From assembly GCF_001640025.1 (NCBI RefSeq), contig NC_031674.1, forward strand, positions 1,488,001 through 1,552,000: a stretch of 64,000 bases of DNA, given 5' to 3'. The stretch is from Sugiyamaella lignohabitans. Lineage: Eukaryota; Ascomycota; Dipodascomycetes; Dipodascales; Trichomonascaceae. Shown piece by piece: positions 1 to 64,000 of the stretch (positions within the stretch are counted from its first letter, which is position 1; each line of letters starts with the position of its first letter). The position numbers were made by a program, and so were the translations under genes. The notes under the pieces were generated by a model, which was given only the letters and a program-made list of their open reading frames with translations, was not told the DNA's origin and did not search any database.

Positions 1-726
1 ATTTCGGTTGATTTTTATTTTATTTTTTTTTATTGTTCATTGTGTTCGTTTTTTTTTTCTTGTTATTTTCTTTTATTTTTTTTCACCTAGTAGTAGTACC
101 TTTGTGTGGGTAACATTGTGTGTTGACCACGGACCTAAATCCTTCTGGTACGATTTGGGAAGTGCACGTTGGAATTGAATACAATTGACAGTGAATCAGC
201 ACGTTTTTTTTTTATTTACGATTGTCTATTGTCTTTCTGGACTTTTGTGGATATCGACATTGAATTTTGGTTTTGACTTTGAGTTTGACTTTGCCGGCAC
301 ACACTGATACAGAATAGTATACACAACAGCATACGGAACAGTACAGTTGAAAAACTGAGTGCACGCCTTGATACCAGTATCTTAGAACACATAGCATAGT
401 TCACAACGAAAACTGTTTAACAGTGTGAACTGAGTATAACGAACAAGCTAATCAGCATCTGCTCGTCATCAATTTTATCAGCTCATTAACACGGCACACT
501 AATAAAACGATATTTATTTCACAGCAAATAGAAAGACGACTGGAGTTTCTCGACCTAGACAGACAACATTTCGAATTCACCCTCGCTTCAATCAAATTGC
601 TATCAAACAAACAAACCAATAGAATACGGTACAATAACGTCAAATATACTACAGATTGGCTAGATTATATGTCACCACAATCTACGGAATTTTTATAACA
701 ACAATCAAATACACAGCAGCTACACT
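1..726. other. Upstream region / long 5' leader of the first gene
   Basis: No gene is supported here. The first 100 bases are T-rich. From about 480 to 726 the + strand is CA-rich and poor in ATG, which is how a long untranslated leader of a yeast regulatory gene usually looks. Short minus-strand open frames at 212-404 and 452-643 have no recognisable content. Confidence 0.5.
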
Positions 727-3054
727 ATGGCTTCAGTGCAACCATCGTCACTGACAGCCTCGACATCAATTGGGTCAAGTTCATTAGAGGGAAGAGAACA
801 GCAGACACAACAACAACATCAACAACAACAACAACGTAAGCAGAATAGTGGACCTGGAGCTGGACCTTTAGGTGTAGCAGTTGGATCTGGTGGTGCAGGC
901 TCTACTACATCCGTTGCTAATGCTAGCGCCCACAACAACCCGCCAGGTATTCGTGGTGGGCCTAATACCACAGCAGTTGCAACAACATCAGCTATCACAG
1001 CCAAACCAGCCGTGACGAAACCAGCTTTTGTACCTATAAGACCAGCGTTTCGACCATTACTGCCGAAACCATGTAGTGCCAGTGCACCAACAGGCTGGAG
1101 CTCGACATCGGAAATCACTATTAGCACCCGTCATCGTGCTGATGCTGTATTACCAACCACCAGAAAGGGCCGGAAATCAGTTTCAAAAGGTGAGTATATG
1201 AAGTTACCTAGGAGGTGGTGGGATCAGAAGATCAGGGGGTGAAACAGGACTTTTTGGAAAGAATAAGGACATCACTCGGGGACTCTCGGGCAGGATTCGG
1301 AGAGCAACACGGAAGAGGAACTGGGAAGATGGACGCGGAAGATGGACACGGAAGGGAAAGACGAAAGGGGAACACGAAGGGGAAGGTATACAACAGATGG
1401 GCATTGGGTTTACTATTACAACTTGGAATTTATTGGATTATTTGTTTTTTATTGGGTTTACAGGATGAATACGACAATGGAATTATGAAATTCCAATAAA
1501 CAGCAGACGATATTTTTAATATCCGAGCAATTGGGTTGAGCAAGAGAGCGTCAATTTACAAGCGGTTTGACAGTAAAGCTTGTAAAGTCTAATATTGCAC
1601 ACCTGCATGACAATTTTTCCGCAGGCATGGAAGCAAAATTTCAGGCCCCCACGTTTTCACCCTGTTGTTCCTCGAAGTGGTTAGAGCCGGTCGGTCTTTA
1701 TTAGACTAACGAGCCGGTCCCATCGTGCCGGCAAGAGCAGAGGCCGAGTCGATCGAAAGTCCCAACCGGTTCTGTCCGTGCCCATTCTTGCATTCCCCTT
1801 TTGAATTTCACGGTGACTCTCTCCTTACCCTATCACCCACACATCCAGCCGCGCCATTACCCCTGATATTTCCTGTGCCGGCTTTTTGTACCCGGGCTAC
1901 CCGAGTCAGCAATCTCCCTCCCAGTCGACCAGAAACGACACGGCTCTCCTGCGAAGCAGGAGCAACCAGGGTCTGGGGCGGAGCCCCAGCCGCCGGAGGC
2001 ACATCCCGAACCAAGAACTAACAGGACTACAGATAAGAAACCGAGTGGCACTTCAAAACGGCGGACCAAGAGCGCAACTGGCGAGGCTGCGTCAGTAGGA
2101 GGCATTTCCGCGCAACTTCCGTCAACGATTTCGCCGTCGAGTTTAATTTCCAAACGCAGAAAGAGCCCGTCGACCGGAGCATCCGGACTGGCCACGTTAT
2201 TAGCATCCACAACCAGCCAGGCCGCAGCAGCAGCGGCATCAACCACGCCATCTCCCACGTCAGTGACGCCCAGTCTGATTTCAATTAAGCATGAACCCCA
2301 ATCCTCAACGACCCAATCTGTTCGGACATCTCCGGTAAATACTACTACCGACCCGGCATCTCTTACTAGAGAACCTTCGCCAACGGCATTCACAGTCGGT
2401 TCTTTACAAACATCCACTGCTGTTAATAACCCCACCACCACCTCATCATCCTCACTTCACAACGCCAGCATCTCCAGCATCTCCAGCAGTAATATCATCA
2501 CCTCTGCCCTCGCCAGCAACAACGCCAGTAATAACACAAATGTAGATACCCCGTCTTCAACTGCCGGACCTGCCAGCATATCCACTACTGCCACCAGCTC
2601 CACCACGAGCATCAGTACGGGCAATTCTACCTCCACAGTTAAACCACTGGCTTCTGTTTTGGCATCAGTAGCACCGGCAGCTGCTGCTGCCGCAGCTTCG
2701 GCATTAAAAATGTCGAAAAAGGGGGCTAATGTGATGCTATCGTCGGTAGCCAGTGCGTCTGATATCTGGAACACCACGGCCGATACCGAAGCGATTCCGC
2801 TATGGGAGAACAGTTCGGAGCACGAAGAAAGCCAGTCACTTGGCGGAGTCAGCGATACCGACCAATCGCCCATGACTGCCTCACTCACGCTCATGGGCGA
2901 CGATACGGCCTCGACCGAGCTGAACAACCTGAGTATGTACTCACCCGACCTGGTTCTATCACTCGAGTCGTACCTGACACCAGAACCCGATGAGAGCGAG
3001 ATCCCCAGCTACGACCCGCTCGAGTTCCTGGGTCCCACTATAAACATCTTTTGA
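727..3054 (+). CDS. Low-complexity Ser/Thr/Ala-rich protein, putative transcriptional activator (spliced)
   Basis: Exons 727-1189 and 2033-3054 give 494 residues. The 843-nt intron has a GTGAGT donor, a CTAAC branch motif at 2018-2022 and an AG at 2031-2032, and the splice restores the frame exactly. I do not recognise the family. Visible features are a Gln run near residue 33, Ala/Ser/Thr-rich tracts, a basic patch across the splice junction (about residues 138-165, including VLPTTRKGRKS and SKRRTK) and an acidic, hydrophobic C-terminus (YSPDLVLSLESYLTPEPDE and on). A basic patch plus an acidic tail suggests a nuclear activator. The VLP...GRKS stretch faintly recalls the Hap4 HAP-binding motif, but the Trp and most prolines are missing, so I do not assign it. 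The long CA-rich leader and long intron fit a regulated gene. Function is inferred only from composition. Confidence 0.6.
1946..2001 (-). repeat. GC-palindrome element, half copy (intronic)
   Basis: One arm only, carrying the CTCCTGC/GCAGGAG hairpin and the GGGGCGGAGCCCC hairpin and ending in GGAGGCA. It lies inside the long intron of the first gene, 31 nt upstream of its 3' splice site. The opposite arm is not visible. Confidence 0.85.
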
Positions 3055-3108
3055 CGAGAAAACGAGACGAAATACATGATGACGACCTTTTTCTTGGAGC
3101 GCTGCTGC

Positions 3109-3166
3109 TGCCTCCGGCGGCTGGGGCTCTGCCCCAGACCCGTGGCTCCTTTCGCTCCGTCAAGTC
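3109..3166 (+). repeat. GC-palindrome element, truncated left arm
   Basis: Starts TGCCTCCGGCGG and includes the GGGGCTCTGCCCC hairpin, then degenerates. No right arm follows before the next, complete copy at 3188. It begins 55 bases after the stop codon of the first gene. Confidence 0.75.
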
Positions 3167-3187
3167 AGTTTTGGGGAGAGGGGGTGC

Positions 3188-3329
3188 TGCCTCCGGCGGC
3201 TGGGGCTCCGCCCCAGACCCTGGTTGCTCCTGCTTCGCAGGAGTTTTGGCTGGGACCGTCGACGCAACGACTCGAGCGCAGCGAGAGGAGCAACCAGGGT
3301 CTGGGGCGGAGCCCCAGCCGCCGGAGGCA
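3188..3329 (+). repeat. GC-palindrome element, complete (module B left, A right)
   Basis: 142 bp with inverted arms. The left arm has TGCCTCCGGCGG, the GGGGCTCCGCCCC hairpin and the CTCCTGC-TTC-GCAGGAG hairpin. The right arm has CGACTCGAGCGCAGCGAGAG, then the inverted core ending GGAGGCA. It sits between two convergent genes, 29 bases beyond the derlin stop codon. Confidence 0.93.
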
Positions 3330-3357
3330 CACCCCCAGTAGAGAATGCAAATGTGTA

Positions 3358-3999
3358 TTAGGAGGAAGGCTGGCTGGTGAACCATTCCCAGGGTGGGAGG
3401 AGTGGTCGTTTGCCGCCGTTGATTGAGGGGTAGATGTCTTCGAAGAAGAAGATGAAGTGGCCGACAACGATGCCTACGAGCTGGCCTTTGAGTGTGCTTT
3501 GCTCGAACACGACTGACAGGAATGCGAGCACCCAGGGGAAGTACGGTGCTGAGAAGACAAAGAGCCCGAGAAATGACAGGTGGACGTCGGGGTTTCGTCG
3601 TGCCCATAGGTAGATAATGGCGATAGACAGATATGGGCCGAGAAACATGAGATCGGGCATGAACGTGGCTACTGTGGCTAGAGAGAGCATGGCCAAGAGA
3701 AGGAGCCAGATGTACTGGCCGGTTTTGTTGCGGTAGAACGATTCCTCAAGCATTCGCGAGTACCGCGACATGAAAAATACAGAGAACATGAGATTGAGAC
3801 TCAATGGTCCGAAATACATGAACGATGTGAACAAACGCCAGTACTCGTTGTTCTCGACAACCATGCGATAGTTGTAGGGAAGCTTATAAAGCGGCACCAC
3901 GCCACATTGTTCAAGAACCGCCGTCACCACAATTGAGCTCGTCCATACCCGAGTCACTATAGGGACCTCTAAAAACCATTCCAGTGGTAGTCTTTCCAT
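3358..3999 (-). CDS. DFM1: Derlin-family ER membrane protein (Der1/Dfm1-like)
   Basis: 213 residues, close to the usual size of short derlins. Derlins are rhomboid-like pseudoproteases that help move misfolded proteins out of the endoplasmic reticulum for degradation. Visible family marks are the N-terminal region ending in the Trp-Arg pair (W54-R55, EYWRLFTSF) and a GxxxG in the last membrane helix (G176-G180, GIVVG), with about six hydrophobic segments between. These intact derlin motifs resemble Dfm1 more than the divergent yeast Der1, but the short tail lacks an evident SHP box for Cdc48 binding, so the Der1/Dfm1 choice is open. It is convergent with the first gene, with two GC-palindrome copies between the stop codons. 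Confidence 0.9.
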   Translation of the reverse strand: MERLPLEWFLEVPIVTRVWTSSIVVTAVLEQCGVVPLYKLPYNYRMVVENNEYWRLFTSFMYFGPLSLNLMFSVFFMSRYSRMLEESFYRNKTGQYIWLLLLAMLSLATVATFMPDLMFLGPYLSIAIIYLWARRNPDVHLSFLGLFVFSAPYFPWVLAFLSVVFEQSTLKGQLVGIVVGHFIFFFEDIYPSINGGKRPLLPPWEWFTSQPSS

Positions 4000-4177
4000 G
4001 ATAATAATAAATATAGGGCGCCTGCGCTGCTGTAATTGCTATTGTTAGCAGTATTAATCAATTTATAATAACCAGTATCTGTCTCATGCTGCTACATCAC
4101 CACCATGCATGAATCGGTGCTATCGCACTACCGGGAGGTGACATCTTCTTACCGGGGTCTTTACTGGGGTGGGGTGC

Positions 4178-4316
4178 TGCCTCCGGCGGCTGGGGCTCCG
4201 CCCCAGACCCTGGTTGCTCCTCTCGCTTCGCTCGAGTCGTTTCGTCGGGGTCCCCAGTTATCTCCTGCGAAGCAGGAGCTACGAGGTCTGGGGCAGCGCC
4301 CCAGTCGCCGGAGGCA
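4178..4316 (-). repeat. GC-palindrome element, complete (module A left, B right)
   Basis: 139 bp. The left arm carries the CTCTCGCTTCGCTCGAGTCG module and the right arm the CTCCTGC-GAA-GCAGGAG hairpin. In the right core the loop reads GGGGCAGCGCCCC rather than GGGGCGGAGCCCC, so the stem is kept with a different loop. It lies in a divergent intergenic region, upstream of the derlin start. Confidence 0.92.
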
Positions 4317-5323
4317 GCAGTCTCCTCAAAAATTCTCTGACAGATTTTGACGCAAATCAGGGTCTCTGTGCTGAGAGTGGTTGCCAGTGGTTTTGTGTCG
4401 AGTTCTCAGATTTATAATTATAACTGGTTTTAAAAGACCTAAGTTTCTTTTCCTTTACTTGAAATATTTTATTCTTCTTGCTAGTATGTCCTGTCGAAAC
4501 TTGGGAAGCTCTGCTCTGGCTCATCTCATATGTCATGCTCGCATCCAGAGAGTCCTCTGCAAGAAGCAGACGGTGGTGGTCAGTAGTATTGTCTCTTCAG
4601 TGAGATGATACAATATTATTTAGAAGCATTCAACTGCTGTATAACCAACAGAAGGACTGCGAGTTACATTTCTACTTTTTCATGGCACATTCTCTTCATC
4701 TCGAGTGAACAGTCTACTGTGCTTGACTACACCGTCTTATGGCACATAGAACCGTGGCACCTCCTCTTGAGAGAGTATAATCGGCAATATTTCACCATTA
4801 GGCCACAATTGAGACGTGTGATGCTGTCTACAGTATTAATATTCTCACCATTAATTGAATTATCAAGGGGTCAGATCAGATATTATTTGACGACATAGTG
4901 GGAGCGTGCAGGTCCAGCTGGAAAGTTATAAATAAAAAAATAAACAGGTGTTCAATTAAATAAATAACGACCCATACAATAGCAATTGGAGCCATACTGA
5001 AAATACCAAGCAATCAGAACATTAGACATTAACAGAATATCAATTATTCCAACCAACTCAGTAGCCAAAAACAAACTTAGCTAGACCTGATGAGGTTCAA
5101 AGAAGACTGCATTAGAAATGGATTCGAGTTTTAGTTTCTGGGTTGTTGGCTCTATTTCTCTCTGATGCATCTTAAATTGCTTCTAGATGTTTTTCATTCA
5201 AGTATGAAAATAACCTTCTCAATTACAGCAATTACTTCATATAATTTATTTTATATTGGAGAAGGACGAACAGCCACTGTGATTAGTGAGCTCTGAAAGG
5301 ACATGACTGAGACCCCGACGAAA

Positions 5324-5385
5324 CGACTCGAGCGCAGCGAGAGGAGCAACCAGGGTCTGGGGCGGAGCCCCAGCCGCCGGAGGCA
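5324..5385 (+). repeat. GC-palindrome element, right half only
   Basis: Begins CGACTCGAGCGCAGCGAGAG and runs to GGAGGCA. No left arm is visible. It ends 296 bases upstream of the GGPP synthase start codon. Confidence 0.88.
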
Positions 5386-5681
5386 AACCCCCTCGCCCCA
5401 AATCTGACAGAAACAAAAGTTTACTGATTAAAATCGATTGGATTCCGGAGCTGACCCTGTCATCTGATGTTATTTCGAGGGTACGGGTTTACTACCGAGT
5501 GCAACCTATTCAGGGGGCGACTTGCATGTTTAATAAACGTCGATAATTGCCCCAAATTTAGGACCAGATGGCGGATGTCGAGTGAGTGATCTGGACTGCT
5601 AGACTGTATAGTAAAGTAAACAAACACAGTGGTTCGTGCTTGGTGCCTCTTTCCTCGTTTGTTCTTGTTGCTTAATTCACA

Positions 5682-6924
5682 ATGAAACTTGGAGATTGGT
5701 CTGATGAAAACGAGAAGGTAAGTCCTGACCGACGACGATGCTATGTGGCAATGGTGCTAACGACGGATTTTAGATCATCTGTGGACCTTATTCATATCTG
5801 AAAAAGGTCCCTGGAAAGGACATTCGTCCTAGAATGATAGCTGCGTTTAACTCAGTTCTGAAAGTTCCGGCAGACAAACTGGAAATCATCTCGAAAGTGA
5901 TTGAAATGCTTCACACCGCATCGCTGTTGATCGACGATGTCGAGGACAATGCCACGCTCCGGCGAGGTCTGCCAGTGGCACACTCGATTTTCGGGACCGC
6001 TCAAACAATCAACTCGGCCAATTACATTATGTTTGTGGCTCTCCAGGAGGTGTACAAACTGGACTCAGATCAAAGTATCAAGATCTATGTCGGTAAGTGC
6101 TGATCTGGTCACTTGAACCAAACCATCTCTTTAATGGTTCTGGATCCTGTCTGCAATCTATCAGATGTCGCAGATACTAACACCGTTCAGAGGAGATGAA
6201 GAACCTCCATCGTGGCCAGGGTCTCGACCTCTTCTGGCGAGAGACTTACAAGTGTCCTACTGAGGAGGAGTACATTCAGATGGTCATGAACAGTACGTAT
6301 GGAGGCACACCACCCACCCCACGAGCCCAAAAAACTAACAGAGTCCACCAGAAACCGGCGGGCTGTACCGTCTGGCCGTCAGACTGATGCAGTCAGTGAG
6401 CCCTGTTGATATGTAAGTGCATTGCAATCCAGTTGACAAATGTCCAGTTCTAACATGGTAACAGTGATCTCGTGCCGCTCGCAAACCTTATGGGCGTGCT
6501 GTACCAGGTCCAGGACGACTTTCTCAACCTGCAGTCCGACAGCTACTCCAAAAACAAGGGCTTCTGTGAAGATATCACCGAGGGCAAGTTCTCGTTTCCT
6601 ATCCTCCACAGCATTCGTGCTGACACCTCCAACAAAGAAATAATCAGTATGTCCTCCTCTCTCTATCCTCCTCCTCCTCCTCTTGTCTCTCTCTGACCAC
6701 AGGATACTAACAACTGACCAGACATTCTCAAACAACGCACCACCGACGTGTCGCTGAAAGAATACGCTGTCGCGTACATGCGAGACACCACCAAAAGCTT
6801 CGACTACGCCCGAAAAGTCGTCTTCGACTACAAACGCATGAGCTGCGACATGATCCAGACCCTCAGCTCCAGCTGCGACACCACCCAGCTCGACGCCATC
6901 GTCGACAAACTGGTCATGGTCTAA
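5682..6924 (+). CDS. BTS1: Geranylgeranyl diphosphate synthase (six exons)
   Basis: Exons 5682-5717, 5774-6092, 6191-6292, 6352-6412, 6465-6646 and 6722-6924 join in frame to 300 residues. All five introns (52-98 nt) end with a CTAAC motif then AG. The enzyme condenses FPP with isopentenyl diphosphate to give C20 GGPP for protein prenylation and, where present, carotenoids. It shows the first aspartate-rich motif, DDVED at residues 66-70 ([15 protein letters not shown]), and the second, QVQDDFLN with D190-D191. DDxxN rather than DDxxD is usual in fungal GGPP synthases. The length matches the family. The last exon is much richer in G/C at third positions than the earlier ones. It converges on a KTR-type gene, with a GC-palindrome between. 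Confidence 0.94.
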
Positions 6925-7017
6925 CTCCACCGTCTTTATTTATTACCTACCCTTCTCTGGGTTCTATATCACGGTCCTGATTCCGTGTAATGATTACTGA
7001 AACAACTCTGGTGACCG

Positions 7018-7150
7018 TGCTTCCGGCGGCTGGGGCTCTGCCCCAGACCCCGTGGCTCCTCTCGCTTCGCTCGAGTCGGCCGTCGACGGTCTCAGCAGCT
7101 TCGCGAAGCGAAGCACAACGGGTCCGGGCAGAGCCCGGCCGCCGGAGGCA
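7018..7150 (-). repeat. GC-palindrome element, complete but diverged right arm
   Basis: 133 bp between the convergent stop codons of BTS1 and the KTR gene, ending 33 bases beyond the KTR stop. The left arm is typical with module A. The right arm is diverged: its B-type hairpin is replaced by CTTCGCGAAGCGAAG and its core reads GGGCAGAGCCCGGCCGCCGG, yet it is still self-complementary. Confidence 0.88.
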
Positions 7151-7182
7151 GGACAGGATGGGTTTATGGGGAAACAGACAAC

Positions 7183-8370
7183 CTAAGTTGTCTTCTTTTT
7201 ATTATACTCTTCGTCGAATTTGATGTCTTTGGCGCGGAGGTAGTCGCGGAGACAGCTGGATCCGTGCCAGTCGAAGGTCTTTTCGGGCATACAGGCACAG
7301 CTGAGTCCCTTTTGGCTCTGGTCGGCCGGACAGTGGTAGAAAGGTGGGTGTCGGTATCCGATATCATCGAAATAGTGGATATCATCTTTGTCAAGGAAGA
7401 GCGAGGCAGCGATAGAGTGGACGGGCGCATCGCCCCATCGCTCATAGAAGAACCCACCGGCCTTGTCGAGGTGCTCAAAGTACTTAGAGTAGGTCTCGCC
7501 ACGCCAGAATTCCATGTCGGCGATCTCGAAATTGCTCCAGAAGTGACACAGACTGTACGTGTCGAGGTTGTTGAACGACACAAACTTCTCAAGTCGGTTC
7601 TCGTGAAGAGCTTCGGGGTACTGGCTGAGGAAATCTTTGGTGGTCTTCCACAGGGTCTTGATGGTGGCCTCGAACTCGGTGATGGAAATGGTCCAGCCAT
7701 ACTTCTTGTCGTTGTCCTTCATGAACTTGAACACGTCGTAGTTGATATCACAGTATAAGTTAGTCTCGGGCTCGACACGCCAGTAGTATCGGTACTGTTG
7801 CATCAGTGGGTGGTGGAAGAAGAATCCGCTCTCAAATCGACACATGTGTCTGTACTGCTCGTTATCTCCGTAGATGATATCATCAGCCTTCATCTGCTTT
7901 CTTGTCTCGGCGGCCTTTTTCTGGTCAATCCAGTCAGGATAACTCCAGTGACTCTCATTAATAAGACCGTACTTGGCTTCTCCGGTAATAAGACGGCTGG
8001 TAAGAATCTTGAACTCGTCAGAGAACTCCTTGTTGTTGAGGAATACCCAGTCGTAGTGGTATCTCGAGTTGAATCTGTCTTGAATAGATCGGATACTGGG
8101 CAACAGGTGCTCGAGATCCTCGTTTCGCGCCAAAGTGACAAAAGTAGCATTGGCTCGCTTGTATTTTTGTAGTTTGGAGTTCAATTCAGGCGTCATACCT
8201 GGTACATAGGGATCTTGTTCATACGATTCACCTTCTTCAGTTGTAGTTTCTTCTTCAACTGGCGTCGTTGTGAATCGTTTAAACGTGTCGGAATCAGTGT
8301 TTCGTACTGCAAACACAAACAGGAATGTGAATACCGCACCCAGGGCGATAAATAGTCTAGCGGATCTCAT
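7183..8370 (-). CDS. Alpha-1,2-mannosyltransferase, KRE2/MNT1/KTR family (GT15)
   Basis: 395-residue type II Golgi enzyme that transfers mannose from GDP-mannose onto O- and N-linked glycans of cell-wall proteins. Residues 5-21 form the signal anchor. A short acidic, Thr-rich stem (to about residue 55) precedes the catalytic domain. GT15 hallmarks are in order: YWRVEP (196-201), CHFWSNFEIAD (275-285), the strongly conserved YERWGDAPVH (309-318) and HPPFYHCP (341-348). Length and motifs are normal. The family has many paralogues (KRE2, KTR1-7, YUR1) and I cannot tell which one this is, so no symbol is given. The start at 8370 places the anchor directly at the N-terminus. Confidence 0.93.
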   Translation of the reverse strand: MRSARLFIALGAVFTFLFVFAVRNTDSDTFKRFTTTPVEEETTTEEGESYEQDPYVPGMTPELNSKLQKYKRANATFVTLARNEDLEHLLPSIRSIQDRFNSRYHYDWVFLNNKEFSDEFKILTSRLITGEAKYGLINESHWSYPDWIDQKKAAETRKQMKADDIIYGDNEQYRHMCRFESGFFFHHPLMQQYRYYWRVEPETNLYCDINYDVFKFMKDNDKKYGWTISITEFEATIKTLWKTTKDFLSQYPEALHENRLEKFVSFNNLDTYSLCHFWSNFEIADMEFWRGETYSKYFEHLDKAGGFFYERWGDAPVHSIAASLFLDKDDIHYFDDIGYRHPPFYHCPADQSQKGLSCACMPEKTFDWHGSSCLRDYLRAKDIKFDEEYNKKKTT

Positions 8371-9561
8371 TGTGACTAGTAATAATTAACAGTGAAACTA
8401 ATCGAGATTAGTGGTGATGGGTAGTTGGGTAGTACTAGTGGGGATATTTAAGTTTCAATGCTGAATAATATAACACCGATCAATCAGTAATAAATAATCG
8501 ACAGTTGAATCAATCAATCAGTCAATCAATCAAATCACGAACCAATCAAATGGATCAAGAGTAATCGGAATCACTCAATCAATCGAATCTAGAACCAAGA
8601 ATCAAGAACCGATCGAAGTAACCAAATCAGTGGCTAATTCAATAATTCAAAAAAATAATAAAACCAAAAAACAGGTTAAAACACCAAACTCCAAAAGAGG
8701 CAGGTGTGAAAAATAGTACAAACAATTAGCAGCTGCAGTTGTGACCACCGATGATGCTGATGAAGTTGAGGTTCTGCAATATAGCTATTGCACCTACAAC
8801 ACTTTCTTTTGAAGACAATCCACCAGTAACACCAGTCGACAGTTGTATCTATTCAGTGTAGTATCTGCCGGTTTAAACTACCTAACAGAGTTCTCTATAA
8901 TACACCACGAACAGACAAATAATTTACAAGCGAAGCTGCGAGCAAGTGCACCACCAGCATACAACAAGGAAATCGGAAAAATTCGAGTCTTGGAACACCA
9001 CCGACAATCAATTAATCACACGACCAGATTTTTTTTTTAAAAAATCCAAGTTTGTCACTGAAAAACTAGAATCGAGACTAACAAATTCACAAAAAAAATT
9101 CGCCGGTAACAAACTTCACAAGAAGTATGTCTCACTTTCGTAGTTTAAATCCAAGTGCGAGACAATTTCTAAGCGGGACGCCAAAAATCAGCCTAGACCG
9201 CTTTGTTCTTTTGTTCTCGCTTTTCACACACTTCAACAGCAGTCCAGTTTGTTAAAAACCGAACACCTGAGACGAAGAAAAAGAAAGAGAAGAAAGGAAT
9301 AACTCGGAAGTCAAAAGATAAAAAAACGGTTTTTTTTTTTTTGTTGAATGGATTTCGTGCTAAAATCAACCGCGAATGATAAGAAACTAAGTTTAGAATA
9401 CGCACTTTGAGTTTATTCCCAGAGAGTTTACTAGCGTAGATCGGTCGATCGATCTCAACGCAAAAGCAATGCACCCGGCTGCCACCTGCCACCTGTCGAG
9501 ACGCGACTCCGGACCCGGATTATCTGTGGACCCGGTTGCTGGCGGGGGTGCTTGCCCTGTG

Positions 9562-9698
9562 TGCCTCCGGCGGCTGGGGCTCTGCCCCAGACCCCATGGC
9601 TACTGCTTCGCAGGAGATGACTCGGGGACCCCCCAGTAACGACTCGAGCGAAGCGAGAGGAGCAGCCAGGGTCTGGGGAGCCCCAGCCGCCGGAGGCA
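9562..9698 (+). repeat. GC-palindrome element, complete (B left, A right)
   Basis: 137 bp. The B hairpin is imperfect here (CTACTGC facing GCAGGAG), and the right core hairpin has lost loop bases (CTGGGGAGCCCCAG). First of three copies within 740 bp. Confidence 0.9.
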
Positions 9699-9877
9699 CG
9701 AGGTCCCGGGCAGTCAGCCCGGAACCTGACTAGATCGGGGCTGGAAACCGTGCTAAAAGAGCGAGGTTGGCGGCAGTCTGCACCGCCGCCGCCCGTGCTA
9801 CACTTACCGGGATCATTGCGCCATGCAACGCAACCGACCAGCTGCGCGACACGGGCATATGCGTGTACCCAGGTCCG

Positions 9878-10021
9878 CGCCTCCGGCGGCTGGGGCTCCG
9901 CCCCAGACCCTGGTGGCTCCTCTCGCTTCGCTCGAGTCGTTACTGGGGGGCCACCGAGTCATCTCCTGCGAAGCAGGAGCTACGTACGGGGTTTGGGGCA
10001 GCGCCCCAGCAGCCAGAGGCA
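9878..10021 (-). repeat. GC-palindrome element, complete (A left, B right)
   Basis: 144 bp, the longest copy. The left arm is nearly consensus with module A. The right arm has the perfect CTCCTGC-GAA-GCAGGAG hairpin but a decayed end (CAGCAGCCAGAGGCA). Opposite orientation to both neighbouring copies. Confidence 0.9.
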
Positions 10022-10159
10022 CCCCTCGAACCCGTGCCCCACCGGCCCCGAGCTAGCGACAGGCCACTTAGACTTTACGAAAGTGGGCCTACCCATCAAC
10101 CTGGACCTGCCGCCGTTCTCGGGGGTGTCCCCTGTCGCTCTCGCGGCTTTGGACAGGCA

Positions 10160-10299
10160 TGCCTCCGGCAGCTGGGACTGCGCCCCAGACCCCGCGGCTC
10201 CTGCTGCGCAGGAGACTGCCCGGGGATCCCCCTGTAACGACTCGAGCGAAGCGAGAGGAGCAACCAGGGTCTGGGGCAGCGCCCCAGCCGCCGGAGGCA
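10160..10299 (+). repeat. GC-palindrome element, complete (B left, A right)
   Basis: 140 bp. The B hairpin has loop TGC (CTCCTGC-TGC-GCAGGAG) instead of TTC, with the stem unchanged. It ends 171 bases before the ALG6 start codon. Confidence 0.9.
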
Positions 10300-10470
10300 C
10301 GTCTTACCCGGAGACGAGACGTGTCGAGCGCGGGCGCGGCTAATGGTGCAGAAGGGGGATCGGTGTTATCAGTAGGCCGATATCGAGGAGGAGGAGAGAT
10401 CGCGAAAATATAAACAAATAATATTCCAGTCGAGGTTTGTTTGTTGATTGCGGGGCAGTTTGAGCCGGAA

Positions 10471-12624
10471 ATGTCGAGTCAGGGTCTGGCGTACGCGAAG
10501 AATGCGTCGGACGCCGCGAAAAGGGCTGCTGCTGGTCTGTCGGGGTCGCCTCGGGGAGGAGGAAATGGTAGTCCCAGCTTGAATCGGTCTGGTTCACAAA
10601 CCACGCCAGCCAGCTCTCCTGGACCGTCATTAGGCCACGGAAGTTCAATTACCGCTAATCGAGCCGCTGGGTCTCCAGCTAGCCAGCGTCAAAGCTCGCC
10701 TTTGAAATCGAGTCTGAAGAATGGCTCCAGGGGGGGTACCAACAGTAACAGTAATAATGGCATAATCAGTAACAATGGTAATGGAAATGGTAGTGGAAAT
10801 GGCAATGGCAATGGCAGCAATAGCAGTGGGAATGGCAGCAGTAAAAGTCATGGAACCGGTACCAAAGGATCAGGTGCTGCTGCAAACCGACCGGGGTCGT
10901 GGTCTGGATCCACTGCTGGGTCGTCTCAGTCCCAGCTTCGTAAACGAAAGGCTAATGCTGGTGGTGGTGGCGGTTCTAGTGGTCCAGGTTCTGGTGTGAA
11001 AACTACTGGATCGGCTTCGAATTCGAGTCCGTACTCATCTCGACCCGGATCTTCTGTTAATAGCCCGGCCAGATCCAGGAGAGCCAGTTATACAGGAGCA
11101 TCGGGTCTGCCTCCATCACCACTGGTCAATTCCCCGTTATTCGAATTTCTTTCGCCTTTTAAAGGCGCTTCTACTCAATGGGTGGCCAGATATATCATTA
11201 TCTCGTTTGCTATTATTATACGGTCGGCAGTAGCTCTTGGCCCATATTCAGGATTTCAGTCCCCTCCGATGCACGGAGATTTCGAGGCTCAGAGACACTG
11301 GATGGAATTGACTATCCATTTGCCAATAGATCAATGGTACTTTTATGACCTTCAATGGTGGGGACTGGATTATCCACCCTTGACAGCATATCATTCTTGG
11401 TTATTAGGCAAAATTGGTTCGGCTTTTAATCCCAGCTGGTTTGCTCTGGGCTCTTCTCGGGGTCTCGACGACTATGATTTAAAATCTTATATGAGAGCCA
11501 CTGTCATATTTTCCGAGCTGGCGGTTTATATTCCAGCTGTTATCTGGTTTGTGAGATGGAGTGGTACTAAGAGCCCTAATAAACTGAGTCCTATTGACCA
11601 GTCTATAGCAGCTGCTGCTATTATCTTTCAGCCGGCTGTTATTCTTATTGATCATGGCCATTTCCAGTATAATACGGTCATGCTCGGTCTGGCTTTGTTG
11701 TCTGTAGTCAATCTTGTCAATGGTCATCGTCTCAGCTCAGCTCTGTTCTTTGTATTGGCACTTGGTTTTAAACAGATGGCTCTTTACTACGCGCCAATCA
11801 TCTTTGCTTATATGCTGGGTGACTGTATCTTCCCTCGACCCAATATCATTCGTTTACTGGGTATTGGAGTAGTAGTGATCTTAACGTTTTCTGCACTGTT
11901 TGGACCCTTGTTATTATCAGGAGGAGTTCCTGTGATTCTTCAAAGCATCCATCGTATCTTCCCATTTTCACGGGGTCTTTGGGAAGATAAAGTCGCTAAT
12001 TTGTGGTGTACTGCCAATACTTTTGTCAAACTCAAGACTCTCTTTGACGATAAACAGCTACAATTAGCGAGTCTTGTCGCGACACTGGTTTCTATCACAC
12101 CAGCCATGATCATTGTATTTTTCAAACCACGACCGGAACTGCTTCCATGGGCATTAAGTGCTGGAGCATGGGGTTTTTTCCTGTTCTCTTTCCAAGTTCA
12201 CGAAAAAAGCGTCCTTCTGCCATTAATGCCAGCCACAGTGCTACTCTCGTACCCGGATCCGAACATTGTATCCAATGTCGTCTGGATCAACAACATCGCG
12301 ACCTTCTCACTGTGGCCCTTGCTGCACCGAGAAGGGCTCGTTCTGCAGTACGTGGTTATCGTGTTCCTGTGGAACTGGCTTATCGGCAACCTCAACCCCT
12401 CGCGGTTTTGGAAAATCCTCCCCAACTCGTGGTTCATGAGACTCGTACACACCGGCTCCTACACAGCCGCCATCGCCCTCCACCTGGCCGAATACCTCTA
12501 CCCAACGGCCCTCGGTTTCACGGCACGCTACCCGGACCTCTACATCCTCGGCAACGTGACCCTGTCATTCGCATGTTTCTCTCTCTTCTGGCTATGGACC
12601 CTATATAAACTAGCTACAATCTGA
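10471..12624 (+). CDS. ALG6: Dolichyl-P-Glc:Man9GlcNAc2-PP-dolichol alpha-1,3-glucosyltransferase
   Basis: 717 residues from the first ATG. The GT57 membrane enzyme adds the first glucose to the lipid-linked N-glycan precursor in the ER lumen. The catalytic part starts near residue 245 and shows the luminal HGDFEAQRHWME motif (acidic D270), then WGLDYPPLTAYHSW and about a dozen membrane helices. HGHFQYN follows at about residue 395. The first ~230 residues are low-complexity Ser/Gly/Asn with GN repeats. Known Alg6 proteins are about 540 residues and lack this, so the extension is unusual, but it is open and in frame. The last ~130 codons are far richer in C-ending codons than the middle of the gene. 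Leu299 in GLDYPP is encoded by CTG. Confidence 0.93.
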   Translation: MSSQGLAYAKNASDAAKRAAAGLSGSPRGGGNGSPSLNRSGSQTTPASSPGPSLGHGSSITANRAAGSPASQRQSSPLKSSLKNGSRGGTNSNSNNGIISNNGNGNGSGNGNGNGSNSSGNGSSKSHGTGTKGSGAAANRPGSWSGSTAGSSQSQLRKRKANAGGGGGSSGPGSGVKTTGSASNSSPYSSRPGSSVNSPARSRRASYTGASGLPPSPLVNSPLFEFLSPFKGASTQWVARYIIISFAIIIRSAVALGPYSGFQSPPMHGDFEAQRHWMELTIHLPIDQWYFYDLQWWGLDYPPLTAYHSWLLGKIGSAFNPSWFALGSSRGLDDYDLKSYMRATVIFSELAVYIPAVIWFVRWSGTKSPNKLSPIDQSIAAAAIIFQPAVILIDHGHFQYNTVMLGLALLSVVNLVNGHRLSSALFFVLALGFKQMALYYAPIIFAYMLGDCIFPRPNIIRLLGIGVVVILTFSALFGPLLLSGGVPVILQSIHRIFPFSRGLWEDKVANLWCTANTFVKLKTLFDDKQLQLASLVATLVSITPAMIIVFFKPRPELLPWALSAGAWGFFLFSFQVHEKSVLLPLMPATVLLSYPDPNIVSNVVWINNIATFSLWPLLHREGLVLQYVVIVFLWNWLIGNLNPSRFWKILPNSWFMRLVHTGSYTAAIALHLAEYLYPTALGFTARYPDLYILGNVTLSFACFSLFWLWTLYKLATI

Positions 12625-12650
12625 GCACATGAATTTTACCCGATGGGTGC

Positions 12651-12781
12651 TGCCTCCGGCGGCTGGGGCTCCGCCCCAGACCCTGGTTGCTCCTCTCGCT
12701 TCGCTCGAGTCGTTTCGTAGACGGTCTCCTGCGAAGCAGGAGCAACCAGGGTCTGGGGCGGAGCCCCAGCCGCCGGAGGCA
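12651..12781 (-). repeat. GC-palindrome element, complete (A left, B right), near-perfect
   Basis: 131 bp, the shortest and cleanest copy. Both cores read CTGGGGCTCCGCCCCAG or its exact inverse. It starts only 27 bases after the ALG6 stop codon, so it should lie in the ALG6 3' UTR. Confidence 0.94.
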
Positions 12782-13293
12782 CGTCGACTCCGGTCAACGA
12801 ACATGTGGCCCTAAAGCGAACCTCGGCCGAGTGTATTCGGTCGGCCGAAGATTATTAACAGGCACTGCTTTGCTCTCCTTCCAGCCATTTATGCAATTAG
12901 AGAATCGAAGGCAAATCTCATACTACTTGGTATTCCGGAAGTGTGTTTGTAAGATGAAGAGAGAAAAGCTTCTCGCAGCATGAAAAATTCCTTTTATACC
13001 CTCTGCACAGCCGCGCGCGCCGGCCGATCTGACAAACCCCCTGGTATTTCCTAGTTCGACCACCCCTGAAACTGCGTCCGGGGGCTGGGGCTCCGCCCCA
13101 GACCCCGCTGCTCCTCTCGCTACGCTCGAGTCAGGGCGGCGACGGTCCTAGTAATCTCCTGCTCCGCAGGAGCTACGGGGTCTGGGGCAGCGCCCCAGCC
13201 GCCGGAGGCATAAGGGCCGCTCGTGGCGATCAGACAAACAAGTATATCAGGTATATATAGGACTAAGTGGCGAGGTAGAGAAGAAGCTAGGGT
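12782..13293. other. Convergent intergenic region, ALG6 / first GH17 gene
   Basis: Apart from the GC-palindrome at 13073-13210 I see no gene or recognised motif. Together with the copy at 12651 this gives two full elements between the same two convergent stop codons. Confidence 0.5.
13073..13210 (-). repeat. GC-palindrome element, complete (A left, B right)
   Basis: 138 bp. The left end is altered (TGCGTCCGGGGG), module A has CTACGC in place of CTTCGC, and the B hairpin has loop TCC (CTCCTGC-TCC-GCAGGAG). Stems are preserved. It ends 83 bases beyond the GH17 stop codon. Confidence 0.9.
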
Positions 13294-15211
13294 CTAGTTT
13301 TTTTCTTTGGCTCGCCGCTGGAGGGTACAGGTGGGGATGGTGATGTTCTTGAGCTCCCTGTCGGCGTTGAACAGGCCCCATTGGGTCTCCCATTGCGAGT
13401 CCGGGGTGTTCCATCTCTCCTTCCAGGGCTGGTCAATAGCCTCGAACCAGTACCAGCCAATGTCTTTATGTGTGCTGTCTAGAGGGTCGCAGATCCAGCT
13501 GTCCAGGAATGATTGTAGCTCAGACAACCCGGCTACTGAGCCCTGGATATGACCTCCTCCACTGGGCCATCCAACTTCAGAAATGATGCTGGTCGCGTTC
13601 TCGGGATGTATGTGAGGCACCACCTGTTGCAACAGGAAGTCGTACGTCCATTTGGCCGAAATACTGACATGGACTCCTCCAAAGAATGGATGGATATTGG
13701 CAGCCATGATATCCACATGCTTGGCTAGTTCTGGTGTCCATTTCGACCCGATTTCGGACGTTCCGACTGGAATGTGTCCGGCATTGATATATCGAAGGTA
13801 GTCTTGCACATAGTCAATGTACCGGATAAGCTCGCCGGTTGACAGGTCTCCTCGGAAAAGTACCTCGTTTCCAACTAGGATGGAGTTGAAGTAGTGCAGA
13901 GGGTATTTCGACAGAAGGTGCTCCATCTCGGTCAGTTGGCGAATTGACGACTCGTGGCTCTTGTCAATCCATATTCCTAATGACAACGACATGTTGGTCA
14001 GTCCCAGGTCCTGGAAAGCATTTAGGATCAGTGCTCCTTGATTACAGTCGGTACCGTATATTCTTATCCGGTCAGTGAGCTGCGACAGCAGAGCAACGTC
14101 CAAGGTAACGTCTTTCTGAGTGACCCCGCACTCTGGATACTGAGCATTACGAGGCGTGTAATTCATGCCATAGAATACCTTGTGAAGGTCTGGCCTTCCC
14201 ATAAGCGACTTGACGTCCGGGTCACTGGTACTGACTTTCTTTCTTGACGGTGGCTTGGTAATATTGCCGTTTTTCGAGCTCGACTGGTTTCGGTTTTCCT
14301 GGTATCTGTTTGTGTTAGTTGCTGTCCTGCCAGTAGGTCTTTAATCAACTTACATTATAAAACAAATCAGAAGAATCAAAAATACCGGCACAGCCACCCA
14401 TAGAGCACGTTTCAAATAGGTGATGAGCTTTGTACTTTTTCTTGCTTCCTCGTCGTCGTCATCACCTCCATCTGATGTGGTCTTGTGCTTTTCAATAATT
14501 TCGTCGCTCGACGCGTCATTATCATCGTTTGACTTGTCCAGTTTCTTGGAACTATCAGCAGCAGCAGCATCTGGTCCCGATTGGACATTGTCTCCACTGT
14601 TATCACTGTCGTCTGCTTTTTGTTGGTCTCTCCATGAATCCGACAGGGACATAACACTGCTGCCCTCAACACGATGTACACTTTGTCTTTCCTCTTTCTG
14701 AAACTCGGTGGTAGCACTCTCGTTAGGGTTTAGACTAAGTGATATCCTGCTCCGATTGGAAAAGTTTGTCAGTGACCTATTTTGAACTCGTTCTGGCCAT
14801 TTCGGTTCTCCATAGACTGTTCTTGGAGAAGTTGCCTTGCTCCCTGTTTGTGAAGGAGCGACCGGCGTGGCACCCAAACTTCCATCATCTATGACTTGTT
14901 AGTTCTAGTTCTGTCAGTTAACTAAACAATCTAATCTTACCTCTTGAGTTTTCTAGGTTCTTATCCAACAGTGACCTTAGCTCTTCCGGACGAATGCCCG
15001 CGTATTTGTCGTGGATAGGAGTCGAGGCATTGCCGATATTACTTTCATCTGCTATACCATCGGCATCTACCCCTGGAGTATTCTCAGTAGTCTCAAAATT
15101 TCTAAATGACAGAGACGCCTGGCTTTCCGACAAGACATTAAGCTCTGGAATGTTGGTGGCCGCCACCTTTGCACTTGAGGGTCCTGTTGACGGCCTAGAC
15201 TTTGTTTCCAT
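13294..15211 (-). CDS. Type II membrane-anchored GH17 beta-1,3-glucanase-like protein, copy 1
   Basis: Exons 15211-14941, 14888-14354 and 14305-13294 (introns of 52 and 48 nt) give 605 residues. About 247 hydrophilic, acidic cytosolic residues precede one membrane segment (about 250-269, ALWVAVPVFLILLICFIM). A GH17 domain fills the outside part, from about residue 305 (KVFYGMNYTPRNAQYP). Both catalytic motifs are present: VGNEVLFR with the acid/base E416, and SEVGWPSGG with the nucleophile E512. This layout matches the btgC class of filamentous-fungal endo-1,3-beta-glucosidases, which remodel wall glucan at the cell surface. The cytosolic tail carries TPIHDKY at 64-70, shared with the neighbouring paralogue. 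The start codon at 15211 is the first ATG of the frame. Confidence 0.9.
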
Positions 15212-15424
15212 CACCGCTTAATATTTTCAATTCTTGGATTCCAGTATTTTGGCGTGAATTATGAAAACGTGTTGGTTCTTCTGAGATTCATTATATTGGG
15301 TATTTATCATTATGGATAGCCTGGGTAGTTCGTTATGGAGTTTCACTATCAAACGCATAATTATGGAAAAAAAAGAAAGCCAGTTTTTACTTTATTCACT
15401 ATATCTACTGCAACTTGTATTAGC

Positions 15425-17412
15425 CTAGCTGGTATTCTGTGAACACAGGGGAATAGTAATGTTCTTCAGTTTCCTATCTGCGGTGAACAGTCCCCATTGA
15501 GACTCCCACTGAAAGCTTTCTGTATTCCATTTATCCTTCCAAGGTTGATCAAATGCTTCATACCAATACCAACCGACATCAGTATCCTGATTCGTGCACA
15601 ACCAGTTGTCCAAAAACATCTGCATCTCTTTTTCTCCTGCAACTGCCTCATGTAGAGCACCTCCTCCGCTTGGCCAACCAACTTCCGATATAATGTACAT
15701 CACATTTGCTGGACTTATTCTACCCGCTACTTGTCGGAGAAGGAAGTCATAAGTCCACTTGGTAGAATTCTGGACGTTGACCCCTCCAAAAAACGGGTGT
15801 ATGTTGGCTGCCAAGATGTCGACATGCTTCGCCAGATCATGTGTCCATTTCGACCCAATTTCTGAGGTGCCTACAGGGATATCTTTTATTCCTTGTTTTC
15901 GTAGATACGCCTTGACATATTCAATATATGTAACTAGCATTTCCATTCCTGTATCCTGACGAAATAGAACGTCGTTTCCGACAATTATTGAGTTGAAATA
16001 CTGGCTTGGATAATGTTTGAGAAGCTCCCGGAGTGCTCGTACTTGTCGCAACGAGATTGCCAACGACGAGTCAACCCACACTCCTACTGAAACTGTCATG
16101 TCCAGCTTCAAATCCTGAATAGCATTGAATATATATGCCACCTGATTGCAGTCTGTTGAAAACACCTTGATCCGTTTTGTCAGCTGAGACAGGATTGCTA
16201 AATCTAGAGTAACCTCCCGCTGTTTGATATTACAATCAGGATATAGTGCGTTTCTGGGGGCATAATTAATTCCATAGAAAGTTTGATGAAGCCGGGCATC
16301 TTTCATTAGTGCTTTTACTTCGTTGTCATCTTTAGTTATTTTTTCGTATCCAATTTCTTCCAAGAACCTCGTTTTATCTGACTCAGTTTCATTACTTTTA
16401 CTGAAAATACGTTAGACCTTCTCAATTTTACTTTAAAAATAAAAGGCAGAACTTACACAGGAATACTCAAACCGATACTAAAGTAGATCGACACTGTCAA
16501 GAGAAAAAACAACAGACTCGAGAGAATCACAAGCTGTATTCTTCGAGATTTCCTTGCTTCCAGTTTTCCGATACTTGTTGATTCCGAGCTCTTTCTTTCC
16601 AAGGTTTTTTCATTAATACTCCCTTGTCTAATACTACTATTCTCGCTGCCCTCTCTTCCTCTATTATCTGTCCGAGGGTCGATATTGTCCTCATCATGGT
16701 CGTTATAGTGCTGACTTATAGTTATTGTTTCTCTGGCAGTACCAAGAAATGTACCTGTTCCGGTGGTAGTGGATACTCCAATTGTATCGCTAGCAGTTCC
16801 TGCAATAGTTCCTGTCATTCTACTAGTGACTCTCGTTACAGCTTCAGTCACGGTCCCCGACGTTACCCCCGACGTAACCCCGGAAGTTACTCCGGACGTT
16901 AACCCAGAAGTCACACCTGACGCGGTTCCAACTTCCGGTCTTGATAGTGCTGGTGTGTTTCCAAGAAGTCCGAGGTCACCACTCAATCCATCTGGTCCCA
17001 GATTGACATTAATTCCCAAACCAGGCTCTCTAAATATTCGTAGTGGTTGTGTAGCAGTCAAAGGCGGCAGAGGATGTGTGATAGATATTTGCGAATCTTC
17101 ATTTACCAAATCATGGGCCCCTGATACTCTCTCTGTTTCCCGTGACCCACTAGACATCAACGTTGTAGGAAACGCTATCTCGCCATTCAATATCTCATCC
17201 AAGTCTGCCATACTGGTGTACTTGTTGTGGATCGGTGTTGGAGGAGCTGTTAACTCTGAAACCGTGTTTGGAGGATCTACCTCATATCTGGGTGAATTGG
17301 CTCTTTTGGAAATATCCAAAGGAGCTGTTTCTTTCAAAAAGCTATTACCCTCAAATGTCGGGTCCTCTTCTACCTCTCCTGGAGGCTCCTGAGTCGATGA
17401 ATCCACGGCCAT
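15425..17412 (-). CDS. Type II membrane-anchored GH17 protein, copy 2 (altered acid/base residue)
   Basis: Exons 17412-16457 and 16400-15425 (56-nt intron) give 643 residues. The layout is as in copy 1: a ~293-residue cytosolic part, a membrane segment at about 294-318 (LVILSSLLFFLLTVSIYFSI), then GH17. The intron lies right after the membrane segment, in phase 2, exactly as in copy 1, supporting tandem duplication. The cytosolic part shares TPIHNKY (59-65) but otherwise differs, with a tandem TSGV repeat near residue 190. The nucleophile motif SEVGWPSGG (E558) is intact. The acid/base motif reads VGND (D462, codon GAC at 15973-15971) instead of VGNE, so catalysis may be weak or lost. 213 bases separate it from copy 1. 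Confidence 0.9.
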
Positions 17413-17541
17413 TATTTGACTAATTCCACGGAAGCATAGAAGTCGCGCTTAACTTCAACTGTGGCCTATTTATTCAGCTCATTATTATGGCGGCTCCTAT
17501 TTTTTATGGACAATATTTGTTATGCTCGAGCTTAATCTGTC

Positions 17542-17596
17542 TGCCTCCGGCGGCTGGGGCGCTGCCCCAGACCCCGTTACTCCTGCTTCGCAGGAG
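17542..17596 (+). repeat. GC-palindrome element, left half only
   Basis: TGCCTCCGGCGGCTGGGGCG onward, with core loop GGGGCGCTGCCCC and a B-module hairpin TCCTGC-TTC-GCAGGA. It stops there, 130 bases upstream of the GH17 copy 2 start codon. Confidence 0.85.
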
Positions 17597-17751
17597 ATTG
17601 CTGTGATATTGGCTCAAGTACGGCATAGCTGACACTGTCTGCCTTTCACTAGACAAAATCAAGTCAAATCAATTAATCACTTCATGATCCTGGCACGAAT
17701 ATAGTTGTTCGAAGTGCGTATAGAATCAATATCAACTCCTTCCCCTGGTGT

Positions 17752-18080
17752 TTGTAGGTGATTGAGTGTGTTTGGAGGTGATTTGATCTGGAGGTGATTG
17801 AGGATGTTGCAGGTGAATGGGGATGTTTGTAGGTGATTGAGGGTGTTTGTAGGTGATCTGGGGATGTTTGTAGGTGATTGAGGGTGTTTGGAGGTGATTT
17901 GATCTGGAGGTGATTGAGGATGTTGCAGGTGAATGGGGATGTTTGTAGGTGATTGAGGGTGTTTGTAGGTGATCTGGGGATGTTTGTAGGTGATTGAGGG
18001 TGTTTGGAGGTGATTTGATCTGGAGGTGATTGAGGATGTTGCAGGTGATCTGGGGTATTTGCAGGTGAATGGGGATGTTT
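17752..18080 (+). repeat. GGTGAT minisatellite with a 116-bp higher-order unit
   Basis: Built from 16-21 nt monomers that all begin GGTGA (for example GGTGATTGAGGGTGTTTGTA). Six monomers of 16, 19, 20, 20, 21 and 20 nt form a 116-bp block. The block at 17774-17889 is repeated without any difference at 17890-18005. A third begins at 18006 and diverges after about 43 nt. Confidence 0.93.
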
Positions 18081-18337
18081 GGATATATATTAGAAGCTGA
18101 TTTCTAGCAGCCTTGTCATCGCGAGTTTCCCAAGAATCTAGTTAAGTTAAAATGTGATTAAATTACAGCTACTGAGCAAGACACCAACTCATAAACTCAG
18201 CTTCATCGATTTTGTTTGTCAAGAGCCTAATAAACTCCACATGCACAGTTACACTATAAATGCATTTCTGCATGAACTGATGTTTAAACATTATTAAGAC
18301 TGCATAAAATGCTTCTCTCTTAAATTATCGATAGGAA

Positions 18338-19327
18338 ATGCTGAAAAGCTCACGAATACCACTGAAAGGTAGGACATTGGTCCCATGGGCAGTCCGGACG
18401 CGGCATTTCCATGCTTCTCGTAAAACACAATTCGAACTTATATCATTAGTCGAACCAGTCCATGATGCGTTTCAACACCTTCACACTTGGTCTGGCTTGG
18501 AATGGCACGCTCTGATCCCGCTGACTACGATCCTGCTACGAAGCACTTTTACTCTACCGATCAGCATTTTAAACCGATTAAGGACCCGAAAACAAGTGGA
18601 ATTACAGCCTCTCTTATCTGGTATGGGACCCATTCTCAAGGCTCGGCTGGCGTCTTCAAAAGCTGCCCAACAGGGTTTATTGACTAGGGAACAGATTGAG
18701 GTCTTGACTGTCAAAGAAAAGAGAAAACAACGGATAAAACTATTTAAAAAGTTCAAATGTCAGACTTGGAAAAATTTAACTTTACCTTTGGTACAAATCC
18801 CAATCTGGATAGAAATGTCGATGGTTATCAGATCAATGTGTGGATGGTCTGCTCTTAAAGGTATTCCAAGTGAACCGAGTTTTCTCTCTGATTCTTTTTG
18901 GTGGTACTCCGACTTAATAGTATCAGATCCATATTACGCTCTACCGCTAGCAATTGGTGCTGTCAGTATGGCTAATATTGAGTGGAATGTGCTCTCAAAT
19001 CTTAGTCCAGCCGCCAGACGAGAACGAGAACTAAAGGAAGTTGCTCGTAGTAATCCCGATAGTGAAAAAGAACTTACAATGGCTGGACAGTCTGGTGTTT
19101 CTGGTCCTAGTATACCCGTCATTTTGACCAACATGGCCAGAGGAGGAACTATTATATTTATAACTATTGCCATGCAAGCACCGACTGCCCTCTGTCTGTA
19201 TTGGTTTTCTTCCAATGCCTATTCTCTGGTTCAAAATATCCTCCTTGACAAATATCTACCTATCACTGATTCACCTCAACCGCTGCAAATATCGGCTGAT
19301 ACCATGAAATTAGACGACCCACGATAG
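18338..19327 (+). CDS. COX18: Cox18-type mitochondrial inner-membrane insertase
   Basis: 329 residues of the Oxa1/YidC family. The first ~30 residues are basic and lack acidic residues (RTRHFHASRKTQF), a typical mitochondrial targeting signal. The domain starts with LISLVEPVHDAFQHLHTWSGLEWH and has about five membrane segments. It ends around LCLYWFSSNAYSLVQNILL, as in Oxa1-fold insertases. The short C-terminus without a ribosome-binding coiled-coil tail favours Cox18, which moves the C-terminal tail of Cox2 across the inner membrane, over Oxa1. No intron. It converges on SPT4 with only 217 bases between stop codons and no GC-palindrome there. Confidence 0.88.
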   Translation: MLKSSRIPLKGRTLVPWAVRTRHFHASRKTQFELISLVEPVHDAFQHLHTWSGLEWHALIPLTTILLRSTFTLPISILNRLRTRKQVELQPLLSGMGPILKARLASSKAAQQGLLTREQIEVLTVKEKRKQRIKLFKKFKCQTWKNLTLPLVQIPIWIEMSMVIRSMCGWSALKGIPSEPSFLSDSFWWYSDLIVSDPYYALPLAIGAVSMANIEWNVLSNLSPAARRERELKEVARSNPDSEKELTMAGQSGVSGPSIPVILTNMARGGTIIFITIAMQAPTALCLYWFSSNAYSLVQNILLDKYLPITDSPQPLQISADTMKLDDPR

Positions 19328-19544
19328 AAATCTGAAAAACATGTAACGAAATGTGACATTGACGACGAATTTACGAAAACAACTTTGTATATATTAGTTT
19401 CAACATATAAATATGTATATAAATAATAGCACATTAGCATAGCATGGTCGAATCAAGGGTCTGAAAAGTCAATTGACAAAGATACAACTCGTCTAGAATA
19501 CAGATAAAACATTTTAATGCACTTTTGAGCTTTTTGTGGCATCT

Positions 19545-20206
19545 CTAATCTTGAACACTGCCGTCTCTAGCGCGATAAATAACTCCCTTTCCGTGTAGAT
19601 CTTGAACAATTTCATCAGGTAACCTTCCGTTCACCTTGACAGCATATAGTCCAGTCTGAAATCCATCAACTCGAAGCCACTTAGCAACCTTTAGAATTAG
19701 TTAGCATCTCTTCAATCTGTACCTGATCAAGTTTGATATACATACCCATGAAGCTCCAGTATCACATACAGCTACCTGACCTTCGAATGCTGTTTCTTGT
19801 TAGATTTACTCCTTTTGTCATGCCCTTTGCTCTCTTATCTAGCAGATTAAATCTGTATTGACTTACAAGGACTAGTACAGTCTTGCACTAAACTATCATC
19901 TGATTTGAACGCCAGAATCGACTCGCAATTAGGGCATCCGTTATGAACAAAGTCCTAAATCGTTAGGTTAGCCCCTGATTTCAACTACTGTTTAACTATG
20001 CCATCTTTCCGTCATTTTATTTGAATAGCTCTTGAAGAACTAACAAATTGAAAAAGCCCAAAGAGGCCATTTGGATCTGGGGAAGCGACGCCAGCAACTT
20101 GCATAGCTCTCTTTCGAGTTCAGGCAGTTAAGTAAAAGAACTGACTTACTCTAAATGGTTGGATAATACCACAAATCATACAAGCACGATCTGTCCTCGA
20201 TGACAT
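19545..20206 (-). CDS. SPT4: Transcription elongation factor Spt4 (four exons)
   Basis: Exons 20206-20150, 19954-19867, 19789-19746 and 19688-19545 give 110 residues, the usual Spt4 size. Introns are 195, 77 and 57 nt, each with CTAAC before AG. Spt4 forms the DSIF complex with Spt5 and keeps RNA polymerase II processive. The zinc site is visible as C9-x2-C12 (RACMICG) and C26-x2-C29 (HNGCPNCE). [13 protein letters not shown] and [20 protein letters not shown] are family signatures. Three introns in 110 codons is dense for a yeast. Intron 1 is long and contains a 66-nt in-frame segment (20110-20045) that could be a cassette exon. Without it, spacing between the two Cys pairs equals that of other Spt4 proteins. 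Confidence 0.92.
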
Positions 20207-20578
20207 TTTATCTGCGAAACTGTACACTTGAGTTCTAATATTATTCTATTATGAATTCGTGTATGTGAACTACTAATATCGAGTTCCTAATCTCAGAATT
20301 TCATGCAGAGTAATAATACACGGCTTTAGCGCTGCCACTTTAAATATGTGAACGAAACAATGACGGTGAATCAAAGTTATATAATAGAATCTTTTAAGAT
20401 ATTATTCGTGAGAAATATGTCTTGATCACATAAGAGCCTAAAAATAGTTCTGTTATACCAACAATGGGATAAAGTTATGGTCCCTGGATTCTGCAAGGCA
20501 CGCTATTTGCATCTCGGTTGAAATATTGGTTGTTCTTTGGAAATAATTATATTCAATGTTTAAAATATTAATAGAAAA
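20207..20578. other. Intergenic region, SPT4 promoter / MYO1 3' end
   Basis: 372 bases, AT-rich, no gene and no recognised element. Confidence 0.5.
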
Positions 20579-23500
20579 TTATACAAATGACCTACCACCG
20601 TATTCGCTTCTGGATAGGCGGTTTGAAGTCAGGCTCTCAAACCTGCTCTTCCAGCCCTCTAGCTCCTTTTCAAGTCGTAGTGAGCTCTCTTTGGCATCTC
20701 TCGCCTCTCTTTCTGCTCTCTTGGCGGCTAGTCGCTGTGTAGACTCTTCCCCTTGAAGCATTTCCAGGGTATTCTTGAGTTTCTTTATTCTATCCTCATT
20801 CATATCGTTCTCTTCTTGTAACTTCTGTACTAGTTTATCTTTTTGACTGATCTGAGTGTACAAGTCGCGAACAGATCTATCATTGTATCTAGAAGAGCGA
20901 AGGTCATCCGCATGGCGACGCTCTTTCTCTTGTAATTGGTGTTCCAACTCTGTGACTTTTTGTCTCAAGAATTTAGACTCGTCTGCTGAATTTATTCTAA
21001 GAGATTGTGCTTCCATCTCTAGTAATTGTAAATGTAGTTGTTTCTTTTCTTTGTCAGTCAATGCGAGTCGCTGTTGCAACTCCTCGTTGAGTTTACGCTC
21101 TTGTTCAATAGCTTTCCGGTCTTCATCTAACTGTGCTTTCGAATCACGTAGTCGCTCTAAGATTATCGACGATGCCTCTGACTGTTTCCGGAGCTCCTGG
21201 CGCAGTTCTGCAATCTCCGAATCCGGATCTTTCAAGTCACTTGATGGAACTCCTCGAATGGTCCCACTTCGGCCCAAGTTAGATGATGCGAGATCTTCAA
21301 ATTCTTTAGAAATTTCGGTCAATCGAGTTTCCAATGTGCGCTTGTCCTTTTGCAGTTGATCTCTGTCGGCAGTGATGTCATTCATGGTGTTTCGCAAAGT
21401 CCGCACTTGCGAAAGTAGGGAACCAATTCTCTTCTGTGAGTCTTGGTATGCCAAGGTTGAATCTTCATTAGACTTTTGCAGTTCGGAAAGTTGCGCTTCA
21501 AGATCCGCTTTTTCAGTCTGCCATGTCTCCTTCTTCTTGAGTTCCTCAATCTGTCTCTCAAGTTGGCGACGAGTACCATGTAACTCAGAATAAGATTGCT
21601 TTTGGTTTTCAAGCTCTTCTGAAAGGGAACGAATTTCGTCGTTATATCTCTTTCTCATAGCCTCAATGGAAGAGTGGGATAGGCTCATTTCTGAAGACCA
21701 TCGGTTGTTGAAATCTTCGACCTCTTTGGAAAGGCGTTGCTGGATCTCTTTGCTATGGTTGAGATCGATAGTCTTGTCTTCTAGCTCACCCTCGAGTTTC
21801 TGGAGTTTAGCTTGGAGATCCATGATAACTTTCTCTGCTTGTCTGCATTCCTGTTTAGCAACTGTCAGAGACTCTTCAGCTTCCCGGCATTGGCTTTTGG
21901 CAAACTGCTCAGCACGAGATGCCTTCATGACAATAGTTTCGGCTGTCTCGATTTTGCTGTAGTATTCTTCAGACCGACTCTTGTACAAACGAATGCTTTC
22001 CTGTAACTCTTGGTTTCTAGATATCTCAGCATCCAGTCTAAGGGAAATCTCGGTGATCTCTTCCGAACCGTGGGCGGAACCACCCATAGTTCCATTAGAC
22101 TTAAGAGCCTTCAGTTCTCTCTCAAGTCTTTGATTGGCTTGCATAGCTTCTGCGAGTTGCTCTTTGGTTCTCACGAGATTCTTAGAGGTGTCATGATATA
22201 CTCCCAACAAGTCATTCTTCGAGGATTGTAGAGTCGATAGAATCTTTTCGATTTCGCTCTGACTCTTGCCTTTAATATCGACTTCTGGTCCGGCAGATAA
22301 CGAAGTATTCTCTTTATTTGCCACTGACCGGTCAGCAGAAGCTAAATCAAATTTTGGAACCTGGAAATTGCCGTTGCTCAGATTAGAACTCAATGGTCTC
22401 TTAGTTGGACTTCCTCTTACTGGTGTAGGAGGAGTAGACGGATTGGTTGCAATGCTTGCCAGATCTTCTAAAAGAGCTCGTCTACTGGCGTAATACTCAG
22501 AGTCCTTATCGTCAAGAGTTTTGGCCCATCTTTGTTTAGCATCTTCCAATTGGGCTTTGAGTAATGCTTTACTCTCTTCTGCCTTTTTGCGAGCTTTTTC
22601 GGACTCCTCCAGCTTTTGAGCGAGGTCAACAAATTCTGGCACATCCTTGCTAGCCTCCTCCCAACTAACCGAACTACTTCTACTCAATCTGGGATTAACA
22701 ATCTTCTGTAAAGCCAATAGCTGATCAGTTCTTTCTTGAAGTTGTCGTTTGGCCGAGTCAAGCGAAATGGTAAGCTTGCGCTTCATCACTTCGACTTCGG
22801 ACCTAGAACGTCGTTCAGTCTCGCTAGAATCTTTGACTGAAGCTAGCTGTTCCTCCAAAGCACTTCTCATCCTTTCAGCGGAAAGAGCTGCCTTCTTCTC
22901 TCGGGCTATATCGTGATGCAAATCTTCAATTTCTCTCTCCATTTTCTCCTTATGGACTTGTAACGTAGCATGCTTGAGGCAGATATCTTCAAAGTCATTT
23001 CTAACCTTTCTCTCGCTAGCTGCCAACTGGTCTCTCTCCTGAACAACTTTTGAAACTTGAGATTGGATCTCGGCCGCCATAGACTCTCGTAGCTTTTCAA
23101 TTTGTGATTTTTTGCTGGAAAGCTCTGCTTGTAGTTTCTCTTTCTCCAGCTTGACAGCAGAGAGTTGATTTTGAAGAGTATCTAGCTCTTTCGAGGTTCT
23201 AGTCTTTTCGAGCTTCCAAGATTCTTGTTTGTCCATATGGTCTTTAAGCTGCGCTTTAAGCTGCTCAATTTCTACAGTCAAAGGATTCATATTGGATTCT
23301 GCTTTGGCGATTTGCTTTTCTAACCGTTGTACATTATCTTGTTTCTCAGCAAGTTGAATGTTGAGAGCATTTACTGATTTTATTGTCTCCTCTTTTGTAT
23401 TTTCAGCTCTCTTGAGCTTACTGTTTAAAGTGGTGATTTCCATCCTTAGCTTTTTGACTTCGATTGTTTTCGCTTTCTCGATCTCAAGCTCTTTCATCAA

Positions 23501-26500
23501 GCTCATCTTTTCTTCCTCGCTATTACCAAAGCTCTTCACCTTTTCCAAAAGTGCTTCCTTTTCAGCTTGTAGACGGTTGATAAGAGATTGCTTAGCAGCT
23601 GTCTCTCCTTTGAACTTTTCTCGCTCGGCATTTAGAGCTTCTTCTTGAGTGGCAGCCTTGAGCTTTAGCTCTTGAATATGTTGATCCATAAGCTTTCGAC
23701 CCTGACCTTGTTTGATATCCTCAGAAATGCGCTCTTCTAATAGACGACGTGACTCTATAGCTTCCTTCTCCATGGCTTCATATTCCTTCTTAAGTTTGAC
23801 AGCTTCACGCTTGGCGGAACTAAGCTCAGAATTAAGCGTTGTGTATTTTGTTACCAATTCACCTTTTTCTTTATCCATTTGCTTAGCCTGGTCTTGATGC
23901 TTCGCTAAGTCGGATTTGAGACCCGTAATTTCATACTCCTAGGTAAGTGGTTAGTAAAAAATTTATAGCTGTCACATTTTTAAGTGTACTTACTTTCTTT
24001 CTTATTAGTTCTTCGTAGTCGGCAGAACTATTAGTGAGCTCATCCAATTGTTCACGGATTTCTTTCTTCTCTTTAACTAGTTCTTGGATTTTCTTATTGG
24101 CCAAGTCATAATCAGAAGTCTTCTTGATGTGATCCTCGAGCTTTGAGTCTGATGTTTTGAGTCGCTCTTCAAGATCTGCAATCTTCTTTTCTTTCTCCAC
24201 TTGCGATCCTTTGAGGAAGCTAAGCTCTTGTGCACTAATTAGTTAGTATCAGGAAATGCCGGACGACAATGGTTATTTACTTACAGCTGTTCAGAAGCTG
24301 AACTTTCTTTGACCTGCTGGCTCTTGATAAGCTCCAGCTCTTGCTCCAGTTGTGCGATCCTTTCTTTAAGATCAACTTTCTCCTTCTCGAGCATGCCAAT
24401 AAGAACAGCTCCGTTCTCAAGCTCTTTACGCCAAAGATCGGCCTGCGAGGTAACCTTTTTCTTGGCCTCCAGTAACTCCTCAATCTGAAGTTCCAGTCTA
24501 TCAAGATCTTCAAGTGAAGTGTTAAGCTGCTCCTCTAGGGCTGCCTCTTGCTCTTGAGATCGTTTTAATATCTCATCTTTGTCCAAAACTAGCAATTTGA
24601 CTCCTTCGAGTTCTTTATTTAGCTTCTCAACCTGTTGCTCTGCCTCAATATGTTTGTCTTCAAGCAAAGCTTTCTCCTCTTGAATGGATTTCATAGCGGT
24701 CTCCAACTTCTTGATTGCCTCATCTCGAGCCTTTGTTTGACCGGCATCTCGAGAAGCCATAAGCATAGGCCTGGTCTTGATGTAAAGTTTCCACCAAGGA
24801 TCATCTTTGAGTTGAAGATAAATTTGCAAATTCTTCTTGATAATCTGAGTTGCCTGGGATTTAAATAGCTGCTTTCTGACTTTGATTCTTTGAAGATGAC
24901 CCCTGGCAGTGGACTGGAATCGAGTTATAATGTCTCGTACCATGGCTTCTCGTCGCTCCTCAAGTTCTGCAAGAACTCCAGACTTGAAGAACACCTTTGT
25001 TAAACCAACTTTATAAAGGTTTTCATCTAAACCGAGGTTTTTGAGGATCAATTCCGATGCCTTCTGGCCTTCGATGTAACCCTTTGGCATGTTACTAACC
25101 AAGACTTCGTAACGCAATCTGAACTCGGAAAAGAAGAGCCGATTTGGATATCCTGTTCTCGCGATACGAATACCTTCCAGAACACCATTACATCTTAATT
25201 GGTCGAGAACAAGCATATTATCAAATTGTTTTGGTGCTTTCTGGTCATTGGGCACAATACATCGAACGAAATGAGGGTGAGTTGCATTCAGCTGAGCCAT
25301 CAAATATGCTAATTGCTCTTTGTGACGTTGCGCAACAGTACGGAATATACCTTTCTTGACTCGGTTTCTGTGCTGAGAGCGACCAAGGTCGACTTCCTCT
25401 TTACCAATAGACTCTGCCTCATCAGAGAACAAATGGCGAACCAAAGTCTCTGAAGATTCCACGAGCAAGGCTACAACGTTTTCATTCATGGGATCCTTGT
25501 TCTTTTCCAGCCAACCATCGGTCGAGTATTCCACTTCAGCGGCATAATGGGTCAACAAAAATCCTTGATTAAGACGGGTAGGCTTGAATTTAGTTGATTT
25601 GTTAGACCATAGGTTGTTCAACTTCTCAGTGAATGATTGGTCAGTGGCACGCGGCATAACACACTCTTCATCAAGACACGAAAAAACACCCATTGGGTTA
25701 GATTTCTCGATAAGATCAATCGTGGGCTGTAAGTCATGGCCGAAATCAATAAACTTCCATTCAATGTTTTCTCTGGTGTATTCTTCTTGCTCGAGTACAA
25801 ACATGTGGTGGTTGAAGAATTGCTGCAACTTCTCGTTGGTGTAGTTAATACAAAGCTGCTCGAAACTATTGGTTTGGAAAATTTCAAAACCGGCAATATC
25901 AAGAACACCAATGAACGACGTATTGTCGCTTGATCTCTCCAGGGTTTGATTAATGCGGTTAACAATGCTAGAAAAGATACGCTCGTACAAACTTTTCGCA
26001 AGAGAGTCCAGTGAATGTCTCACCTGCTCAGCTGACCGGGACTGGGTTACCCATTCACGGCCAGCCTTTACACGGGGCTTTAACAAGCTCTTCATAAACT
26101 GGTCGCTGTGAATACCCAGTAAATGTGCCACCCTCTCTAATTGCGGAATATTAAGAACTCGACCTTGATCAGTGCTTTCTGAACCAAGCTGAATATTACC
26201 AATGTGAAGTATGGCTGATATAATCCTTAGAATATCATTTACTTCTTGGGATGATAAACCCATGATCTTGAATGAAGCAAGAAGATTCTTGAACTCTTCT
26301 TTGTCGTCAACACCTTCAATGCTCTTATTGGCGTTCTTCAAATAAGAGTATGACATTACATCAGGCTCTAAAATGAGGGCTTCACGAAGATCTTTAGAGG
26401 CACCTCGAACAAGTTGATAGAAAATATGATAGTTTCGCTCTTTAGAATTCTGATAAATTACTCTGGATTTTTCCAATAAGTACCAGTAAATAGAAGCACC

Positions 26501-27438
26501 AGCAATTTGTCCGGATTTGTTAAATTCTATTCTTATGAATTTACCAAATCTTGAGGAATTATTATTTCGTACTGTCTGTGCGTTACCAAAAGCTTCCAAA
26601 ATCGGATTTGCCTGAAGAATCTGTTGTTCAAAAGTAGCACCTTTGCCATTGGGTCTGTTTCTTTGCGAGGTCTTGTTTGACTCGCTAGCAATAGCAGCCA
26701 AATATTGGATGACCTTTTTAGTGTTTTCAGTTTTACCGGCACCAGATTCACCTGTGACAAGGATAGACTGACTCTCATAAGTCTCGAGCATATTTCGGAA
26801 TGCTTGGTCAGTTATAGAGTAAATGTGTGGGGCAACTTCGTCTCTATGCTTGTTCTTGTAAGCGTTAATAGTATCAAGACCATAAATTGGCAGGTTCTTA
26901 TACGGATTTACCGCTACCAAAAATAATCCAGAGTAGGTGTAGATATTGTCAATGGAGTATCTTGTTGCCAAGTTGTGCACAACTGAGGCTTCATTGAGGA
27001 AGGTTAACTCGGCCATATCATTAGCACGATCAAATTGAGGAGGGTTTACCTTTTCTACTTCATCGTATTTGACAGTCCGGTCCTAGATTGATCTGTTAGT
27101 TTTCTCATTGGTTTGAACAGATTTACTACAATACTTACAGAATCATCGGTACAGCGCACATGAAGAGTATTACCATTGTCCGATTCAGAGACTATAAAGC
27201 CTTTGATGAATCCGAGAGTTTCATCAGGAACCCAGACCCACTTCTTAGATGCAAATTCTGCATCTTGGACAGTGGAATCTGAAGCAATGTCAATGGTACC
27301 GTGTTGAGATTCACCATTTTTTGCTCTCAGAATTTGCGAGATGCTGGGGACTATCGATGATGGAGAAAAAGTGTGTGTCTGGTCAGCGACCCGCTTAGGT
27401 GTCGAAACTTTCGACGAAGCAGGGCTCCTGACAGTCAT
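20579..27438 (-). CDS. MYO1: Type II myosin heavy chain
   Basis: Exons 27438-27139, 27082-24285, 24234-23994 and 23938-20579 (introns 56, 50 and 55 nt) give 2232 residues, longer than the ~1930 of budding-yeast Myo1. It powers the contractile actomyosin ring at cytokinesis. In order: SH3-like N-terminal domain (KKWVWVPDETLGFIKG, about 65-100) and motor domain with the P-loop GESGAGKT (211-218), switch I NNNSSRFGKF and switch II DIAGFEIF. A short neck follows, with weak IQ-like basic sequence (FQSTARGHLQRIKVRK) and DDPWWKLYIKTRPML. Then some 1,350 residues of heptad-rich coiled coil, interrupted near a Pro/Ser-rich stretch (TPPTPVRGSPTKRP). The first ATG of the frame is at 27438. Confidence 0.96.
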
Positions 27439-27723
27439 ACTACTGGGTATCAAAAATATATAATCTGTGTGGAAATGATAGTATGGTCTAAGTGAAACTG
27501 GGGTCTATTTACATTTACTTGAAGAAGTAAATAAGAGGGTGCATGATCTGGTTGCCACGGTAACAGCCACCTGCAATGAGGCGATAATTAAAAATCGCCG
27601 CACATGTGAAGATCTGTTTACCCATGGCATATGCATCTTCTTATTTATAGATACGTGAAAAGCTGTGGGGGAACAGGTGAATATAGAATTTAAGGGATAT
27701 CAAGTGCAAAATCAACTAGACAA

Positions 27724-28782
27724 TTAATGTTCGGTTACAGTGGCACCATCATCAGCAGGTTCCAACAACTTCCAGGTACATTGGATCTTTTCTTTGGCGA
27801 ATCGAGCGAGAATTTCTTGGGCAATTTCTTCAAATCGTTCAGTAGCAAGTGCTAAAATTGTCGGACCAGCACCAGAAAGACAGATGCCCAATAAACCTGG
27901 ATGAGTTTTAGGAGTGACTGAGGCAAGGATTTCTGTTAATCCAGGTACTAAAGTCTTACGGTATGGCTGATGAAGCTTGTCTTGCATGGCAGGGTAGATC
28001 AAATCAGCATCGGGAGGAGATCTAGTAAGGGCAGTAGTGAGTACTGATAAACGTTGGAGGTTGAAAATAGCGTCCTTACGGGTGTAAGCAGTTGGTAAGA
28101 CGTCACGTGAAGTGGCCGTTGAGAGTTCGAAGTTAGGAATGATAGCAATAGCCTTGATCTCTTTTGCCCAACCATATTTGATATGATGACCGATATTCAT
28201 TGGCGGTTCAGGAGGAACTAATCCAGTATCAGCACCACCAGCTGGTTCTGGTAAAACTTCAGCAAGCGGGATTTCAATACGTTCTAGATCAGCAGCACTG
28301 AGTTCGCGCAAGTATGAACCAACAAAACCTCCCATCATAGCAGCAGTGATATTATCGGGATGTCTCTCAATCATCAAACAGTAATCAAGCATTCTCTGCT
28401 TAGAAAATCCTAATTTTCCAATCTCATTACCAAGAATAACACCTGCTACCACGGCAGCACCTGATGAACCTAGACCACGACCGAGAGGAATGGGATTGTT
28501 CACATTAACATGAGTACCAGTAGGAAAAGTACGAATGCCATTACATCTTAAAACATATAGAGCAGTACGGGTTATTAAATTGTTGTCTGCTACGAGTGGT
28601 ACACTCTCGGCACCCTCTCCTTCATAGGTGATTTTGCAGTTGTGAGGGTCTTCATACGAAACAGCTGGGTCGATTTTAACATCCAACTTAAGATATAGCG
28701 TCAGCGAGATTCCTAACACATCAAACCCTGGTCCAATGTTGGCGGATGAAGCTGGAACTGAAATTGTGAACGAACGAGTCAT
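27724..28782 (-). CDS. THR1: Homoserine kinase
   Basis: 352 residues, normal size. GHMP-family kinase that phosphorylates homoserine with ATP in threonine and isoleucine synthesis. The N-terminal VPASSANIGPGFDVLG (9-24) and the ATP-binding NPIPLGRGLGSSGAAV (96-111) are intact, as is the C-terminal GICLSGAGPTILAL. No intron. It is divergent from MAS2 with a 574-bp shared promoter, in which I see no perfect TGACTCA Gcn4 site. Confidence 0.97.
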   Translation of the reverse strand: MTRSFTISVPASSANIGPGFDVLGISLTLYLKLDVKIDPAVSYEDPHNCKITYEGEGAESVPLVADNNLITRTALYVLRCNGIRTFPTGTHVNVNNPIPLGRGLGSSGAAVVAGVILGNEIGKLGFSKQRMLDYCLMIERHPDNITAAMMGGFVGSYLRELSAADLERIEIPLAEVLPEPAGGADTGLVPPEPPMNIGHHIKYGWAKEIKAIAIIPNFELSTATSRDVLPTAYTRKDAIFNLQRLSVLTTALTRSPPDADLIYPAMQDKLHQPYRKTLVPGLTEILASVTPKTHPGLLGICLSGAGPTILALATERFEEIAQEILARFAKEKIQCTWKLLEPADDGATVTEH

Positions 28783-29356
28783 TTTTTATCTATACTTTGT
28801 GAAAAGTGACTAGGAATCGTGCAACAGTGAATGTTTCAACTGTGCGATCGGCAGCATCAACTGATAGGCAATCAGTCATATCCTCGATGCAGCACAGCCG
28901 TGCAAGGGCCCAATCACCTAGTTATTCATATCCCAAGATATGGTAGAGTTAGATCCGGGATATGAAAGTTCACGAATCAAGTATAGATATCTTTCCTTTG
29001 AACAGCATCTTGCATTTTTTCCACTATCAGGGTCTTACGGAACAAACTGTATCAGTCGGACCTCGTGACTGCTTATAAGAACTCCTTCACCAATTAAATG
29101 TCGTGTCAAATTAGTGGGATATATTGTTTGATACTCTCTATCAGCAGCCCGACTGAATCTCTACCCCTCATCACATCATATAATTCATCCGGCTTCTTTT
29201 AAGAACCCCAAAATAACATCCATCTCGACAACTTCAGCTGGCGATGCGGCTCACGCCGCAGGAAGAGGCTTGAAATTTCATGATGATCTATATGCACCGG
29301 TCTAGACCGAGAAGGCAAGACAGCTATTATTTATCACCAAGAACAACCAGACCAAG
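28783..29356. other. Divergent promoter, THR1 / MAS2
   Basis: 574 bases without a gene. Two CCAAT sequences (near 28910 and 29092) could serve the HAP complex for the mitochondrial gene MAS2. This is motif matching only. Confidence 0.4.
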
Positions 29357-30853
29357 ATGATGAGGTCATCCAGACGCCTGTTGGATGGCGCCAAAAGACC
29401 CAAGGTCTCTAGAATTGGCCAGTTGGGATCTCTACCATCTTTGACTAGAAAGATTAGTACTACAACATCAGCGGATTTCGCTTTGACGACCCTTCCAAAT
29501 GGCGTCAGAGTGACCACCAACCCCATTCCAGGCCATTTCTCAGCCATGGGTCTTTATATTCATGCTGGCTCAAGATTCGAATCAGAAAAGTTCTCTGGAG
29601 TGTCTCATATTATAGATAGATTGGCATTTAAATCGACTACATCTCGCAGTTCACAACAAATGGAGGAACATTTGCAGGAGTTGGGAGGCAACTACATGTG
29701 TGCCTCTTCAAGAGAAACTCTTATGTATCAAGCTTCAGTATTTCATGATCATTCGGATCAGATGTTTGAAGCGCTTGCTGATACAGTCAAGAATCCCCTA
29801 ATTACAGATGAGGAAGTGGCACAACAGCTAGACACGGCAGCTTATGAAATCTATGAGATTTGGCAGAAACCAGAATTGATTCTTCCAGAAGTTGCTCATA
29901 TGACTGCATTTAAAGGTGGTTTGGGAAACCCATTACTATGTCCCGAAGACAGATTGTCAGTGATAGATGCAAAGTTGATTCGCGAGTATCGAGATACTTT
30001 TTATCAACCAGATAGAATAGTTGCCTCATTTGTAGGCGTTCCTCATGAAAAGGCCGTAGAGCTCGCTACCAAACACTTGGGAGATTTAAAATCCAACCCT
30101 AAGGCTGCTAGCTCTATTGATAATCAACCATCTATTTATACAGGAGGAGAACAGATTCTGCCACTTCCTGAACCAATTGGCAATCTGCCTCAATTTTATC
30201 AATTACACGTTCTGTATCGTGGCGTATCTATCGCAGACGATGATGTCTACGCTCTAGCATGTTTGCAAACCCTGCTTGGTGGTGGAGGTTCTTTCTCAGC
30301 CGGTGGTCCTGGCAAGGGAATGTATTCTCGTCTGTACACAGATGTGTTGAACTGCTATGGATACATTGAGAGCTGTCTTGGAATCAACCATTCCTACTCA
30401 GACGACGGCTTATTCGGCATTTCTGCTTCCTGTATTCCAAATGCTGCACCCTACCTCTCCCAAGTTATCGGACTTCAACTGTCACTTCTTATGACTAAAG
30501 GACAAGGTGCTCTGAACTATACAGAGGTCGAGAGAGCCAAGAAGCAGTTACGTAGCTCTGTTCTGATGAACCTCGAGTCTAAGATGGTTGAGCTTGAAGA
30601 TCTTGGCCGCCAGATTCAACTCAACAACAAAAAAGTGCCTGTTGCCGAGATGGTGGAAAAAATCGATGCGCTGACGGCCGAAGACCTTCGTCGTGTTGCC
30701 GAGCGCGTGCTCACTTCGAGCCCACCTACCCTCGTCATGCAAGGAGCTTCACGAGAGGCGTTCGGCGATGTCCAAGATACCCTCAAACGCTACGGTCTTG
30801 GCGGCGAGATCAAGGAAACCGAGCCTGCTAAGACTTCCTGGTGGAAAAGATAG
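29357..30853 (+). CDS. MAS2: Mitochondrial processing peptidase alpha subunit
   Basis: 498 residues. MPP cuts targeting peptides from imported proteins in the matrix. This subunit binds substrate, while the beta subunit holds the zinc site. The basic N-terminus (MMRSSRRLLDGAKRPKVSR) is a targeting signal. The M16 domain starts at TTLPNGVRVTT. The zinc motif is degenerate (HIIDRLAFKST instead of HxxEH), as expected for alpha. The glycine-rich substrate loop LLGGGGSFSAGGPGKGM is present. A second in-frame ATG follows the first directly. The last 60 codons are richer in G/C at third positions. A GC-palindrome starts 66 bases after the stop. Confidence 0.96.
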   Translation: MMRSSRRLLDGAKRPKVSRIGQLGSLPSLTRKISTTTSADFALTTLPNGVRVTTNPIPGHFSAMGLYIHAGSRFESEKFSGVSHIIDRLAFKSTTSRSSQQMEEHLQELGGNYMCASSRETLMYQASVFHDHSDQMFEALADTVKNPLITDEEVAQQLDTAAYEIYEIWQKPELILPEVAHMTAFKGGLGNPLLCPEDRLSVIDAKLIREYRDTFYQPDRIVASFVGVPHEKAVELATKHLGDLKSNPKAASSIDNQPSIYTGGEQILPLPEPIGNLPQFYQLHVLYRGVSIADDDVYALACLQTLLGGGGSFSAGGPGKGMYSRLYTDVLNCYGYIESCLGINHSYSDDGLFGISASCIPNAAPYLSQVIGLQLSLLMTKGQGALNYTEVERAKKQLRSSVLMNLESKMVELEDLGRQIQLNNKKVPVAEMVEKIDALTAEDLRRVAERVLTSSPPTLVMQGASREAFGDVQDTLKRYGLGGEIKETEPAKTSWWKR

Positions 30854-30918
30854 AGTAGCACCTCGTCAACAACCTATGTATATATTATCGATAACCGCAT
30901 TCCTAATAGACCCCTGTC

Positions 30919-31056
30919 TGCCTCCGGTGGCTGGGGCTCCGCCCCAGACCCCGTGGCTCCTGCTTCGCAGGAGACTGCTGGGACCGTCCTCGAACCGACT
31001 CGAGCGCAGCGAGAGGAGCAGCGGGGTCTGGGGCGGAGCCCCAGCCGCCGGAGGCA
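30919..31056 (+). repeat. GC-palindrome element, complete (B left, A right)
   Basis: 138 bp between the convergent stops of MAS2 and SEC62, 66 and 39 bases from them. The left arm begins TGCCTCCGGTGG (one change). Both cores keep full stems. Confidence 0.93.
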
Positions 31057-31094
31057 GGGCAGCTCGAAAAGACAATGCGTGAAAATTAGAAAGT

Positions 31095-32499
31095 CTATGT
31101 ACTTTTGTTCGTATCCTCCACAGCTACCTCGGGTTGTGTGGTCTGGGGAGCTGTGGTCTCTGGAGTGGCATCTGAGGAAGGTTCAGAGGGAGCAGCTGAG
31201 GATGATTGTTGTTGCTGTTGTTGCATTTGGGCAGCAGCTCGCATCATGTCCATTCTGAACTTGTTTGATTCTTCCTGGAAGAATTTGGCGTTGAGGGCTT
31301 GGATGGCCTGGGGAGTTTGTGGAATGGGCTGTCCAGATTGAACGTACTCTGCTCGGCGACGCTCGACACGAGCGGCGATTTCACGAATACGAGCTGCGAG
31401 AACAGCCTGCTGTTCTGGAGATAACTTGGCGAGGTCTGGTGTGAGTTGGGCAAATGGTCCTCCTGGATTGGGAATACCGGCACCTTGTGGAAGAGTCTGG
31501 GGTAAACCAGGCTGTTGGCCTGGTTGTCCAGCTTGAGCAGCCTGTGCAGCTTGAGCAGCTTGTGCTTGAGCAGCAGTGACTCCTCCTGCTTTGGCCATTT
31601 TAGCAAGCTGTTCGTCCAACTGCTTCTTCTTTTCCTTTTCTTCTTCTTGCTTTCTCTTCTTTTTCAGTTGCTTGCGCTTCTTGGCTTTAGCAGCTGCTGC
31701 GATACTGGGAGCGACAACTTTGTCGCCTGACCACGAGTAAAGAGGTACAAAACTCTCGAAGAAGCCAACATCTTCAAACAGATTAGGGAAAAGCCAGAAG
31801 CCTTTAGGAAGAATAAAGTATGTGATGACAAAAAGGATCAGTCGAACAATGGCAATTAGGAAAAAACAACCAAGAAGTCCTAAAAGACCCATAGAAGCAT
31901 ACCAAACACCAAGTCTCATTTTCATTGGCCATAGAGGGAACAATACAATTCCAAAAATTACTACAACTGCCAATGCTGCATATAAATAAGTGACGATTTG
32001 TACTGGTTCGTGGAACCACACGTAGTACATATCATCGCCAAACTCCTGTTGTGCTACAATCTGGATCACTGGAACACCTGGAGCAGGCTTGAGTCCATGC
32101 TTTAGCGCCGTCTGGGTCTCGATTTTATCAACACGGAATGCTAATCTGTTCAAAGGAAGCAGTCTAAACGCTTCTAGAGCCTGTTGGCGGCTTGTAATTT
32201 CCGGTAGGTTCTTATTCTTCTTCTGAGCTTTAGTATAGTCTGGGCTTTCTAATGCTCTAATAGCTCGCTTGACTGAAAAGTATTCGGTTAGTTCCGCGTC
32301 ATCCAGTTATATATCGAGCCAAAATGGTCTCGTAGTAACATGTTTCAAACCTACCTCTAAAGAAATCGTATCGCTTGCCATTGAGAATTGCTTGACGTTG
32401 CTTGAGCAGTTTATGATGACGTAAAAAGTTTCCCACTGCTAATGCTGGTGGGGCTACCTCGCTGAGATTAGGAGGTCCCACTTGAACTTGTGACGACAT
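31095..32499 (-). CDS. SEC62: Sec62 subunit of the post-translational ER translocon
   Basis: Exons 32499-32355 and 32272-31095 (82-nt intron, donor GTAGGT) give 440 residues. Sec62 works with Sec61, Sec63, Sec71 and Sec72 to import finished precursors into the ER. The basic cytosolic N-terminus (NFLRHHKLLKQRQAILNGKR and RQQALEAFRLLP) is followed by two membrane segments (about 139-162 and 171-202) with the FPLWP link that marks the family. The cytosolic tail has a Lys-rich stretch, then an Ala/Gln-rich, Pro-rich low-complexity region. S. cerevisiae Sec62 has 283 residues, so the tail is long. The GTG upstream at 32526 is not a likely start, and ATG at 32499 is used. Confidence 0.95.
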
Positions 32500-32570
32500 C
32501 TTGGTCGGTTTGGTCTTTTTTTTCACTGGATCACTCGAGTTCTCCGTCTGGCTCTATGCTGTATCTCTTC

Positions 32571-32638
32571 TACACGTGTAATTTAAATCACCCCGGCGTC
32601 GGTCGAGCTAGTTTGCGCCATCGCGCTTCGTCACGTGA
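32571..32638. promoter_or_regulatory. Pair of CACGTG E-boxes
   Basis: TACACGTGTA at 32571-32580 and TCACGTGA at 32631-32638, both perfect palindromes and 58 bp apart, lie 72-140 bp upstream of the SEC62 start. CACGTG is the core bound by bHLH factors such as Cbf1 and Pho4. Binding is predicted from the motif only. Confidence 0.45.
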
Positions 32639-33022
32639 TTACGGTTGATCTGGAACCCGTCTCTAGATCTGTTTTGGGCTCGGAATTCTGTTAAATAAAT
32701 TTTTTTATTTTTAATTTGCGTTTCTGATTCGGTTCGGTGTGTTTTCTATAGCATACTGAGTGTTTGAAGTTAATTGCAAAATTACAAGTGATCACTTCAT
32801 AAGTAGCATGAGAAGACTATGAATCTCTCTATATACACTCCAAGAAAGCAGCATATTATAAACCACTGGTTGAAAAGTGATATCAAAAGCAGCCGAAATT
32901 GTCCACAAAATACGACAATGGCACTCTCAGAACCACTTCTTCTTTCGAATAATCCAATATCCAAGCCAAATTTCACACAGAACCCAGAGGTATTGCCCAT
33001 TTGACGGGGATTTCTGACCGTT

Positions 33023-33087
33023 GTCGGATGCCGACTTACTCCTTCCGACTACATCCCCCTGCAGGTCGGATAAAACCCTTTCGGATG
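33023..33087. promoter_or_regulatory. CGG-N3-CCG site with additional half-sites
   Basis: GTCGG-ATG-CCGAC at 33023-33035 is a perfect inverted repeat of the CGG-N3-CCG type recognised by Zn2Cys6 factors. Further half-sites are CCGAC at 33045, TCGGA at 33066 and TCGGA at 33081. The cluster is 110-175 bp upstream of the FAH-domain gene. Confidence 0.45.
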
Positions 33088-33197
33088 AAAGATCACCCCC
33101 ACTGACTGCCCCCACATTTGGGTGATACTATTCCCAGCTCGGAGAAGTAATTTACCAGGCTGACTTCATCAGTCAGACGTTGAGATTCGTAAAAACA

Positions 33198-34197
33198 ATG
33201 TCGTCTAAGGAGCTGTTTAAAGTAAGTTATACGAGATTTCACAAGATATTTTTACGAGAGATTCCACATCTGGGGTTTAAAGAAACGAGGACGAGCATGA
33301 GACGATAATAAACTCAGATCGTAATCTAACATTTTCCTACAGCGTTTGGTGAGATTTGTCGCTACTGACGGCAAAATCTACTATGGAGATGCCATTCTCC
33401 AGGCTGGCAACACCGATACCAGATTTGCCAAGGAAGCCAGAATCATTAGCGGTGATATTTTTGGTGATTATAAGATTGAAAACAAAACCGTGGCCATTCG
33501 CAGATTGCTGACCCCTCTTGCTCCTGAACATGTAGCAACTGTTCGATGTCTAGGACTCAATTACCGTAAACATGCTTTGGAAGCCAAGATGCCCATTCCA
33601 AAGTACCCTGTCCTTTTCTACAAGCCCAAGACTGCATTGAGTGCTACTGGTGACGATATTGTAGTTCCCACACCTGCATTGATCAAAAACCAAACAGACT
33701 ACGAATGTGAGTTGGTTGTAGTCATTGGTCGCGAATGTAAAGACATTACCCCCGAACAAGCCTATGATTATATTTTAGGATATGCCGTTGGCAACGACGT
33801 TTCTCACCGTGACTGGCAATTGAACAGAGGAAGTCAATGGAACCTCGGCAAAATGTTCGACGGATTCGCTCCATTTGGACCTGCCATTGTCAGCAAAGAG
33901 GTCACTGGAACCCCCGACTCACTCCAGATTTACGCCAAGCTCAATGGCGACAATCTAGTACAAAACGAATCCACTGGCGACATGATTTTCAACGTCCCGG
34001 CTGCCGTCTCCTTCCTCAGTCAAGGCACAACTCTTCTTCCTGGCGATGTTATCTTCATGGGCACACCCTCCGGCGTCGGAATGGGCCGAAGCCCACCTGT
34101 CTGGCTCAAAAATGGCGACGTTGTCGAAGTCGGCCTGAGCAAAGTTGGCTCCATTGTCAATAAAGTTGTTTTCGAGGACCAGCGAGCTAAACTCTAG
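33198..34197 (+). CDS. Fumarylacetoacetate hydrolase-domain protein (FAHD1-like)
   Basis: Exons 33198-33221 and 33343-34197 (121-nt intron) give 292 residues. The first exon codes only eight residues (MSSKELFK). The family includes acylpyruvases and oxaloacetate decarboxylases such as FAHD1 and yeast Fmp41. The N-terminal RLVRFVATDGKIYYGD, the metal-site region around YECELVVVIGREC, and GYAVGNDVSHRDWQ and GTPSGVGMGRSPPVWLKNGD are typical. No clear mitochondrial signal is seen. The exact substrate cannot be read from sequence. A truncated GC-palindrome follows 37 bases after the stop. Third-position G/C rises in the last 100 codons. Confidence 0.9.
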
Positions 34198-34233
34198 AAT
34201 ATATACACTGATATCTGAGCTGGATGGGGGGTC

Positions 34234-34353
34234 TGCCTCCGGCGGCTGGGGCTCTGCCCCAGACCCCGTAGCTCCTGCTTCGCAGGAGATGACTGGGGAT
34301 CCCAGCACAACGACTCGAGCACAGCGAGAGGAGCAGCGGGGTTTGGGGCGGAG
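34234..34353 (+). repeat. GC-palindrome element, right arm truncated (B left, A right)
   Basis: The left arm and both inner modules are present, but the right arm stops at GTTTGGGGCGGAG. The terminal GCCCCAGCCGCCGGAGGCA is missing. This is the last copy in the window. It lies between tandem genes, 37 bases after the FAH stop. Confidence 0.9.
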
Positions 34354-34376
34354 GAAGACCCTTCTGGACCCTGAAA

Positions 34377-34384
34377 TCACGTGA
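34377..34384. promoter_or_regulatory. TCACGTGA E-box upstream of MTC5
   Basis: Perfect 8-bp palindrome with CACGTG core, 80 bp before the start codon of the MTC5/SEA3 gene. A Cbf1- or Pho4-like site by motif only. Confidence 0.35.
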
Positions 34385-34463
34385 CATAGAGGTTCGCGAA
34401 GCGTGCATATGTAGATAAGAGACTCGAGCGGGTTTTGTTTGGTCCGAGGGTAGTATTCACATC

Positions 34464-37400
34464 ATGACATCGGCTTACGATTCGGTTACCTTTGGTAATC
34501 CGTTGTCGCTGAGGGTCGATGAGGGTGTGGGTGCAATGACGATTAGCCCATGCGGGAGGGATGTGGCGCTTGCTTCGTAAGTAGAGACTCGATCGGACGG
34601 AGATGCGATGGAAGGGATGCTAACGAATGTTAACTAGTCGGTCGGGACTGTTTGTGATAGACTTGGACGACCCGTTTTCGCCACCGAGATGGCTTCACCA
34701 CAGGACTTCGTGGGAGGTGGCAGATGTGCAATGGTGTCCTCATGCGTTCAGACCGTACTCGGTGATATCGACGTCGAATCAGAAGGCGCTGGTATGGAAT
34801 CTGGCCATGTCGTCGGACTGTGCAGTCGAACATGTTCTTCATGGCCATAAGAGAGCCATTACTGATATCAATTTTCATTCTGCAGAGCCTGATATAATCG
34901 CCACGTGCTCAGTGGATAGTAGAGTCAATGTTTGGGACTTGCGAGACCCGTCAAAGCCTACTACGACATTTGCTGACTGGAACGTGGGTGCTTCACAGGT
35001 GAAATGGAATCGTCTGAATCCTTTTGTTCTTGCTTCCTGTCACGACAGAAACGTTTATTTATGGGATACACGCAAAGGGTCGATTCCACTGCATACGATT
35101 CGTGCACATGACTCGAAGGTCAACTCAATTGATTTCAGTAGGACCTGTGAGAGCAAGATATTGACATGCTCGAATGACCATACAGTCAAAGGATGGGATT
35201 ATAAACTGAACGACGAACAGCCCGATATCACAATCAAGACAGATTTTCCCATTTGGAGAGCCCGTCATACGCCGTTTGGCAGTGGATGTGTTATTATGCC
35301 TTTAAGAGGAGGTAATAATAGTGTATTCTTAACAAACTTACAGGATATGGCTGGAGAACACTATTTAGATTCTAGTTTCGAGTTTAAAGGACACACAGAG
35401 CCGGTTAAGGAGTTTGTATGGCGGTCTCGTGGAGGGGAAGGTGATATTGATGACCGTGAGTTCCAACTGGTTACCTGGTCAAAAGACCATGACTTGAGAC
35501 TCTGGCCTGTAGAAGACAGAACTCTTGAATCAGCCAATTTTAAACGTGGAGCCAAATTGACTATGAGAATAACTAGAAAAGGTGCCAGATATGAAACCTA
35601 TCATAACGAGCCAAATGTACGAAGTCTTCGTACTTATAACAAGGGCTTGAATACGACAGGGGGACTTCCGGCTACTCGTACCCCATTTGGCCTTTCTCCT
35701 AGTAGTGCTGGAAAACGAGGTTCGGAGTTTGGTGGCCGTCAACATGGATCTCATCACCATCACCAACATCATCATCGTCACCACCATCACCATCATCACA
35801 ATGCACACAATCGTAGAACAGGAGCTCCTGTTAAGGACACACGAACAGGGTTCATGACAAGAGCAACTAAAACTAACTTTTATAACCATAACATTAACAA
35901 TAACTCGCATCTCGACTGGATTGCTGGTGTTCGTATGGGTAGAGCTGCATTTGATCCTCCATTTGACACCAGCATAAGATCTGATTACTTTTTGGGCGGC
36001 GATTCATCCAATCCAGGTAATCTCGGCGAAGAAGTTAGTATAGTAGGACACAAATTCCCGAAAGTCAGGTTTGAGAAAATCTCGGTTTCGACTGGCGAGT
36101 GTATTATCACGCTTAAAGCACCATGGGGAGATACCGAATCGGACCTGGTGTTTGTTAGAATCCATGTGCTATTTCCAGTGGATTATCCATTTTCACCACC
36201 AAAATTTAGAGTGGAAGAAGATGATTCATTTGGAGAGGGGAAGTACGAGTTAATCAAGGAGGAGGTTGCGAAAATAGCCGAATTGCTGGCGTCACACGGA
36301 AAATACTGTTTAGAATTATGTCTTAGATTTCTTCTCGGTGAAAAGGTATCCCTAGAAGAACTGGAGCGCCAAGAGATTGAGAAGCATATAGAAGACGACA
36401 CTGGTGAAGTTGGAATTGCCGGTCGATTTTCGTTCGGTGAGGATGGCGAAGAACTTCCTGATCTCACTAATGAGTTTATAGGCTCTTCAAGCGACGACGA
36501 CCTGGACGACGAGGATATCGCCACACATAGATTAATAATCCACGAAAAAAGCCCTGAAGCAGATGATCTGACTTATAGTGACCGAGATGGCGGAGTAGAA
36601 GGAGGACTCAAAGTGACTCAGCAGATATCGGAGACGTCTAAAGTTCTATTTGATAGCACACCTGTGCCGAAAGGATGTGGAGCTGTATGGTCAAAGAGTG
36701 GTGAGTTGGTATGCTTCTTCATTGGAAAATCAGCGATGAAGTCTACAGTTTCCAGACAGCTATCAACAAGATTCCCTGAGAAGGGTCTCAGTCAGATGCT
36801 TAGTTTCCGCGATGACAGTGGTGATAGTGACAGTTCAGACAGTTTTGAAAGCGATTCTGATTTGTTGGACAACGACGGTGTTTTAGACCAGCATTACTAT
36901 GGCCTACTTGCTACAGGAAAACTAAGAAATACTCTGCGATTCAGACAAGCTTCTAGCAAGATAGACAGCAGTGCACCTGTTTCGAACTCGGGTGGATCTC
37001 AACGTGGAATTCCTGAAAAGAAAATGAACGTGGTGAGAATACTCGATTTCAAGCATTTGATCCCCTCTCGACAAGATATGGCTGCCGAGTATAAGGTATT
37101 AGGTGCACCGCCAGGAGTGCTAGCTAAATGGAACCGACAAGTAGCCGAAAAGTATGGATGTCATCAGATTGCTTACTGCTGGTCTCTCATCGAACTGATT
37201 ATAGGTGCCAACCTTGAAGTGTATAAACATGCTCATACGTTGTCAAAGGCAGGAAATGTCAGCACTTCATTAATGAACCTATTACCACCGTCATATGTTG
37301 CAGATCCAAAGAAATCACAGATAGCATTGCCCAGTGCAGCTACATCGCTGGCAACCGCTACAAAATTATCAACAGATATTAACTTTGACTGGGGTCAGCA

Positions 37401-38640
37401 TCCGTTTCGTCGGCGATGGCTCGTAGAAGAGCTGTTCCGATATTTCGAGTTAGAACAGAACACCCAGATGCTGGCGCATATGTCTTGTATTTTGTCTGGT
37501 AGTAGCACCATTGATGACCATAACATGGTTTCTTCTGACAGTGCAGCCAGTGGGCTTGTAATGCCACATGCTATTAAGAGCCCATTCGCTCATGATTTGC
37601 TATGGCGAGAGGGGGGACCCGGTTCTGCAACTGCTGGCGGTAGTGGTAGTGGTTATTTCTCACCAATATTCTTTTCCAATTACCCGAATTCTAGTCATGT
37701 GGGTGGCCATTCGCCAACATCGGTGTCGAGTCTAGTTTCTGCATCACCTGAGAAGCATATCGGAGGGTTCCGCAACTTTGTTAGTATACCATCCACACCA
37801 CACTACCGATCTCATGTTCAATCACGAGACATGTCGTCTACCAGTTCCAAACAAATGGTACTACCAAACCACTATAATACTAACAGTGGATACGCTACTG
37901 CTAACAACAGCGTCAAGAGTGTTCCAGGAAAGCTAGCACGTTTTGATAGCGATAATGATTTGCACCTGGGACTCATGTTTAATCGAAGCGGGATTAATAC
38001 ACAGCTACCGAGCAGAAATAGTGTTGTTGGAAGTGAGACTAGTAAACCTGAGCCAGCAAGCACCCCGTCATACTTGCCGTCAGTACGGGTAGAGATTCTT
38101 AATGAAGAGTTCCTGGATTTTACCGAGCAGTTTCCTCGTCCTTTTCCTGACCAGTTTTTAACAGCTGGTAACAAACCACCTGCTGTACTACTACCAGCTC
38201 CTTCACAACCGCCTCAACTTCTTGATCCCAACAAAACCGAAAAGTTCATAGCATATCGAGATCAATATGCTACGATGCTATACTCCTGGGGTTTACAAGT
38301 AGAGAGATTGGAAATTCTCAAATTTAACTATACGTTGCCAGGAGGTCTCCAAGCAGTTCGAAGACCCTCTATTTTCGACAAGTTCCACTGTGCATATATT
38401 CAATTCCGAACAATGCGCCAGTTAGAAGACTTTGAGCTCGTCAACACCACAGATATGTCGCTTAACCGTAGCTACGCCCGAACCTGCCATTACTGTAAAC
38501 TCATGATCAAAACGCGATTCTTCCAGTGCATCAACTGCGAGCATATCCAGCACGCAGACTGCGGAGTCGAGTGGTTCGTGAGCAATGGTGAGAAAGAGTG
38601 TCCAAGTGGTTGTGGATGTGCATGTTTGGATTATTTATAA
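34464..38640 (+). CDS. MTC5: SEA-complex subunit Mtc5/Sea3 (WDR59 homologue)
   Basis: Exons 34464-34576 and 34638-38640 (61-nt intron) give 1371 residues. The SEA/GATOR complex sits at the vacuole and controls TORC1 in response to amino acids. Order of parts: WD40 propeller in the first ~330 residues (HGHKRAITDINFHS, CSVDSRVNVWDLRD, DTRKGSIPLHTIRAHDSKV), a His-rich run near 405-425, an RWD domain at about 512-606 (FPVDYPFSPPKFRVEEDDSF) and an acidic region. A Ser-rich region follows, then a C-terminal RING-like zinc domain from about 1322 (CHYCKLMIKTRFFQCINCEH). The propeller-RWD-RING order separates Mtc5/WDR59 from Sea2/WDR24 and Sea4/MIOS. The frame also has an ATG inside the intron (34627), but the spliced start restores the first blade (VALASRSGLFVIDLD). 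Confidence 0.93.
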
Positions 38641-38853
38641 TGTATTATTTAATGAAAATTTTTTTATATTAAACCAATATCACTTCTGCTTGTTTCTACG
38701 ACTCTCGAAATCTCAGAATCTACATCTCCAGCCTGGTCTTATCTTATCAGTAACCCTTACATCAACTAGGGCAAGGGCTTCCATGATTGAACGCTTCACG
38801 AGATACAAGAGGAGGAGTTGAAGTTTAGACTATTACAATAGCAAAGATCAAAA

Positions 38854-41800
38854 ATGCCACCGCCAACGGCTACAGAAGATGCCAAAGAAGAGGAGGATTG
38901 GGATAAGCTGTTTGCTCCTGGTGCGACAGGAGGCGGTATTGAATCGATAGTTCCAAGGGACTTGTCAGGAGCGGACTTGATCAGACCAGCCGACAACGCC
39001 ATTGATTTTGAGGATGAAGATGAATTGGCTGATGATGAAGACGAGATCCAAGCTACTCAGGAGGCAGAAAAGAAAGTCGGCAATAAATTATTAGACCGCG
39101 ATCGCGTGGCTCCGAGTGGACGACCAATAAGACCTGAGTATGACGAGGAAGACGACAATGATGAGGAAGAAATTGATATGCCTGATTTCTTTGCTCACCA
39201 TAGAGGCGGTAGTCTGAGTATAAATGCAGATGGCATCAGTTTGGCTGGAGAGCTAGATGGTGGTCATGGGTTTAATGAAAGTTGGTACGATGAACTCACC
39301 GCAGAGGGTCAGCCGGGAGATATGGATATTGATATTCATCCAAGAGCATCTCTGAGCGAAATTGGAGAAGAGGAAGAAGAGGATTTTGAGAAAGAAGGTG
39401 AAACTGAAGAAAATGCAAAACCACATGTTAATCAGAACGCCTTAAATGTTTTAAATGAAGGATCAGATCTTTTGCAGGATACTGGTAATATGTTAAAGTC
39501 AGATCTGATTGAAGAGATTGATACGATTGACGACAAAACCACAAACGAACAGTTATTAAGAGCTTATTATCCAGAATTTAGAAGTGGTGCAGTATTAAAA
39601 ATGCATACAATATTTGGCCCAAAGCCGTCTAAGCTGGTCCTACCGAAAGCCAAACCCGTCAAGCAACAGTCTGCGGCCCCAATTAAGACAAGATTAGAAA
39701 TTGAAGCTGATCAAAAAAGAGTTTTCCGATCAAACCAACTGGTCGAAAAAGTAGATACAAATGTGGTCAAAGTCAACAGTTCGTGGATTGAGAGATCTCT
39801 GCGGAAAACTGGACGCCAAGACAAGGATTCACTGAGTGACAGTCATGGGCTTCCTGAAGGTGTAGACAAAGAAATCGAGTTTGCGTCTGCCGACTGGTAT
39901 GTTTTTGACGATTCTGAATCCGATGTGGATGATGAGCCAAGATCGCCTCTTAAAGATTCAGAAACGAAAGATAAGGCAACAGATGAGTCTGAAACTGTAC
40001 TTAAAGGTGACGAATCAACCCCTGAAGGCCCGAGAGAATTGCAAGTTTCGGGAAAACGACGAAGGCCAAAACTCGACTACAGCTCTCTAGCTATGTTTGA
40101 CCACGAACCCTATGATTCTGACGATGAAGATGCATTTTTAGAAGGAGTTTTTCAGCCCCTGCGAAAGAAAACTATTCTAGATATGAATGACTCCCACCTG
40201 CTATTTGCCCATGAAAGTCAAACTCGACGAATGTATAATCCCACTGCCAATTCAACAGTCCCTACAAGTGAAAGCCAACTTCAATCAAGATACAATATTT
40301 CCAACGATAAAGCATACGATATGCTTAAGGAGAATTATCAATCCAAAATCCGAGCGACTATCGGCAACTTGAATATTGACCATTCGATGATTGCTCTACG
40401 ATTACAATCACCTCACTACAAAGTCAAGTTATCTAAATCTCAGATGAGATCGTTTCACCGTCCATCTTTTGTTGTTAAACCCAATACCACCATACACTTT
40501 TCCAAGGTGAAACAACGGAAAAAGAAGAAAGACAAGGGTAAGCATATTACTCAGTTGCTCAACAAAACGGGTGATCTTACTCTGGGCGACTCTGCGCACT
40601 TTTTCCTTCTTGAGTATTGTGAGGAATTTCCAATTGTTCTGTCGTGTTTTGGTATGGGAAGCAAACTGATCAACTATTATCGGAAACGAAATAACGAGGA
40701 TTCTGAGCGACCTAAGCTGGCTATTGGTGAAACTCATGTACTGGGTGTTCAAGATAAAAGTGCGTTTTGGAACTTTGGTTTTGTGGATCCAGGCAAAGTT
40801 GTCCCCACTCTGTATAACCGAATGATACGAGCACCGATCTTTAAGCATGACCCAAAGCAGACTGATTTTCTGCTTGTTCGAAGTACTGGAGGAGGTGTTG
40901 GACAAAAGTATTTTTTGCGTACCGTTCAAAACGTGTTTGTTGTAGGACAGACGTTGCCTGTGACGGCGATTCCGGGTCCTCATTCACGAAAAGTGACTAC
41001 CGCTAGCAAAAACAGGTTAAAGATGGTAGTGTACCGAGTGTTGAACAAGAACCCTCATCAACGTTTACAAGTCAAGGATATTTCGGGACATTTCCCAGAC
41101 CAAAATGACATGCAAAATAGACAACGTCTGAAGGAGTTCATGGAATTTCAAAGAAGCGGTGATGACCAAGGATTTTGGAAGGTTAAAGCTGGAGATACCC
41201 TTCCACCAGAAGATGCTATTCGTTCAATGATTACTCCTGAAGATATTGTTTTGCTAGAGTCGATGCAGGTTGGCCAACAGCACCTAGAAGATGCTGGTTA
41301 CGGAAAAACCGTTGAAGATGATCAGGAGGATGCTGATGGTATGAGCATTGAAGAGCAGCTAGCGCCATGGAATATCTCCAGAAACTTTATAAATGCTACT
41401 CAAGGCAAGGCCATGCTGCAGTTGCATGGAGAAGGTGACCCTTCAGGCCGAGGAGAGGGATTTAGTTTCCTACGTACCTCCATGAAAGGTGGCTTCAAGG
41501 CTATGGGAGAGTCTGTCAACGACAAGCTTGAGAAATCTTCCAAACTTGGTGGCCACAGTTACAACGTAGCCATTCAACAGAAAATTTACAATGAAGAGAT
41601 CAAGCGAATCTGGCAAACTCAGCAGAAGAGTTTGTCTGTGAAGGACGTATCGGAGCTTGGCTGGGATGAGGCCGAACATAACCGTGATAACCCCCCTGAG
41701 CCTACTGGAGAGTCGTCTGCAAATACCCCTGGCGGCGGTTATGACAAAGAAGACGATGAAATGTCGCTATTTTCTCATAACAGCACATCCAATAACCAAC

Positions 41801-42377
41801 AGAATAAGGTTCTTAAAATCACTCGTTTGGTCAAAGATGAGTATGGAGTTATTCAACAAAAGGTCGAAGTGGTTCGAGATCCGAATGTCATTAGAGCCTA
41901 TGTCAAACGACGACAGATGGTAGAAGATTCATTAGTTGTGTAAGTATAGGAAGGGGATACATCGAGGTGATTGAAAAGGCTATATAGGGAAGAATTAGTA
42001 CGTGGAGAATAACATGCTAACAATTCTAGTGCTGATGAAATTACGGTTACCAATGATGAGGAACGTAACAAACGTAACAGAAAGATTCTTGAAGATGAAG
42101 TTGCTCGTATCCAACGTAATCTTGACAGACGAAATGCGCGAAAAGCCCAGAAGGGAGATTCTACCGGAAAAGGTGTTGGCCGTGGAAAGTCAACCACAAG
42201 GAAATGTGCCACATGTGGTGCAATTGGGCACATCCGTACGAAGTAAGTACCATTGAAGGATTCCTAAGATCTATTAGAGAATTTTCTAACATTTCTAGCA
42301 AATCGTGTCCTCGGTACAATGAGGTTTTTGGCTCGGCCAACAACAGCAGTGGAGCACCGACTCCCAGCTCTGGTTGA
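38854..42377 (+). CDS. TAF1: TFIID subunit 1 (TAF1/TAF145)
   Basis: Exons 38854-41939, 42030-42242 and 42299-42377 (introns 90 and 56 nt) give 1125 residues. Taf1 is the scaffold of TFIID and contacts TBP. The acidic N-terminus (DWDKLFAPG, then DFEDEDELADDEDEI) fits the TAND TBP-binding part. The central DUF3591 core runs from about 430 to 900 (NDKAYDMLKENYQSK, RSTGGGVGQKYFLRTV, HSRKVTTASKNRLKM). The zinc knuckle C1088-x2-C1091-x4-H1096-x6-C1103 (CATCGAIGHIRTNKSC) is split by the last intron. No bromodomain follows, as in other yeasts. Length is close to S. cerevisiae Taf1 (1066). Without the two introns the knuckle would be missed. Confidence 0.96.
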
Positions 42378-42753
42378 GTTAATTACTCCACTCTATTTAT
42401 ATGTAATTTATTTGAACACAATTAAACTATTAAGTGTGGGTTTTAGCGAGCAGAGCGAGCGGTGGAAGTTCGTCCATGCCTCGCAACTATCACCAGCATT
42501 ATAGACGATCAGATCAGTTTTCGTGATCAGGTGTATTTTTTAACACCCAAAGAACTTTTACACAATGTGGAGTGCATCATTTATAGCGTCTAGAATAGAT
42601 ATCAAATGTACGAAGATTTAGATTTCCCATAGATAGGCCTGAAGCATGATAACCTCACGTGCGTTATCGTACATCCTTCGCCAGTAGCAAATCACTATAC
42701 AACGGTGAAAAGCTGAACAGTATATGCAAAATTATATTTTTAAATAGTTTAGT
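42378..42753. other. Convergent intergenic region, TAF1 / MAK11
   Basis: 376 bases, no gene and no GC-palindrome. One CACGTG occurs near 42657, where a promoter role is unlikely. Confidence 0.5.
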
Positions 42754-44079
42754 CTAATCTGTCTTTTCAAATTCCACTGAAACCTTTGCCTTTTTATTCT
42801 TGTTCTTCTTCTTTTGCTTCTTAGAGAGTTTGACTACTTCCTCACCATCGGACTCGACCTCGGAAAAGTCTGTATCGGAAATTGCGTCGCCATTCTCGTC
42901 AGCGCGAAGTCTCTTTTTCATACTATCAGCTTTTTCAATATCCTCCGGGACAATAATGCAACAGTTTAGTCTGTCAGCAGTACTATACACAGCGACTTGA
43001 TCACGAACGCTAAGATCCCAGATGACGAGCTTGCCGTCGGATGATACCGAGGCCATATATGGAGTTTCGTTTTGTTGGTTGTAATAAAAACTGAAATGCT
43101 TGACACGGACACCGTGACCAACAAGTTCAAAAGTATTTTTTTCGTCCTTATCACTGCTCTCACTAATCAAGCTAGATATCAAGGTGAAAATAATCTTGCC
43201 GTTGTTATGAGATGTGACCAGGTACTCTTCACCTTCCTTAGATTTGAAGATATCCATATGTTGTAAACCGGAAGTTAATGACTTTTCAGCCAGCTTTTCA
43301 GCAGAGCTTGTGTATATCTCGATCTTTCGATCATATCCAATAATATATTGATCTCCTTCACTAGTCCATCTAACCTTTAAACCTACCCCGCCAAGCTTGA
43401 CGATACTGGCCTTACGAGCAGTCATGAGATTCCACAATCTTAAAGTCTTGTCTTCACCAACACTAAGACCAATTTTACCAGAAGGATGGATAGATATGTC
43501 ATTAACTGCTCCCTTGTGACCTTTGAGTTCTCCCAGAACTTCCCAATCTTTACATCTCCAGATACAAATGTTACCATCGCCAGCAGCACTAAACAGCCAT
43601 TTGGATTCAAAAAATTCCAAAACTGTGACACTACCACTATGATGTAAAAGGGTCCCAAGTTCTTTACGCTTTTGAAGGTCATAAATACGGATATGCTCGT
43701 CATTAGATCCACTCACTAGATATCGCTTGGATTGAGCCAAGCATCTAATAGATTGAGTATGCGCAGTAAAGTGGAAAATGGGATTAAAGACTTCTAAATC
43801 CTTGAAAAGACTTAGTGACACACATAACAGGTTGTGTTCATAAGATCCAGTTACTATACGAAATGTAGGCGCAATTGTGCCCTTCGTTGTGGTAGTAATG
43901 GAGGTCGTCGTTGAGTTTAGTGAAACCTCTGCAGGGTTCTCGTCAGCGTCTGTTTCATTAGAAACGAGAGTCTTAACGGTCACCTCTTTCACCTCTTTAA
44001 CCTTTGGCGAAGCTTCCTGGGTCTGAGAAGTCTTCGAATGCTTGGTCTTTTTCAAAATGGATTTCTTTGGAGTGACCAT
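42754..44079 (-). CDS. MAK11: Ribosome-biogenesis WD40 protein Mak11
   Basis: 441 residues from the ATG at 44079. Mak11 (PAK1IP1 in animals) helps make the 60S subunit in the nucleolus, acting with Rlp24. WD repeats cover about 85-400 (HTQSIRCLAQSKRYLVSGS, HHSGSVTVLEFFESKWLFSA, GHKGAVNDISIHPSGKIGLS). The N- and C-terminal tails are Lys-rich and nucleolar in character (KKQKKKNKNKKAKVS). The frame stays open upstream to an ATG at 44250, but that stretch reads as promoter sequence and carries no family similarity, so the shorter start is preferred. The gene is divergent from ARO1. Confidence 0.92.
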   Translation of the reverse strand: MVTPKKSILKKTKHSKTSQTQEASPKVKEVKEVTVKTLVSNETDADENPAEVSLNSTTTSITTTTKGTIAPTFRIVTGSYEHNLLCVSLSLFKDLEVFNPIFHFTAHTQSIRCLAQSKRYLVSGSNDEHIRIYDLQKRKELGTLLHHSGSVTVLEFFESKWLFSAAGDGNICIWRCKDWEVLGELKGHKGAVNDISIHPSGKIGLSVGEDKTLRLWNLMTARKASIVKLGGVGLKVRWTSEGDQYIIGYDRKIEIYTSSAEKLAEKSLTSGLQHMDIFKSKEGEEYLVTSHNNGKIIFTLISSLISESSDKDEKNTFELVGHGVRVKHFSFYYNQQNETPYMASVSSDGKLVIWDLSVRDQVAVYSTADRLNCCIIVPEDIEKADSMKKRLRADENGDAISDTDFSEVESDGEEVVKLSKKQKKKNKNKKAKVSVEFEKTD

Positions 44080-49340
<5,261 letters not shown>

Positions 49341-51418
49341 ACCACATTTCTCTATAAAATAATATACTGTAATATACATATCTATTTTTACTCTAGGTTT
49401 ATGCTTGAGACCCGGTAGTTGCCATGGTCGGTGGAGGATGCTCCGGCTATCGGAGAATTTTCCGCGGACTATTGTCTTGTTTCGGAGTTTGCAGTGAAGC
49501 CAAGTCCCGAGTTAGCTACTTTTCTAAGCACCTCTCGGTTCGGCTGTTTAAATGCAACCCCCGCTATCTAAGAGGCCAGACAGGAAATCGCCCGCTCTAG
49601 TCTCCGAAACATTAAACCTTCGGAATACAGTTCCGATTGTTCGTTTGATAGGCCATACTTGAGGGTCAGACATTATTCTCGTTTATAATAAAATTTGCCA
49701 TTGACATTGAATTTGGCATATACAGTTAAGTCCAGATCGATGGGTCGTCGGGAAAACTCTAAGTCGGATACAATTAAACTCCGAGCAACACACAACTGAT
49801 CACCAGATCACGGCTATTTTACTCTATTTACCGATATAAATATTTTCTACTTTTTTGGCGATAATCGCGATAATCGCCAGTTTCATGTCTGGCATTTTAG
49901 GCACAATGTTTTGACCCCACTATTGATAAATACTCTGATTTCAACTTTATATAATATATCGACAACATAACTGAACTCGGCTCGATGCTTGTCAACACGA
50001 CGCTTGCCCCGCATCAGTACCCAATCACAATAGCAGGTGGGTCGTGCTTTTATCACGACCCCGCTATGCTTTCGGCAAACAGGTGCTGATTAGTATAGCA
50101 GATGCATTCCAAACGCACCACAACTGTAGATAGTGGAACAGCCGCTACAAAGATTGTGGGCATTTTCTATATATAACAGATTTATAATAGGACCGAGTAG
50201 CAATCGACAGTCGCAACGGCTCTCTCACCATGGCAACAAACCGATATTGTTCTCGTGGTATTCTAACGATTTTGTCCATCCATGTTTATCCATGTCGATG
50301 CCAGTGTCCAATTTTGTCTCCAATTTTGCGTCCAGTTGGGTGCCCAAGTCGGTGTCCCAGTCCATCCATGTGGATGACCGAGCGCTTCTGTCGCTCGTCT
50401 TGGAAAGAACACACGCCCACAATAGGCTTTTCGCAGTCTTCCCGATGCAAAAAATGTACCGGCGGGGGGTGGGGGGGAGCAGGGGGGGCTTGAAGCAAGC
50501 ATAAACTTGCTACTGCAATGGGAGAAGAGAGTGCCTTGCGTTAATTCGCATTACCGCAGATGGTCTGCGGGCTTTACTGCAACCCAAAGGCTACATTTAG
50601 TCACTTTTACGATGCAGTTGGTATGCTAATGATTCTTCACCAGCCCTCGAATTGTGACTATTGGATGCTGCTCCTGTACATACCACTGTATAACGCCGTG
50701 TCAGGGGGAGGAGGGGTATACAGCATGTATACTGTATAGAGCGAGGGGACATGCGGACCTAAGAGTGTATATGCATTAGCGCCTCAGGTTATAATGGAAC
50801 AGATCGACGCTAACTACCCCTCTAAAAGAATGAAGCCAGCCTAATCGGGACATGTTATTGTCGGAAACAGTTTAAATATGGATCTCCTAGTGGCATTTTT
50901 CTGTCAATAGCGCCAAAGTTAATTTTGATAAACAGCGCCAAGACAAGTGCCAAAATAGTGGCTTTTTGTTGATTGTAACCCACAAGAAAGGGGGTGCGCC
51001 ACGAATGCACATAAACAGTCTAAAAAAGAGTTTCCATAGCTACATATGTCAACTAAAAAATAACGTTGGTGTTAACCTCATCCACAACTAGTAAATGATG
51101 CTTTTAAGCTAGCCCCACTTGGGCGGCAGGCGTACATATTCACGACTCAGTTTGGATCATGTCTTTCCCTATTAAGCATACTTGTTGATTACCCCACACT
51201 GAAATGTTCTCCTCGGTACCAATTCCTGCATGGCCCAAATAGCTTTGACGCGACAATGATGGTTCTGGAAATTGGGTGCGAAAAACAGTATAAAAGGTGA
51301 CCATTATCCAAGCATTGTTATCTTTTTTTTTCTTCTCTTTTTCTTTATCATACTCTTTTAATCAACAAAAGAATCATCTCGATCATTTTTCAATCTTAAA
51401 TTCTATACACTCTTTATA
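49341..51418. other. Long intergenic region, ARO1 3' end to HsbA-like gene
   Basis: 2.1 kb with no supported gene. It contains two overlapping GCGATAATCGC palindromes (49858-49877), a G-tract cluster (50461-50488) and four AGGGG/CCCCT stress-element cores (50703, 50712, 50744, 50817). A TATA box and a pyrimidine-rich tract lie just before the HsbA start. The 123-codon frame at 50133-50504 is not convincing. This looks like an extended promoter of a strongly regulated cell-wall gene. Confidence 0.5.
51289..51296 (+). promoter_or_regulatory. TATA box of the HsbA-like gene
   Basis: TATAAAAG, 130 bp before the start codon, followed at about 51318-51356 by a T/C-rich tract that often precedes transcription start sites in highly expressed yeast genes. 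Confidence 0.6.
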
Positions 51419-52339
51419 ATGAAGTTCACCGCTGTTGTTCTCGCCTCCATCCTCTCTGGATTGGTTGCTGCCGATGTTAGCTCTGTCCTCTCTGCTATCA
51501 AGACTCTTCAATCTGCTGTTGAGACCACCGACTCTGATGTCAAGGGCTTTGACAAGTCTCAAGGTATCAACGGTGCTCTTTCCATCCAAAGCACTGAGGC
51601 CAACATTGCTTCTGCTCTTGATTCCCTTACCAGTGCTGTCAACGGTCTTGACGGTTCTTCCCTCAGTGACTCTGATGTCTCTTCTCTTACCTCTGCCATC
51701 CAAGGCGTTTCTTCTGCCGTTGAGTCTCTTTTGTCTGACTTGACCTCCAAGGCTTCTGATCTTACCGCCGTTGGTACTCAAACCATTGTCCAAGGTGACT
51801 TGAGCGACCTTTCTGGTAAGACTTACGCTCTTGAGTCTGCTGCCTACAAGGTTGTTCCTTGCGGATCTGTCTCTGCTATCTCTTCTGCTTTCGCCAGCAT
51901 CAACTCTGGTTTCGACTCTGCCATTAAGGCTTACGGTGGTTCCGCAAGTGGTTCTCCCCCAGCTGCTCCTCAAGGTTGTGCCGCTTCTTCTGCTGCTGCC
52001 CCTGCTTCTTCTGCCGCTGCTGCTGCTACTTCTGCTGCTCCTGCCGCTGGTTCCTCTGCTGCTTCTGCTGCTGCTCCTGCCGGTACTACTTCCGCCGCTG
52101 CTGCTGCTGAGTCTGCTGCCCCTGCTGGTTCCAACGCTGTTGAGACTGATGTCGTCACCGTCACTGACTGCCCCGCCACTGTCACCAACTGCCCTGCTCG
52201 TTCCACCAACGCTGCTGTCGCTACTGCCCCCGCTACTGAGGAGCCCTCTGTCGCCCCCGTTCAAACCAACGGTGGTAACGGTATCAAGGCTGGTATCTTC
52301 GGTGTTGCTGCCGCCGGTGTTGCTGCCCTCCTCATGTAA
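51419..52339 (+). CDS. HsbA-like GPI-anchored cell-wall protein
   Basis: 306 residues. Signal peptide 1-18 (MKFTAVVLASILSGLVAA). Residues about 19-170 form a helical, Ser/Asp-rich domain that matches the hydrophobic-surface-binding protein A (HsbA) pattern of Aspergillus wall proteins (VLSAIKTLQSAVETTDSDV; ALDSLTSAVNGLDG). Next comes an Ala/Ser-rich stalk, probably O-mannosylated, with short Cys-containing repeats (VTDCPATVTNCPA). The end has a GPI-like signal: small residues near NGGNG, then a hydrophobic tail AGIFGVAAAGVAALLM. Codon use is extremely biased (GCT/GCC, TCT/TCC), pointing to high expression. Role: surface adhesion or hydrophobicity, inferred from the family. Confidence 0.83.
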   Translation: MKFTAVVLASILSGLVAADVSSVLSAIKTLQSAVETTDSDVKGFDKSQGINGALSIQSTEANIASALDSLTSAVNGLDGSSLSDSDVSSLTSAIQGVSSAVESLLSDLTSKASDLTAVGTQTIVQGDLSDLSGKTYALESAAYKVVPCGSVSAISSAFASINSGFDSAIKAYGGSASGSPPAAPQGCAASSAAAPASSAAAAATSAAPAAGSSAASAAAPAGTTSAAAAAESAAPAGSNAVETDVVTVTDCPATVTNCPARSTNAAVATAPATEEPSVAPVQTNGGNGIKAGIFGVAAAGVAALLM

Positions 52340-52971
52340 ATTTATTAAGCATGATTTTTTTGTAAAAGTAATTTTATTCGCTTATACCCTATAATTTATA
52401 ATTTTTTTTGGAATATACTATTTTATTAATTAATGAATCTCCTGACGATATTATTACGATTTTGGGTATAGAGATTGGTATTATCAACATAGACAAATAT
52501 GAGATTCGCTGTAATATATCGTTCAACAGGTAATTTTGTTAATTAACGATAGTTTCACGTCTTTGGATATTGGAAATTGTTATTATCAACATTGGACAAA
52601 ACATGAGATTCCCTGCAAGATATTGTTCAACAGCTAATTTTGTTAATTACCGATAGTTTATCGTTTCTTGGGATTGGAGATTGGCATTATCGATATCGGA
52701 GAAATATAAGATTCCCTGCAAGATATCGTTCAACTGGTAATTTTCTTAATTAATGAATCTCTTAATAACAGCGTTTTATTAAAGGTGGTATTATCACCAT
52801 CGGACTCAATCTAAGATTCTCTGCAAGATACGTTCAATATACACCCTAACCCATCTGAAATTTGGTGTTGAAATCTGCAGCACATTTCAATATATCATGA
52901 ACCTGTTATAGCAGACTAGGTTAATAGCTGTATTACTTCTATTTATTTGATTAGATATCATCCTGCTAAAA
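52340..52971. other. Intergenic region, HsbA-like gene / SNU114
   Basis: 632 AT-rich bases without a gene. Most of it is an imperfect tandem array (52479-52845), listed separately. Confidence 0.6.
52479..52845 (+). repeat. Imperfect ~103-bp tandem array, about four copies
   Basis: The motif TATTATCAAC/CATTATCGAT recurs at 52479, 52581, 52685 and 52789 (steps of 102, 104 and 104). Each is followed by AAGATTCCCTGCAAGATA-like sequence and, in three copies, GTTCAAC-GGTAATTTT-TTAATTAA-like sequence. Copies differ at many positions, so the array is old. Confidence 0.85.
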
Positions 52972-55900
52972 ATGGATGAGGATCTATATGATGAGTAAGT
53001 TCAAATGTCATTGGTCAATGTACAGAGTGTCAAGTAAAATTTTCGTGCTACCTTTATACATTGTACATTTTTAAGTGCGAATTCAACTAACTCTTCAGGT
53101 TTGGTAACTATATTGGACCAGATGGAGGCGATTCCGACGATGAAGAAGGTTATGAGTATGAAGAAGAAGATGGCCAAAGAGCTGTAGACTCTGATGATGA
53201 GGAAGATGTTGAAAATGGCGATGCTGTCGACGAAGATGTCGATATGGACCAGGGTCCTATAACATCTGTTTCCACATCTATTGTGCTTCATGAAGACAAA
53301 AAATACTATCCAGATGCTGAAGAAGTATTTGGACGGGATGTGGAAACTCTTATTCAAGATACTGATACCCAATCGCTATCCGAGCCCATTATAGCACCAA
53401 TAAAGACAAAAGTATTCTCAGTGGAGGAGAGTGAGCTTCCAGAGGTTTTCTATTCAAGGGCATACCAAGCAAACCTCATGGGACTACCTGACCAAATAAG
53501 AAATGTGGCCATAGCTGGTCAAATTCATCATGGTAAAACATCCTTGGTAGATATGTTGGTTACCGAAACACATGATCTCAAAGCATTCGAGGGTAGGAAA
53601 GAAGATGAGCAATTCAGATATACAGACACCCATGTGCTAGAACGAGATAGAGGCATTTCAATAAGATGTTCTCCCATATCGCTGTTACTACAGAATGGTA
53701 AAGGAAAATCACACTTATTTAATATTATCGACACACCGGGTCATGTTGATTTCATTGACGAGGTGGCTGTGGCAGCTCGACTTGTGGATGGAATGGTAGT
53801 CGTGGTAGATGTCATCGAAGGATTGCAAATCAACACTCGACAAGTATTACAGCATATTGTACAAGAGGGTTTGTCGTTCGTTGTGGTCATCAACAAGATT
53901 GATCGATTAATCCTCGACCTGAAACTACCACCTGTTGACGCGTATTATAAGATCCTGCATGTTCTTGACACTATCAACGATTTTCTCAAAACTATATCGC
54001 CATTAGACCCCAAGGTTGTATCTCCACACAAGGGCAACGTTGTATTTTCATCGGCATCCATGGAATGGTGTTTTACCGTCAAGTCGTTTGCAGCTATGTA
54101 CAGTACACGATCCAGCCTCAAAACTCCACTTGATGTGGATGAGTTTTCTAAACGTCTATGGGGCAATATTTATTACAACCCAGAAAGCAAGAAATTCACA
54201 AGAAAGAATCTTGATTCTCAGGGAACTCTTACTTTCGTACATTTCATTCTTCTCCCTCTGTATAAGATCTATGGTCAAGTTATTGGTGAAAGTGCGGAAG
54301 ATTTACAAAAGACCCTATCTGAGCTAAGCATTCATCTGAAACCTTTTGTGTACAAAATGAATAGCAAACCATTATTAAAGATTGTCTGCAAGGAGTTTTT
54401 CGGCACTTCTTCTGCCTTGGTTGACTCTATTTTGGCATGTATTCCCTCACCGGTTGAAGGTGCCAAAAGAAAAATTCAACGCACCTATACAGGCCCACAA
54501 CAGGACTCTAAACTGGTGGAATCTATGTATACCTGTAACCAAGATGGACCTTTGGCTGTTAATGTTGCCAAATTATTCACCAGTTCTGACGGATCTGAAA
54601 CTTTTGCTCTCGGTAGGGTCATCAGTGGCACGCTTAATGTCGGCGACGAGGTGCGTGTTTTGGGTGACAATTATACTTTGGAAGATGAGGAGGACATGGC
54701 TGTTAATAGAGTATCTGAGCTATGGATTCCAAATACTAGATACAAAGTAGCGGTCAACGCAGTACCTGCCGGTAATTGGGTGTTGATAGGTGGTGTTGAT
54801 TCATTAATCGTCAAAACAGCTACTTTAGTTTCAACACAGCTAGATGAAGATGCATACATTTTCCAGCCAATAAAATATGTGGCTCAGACTATCTTCAAGG
54901 TGGCAGTCGAACCAGTCAACCCGTCCGAGTTGCCTAAATTATTAGACGGATTACGAAAAGTTACCAAAACCTATTCTTTACTACAGACAAAAGTAGAAGA
55001 GTCTGGTGAGCATGTTTTACTAGCCAGCGGAGAGATGTACATGGATTGCGTACTACATGATCTTCGTCTACTGTATACTGAAATGAACATCAAAGTTTCT
55101 GATCCTGTAACCAGGTTTTCTGAGACTTGTGTAGAAACCTCTGCAATCAAAGCATTCACCGAAACGCCCAACAAGCGCAGCAAGATAACGATAATTGCAG
55201 AACCTCTGGAAAAAGGTATCGCAGAAGATATTGAAGCAGGCAAGATCAAAATCAACGAGTGGCCTGCTCGAAAAGTGGGAAAGTACTTCCAGGAGAACTT
55301 TCAATGGGATGCACTTTCTGCTAGATCAATTTGGGCATTTGGTCCTGATAATCTCGGACCCAATATTCTCTTGGATGACACGTTACCGGATGAAGTAGAT
55401 AAGAATCTCTTAAACGCTGTCAGTGGGTCGATAAAGCAGGGATTCCGTTGGAGTACGAGAGAGGGTCCATTATGTGAAGAGCCTATTAGAAGCACGAAAT
55501 TCAGAATTCTCGACGCAGTTTTGTCTGATGAGCTTTACACCAGAGGTGGTGCTCAGATAATTACGACAGCACGTCGGGCTTGTTACTCGTCATTTTTACT
55601 AGCGGCACCACGGTTGCTAGAGCCCATTTACTTATGTAATGTCACATGTCCTGGAGATGCCGTTGCAGCTGTTTATGGCTTATTACGACGAAGAAGAGGT
55701 GAGGTATTATCAGATTCAGCTATTCCTGGTACTCCTTTGTACCTTGTGGAGGGTGTGATTCCCGTCATCGACTCCTTTGGTTTTGAAACAGATTTAAGAG
55801 TTGCTACTAGAGGACGAGCATTTGTTTCACTTGTATTCGACCAATGGCAAATCGTTCCTGGTGACCCTCTTGACAGAGAACAGGTCACAAAACCTCTCAC

Positions 55901-56048
55901 CCCCGCCTTGCCAACTGCTTTAGCAAGGGACTTTGTTCTAAAGACCAGACGGCGGAAGGGTCTTAGCGAGGAGCCTACAATAGATAAATATCTCGATGAG
56001 AGCGTGCTTGAGTCATTGCGAGATTCTGGTCTTATAGATAGATTTTAG
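52972..56048 (+). CDS. SNU114: U5 snRNP GTPase Snu114 (EFTUD2 homologue)
   Basis: Exons 52972-52994 and 53099-56048 (104-nt intron) give 990 residues (S. cerevisiae 1008). An EF-2-like GTPase that controls spliceosome activation and disassembly with Brr2 and Prp8. The first exon codes MDEDLYDE and joins to FGNYIGPD, the conserved N-terminus of this family, which confirms the short first exon. An acidic N-terminal region follows. GTPase motifs: G1 AGQIHHGKTS (147-156), G3 DTPGHVDF, G4 NKIDR. EF-2-type domains II-V follow to the end, without the diphthamide loop of EF-2. G1 has Gln where many EF-2-like proteins have His. Confidence 0.96.
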
Positions 56049-56152
56049 TAAATATTTAATGAATATTGTACATTAGTTATTGTCCACGTACAGGTTACCG
56101 CAGTTTTATGAGCAGAAAATGTTTAAATATTAAATATACAATTATAGAACAA

Positions 56153-57367
56153 CTATCTTCTAGCAGCGCGCTTGTTCTTACCAAGTCTCTGGGTAGACTT
56201 ACCACGCTTGTTCGAAAAGTCAGAGATATCAGCACTACTACTAGCATCGTTTTGTCTAGAGAATCTCTTCTTACCACCGTGACCGTACTTGGCGTCCTTA
56301 GCCTTTCTCTTAGCATTAACTCCATAACGCTCTTTCCGACTTGGGCCCTCAGTAGTTGCTTCTTCAATACCAACATCGAAATCATCAGTTGAAATCTCAT
56401 TTCCACCTCTCTTTCTCTTGAGTGACTTAATCTTTTCCAAAGTCTCACGCTTCTCCTTTTGACGTTCTTGTAATTTGGCATGTTGAACCTTTTTACCGAA
56501 CTTCTTGAGTTCACGTTGTCTTCTAGCTTCTTGAGCGGCCTTCTTAGCAGTCTCCTCTTCAACGAGTTTCTGTTTCAGCTTATCCATATGCTCATCAGAC
56601 TTGACCATCTCAGCAAAATAGTCGATAGGACGGGCAAATGGAATCTTTTCTTTCTTGAAGTTTTTGCGAGCAATATTAGCAGCAGCCAAACCTTGTTTGT
56701 AAAATGCTAACTCTCTTTCTAAATCATCATAAATATCCTTAAGAACAATTGGCTCCTCAGCTTCAACAGAGAGGTGCTCGAAAAATGGGAGTTTTTCGTG
56801 GTTAATTGTAATAGATGAGAGAGATTGTTTAAGTGCACTAACATTGTTGACAGTAGTCTTCTGGTGTGGAATAACATCAGCATCGTCATCAAGCTCGACA
56901 TCTGACAAGGCAACATCTTCCTCCTCCTCTTCTTCCTCTTCATCATCATCATCTTCTTCTTCTTCTTCCTCATCCTCATCATGAACCTCCTCATCTTCAA
57001 TGTCGCTCTCACTCTCACTGGCTGATTCAGTAAGCTTGGTGGTATCGAATGCAGATTCTTCATCCTCGTCCTCCTCGTCCTCCTCATCCTCGTCTTCTTC
57101 AACTTCCTCCAGCAACTTCTCGAGCTTAGCTAATCTTCTCTGTTCCTTCTTGGATAAAGTAGATTTTTCTTTTAATTCAGATACTTCATTTCGGATAGAT
57201 TTTAAAGCAGCCAGTTCGTCTATTAGGCTTGGAATATCGTCGTCGACCGGAGCAGCTACTGGAGCAGGTGCCTTAGGTTTATTGGGCTTATTTGATTTAC
57301 CGGCCTTGTGCTCTTCAGCAGCTACAGACTCTTGAAGTCTGACTAATGAATCCTTCAGTTTACCCAT
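56153..57367 (-). CDS. EBP2: rRNA-processing protein Ebp2
   Basis: 404 residues. Nucleolar 60S assembly factor. Residues about 75-165 are a coiled and then highly acidic region (long Glu/Asp runs). The conserved Ebp2 domain follows (DIYDDLERELAFYKQGL; ARKNFKKEKIPFARPIDYFAEM; KSDEHMDKLKQKLVEEE). A basic C-terminal tail (KRKRGG, KNKRAARR) fits nucleolar targeting. No intron. It is divergent from ERG20 (270-bp shared promoter) and convergent with SNU114, with only 104 bases between stops. Confidence 0.95.
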   Translation of the reverse strand: MGKLKDSLVRLQESVAAEEHKAGKSNKPNKPKAPAPVAAPVDDDIPSLIDELAALKSIRNEVSELKEKSTLSKKEQRRLAKLEKLLEEVEEDEDEEDEEDEDEESAFDTTKLTESASESESDIEDEEVHDEDEEEEEEDDDDEEEEEEEEDVALSDVELDDDADVIPHQKTTVNNVSALKQSLSSITINHEKLPFFEHLSVEAEEPIVLKDIYDDLERELAFYKQGLAAANIARKNFKKEKIPFARPIDYFAEMVKSDEHMDKLKQKLVEEETAKKAAQEARRQRELKKFGKKVQHAKLQERQKEKRETLEKIKSLKRKRGGNEISTDDFDVGIEEATTEGPSRKERYGVNAKRKAKDAKYGHGGKKRFSRQNDASSSADISDFSNKRGKSTQRLGKNKRAARR

Positions 57368-57637
57368 TGTATAGAATTATTATTTTGGATTTCAGGTACA
57401 AATGCAAAATCAATATACAAATTTTACCTTGACAGTACTAGGTGAAAATAAATTTATTTCGATGTTAGGGTAAAAATAAATTTCTTAGATCAAAGTCGTC
57501 GTCACATGACTGAGTTGAAAATTCAGCCACCCGCGTAAGCGGCTTCCACTTCAGGGGTTGGCTGTTTTCTTCCCCGTTCCTGTTAAATTTCCATTTACGC
57601 GCTTATACTGTAAACGAACACAGCACCCCTGTTTAAA

Positions 57638-58757
57638 ATGTCCGAAGCCAAACAGAAGTTTGAAAGCATCTTCCCTGCTCTTGTTGATGAATTGCTCGAG
57701 GTAGTTTCTGAGACCAAGATTTCTCAAGATGCTATTGATTGGATCAAGCAAAATCTCATTTACAACACTCTTGGCGGTAAGGCTAACCGTGGTTTATCAG
57801 TCATTGATACCTATAAACTTTTGTCTGGTAAGAAAGAATTGAGTGATGCTGAGTATAAACGTGCCGCTGTTCTTGGTTGGTGTGTTGAGCTGTTGCAAGC
57901 CTTTTTCTTGGTTGCCGACGACATCATGGATGCCTCTAAGACCAGACGTGGTCAACCTTGTTGGTACCTTCAGGTAAGTTAAATGAGCAGTGATCTCGAA
58001 AAATAGAAACCCAATTCTGGCTTTAGTATTGATTTGCTAACTTCTCATTTAGCCTAAGGTTGGGATGATTGCCATCAATGATTCTTTCATTCTTGAGACT
58101 GCCATCTATATTCTTCTCAAGAAGTACTTCAAGAAGGAGTCTTACTACGTTGATCTCATTGAGCTTTTCCATGAGGTCACCTTCCAAACTGAGCTTGGTC
58201 AATTATTGGATCTCATCACTGCTCCTGAGGATGAGGTTGATCTGAGCAAGTTCTCTCTTCAAAAGCATTCCTATATTGTTACTTATAAGACTGCATTCTA
58301 CAGTTTCTATCTCCCAGTTGCTCTTGCCATGTACATGACAGGCATCACTGACGAAGCTGATTTAAAGCAAGCCAAGGATGTTCTCCTTCCTCTTGGCGAA
58401 TATTTCCAAGTCCAAGATGATTACCTTGACTGCTACGGTGATCCAAAGGTCATTGGTAAGATTGGTACTGATATTCAGGACAACAAGTGTGGTTGGGTCA
58501 TCAACAAGGCTCTTCAAAAGGCTAGCCCAGCTCAACGGGAAATTTTGGATAAGAATTATGGTATCAAGGATGCTAATGCTGAAAAGAGAGTCAAGGATGT
58601 TTTTGCAGAGCTCAATATCGAACAAGACTACCACAATTATGAAGAGCAAATTGTTGCTAAACTTCGTCAACAAATTGCTGCTGTTGATGAATCGAGAGGT
58701 TTCAAGGGTGAAGTCTTGGAAGTTTTCCTCAAGAAGATTTACAAGAGACAGAAATAA
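57638..58757 (+). CDS. ERG20: Farnesyl diphosphate synthase
   Basis: Exons 57638-57973 and 58053-58757 (79-nt intron) give 346 residues (S. cerevisiae 352). It makes GPP and FPP for sterols, dolichol, ubiquinone and prenylation. Both aspartate motifs are complete: DDIMD at 94-98 ([15 protein letters not shown]) and DDYLD at 234-238 ([14 protein letters not shown]). The two residues before DDIMD+RRGQ and QAFF upstream fit an FPP-length enzyme. The splice gives [14 protein letters not shown], matching the family. The other short-chain prenyl synthase, BTS1, lies about 51 kb to the left. Confidence 0.97.
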
Positions 58758-58923
58758 TTGTACAAGAGCGTACAGCATTGTAGTTTCATGTAATATAAAC
58801 AATTAATACAAATTAATAATACATTAATAAATTAGAATATAACAATCTAATGCAAACTAGATGAAAAACAACCGTCTAGTGTAGTTAAATAAAAATAATA
58901 ATATTTTATGCAAATGCCTAAAA

Positions 58924-61900
58924 TCAATGCTCTGCCACTTCAGCAAAGTACTGGCGAAGAACCGAGGACAAGACGCCAGGAAGTTCTCGGATATCACGCA
59001 CTATGACATAGAAATCAAAGGGGAAGGTATCAAGATATTTCTCCATTTTCAGCTTCATATTTCCTTCAGCATCTTCTTGATATTTGACTTGATTCATTTC
59101 CAAAATAGAGCCACTTTTGTTGATAGCATCAACAATCACAAATACCAACATGATACGCTCTTCTTGAGCCCGTCTCACAAGTCTACGAAGAGCCTCATGG
59201 TCTTCGCAGATACCGTCACTAATGATAATTTCCAGCTGCCACAAGTCTTGACGAGCTGAGTATTTAGCAGTCTCAAAGAGCTGGAGCGAACTACTCAGCA
59301 GTTTCTGGACATCTGTACGTTGCTGCTCAAAGCCAAACCATTGCAAGACCTCAGCACCGGATTCCGAAGAGAATGGTTTTTCAAATCCATGTAACAATCT
59401 AGCATTATCACCAAATCTAGTGATAGCGAGTTGACCAGCTTCCAGTAATGTCAATGCTTTAGATACCAATGCAATGGTTTGGAAAGCTAAATCAACTGAT
59501 TGCGACTCGCTCATAGATTTCGAATCATCAACTGCAATCATAATCTGGAATTGTCTTTTACTAGGTTTCGTACGTCGCATCCAGATCTTGTCTTTCTTGA
59601 ATGAACTCGCAATGTATGGAATAATCCGCTTCATGTTCAGTCTCTTACCAGTTTTGAAATCACCTCGCAATTTCGTTGCCTGTGTAGGTTCTAAGATGAG
59701 TCGAAGTTGTTCACATAACGACAAAGCAAGCTCCTGAGTATTAGAATCATACTTTTTCCAAAGAACTCTAGCATCGTCAAGTTCCCGACAAGGGGTTTCA
59801 TTGCTGGAATTCACATCAGAGCCCACAATTTCCAGATCATCATCGTCATCTTCGTAATCTTGCTGATTGTCGGCTGTTTCATCAGCCAACCACTCGTCGT
59901 TTGCAGCTGATGCCCGCTCCCCGACCATAGACGTTATCTTGGATGATGCATCCTGAAGGTCAGAATCCTTCTGTTCCTCAGTTTGGTCATCCCCATCCGT
60001 AGCAAGTGGCTCTTCGGTGTTGACTTCTTGTTCTTGAGCTTCAGGAATTTCGTCTACCTCGTCATCAATTGCCATATTCTCATCGATATTCTGTTTATGA
60101 TCGGCATTAGATTCACCCAGAGCCTGAGTATCTTGTGCGCTGTTCTCACCATCGACATGTTCGAATTCATCAGGACGAACATTTGCCGAATCTTCGGGCT
60201 TCTCTTCCTTCACATCTGATGACGGCTTATTGATTTCCTGTCGGCGTCTATAGAACTCTTTCATAGCATCACCAAGTTTTTGGATGGAGTCATTGGCCTC
60301 TTTACGAGCCTCATCTTCGGCATCGGCAGAATCTTCCTCCTCCTTGATACTCTGCTCCTCTTCCTTCGGCTTAAGTGAACTTTTGCCGCCACCGTCATCC
60401 ATATTATTCTGCTCTTCTGATTGTTCCAAATCAGCACCCTCTCCTTTAGAAGAAGACTCTTGTTTAGAAGTGGTGCTTTCTTCGGCGTTTGCGTCATCCT
60501 CATCTGCCATGTCGGGCCCTTGCAATCCTTCCGTATCAATCTGCATTTCTTCAGTACCGTTCTTTGCGTCACCCTCATCCTTAACTTCTGCCTCCGGCGC
60601 ATCACCTTGCTCGTCCTCCTCACCTTGATGCTGTTCAGTCTCTGGCTCTTCGTCTACTTGCATAGAGTTCGAATCTTCAACATCTTCAGCATCGTCGTTA
60701 TCATCTTCCTGTCCGTCTTCATCATCATCCCGATCGATATTCTCATGTTCGTTACCTTCATGGTCTTCTTTGGTATCCTCCATATCGTCTTCCATGTCTC
60801 CATTCTCTATGTCTTCATCCATCTCGTCTTTATTATCACCATTTTCCTCGTCATTTAAGTCTTCATTATCCAAGTTCATATCCTCTGGCAATTCTAATGC
60901 ATCAGCTTCAGGAACTTGAGACTCAAGCTCTTCATTGTCCTGCTTGACATTATCTTCCTGTTCACCAACATCCTCTTCATCTTCTGCTTCGTCATCTTCT
61001 TCTTTCTCTTCCTTGTCACCTTCATTACCTTGGTTGTCTTGATTGTCGGGCTTCTCTTGATTATCGGCTTCATCATCATCATCCTGTCCCTGCATTTCGT
61101 CAGAGTTACCCTCAGGAACGTTCTCAGAGTCCTTCTCTTTCTTGTTATCATCTGCCTTTTCATCCCACATCTTTTCGTCGATAGCGTTAGGGTCAAGGTC
61201 ATCGATATCTCCAACTTCATCATCAATCTCATCATCTTCATTATCTTCATCATTCTCGTCCTCATCGTCATCTTTGTCTTCTTGATCTGAGGCGTCCTCA
61301 AGGTTTCCAGCCATATCGCCTTCCATTTCCTTGGCATTATCCTCACCATCTCTATCATCATTGTTTTCTTGATCTTCATTATCCTTCTGAGCTTGCTCAG
61401 AAAGATCTTCATCATCTTCAATATCTTCCGAATGGTCTTTAGCGCCAGAACCATCTCCTAATCCTGTACCCTCTTTGGTAGCACCGCTATCTACTTCATT
61501 GGTTTCCTCCGAAGGAGTACAGAAGCCGTTAGTTGACAGATTATTTAAGCAAGAGAGTAGCAGATATGTGGCCTTGGAAGTGACACTATAGTTACCGATG
61601 ATTAAATGATGAATCCGTTTGAAGAGTTTCAAGTACTCTTGAACAAATGGTAAAGCAGTAGCAAAAGTAGAAATTGCTTCACCAGAAGCCAGTTCGTTTT
61701 GGGATCCGATAGAAACTACCATGCTAACACATTGTGTGATCTTTTCAATGATTCTGTCTCCATGCAATTGCTTTGCCAACTTGATTAAACGGGATTGAGA
61801 ATCGGTGAACCAATTGTCTTCAGCTGCGGATAAGTTGGCAATTTCTTGCCATGTCTTTAGGATGCTTTGCGTTACAACCAAAACTGAATCTGATAAATCG

Positions 61901-64000
61901 CAAACTGCAGTATTTAAAGTAGCAAGTTCAAACTCAGGTTGCATGGCGAATCCCTTAGTTTCCGCAGTTGTATCGACTGATCTAATCCAGCTCAACAAGG
62001 TATCAGTAACTAGTTGATACTTGCTATCACTGCGAAGGCCATCAATGGAAATCTTAAACTCGGCGACACACTCAAATATATCCTGAACAACAATAGTTAA
62101 CTGCTCCGTTCTGACATTAGACTGATATAAGACATCAAATTCAGATACCTGTCGTTTCAAGTCAGAAAGTCGGTTAGCGAATTTGTTGACAGCATTCGTG
62201 AAGTCTCCATTATCAGTAAATTTACCCATGCTCACCAGGCTACTCCAAACATTCGAAACAAACTTTATCATATCAGGAGCCCAGTGCAGAATGCGCCAAG
62301 CTCTTTGACAGTCGTCATAAATACCTGAAACCGGCAAAATTCTGTCGCCTGCATCAAATAATGATGTGATTTTCTTCGCTGTTTCCTCCATTGACTGTAG
62401 AGTGCTCGATGTTCTGGCGAGCATAGATATAGATGTTCGCTGAGCAGTTAAAACTGACAAGGCATTTTCACCAATGGCCAAAGCACGTTGAAGATCATTT
62501 GTAGGAACATCGGTTTCATTGCTTGAAACGGCAAATCTGATCCTAGGCAGAAATTCGAGAATCTTGAAAAAATAAGAATCTCCTTTTCCAGTATCAATAG
62601 CATCCAAAGAGTTTGTGGAAGCTAATATTTGGGTGATCTTACTTTGGGCACTCGTAATGTCTCTCTTCACAGTGTACTTCAAGCCTGCTTCCCGTAGTCC
62701 TTTCAAAGTCAAGGTTAGGGTCTTGGACTTCTCCATTTTCAATGAAGAAATCACTTTCTTGTTTTCCTCGTTAACAGTCGAAGGAGTGGCGTTCCGAAGT
62801 CTATCTGAATCCTCAAGAGCACTAACTGCTAAAGGTTCAAGGGAAAGCACTTCGTCCAATTTAATCTTAGAAGCCATTGACTGGAAATACTTGATGGTAC
62901 CATGAATACCTTTCAATCTCATTGGCCTTGATTGCCAGAACTCGAACTTCTCAGCGACATATAAATGTGGTTGTATAGAATTGAGAGCAATGCCATCAAT
63001 CTTAAGTTCGGCTGGGAGACTGTTCACATTTAGAGGAATTGCCTTGGAAGGCTTGTCCACCAAGCCTGTTATCTTTCCAGCCAGGAAGGAACGATATTTC
63101 CTTACAATTTTGAACAGCTTGTGATGAGATCTACGAGCACTTTCCTTGAGGGCAGAAATATTGGTGTCTTTCCAACTTGCAAGAAGGATGACATCATTCA
63201 TTTCTTTCTTTAGTGTTTTCTTAAATTCCAGAATGTCAGTTTCAACCTGAGGGAGATACTGGCGATAAAAGGTCACGACGTTCAAGACAGCGTTCGAGAT
63301 CAAGTCTAACTTTGGATCAGATACTGCAAGCGACTTCGCATGCTTGGAGAAAGTTATTAATAACACAAGATAAGTTTCGAACTGGCCATATGTTGCCTCA
63401 CTGACGAAGACAGAAAGAGTTTGTACCAAATCGGCCACGTTTAAAGCATCCACATCATCAGGGCGCATGGGGATTTCAATGATGTTCTCGTACAAGTAAA
63501 ACCACCACTGAGATGCTTTTGTTTCGAAGGCCTCCTCCTCAGATCGAAGGAGCCCGGCCCATGTAGAAAGTTCAAGCTTTCGCCACGAAATAATCAGTGA
63601 AACGACTTGGTCAATAAAACTAGAAACGGACACCTCCCTACTGGCATATGCCTCCCACTCGTGAAGAAATGTGAGTATTTGTTCCAGTTTCTGTAACAAC
63701 CGAGCAATAGGAGCAGTGCAAGGATAAGCTAACAGTTCTTCACATGAAACGGCGATGTTTTGCAGCGTTGAATGTTCCGGCCATCTTTCTAACAAATTTT
63801 TGATTCTATTGCGAATAGCCTTAGCAAGCTCAGTTACTCGATCCGTTTCGTCCTGTTTAGAATCATGATAAAAATTGATAGGGCCGCTCTTGTTTTCAAA
63901 GACGTTTTCAATCTTGTTGGAAAGAGAGAATATCAAAGAAGATAAAATGTTAGCAGCAGAAACCTTGTCTGTAGTACTGGGAGTAATATGCTGAAGTAAT
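58924..64000 (-). CDS. MDN1: Midasin (Rea1/Mdn1), C-terminal third, 5' part outside window
   Basis: About 1691 C-terminal residues. The frame is open to base 64000, so the start and the six AAA+ modules lie beyond the window. Midasin is a dynein-like ATPase that strips Ytm1 and Rsa4 from pre-60S particles. Seen here: helical linker, then a ~600-residue Asp/Glu/Asn/Gln-rich region (for example DQEDKDDDEDENDEDNEDD) that is typical of midasin. The last ~250 residues hold the MIDAS/von Willebrand A domain with the DxSxS metal site (MIAVDDSKSMSESQ), ending LPGVLSSVLRQYFAEVAEH. S. cerevisiae Mdn1 has 4910 residues. No intron is seen in this part. It converges on ERG20, with 166 bases between stops. 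Confidence 0.96.
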   Translation of the reverse strand, partial: LLQHITPSTTDKVSAANILSSLIFSLSNKIENVFENKSGPINFYHDSKQDETDRVTELAKAIRNRIKNLLERWPEHSTLQNIAVSCEELLAYPCTAPIARLLQKLEQILTFLHEWEAYASREVSVSSFIDQVVSLIISWRKLELSTWAGLLRSEEEAFETKASQWWFYLYENIIEIPMRPDDVDALNVADLVQTLSVFVSEATYGQFETYLVLLITFSKHAKSLAVSDPKLDLISNAVLNVVTFYRQYLPQVETDILEFKKTLKKEMNDVILLASWKDTNISALKESARRSHHKLFKIVRKYRSFLAGKITGLVDKPSKAIPLNVNSLPAELKIDGIALNSIQPHLYVAEKFEFWQSRPMRLKGIHGTIKYFQSMASKIKLDEVLSLEPLAVSALEDSDRLRNATPSTVNEENKKVISSLKMEKSKTLTLTLKGLREAGLKYTVKRDITSAQSKITQILASTNSLDAIDTGKGDSYFFKILEFLPRIRFAVSSNETDVPTNDLQRALAIGENALSVLTAQRTSISMLARTSSTLQSMEETAKKITSLFDAGDRILPVSGIYDDCQRAWRILHWAPDMIKFVSNVWSSLVSMGKFTDNGDFTNAVNKFANRLSDLKRQVSEFDVLYQSNVRTEQLTIVVQDIFECVAEFKISIDGLRSDSKYQLVTDTLLSWIRSVDTTAETKGFAMQPEFELATLNTAVCDLSDSVLVVTQSILKTWQEIANLSAAEDNWFTDSQSRLIKLAKQLHGDRIIEKITQCVSMVVSIGSQNELASGEAISTFATALPFVQEYLKLFKRIHHLIIGNYSVTSKATYLLLSCLNNLSTNGFCTPSEETNEVDSGATKEGTGLGDGSGAKDHSEDIEDDEDLSEQAQKDNEDQENNDDRDGEDNAKEMEGDMAGNLEDASDQEDKDDDEDENDEDNEDDEIDDEVGDIDDLDPNAIDEKMWDEKADDNKKEKDSENVPEGNSDEMQGQDDDDEADNQEKPDNQDNQGNEGDKEEKEEDDEAEDEEDVGEQEDNVKQDNEELESQVPEADALELPEDMNLDNEDLNDEENGDNKDEMDEDIENGDMEDDMEDTKEDHEGNEHENIDRDDDEDGQEDDNDDAEDVEDSNSMQVDEEPETEQHQGEEDEQGDAPEAEVKDEGDAKNGTEEMQIDTEGLQGPDMADEDDANAEESTTSKQESSSKGEGADLEQSEEQNNMDDGGGKSSLKPKEEEQSIKEEEDSADAEDEARKEANDSIQKLGDAMKEFYRRRQEINKPSSDVKEEKPEDSANVRPDEFEHVDGENSAQDTQALGESNADHKQNIDENMAIDDEVDEIPEAQEQEVNTEEPLATDGDDQTEEQKDSDLQDASSKITSMVGERASAANDEWLADETADNQQDYEDDDDDLEIVGSDVNSSNETPCRELDDARVLWKKYDSNTQELALSLCEQLRLILEPTQATKLRGDFKTGKRLNMKRIIPYIASSFKKDKIWMRRTKPSKRQFQIMIAVDDSKSMSESQSVDLAFQTIALVSKALTLLEAGQLAITRFGDNARLLHGFEKPFSSESGAEVLQWFGFEQQRTDVQKLLSSSLQLFETAKYSARQDLWQLEIIISDGICEDHEALRRLVRRAQEERIMLVFVIVDAINKSGSILEMNQVKYQEDAEGNMKLKMEKYLDTFPFDFYVIVRDIRELPGVLSSVLRQYFAEVAEH

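What the first reader, a model, noticed from the sequence alone, without database searches (positions are those of the whole stretch)
1946..34353. Dispersed family of GC-rich foldback elements, 9 complete and 5 partial copies
A 131-144 bp element recurs at 3188, 4178, 7018, 9562, 9878, 10160, 12651, 13073 and 30919, with partial copies at 1946, 3109, 5324, 17542 and 34234. Arms are inverted copies starting TGCCTCCGGCGG and ending CCGCCGGAGGCA. It has no coding capacity and I saw no clear target-site duplication. Such arrays are familiar from organelle genomes (GC clusters, palindromes of green-alga organelles) but not from yeast nuclear DNA. It could be a non-autonomous mobile element or a structured RNA/DNA element.
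Basis: seen in the sequence. Interest (0 to 1): 0.85.

Follow-up and report, generated by a model that had tools for sequence, protein, structure and literature searches.

The report
Yeast hairpin repeats with mutation halos
A yeast nuclear genome carries thousands of short GC-rich foldback repeats, and in the stretches examined the silent sites of neighbouring genes drift towards C on whichever strand points at a repeat, which suggests that the repeats are places where chromosomes stall or break and are repaired sloppily.

Summary
In detail: 9 complete and 5 partial copies lie where stated. They belong to a genome-wide family: 6,871 arms within 2 mismatches in 15.93 Mb, reversed-pattern control 0; 1,082 copies have both ends exact. 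Copies are inverted repeats built of smaller hairpins whose loops vary more than their stems. I found no target-site duplication (86 copies), no true nested insertion in the arm stretch searched, and neither of the two transposase families searched.

The unexpected result is a polar halo. Within about 300 bp, the strand running 5'->3' towards a copy gains C at silent sites (C4 0.19 to about 0.5) while G stays nearly flat; the sign flips across the copy. It marks 26 of 28 gene ends within 250 bp of a full copy, 12 of 16 near a partial copy, and 2 of 91 ends over 1,500 bp from any, and recurs in 27 other loci on four contigs.

Best reading: long-resident fragile hairpins, repaired with strand-polar errors. 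The halo is shown; break, repair and polymerase are inferred. Related to mitochondrial GC clusters and REPINs, but a member of neither.

The parts
1944..2001 (-). partial copy (X-type half)
   Evidence: nhmmer model 1-58
3109..3169 (-). partial copy (half unit with a damaged Y-like hairpin)
3188..3329 (+). full copy; single strand folds to one long hairpin, -75.4 kcal/mol, z -14.4
4178..4316 (-). full copy
5304..5385 (+). partial copy (Y-type half)
7018..7150 (+). full copy, diverged; H2 hairpin of one arm changed on both sides and still paired
9562..9698 (+). full copy
9879..10021 (-). full copy
10160..10299 (+). full copy
12651..12781 (-). full copy with short centre
13073..13210 (-). full copy
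17542..17605 (+). X-type half without a halo in the adjacent gene end: candidate young or inactive copy
30919..31056 (+). full copy between convergent genes
34234..34353 (+). partial copy lacking the last part of its second arm (model 1-123)
12382..12621 (+). halo: last 80 codons of the ALG6-type gene, C4 0.52, G4 0.20; its first 80 codons show the opposite, G4 0.34, C4 0.13
7186..7425 (-). halo: last 80 codons of the Ktr-type mannosyltransferase gene, C4 0.54, G4 0.07
13297..13536 (-). halo: last 80 codons of the GH17-like gene, C4 0.48, G4 0.21
30611..30850 (+). halo: last 80 codons of the M16 peptidase gene, C4 0.41, G4 0.18
34627..34866 (+). halo with reversed sign: first 80 codons of the WD40/RING gene, G4 0.58, C4 0.11, facing the copy at 34234-34353

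Best explanation
The elements are long-resident, self-folding fragile DNA sites. Shown: most full copies are an X-half and a Y-half in inverted orientation; every half is built of smaller hairpins whose loops vary more than their stems; partial copies end preferentially near the hairpin tip rather than inside an arm; and each side of a copy carries a halo of a few hundred bp in which the strand running 5'->3' towards it has gained C (from T and, more weakly, A) with little or no gain of G. Inferred: the inverted repeat extrudes a hairpin or cruciform that stalls forks or is cut at the tip, giving hairpin-capped breaks; ends are opened and resected outwards; repair synthesis by an error-prone polymerase leaves polar errors (dG put into the strand synthesised outwards, or dC put into the strand approaching the hairpin); repair from sister or ectopic copies keeps the shared outer arms uniform while the tip region drifts; rare repair of a break elsewhere with a copy as template founds new copies.
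For: Halo: 4-fold sites in the 80 codons nearest the end, 3'-facing ends (<300 bp) C4 0.483+/-0.023 (28 ends) vs 0.211+/-0.010 (40 ends >2500 bp away), p=1.7e-10, G4 unchanged p=0.76; 5'-facing ends G4 0.392+/-0.035 (13) vs 0.152+/-0.012 (35), p=2.8e-6, C4 unchanged p=0.25. 2-fold sites within 150 bp: T->C on the towards strand 0.36 to 0.81, A->G 0.45 to 0.47. Rotation test 0.117 vs 0.000+/-0.010, maximum of 1000 rotations 0.030. Repeats in 27 other loci. Halo at 26 of 28 ends within 250 bp of a full copy, 12 of 16 near a partial one, 2 of 91 ends >1500 bp away; ends in between were left out. Control hairpins show none: -0.016+/-0.012, n=48. Codon positions 1 and 2 shift less than silent sites, which suggests accumulation under selection rather than one event. 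Of 64 one-ended partials, 55 end in the central 51 of 133 model positions, p=5e-15; without a profile, 134 of 139 outer 12-mers are followed by both inner hairpins, so copies cut inside an arm are rare. Outer arms of full copies 70% perfect (98 arms), centres far more diverged, median 0.35 and mean 0.47 edits per consensus base against 0.57 for shuffled. Precedent: in S. cerevisiae inverted repeats cause hairpin-capped breaks opened by Sae2 and raise mutation on both sides through Pol zeta (PMC3681665, passages).
Against: One genome, no outgroup: substitution direction is inferred from composition. Skew on the two sides of one copy is not correlated (rho 0.15, p=0.23, 63 copies), nor is the 3-11 bp G-run with the outer C-skew (rho -0.02, 193 sides), which a single activity or age per copy would predict. 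Arms of halves are as uniform as arms of full copies (p=0.84), so loss of one half does not stop upkeep. The near flank has the opposite sign (G-run at 3-10 bp; 1,074 GGGGNN vs 47 CCCCNN genome-wide), which the model does not explain. The profile is least informative in the centre and short remnants can fall below its threshold, so the tip-breakage count leans that way. Of 18 H2 stems that depart from the commonest, 9 stay fully paired and 9 do not, and the paired ones include shared variants, so stem upkeep is real but partial. T->C odds ratios by neighbouring base run from 2.5 to 7.4 with no recognised motif, so no polymerase is fingerprinted. GC-rich control hairpins numbered only 4. Only about 2% of the genome was read.
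Confidence: 0.5

Rival explanations
1. A non-autonomous transposon (MITE-like) that amplified recently and prefers certain intergenic sites; the uniform arms are terminal inverted repeats copied by a transposase.
For: Thousands of near-identical arms, inverted termini, avoidance of ORFs (14 of 112 copies in ORFs of at least 150 aa, 0.09 per kb, against 0.76-1.28 per kb in intergenic classes), neighbours slightly more alike than expected (0.543 vs 0.465, reached by 13 of 2000 permutations), a few copies without a halo, arms of halves as uniform as those of full copies.
Against: No target-site duplication in 86 copies; no true nested insertion genome-wide in the arm stretch searched, the 3 pattern matches being rearrangements; no Tc1/mariner DDE_3 or Y1 transposase match (other families not searched); centres much more diverged than arms; the halo is unexplained.
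Confidence: 0.2
2. The copies settle at sites that already have the polar skew (origins, promoters, recombination hotspots) and do not cause it.
For: The association alone does not give direction; flanks are GC-rich.
Against: Only 2 of 91 gene ends >1500 bp from any copy exceed the threshold; one belongs to a codon-biased gene with no G-ending 4-fold codon there and the other rests on 23 sites. Element-free gaps show no positive skew (37 gaps in three classes; means -0.073, -0.008 and 0.016).
Confidence: 0.15
3. GC-biased gene conversion at recombination hotspots explains the GC rise.
For: GC3 rises from 0.42 to 0.70 towards a copy and stays at 0.33-0.43 in genes without one.
Against: That process is strand-symmetric (established knowledge); here G rises little or not at all on the towards strand at 4-fold or 2-fold sites and the sign flips across the copy.
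Confidence: 0.04
4. The copies are functional RNA or regulatory hairpins (terminators, divergent promoters) and the flanking skew follows from transcription leaving the element, for example R-loop formation.
For: Mostly intergenic; hairpins with mostly paired stems and free loops; the outward G-rich strand resembles GC skew downstream of promoters (recalled).
Against: Host-gene transcription cannot be the cause, since the sign depends on which gene end faces the copy; copies lie in convergent, tandem and divergent gaps (1.28, 0.90 and 0.76 per kb); no Rfam match overlaps a copy. No transcriptome was available.
Confidence: 0.11

Closest known systems
Yeast mitochondrial GC clusters (GC42 and relatives; PMC4478555, passages read)
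   Same: Short GC-rich palindromes, loops change more than stems, mergers of smaller units, substitutions next to copies associated with their presence.
   Different: Nuclear here, thousands of arms, about 130-145 bp composite X+Y units; a strand-polar silent-site halo over hundreds of bp, which the passages I read do not describe.
REPINs / REP doublets (PMC3116915, abstract read)
   Same: Two inverted units with a variable spacer forming a hairpin, extragenic, many copies.
   Different: Bacterial and linked to RAYT transposases; no Y1 transposase domain found here; doublets are not better conserved than singlets here.
Fragile inverted repeats (Alu quasi-palindromes) in S. cerevisiae (PMC3681665, passages read)
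   Same: Works like: hairpin-forming inverted repeat, breakage expected at the tip, mutation on both sides.
   Different: That is a 320 bp repeat in a reporter assay with mutation measured over kilobases; here a natural family with an evolutionary, strand-polar imprint of about 0.5 kb.
GC-rich arm-like motifs of Desulfovibrio and some actinobacteria
   Same: 24 stretches in genome contigs share the arm's 30 specified bases around short variable spacers, 19 of them from Desulfovibrio and its order; one Desulfovibrionaceae stretch has 32 bases of the arm, from its second base on, exactly (L041).
   Different: Sequence beyond the motif differs; local skew weak (0.065 and 0.027, n=24). Homology versus convergence not resolved.

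Membership tests
MITE (non-autonomous DNA transposon) | terminal inverted repeats | tested here: met
   inverted arms TGCCTCC...GGAGGCA; 1,082 copies of 127-157 bp with both 13-base ends exact
MITE (non-autonomous DNA transposon) | target-site duplication | tested here: not met
   86 full copies, no clear enrichment at any offset 0-11 for k 3-10 (best: 3 seen, 0.33 expected, among some 1,150 tests)
MITE (non-autonomous DNA transposon) | autonomous partner or matching transposase | tested here: inconclusive
   only Y1_Tnp and DDE_3 were searched, both 0
MITE (non-autonomous DNA transposon) | empty sites in relatives | not testable with these tools
   the tool states that G000 has no relatives here
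Mitochondrial GC cluster | GC-rich palindromic hairpin, changes concentrated in loops | tested here: met
   138 half-units: H2 stem fully paired in 129, the commonest 6-bp stem in 120; within those 120 the 3-base loop departs from TCC in 35
Mitochondrial GC cluster | located in mitochondrial DNA | tested here: not met
   copies found lie on four contigs of more than 2 Mb; the window's carry nuclear genes
REPIN/BIME | inverted doublet with spacer | tested here: met
   of 92 full copies 74 pair X with Y, 2 are XX or YY, 16 have an unclassified side; same H3 class in 3% of 29 pairs vs 42% shuffled, X subtypes counted apart
REPIN/BIME | RAYT (Y1 transposase) in the genome | tested here: not met
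   PF01797: 0 matches; control rings in 5 of 14 genomes
REPIN/BIME | doublets more conserved than singlets | tested here: not met
   0.63 (98 arms) vs 0.58 (64 arms) edits per arm, p=0.84
Fragile inverted-repeat site (mode of action) | breakage at the hairpin tip | tested here: inconclusive
   sequence footprint fits: 55 of 64 partials end centrally, 134 of 139 outer 12-mers keep both inner hairpins; breaks themselves not observed and the profile leans towards central ends
Fragile inverted-repeat site (mode of action) | elevated mutation on both flanks | tested here: inconclusive
   composition halo on both sides; mutation rate not measured
SINE / retroposon | pol III promoter boxes, A-tail, 5' truncation | not tested
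   no dedicated scan; partial copies are X halves (26), Y halves (28) and unclassified (9) of 63 sorted, so truncation is not one-sided

The most novel reading that the evidence does not exclude
Several thousand self-folding nuclear repeats, kept uniform by repair rather than by transposition, act as natural fragile sites that write a strand-polar, C-directed mutation gradient into the ends of most genes beside them. A genome's codon usage and base composition would then be shaped locally by a repeat family, and the gradient would be a readable fossil of where breaks occurred and which strand was resynthesised.
Probability: 0.42. Interest if true: 0.9.

Novelty: new variant of a known kind. 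Interest (0 to 1): 0.8.

Why it matters
If the causal reading holds, this genome carries a natural replicated experiment of thousands of fragile hairpins, each with two flanks whose silent sites record polarity and reach of repair errors. It would connect laboratory work on palindrome-induced breakage with genome-wide base composition, explain local codon usage without selection or GC-biased gene conversion, and offer a test of which polymerase fills in at hairpin breaks. Even if the copies only settle at pre-existing sites, they would mark a class of polar chromosomal sites that I did not find described. It also extends organelle-type GC clusters to a nuclear genome.

Tried and rejected
Target-site duplications: none clear. 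Nested insertions as a source of empty sites: the 3 genome-wide matches to one exact pattern, which covers insertion 2-32 bases after CTCCGGCGGCTGGGG, were a full copy with a truncated second arm, a tandem duplication of flank plus arm, and a slippage duplication. Cross-species spread through spurious ORFs: a three-frame translation found 272 word-sharing candidates and none at E<=0.001. Viral contigs: 0. GC-biased gene conversion was my first reading of the GC3 gradient; rejected because the change is strand-asymmetric. An 'age' reading in which the G-run flank and the C-halo accumulate together: no correlation. A Pol eta-type context (T before A/T): odds ratios 4.0-5.7 for the four next bases, not distinctive; by previous base 7.4 after A to 2.5 after G. 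Control hairpins with 11-bp arms gave only 3 cases, so weaker ones were used: 48 with 8-bp arms, 13 with 9-bp arms, and 4 that were GC-rich, mean 0.049+/-0.038; GC-rich hairpins outside the family are therefore not properly controlled. Skew about midpoints of gaps with copies was positive in all three classes but within about 2 s.e. (0.044-0.055); midpoints are not copy positions. My first parse of the stems (122 of 138 half-units) left out most of the mismatched ones; one search recounts all 138.

Rows dropped before counts: ORFs under 150-250 aa as set per script; ORFs overlapping a copy by more than 30 bp; gene ends 250-1500 bp from a copy; three of 30 loci (L001, L011, L012) because they lie in the window or the block. 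The 30 loci are best matches to one copy, not a random draw; by coordinates L017 and L020 overlap by about 1.7 kb. One copy can face two gene ends, so ends are not fully independent. In one search, 29 of 49 full copies had both H3 motifs intact for the centre comparison. In one search, 50 of 57 adjacent pairs were listed.
Full report
1. What is there. The window is bases 1,488,001-1,552,000 of contig C2 of a 15,932,016-base genome in four contigs. A review lists Sugiyamaella lignohabitans CBS10342 at 16.0 Mb and 4 chromosomes (PMC5499181, passages); the match in size and contig number is my basis for thinking that this is that yeast, and no call names it. Window neighbours encode ordinary yeast nuclear proteins. 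A profile search finds 9 full and 5 partial copies at the stated coordinates. Genome-wide the 19-base arm TGCCTCCGGCGGCTGGGGC occurs 3,401 times forward and 3,470 times reverse at up to 2 mismatches, control 0; 1,082 copies have both 13-base ends exact and a length of 127-157. In 264 kb read in full (window plus C1:190,001-390,000) there are 114 copies, 49 full and 65 partial. They are clustered: 100 in the 200-kb block, with 20-kb bins holding 0 to 22.

2. Anatomy. Each half reads TGCCTCCGGCGGC, then a hairpin H2 (TGGGGC-nnn-GCCCCA), a linker GACCC..., then a hairpin H3. H3 is X (CTCCTGC-nnn-GCAGGAG and shorter relatives) or Y (CTCTCGC-nnn-GCTCGAG). Of 92 full copies 74 pair X with Y, 2 are XX or YY and 16 have an unclassified side; in 29 paired copies the two arms share an H3 class in 3% against 42% when shuffled, X subtypes counted apart. 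So a full copy is a defined composite rather than two chance neighbours. Of 138 half-units, 120 have the commonest H2 stem; of the 18 others, 9 stay fully paired through changes or deletions on both sides (several of these are shared variants), 3 lose only an outer pair or gain a bulge, and 6 have a mismatch. Within the 120, the 3-base loop departs from TCC in 35. A full copy folds as one long hairpin (-75.4 kcal/mol, z -14.4); a half folds into local hairpins. Outer arms are uniform (70% of 98 arms of full copies perfect over 29 specified bases); centres are much more diverged (29 of 49 full copies usable: median 0.35, mean 0.47 edits per consensus base; shuffled 0.57).

3. Not a plain transposon. 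No direct repeat clearly flanks 86 full copies. Of the three matches to a pattern for insertion into an arm, none is a nested copy. Adjacent copies keep a distance: of 50 listed pairs (57 in all) with spacers up to 24 nt, 44 have 16-20 nt, 5 have 21-24, one has 13 and none fewer. The immediate flank is a G-run on the left and a C-run on the right: GGGGNN before the arm 1,074 times, CCCCNN 47 times. Y1_Tnp and DDE_3 gave no match; other transposase families were not searched.

4. The halo. GC3 of genes with a copy less than 400 bp downstream is 0.70 in the last 75 bp and falls to 0.42 beyond 900 bp; genes without one within 2,500 bp stay at 0.33-0.43 (28 and 38 gene ends, p=3.7e-10 for the last 100 codons). 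Split by base, this is not a GC effect but a C effect on one strand. At 4-fold sites of genes whose 3' end faces a copy, C rises from 0.19 to 0.47-0.55 and G stays at 0.12-0.15 (75-300 bp; in the nearest 75 bp C is 0.38, 81 sites); in genes whose 5' end faces a copy, G rises from 0.135 to 0.42-0.48 and C stays at 0.17-0.18 (75-300 bp). In both cases the strand running 5'->3' towards the copy gains C. Two-fold sites separate the changes: within 150 bp T->C on the towards strand goes from 0.36 to 0.81, A->G from 0.45 to 0.47 (0.41-0.54 in other bins). First positions of Leu and Arg codons agree (TTR to CTR 0.40 to 0.84-0.87, 63 codons; AGR to CGR 0.39 to 0.70-0.73, 32 codons). The skew reaches 0.117 over all bases 30-300 bp away against 0.000+/-0.010 in 1000 rotations; 81% of 114 copies are positive. 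Twenty-seven loci outside window and block repeat it within 300 bp: C4 0.519, G4 0.192, T->C 0.84, A->G 0.443 at 3'-facing ends; G4 0.414, C4 0.184 at 5'-facing ends; G4 0.192 is slightly above the 0.14-0.17 further out.

5. Nearly one to one. Of 28 gene ends within 250 bp of a full copy 26 exceed 0.35 towards-C at 4-fold sites, of 16 ends near a partial copy 12, of 91 ends more than 1,500 bp from any copy 2; ends in between were left out. The three lowest ends near a copy are all at halves, which may be young or inactive. Codon positions 1 and 2 shift less (C 0.186 to 0.237 and 0.236 to 0.299, against 0.19 to 0.49 at 4-fold sites), which suggests that the change built up under protein-level selection; this argues against a one-time mutational burst at insertion and for long residence. 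Ordinary short hairpins (48) and element-free gaps (37) show no such skew; only 4 GC-rich control hairpins were found, too few to decide whether any strong GC hairpin would do the same.

6. Mechanism. Partial copies end near the tip in 55 of 64 cases, and 134 of 139 outer 12-mers are followed by both inner hairpins, as expected if the tip region breaks; the profile leans towards central ends, and this is a footprint, not an observed break. In S. cerevisiae, inverted repeats cause hairpin-capped breaks opened by Sae2, followed by Pol zeta-dependent mutation on both sides (PMC3681665, passages). I infer the same cycle here. The polarity needs a strand-specific step: either error-prone fill-in running outwards that puts dG opposite T (and A), or dC insertion into the strand approaching the hairpin, as Rev1 is known to do (recalled). 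Uniform arms beside diverged centres suggest short conversion tracts between the several thousand arms; mild likeness of neighbours (13 of 2000 permutations) fits this but also fits local spread. Results against: no left-right correlation of skew within copies, no link between G-run and halo, halves as uniform as full copies.

7. Relatives. Four stretches of the sequence occur in no paper of the library searched as exact strings. Searches for yeast nuclear palindromic repeats and MITEs and for strand asymmetry or mutation around inverted repeats listed no account of such a family or such a halo by title or abstract among the papers shown; I read passages of four papers and the abstract of one, so this is not proof of absence in print. 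Mitochondrial GC42 shares loop-biased change and substitutions beside copies (PMC4478555, passages). Rice transposon excision goes with raised flanking mutation; the passages read mention no strand polarity of the mutations (PMC5023962). Bacterial stretches, 19 of 24 from Desulfovibrio and its order, share the arm motif but not what follows it; the short motif occurs 39 times in those loci, the 24 selected ones included, against 5 after mono-nucleotide shuffling. Whether this is convergence or descent is open.

Noticed in passing
window 12803-12958 (-): H/ACA snoRNA snR5 (Rfam RF01252, 52.8 bits) about 20 bp from the full copy at 12651-12781.
   Followed up: no
window 17749-18096: Three head-to-tail copies of a 116-bp unit, 99% and 82% identical to the first.
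   Followed up: no
window 13294-14202 and 15425-16306 (-): Two neighbouring genes, 71% alike over 245 bp; the first matches GH17 below Pfam's cut-off. The first ends 84 bp from a copy and shows the halo, the second is 2.2 kb away and does not.
   Followed up: partly
window 51419-52339 (+): Gene with no A- or G-ending 4-fold codons in its last 80 codons: extreme codon bias without a copy nearby.
   Followed up: no
L079 (C1:2345000-2345650): Tandem array of whole copies in 155-bp units with identical 16-nt spacers.
   Followed up: partly
L078 (C3:1831100-1831550): Two compact halves arranged tail-out, 13 nt apart, next to AT-rich DNA: a different, inside-out arrangement.
   Followed up: no
L041 and other bacterial loci L031-L054: Desulfovibrio and some actinobacterial contigs carry a 32-base motif of the yeast arm or close variants of it.
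   Followed up: partly
C1:1019900-1020043, C3:235438-235588, C3:1785702-1785853: Rare copies appear to have C-runs before both arms instead of G-runs, so the flank type seems shared by both sides of a copy (G-run left-right rho 0.35).
   Followed up: no
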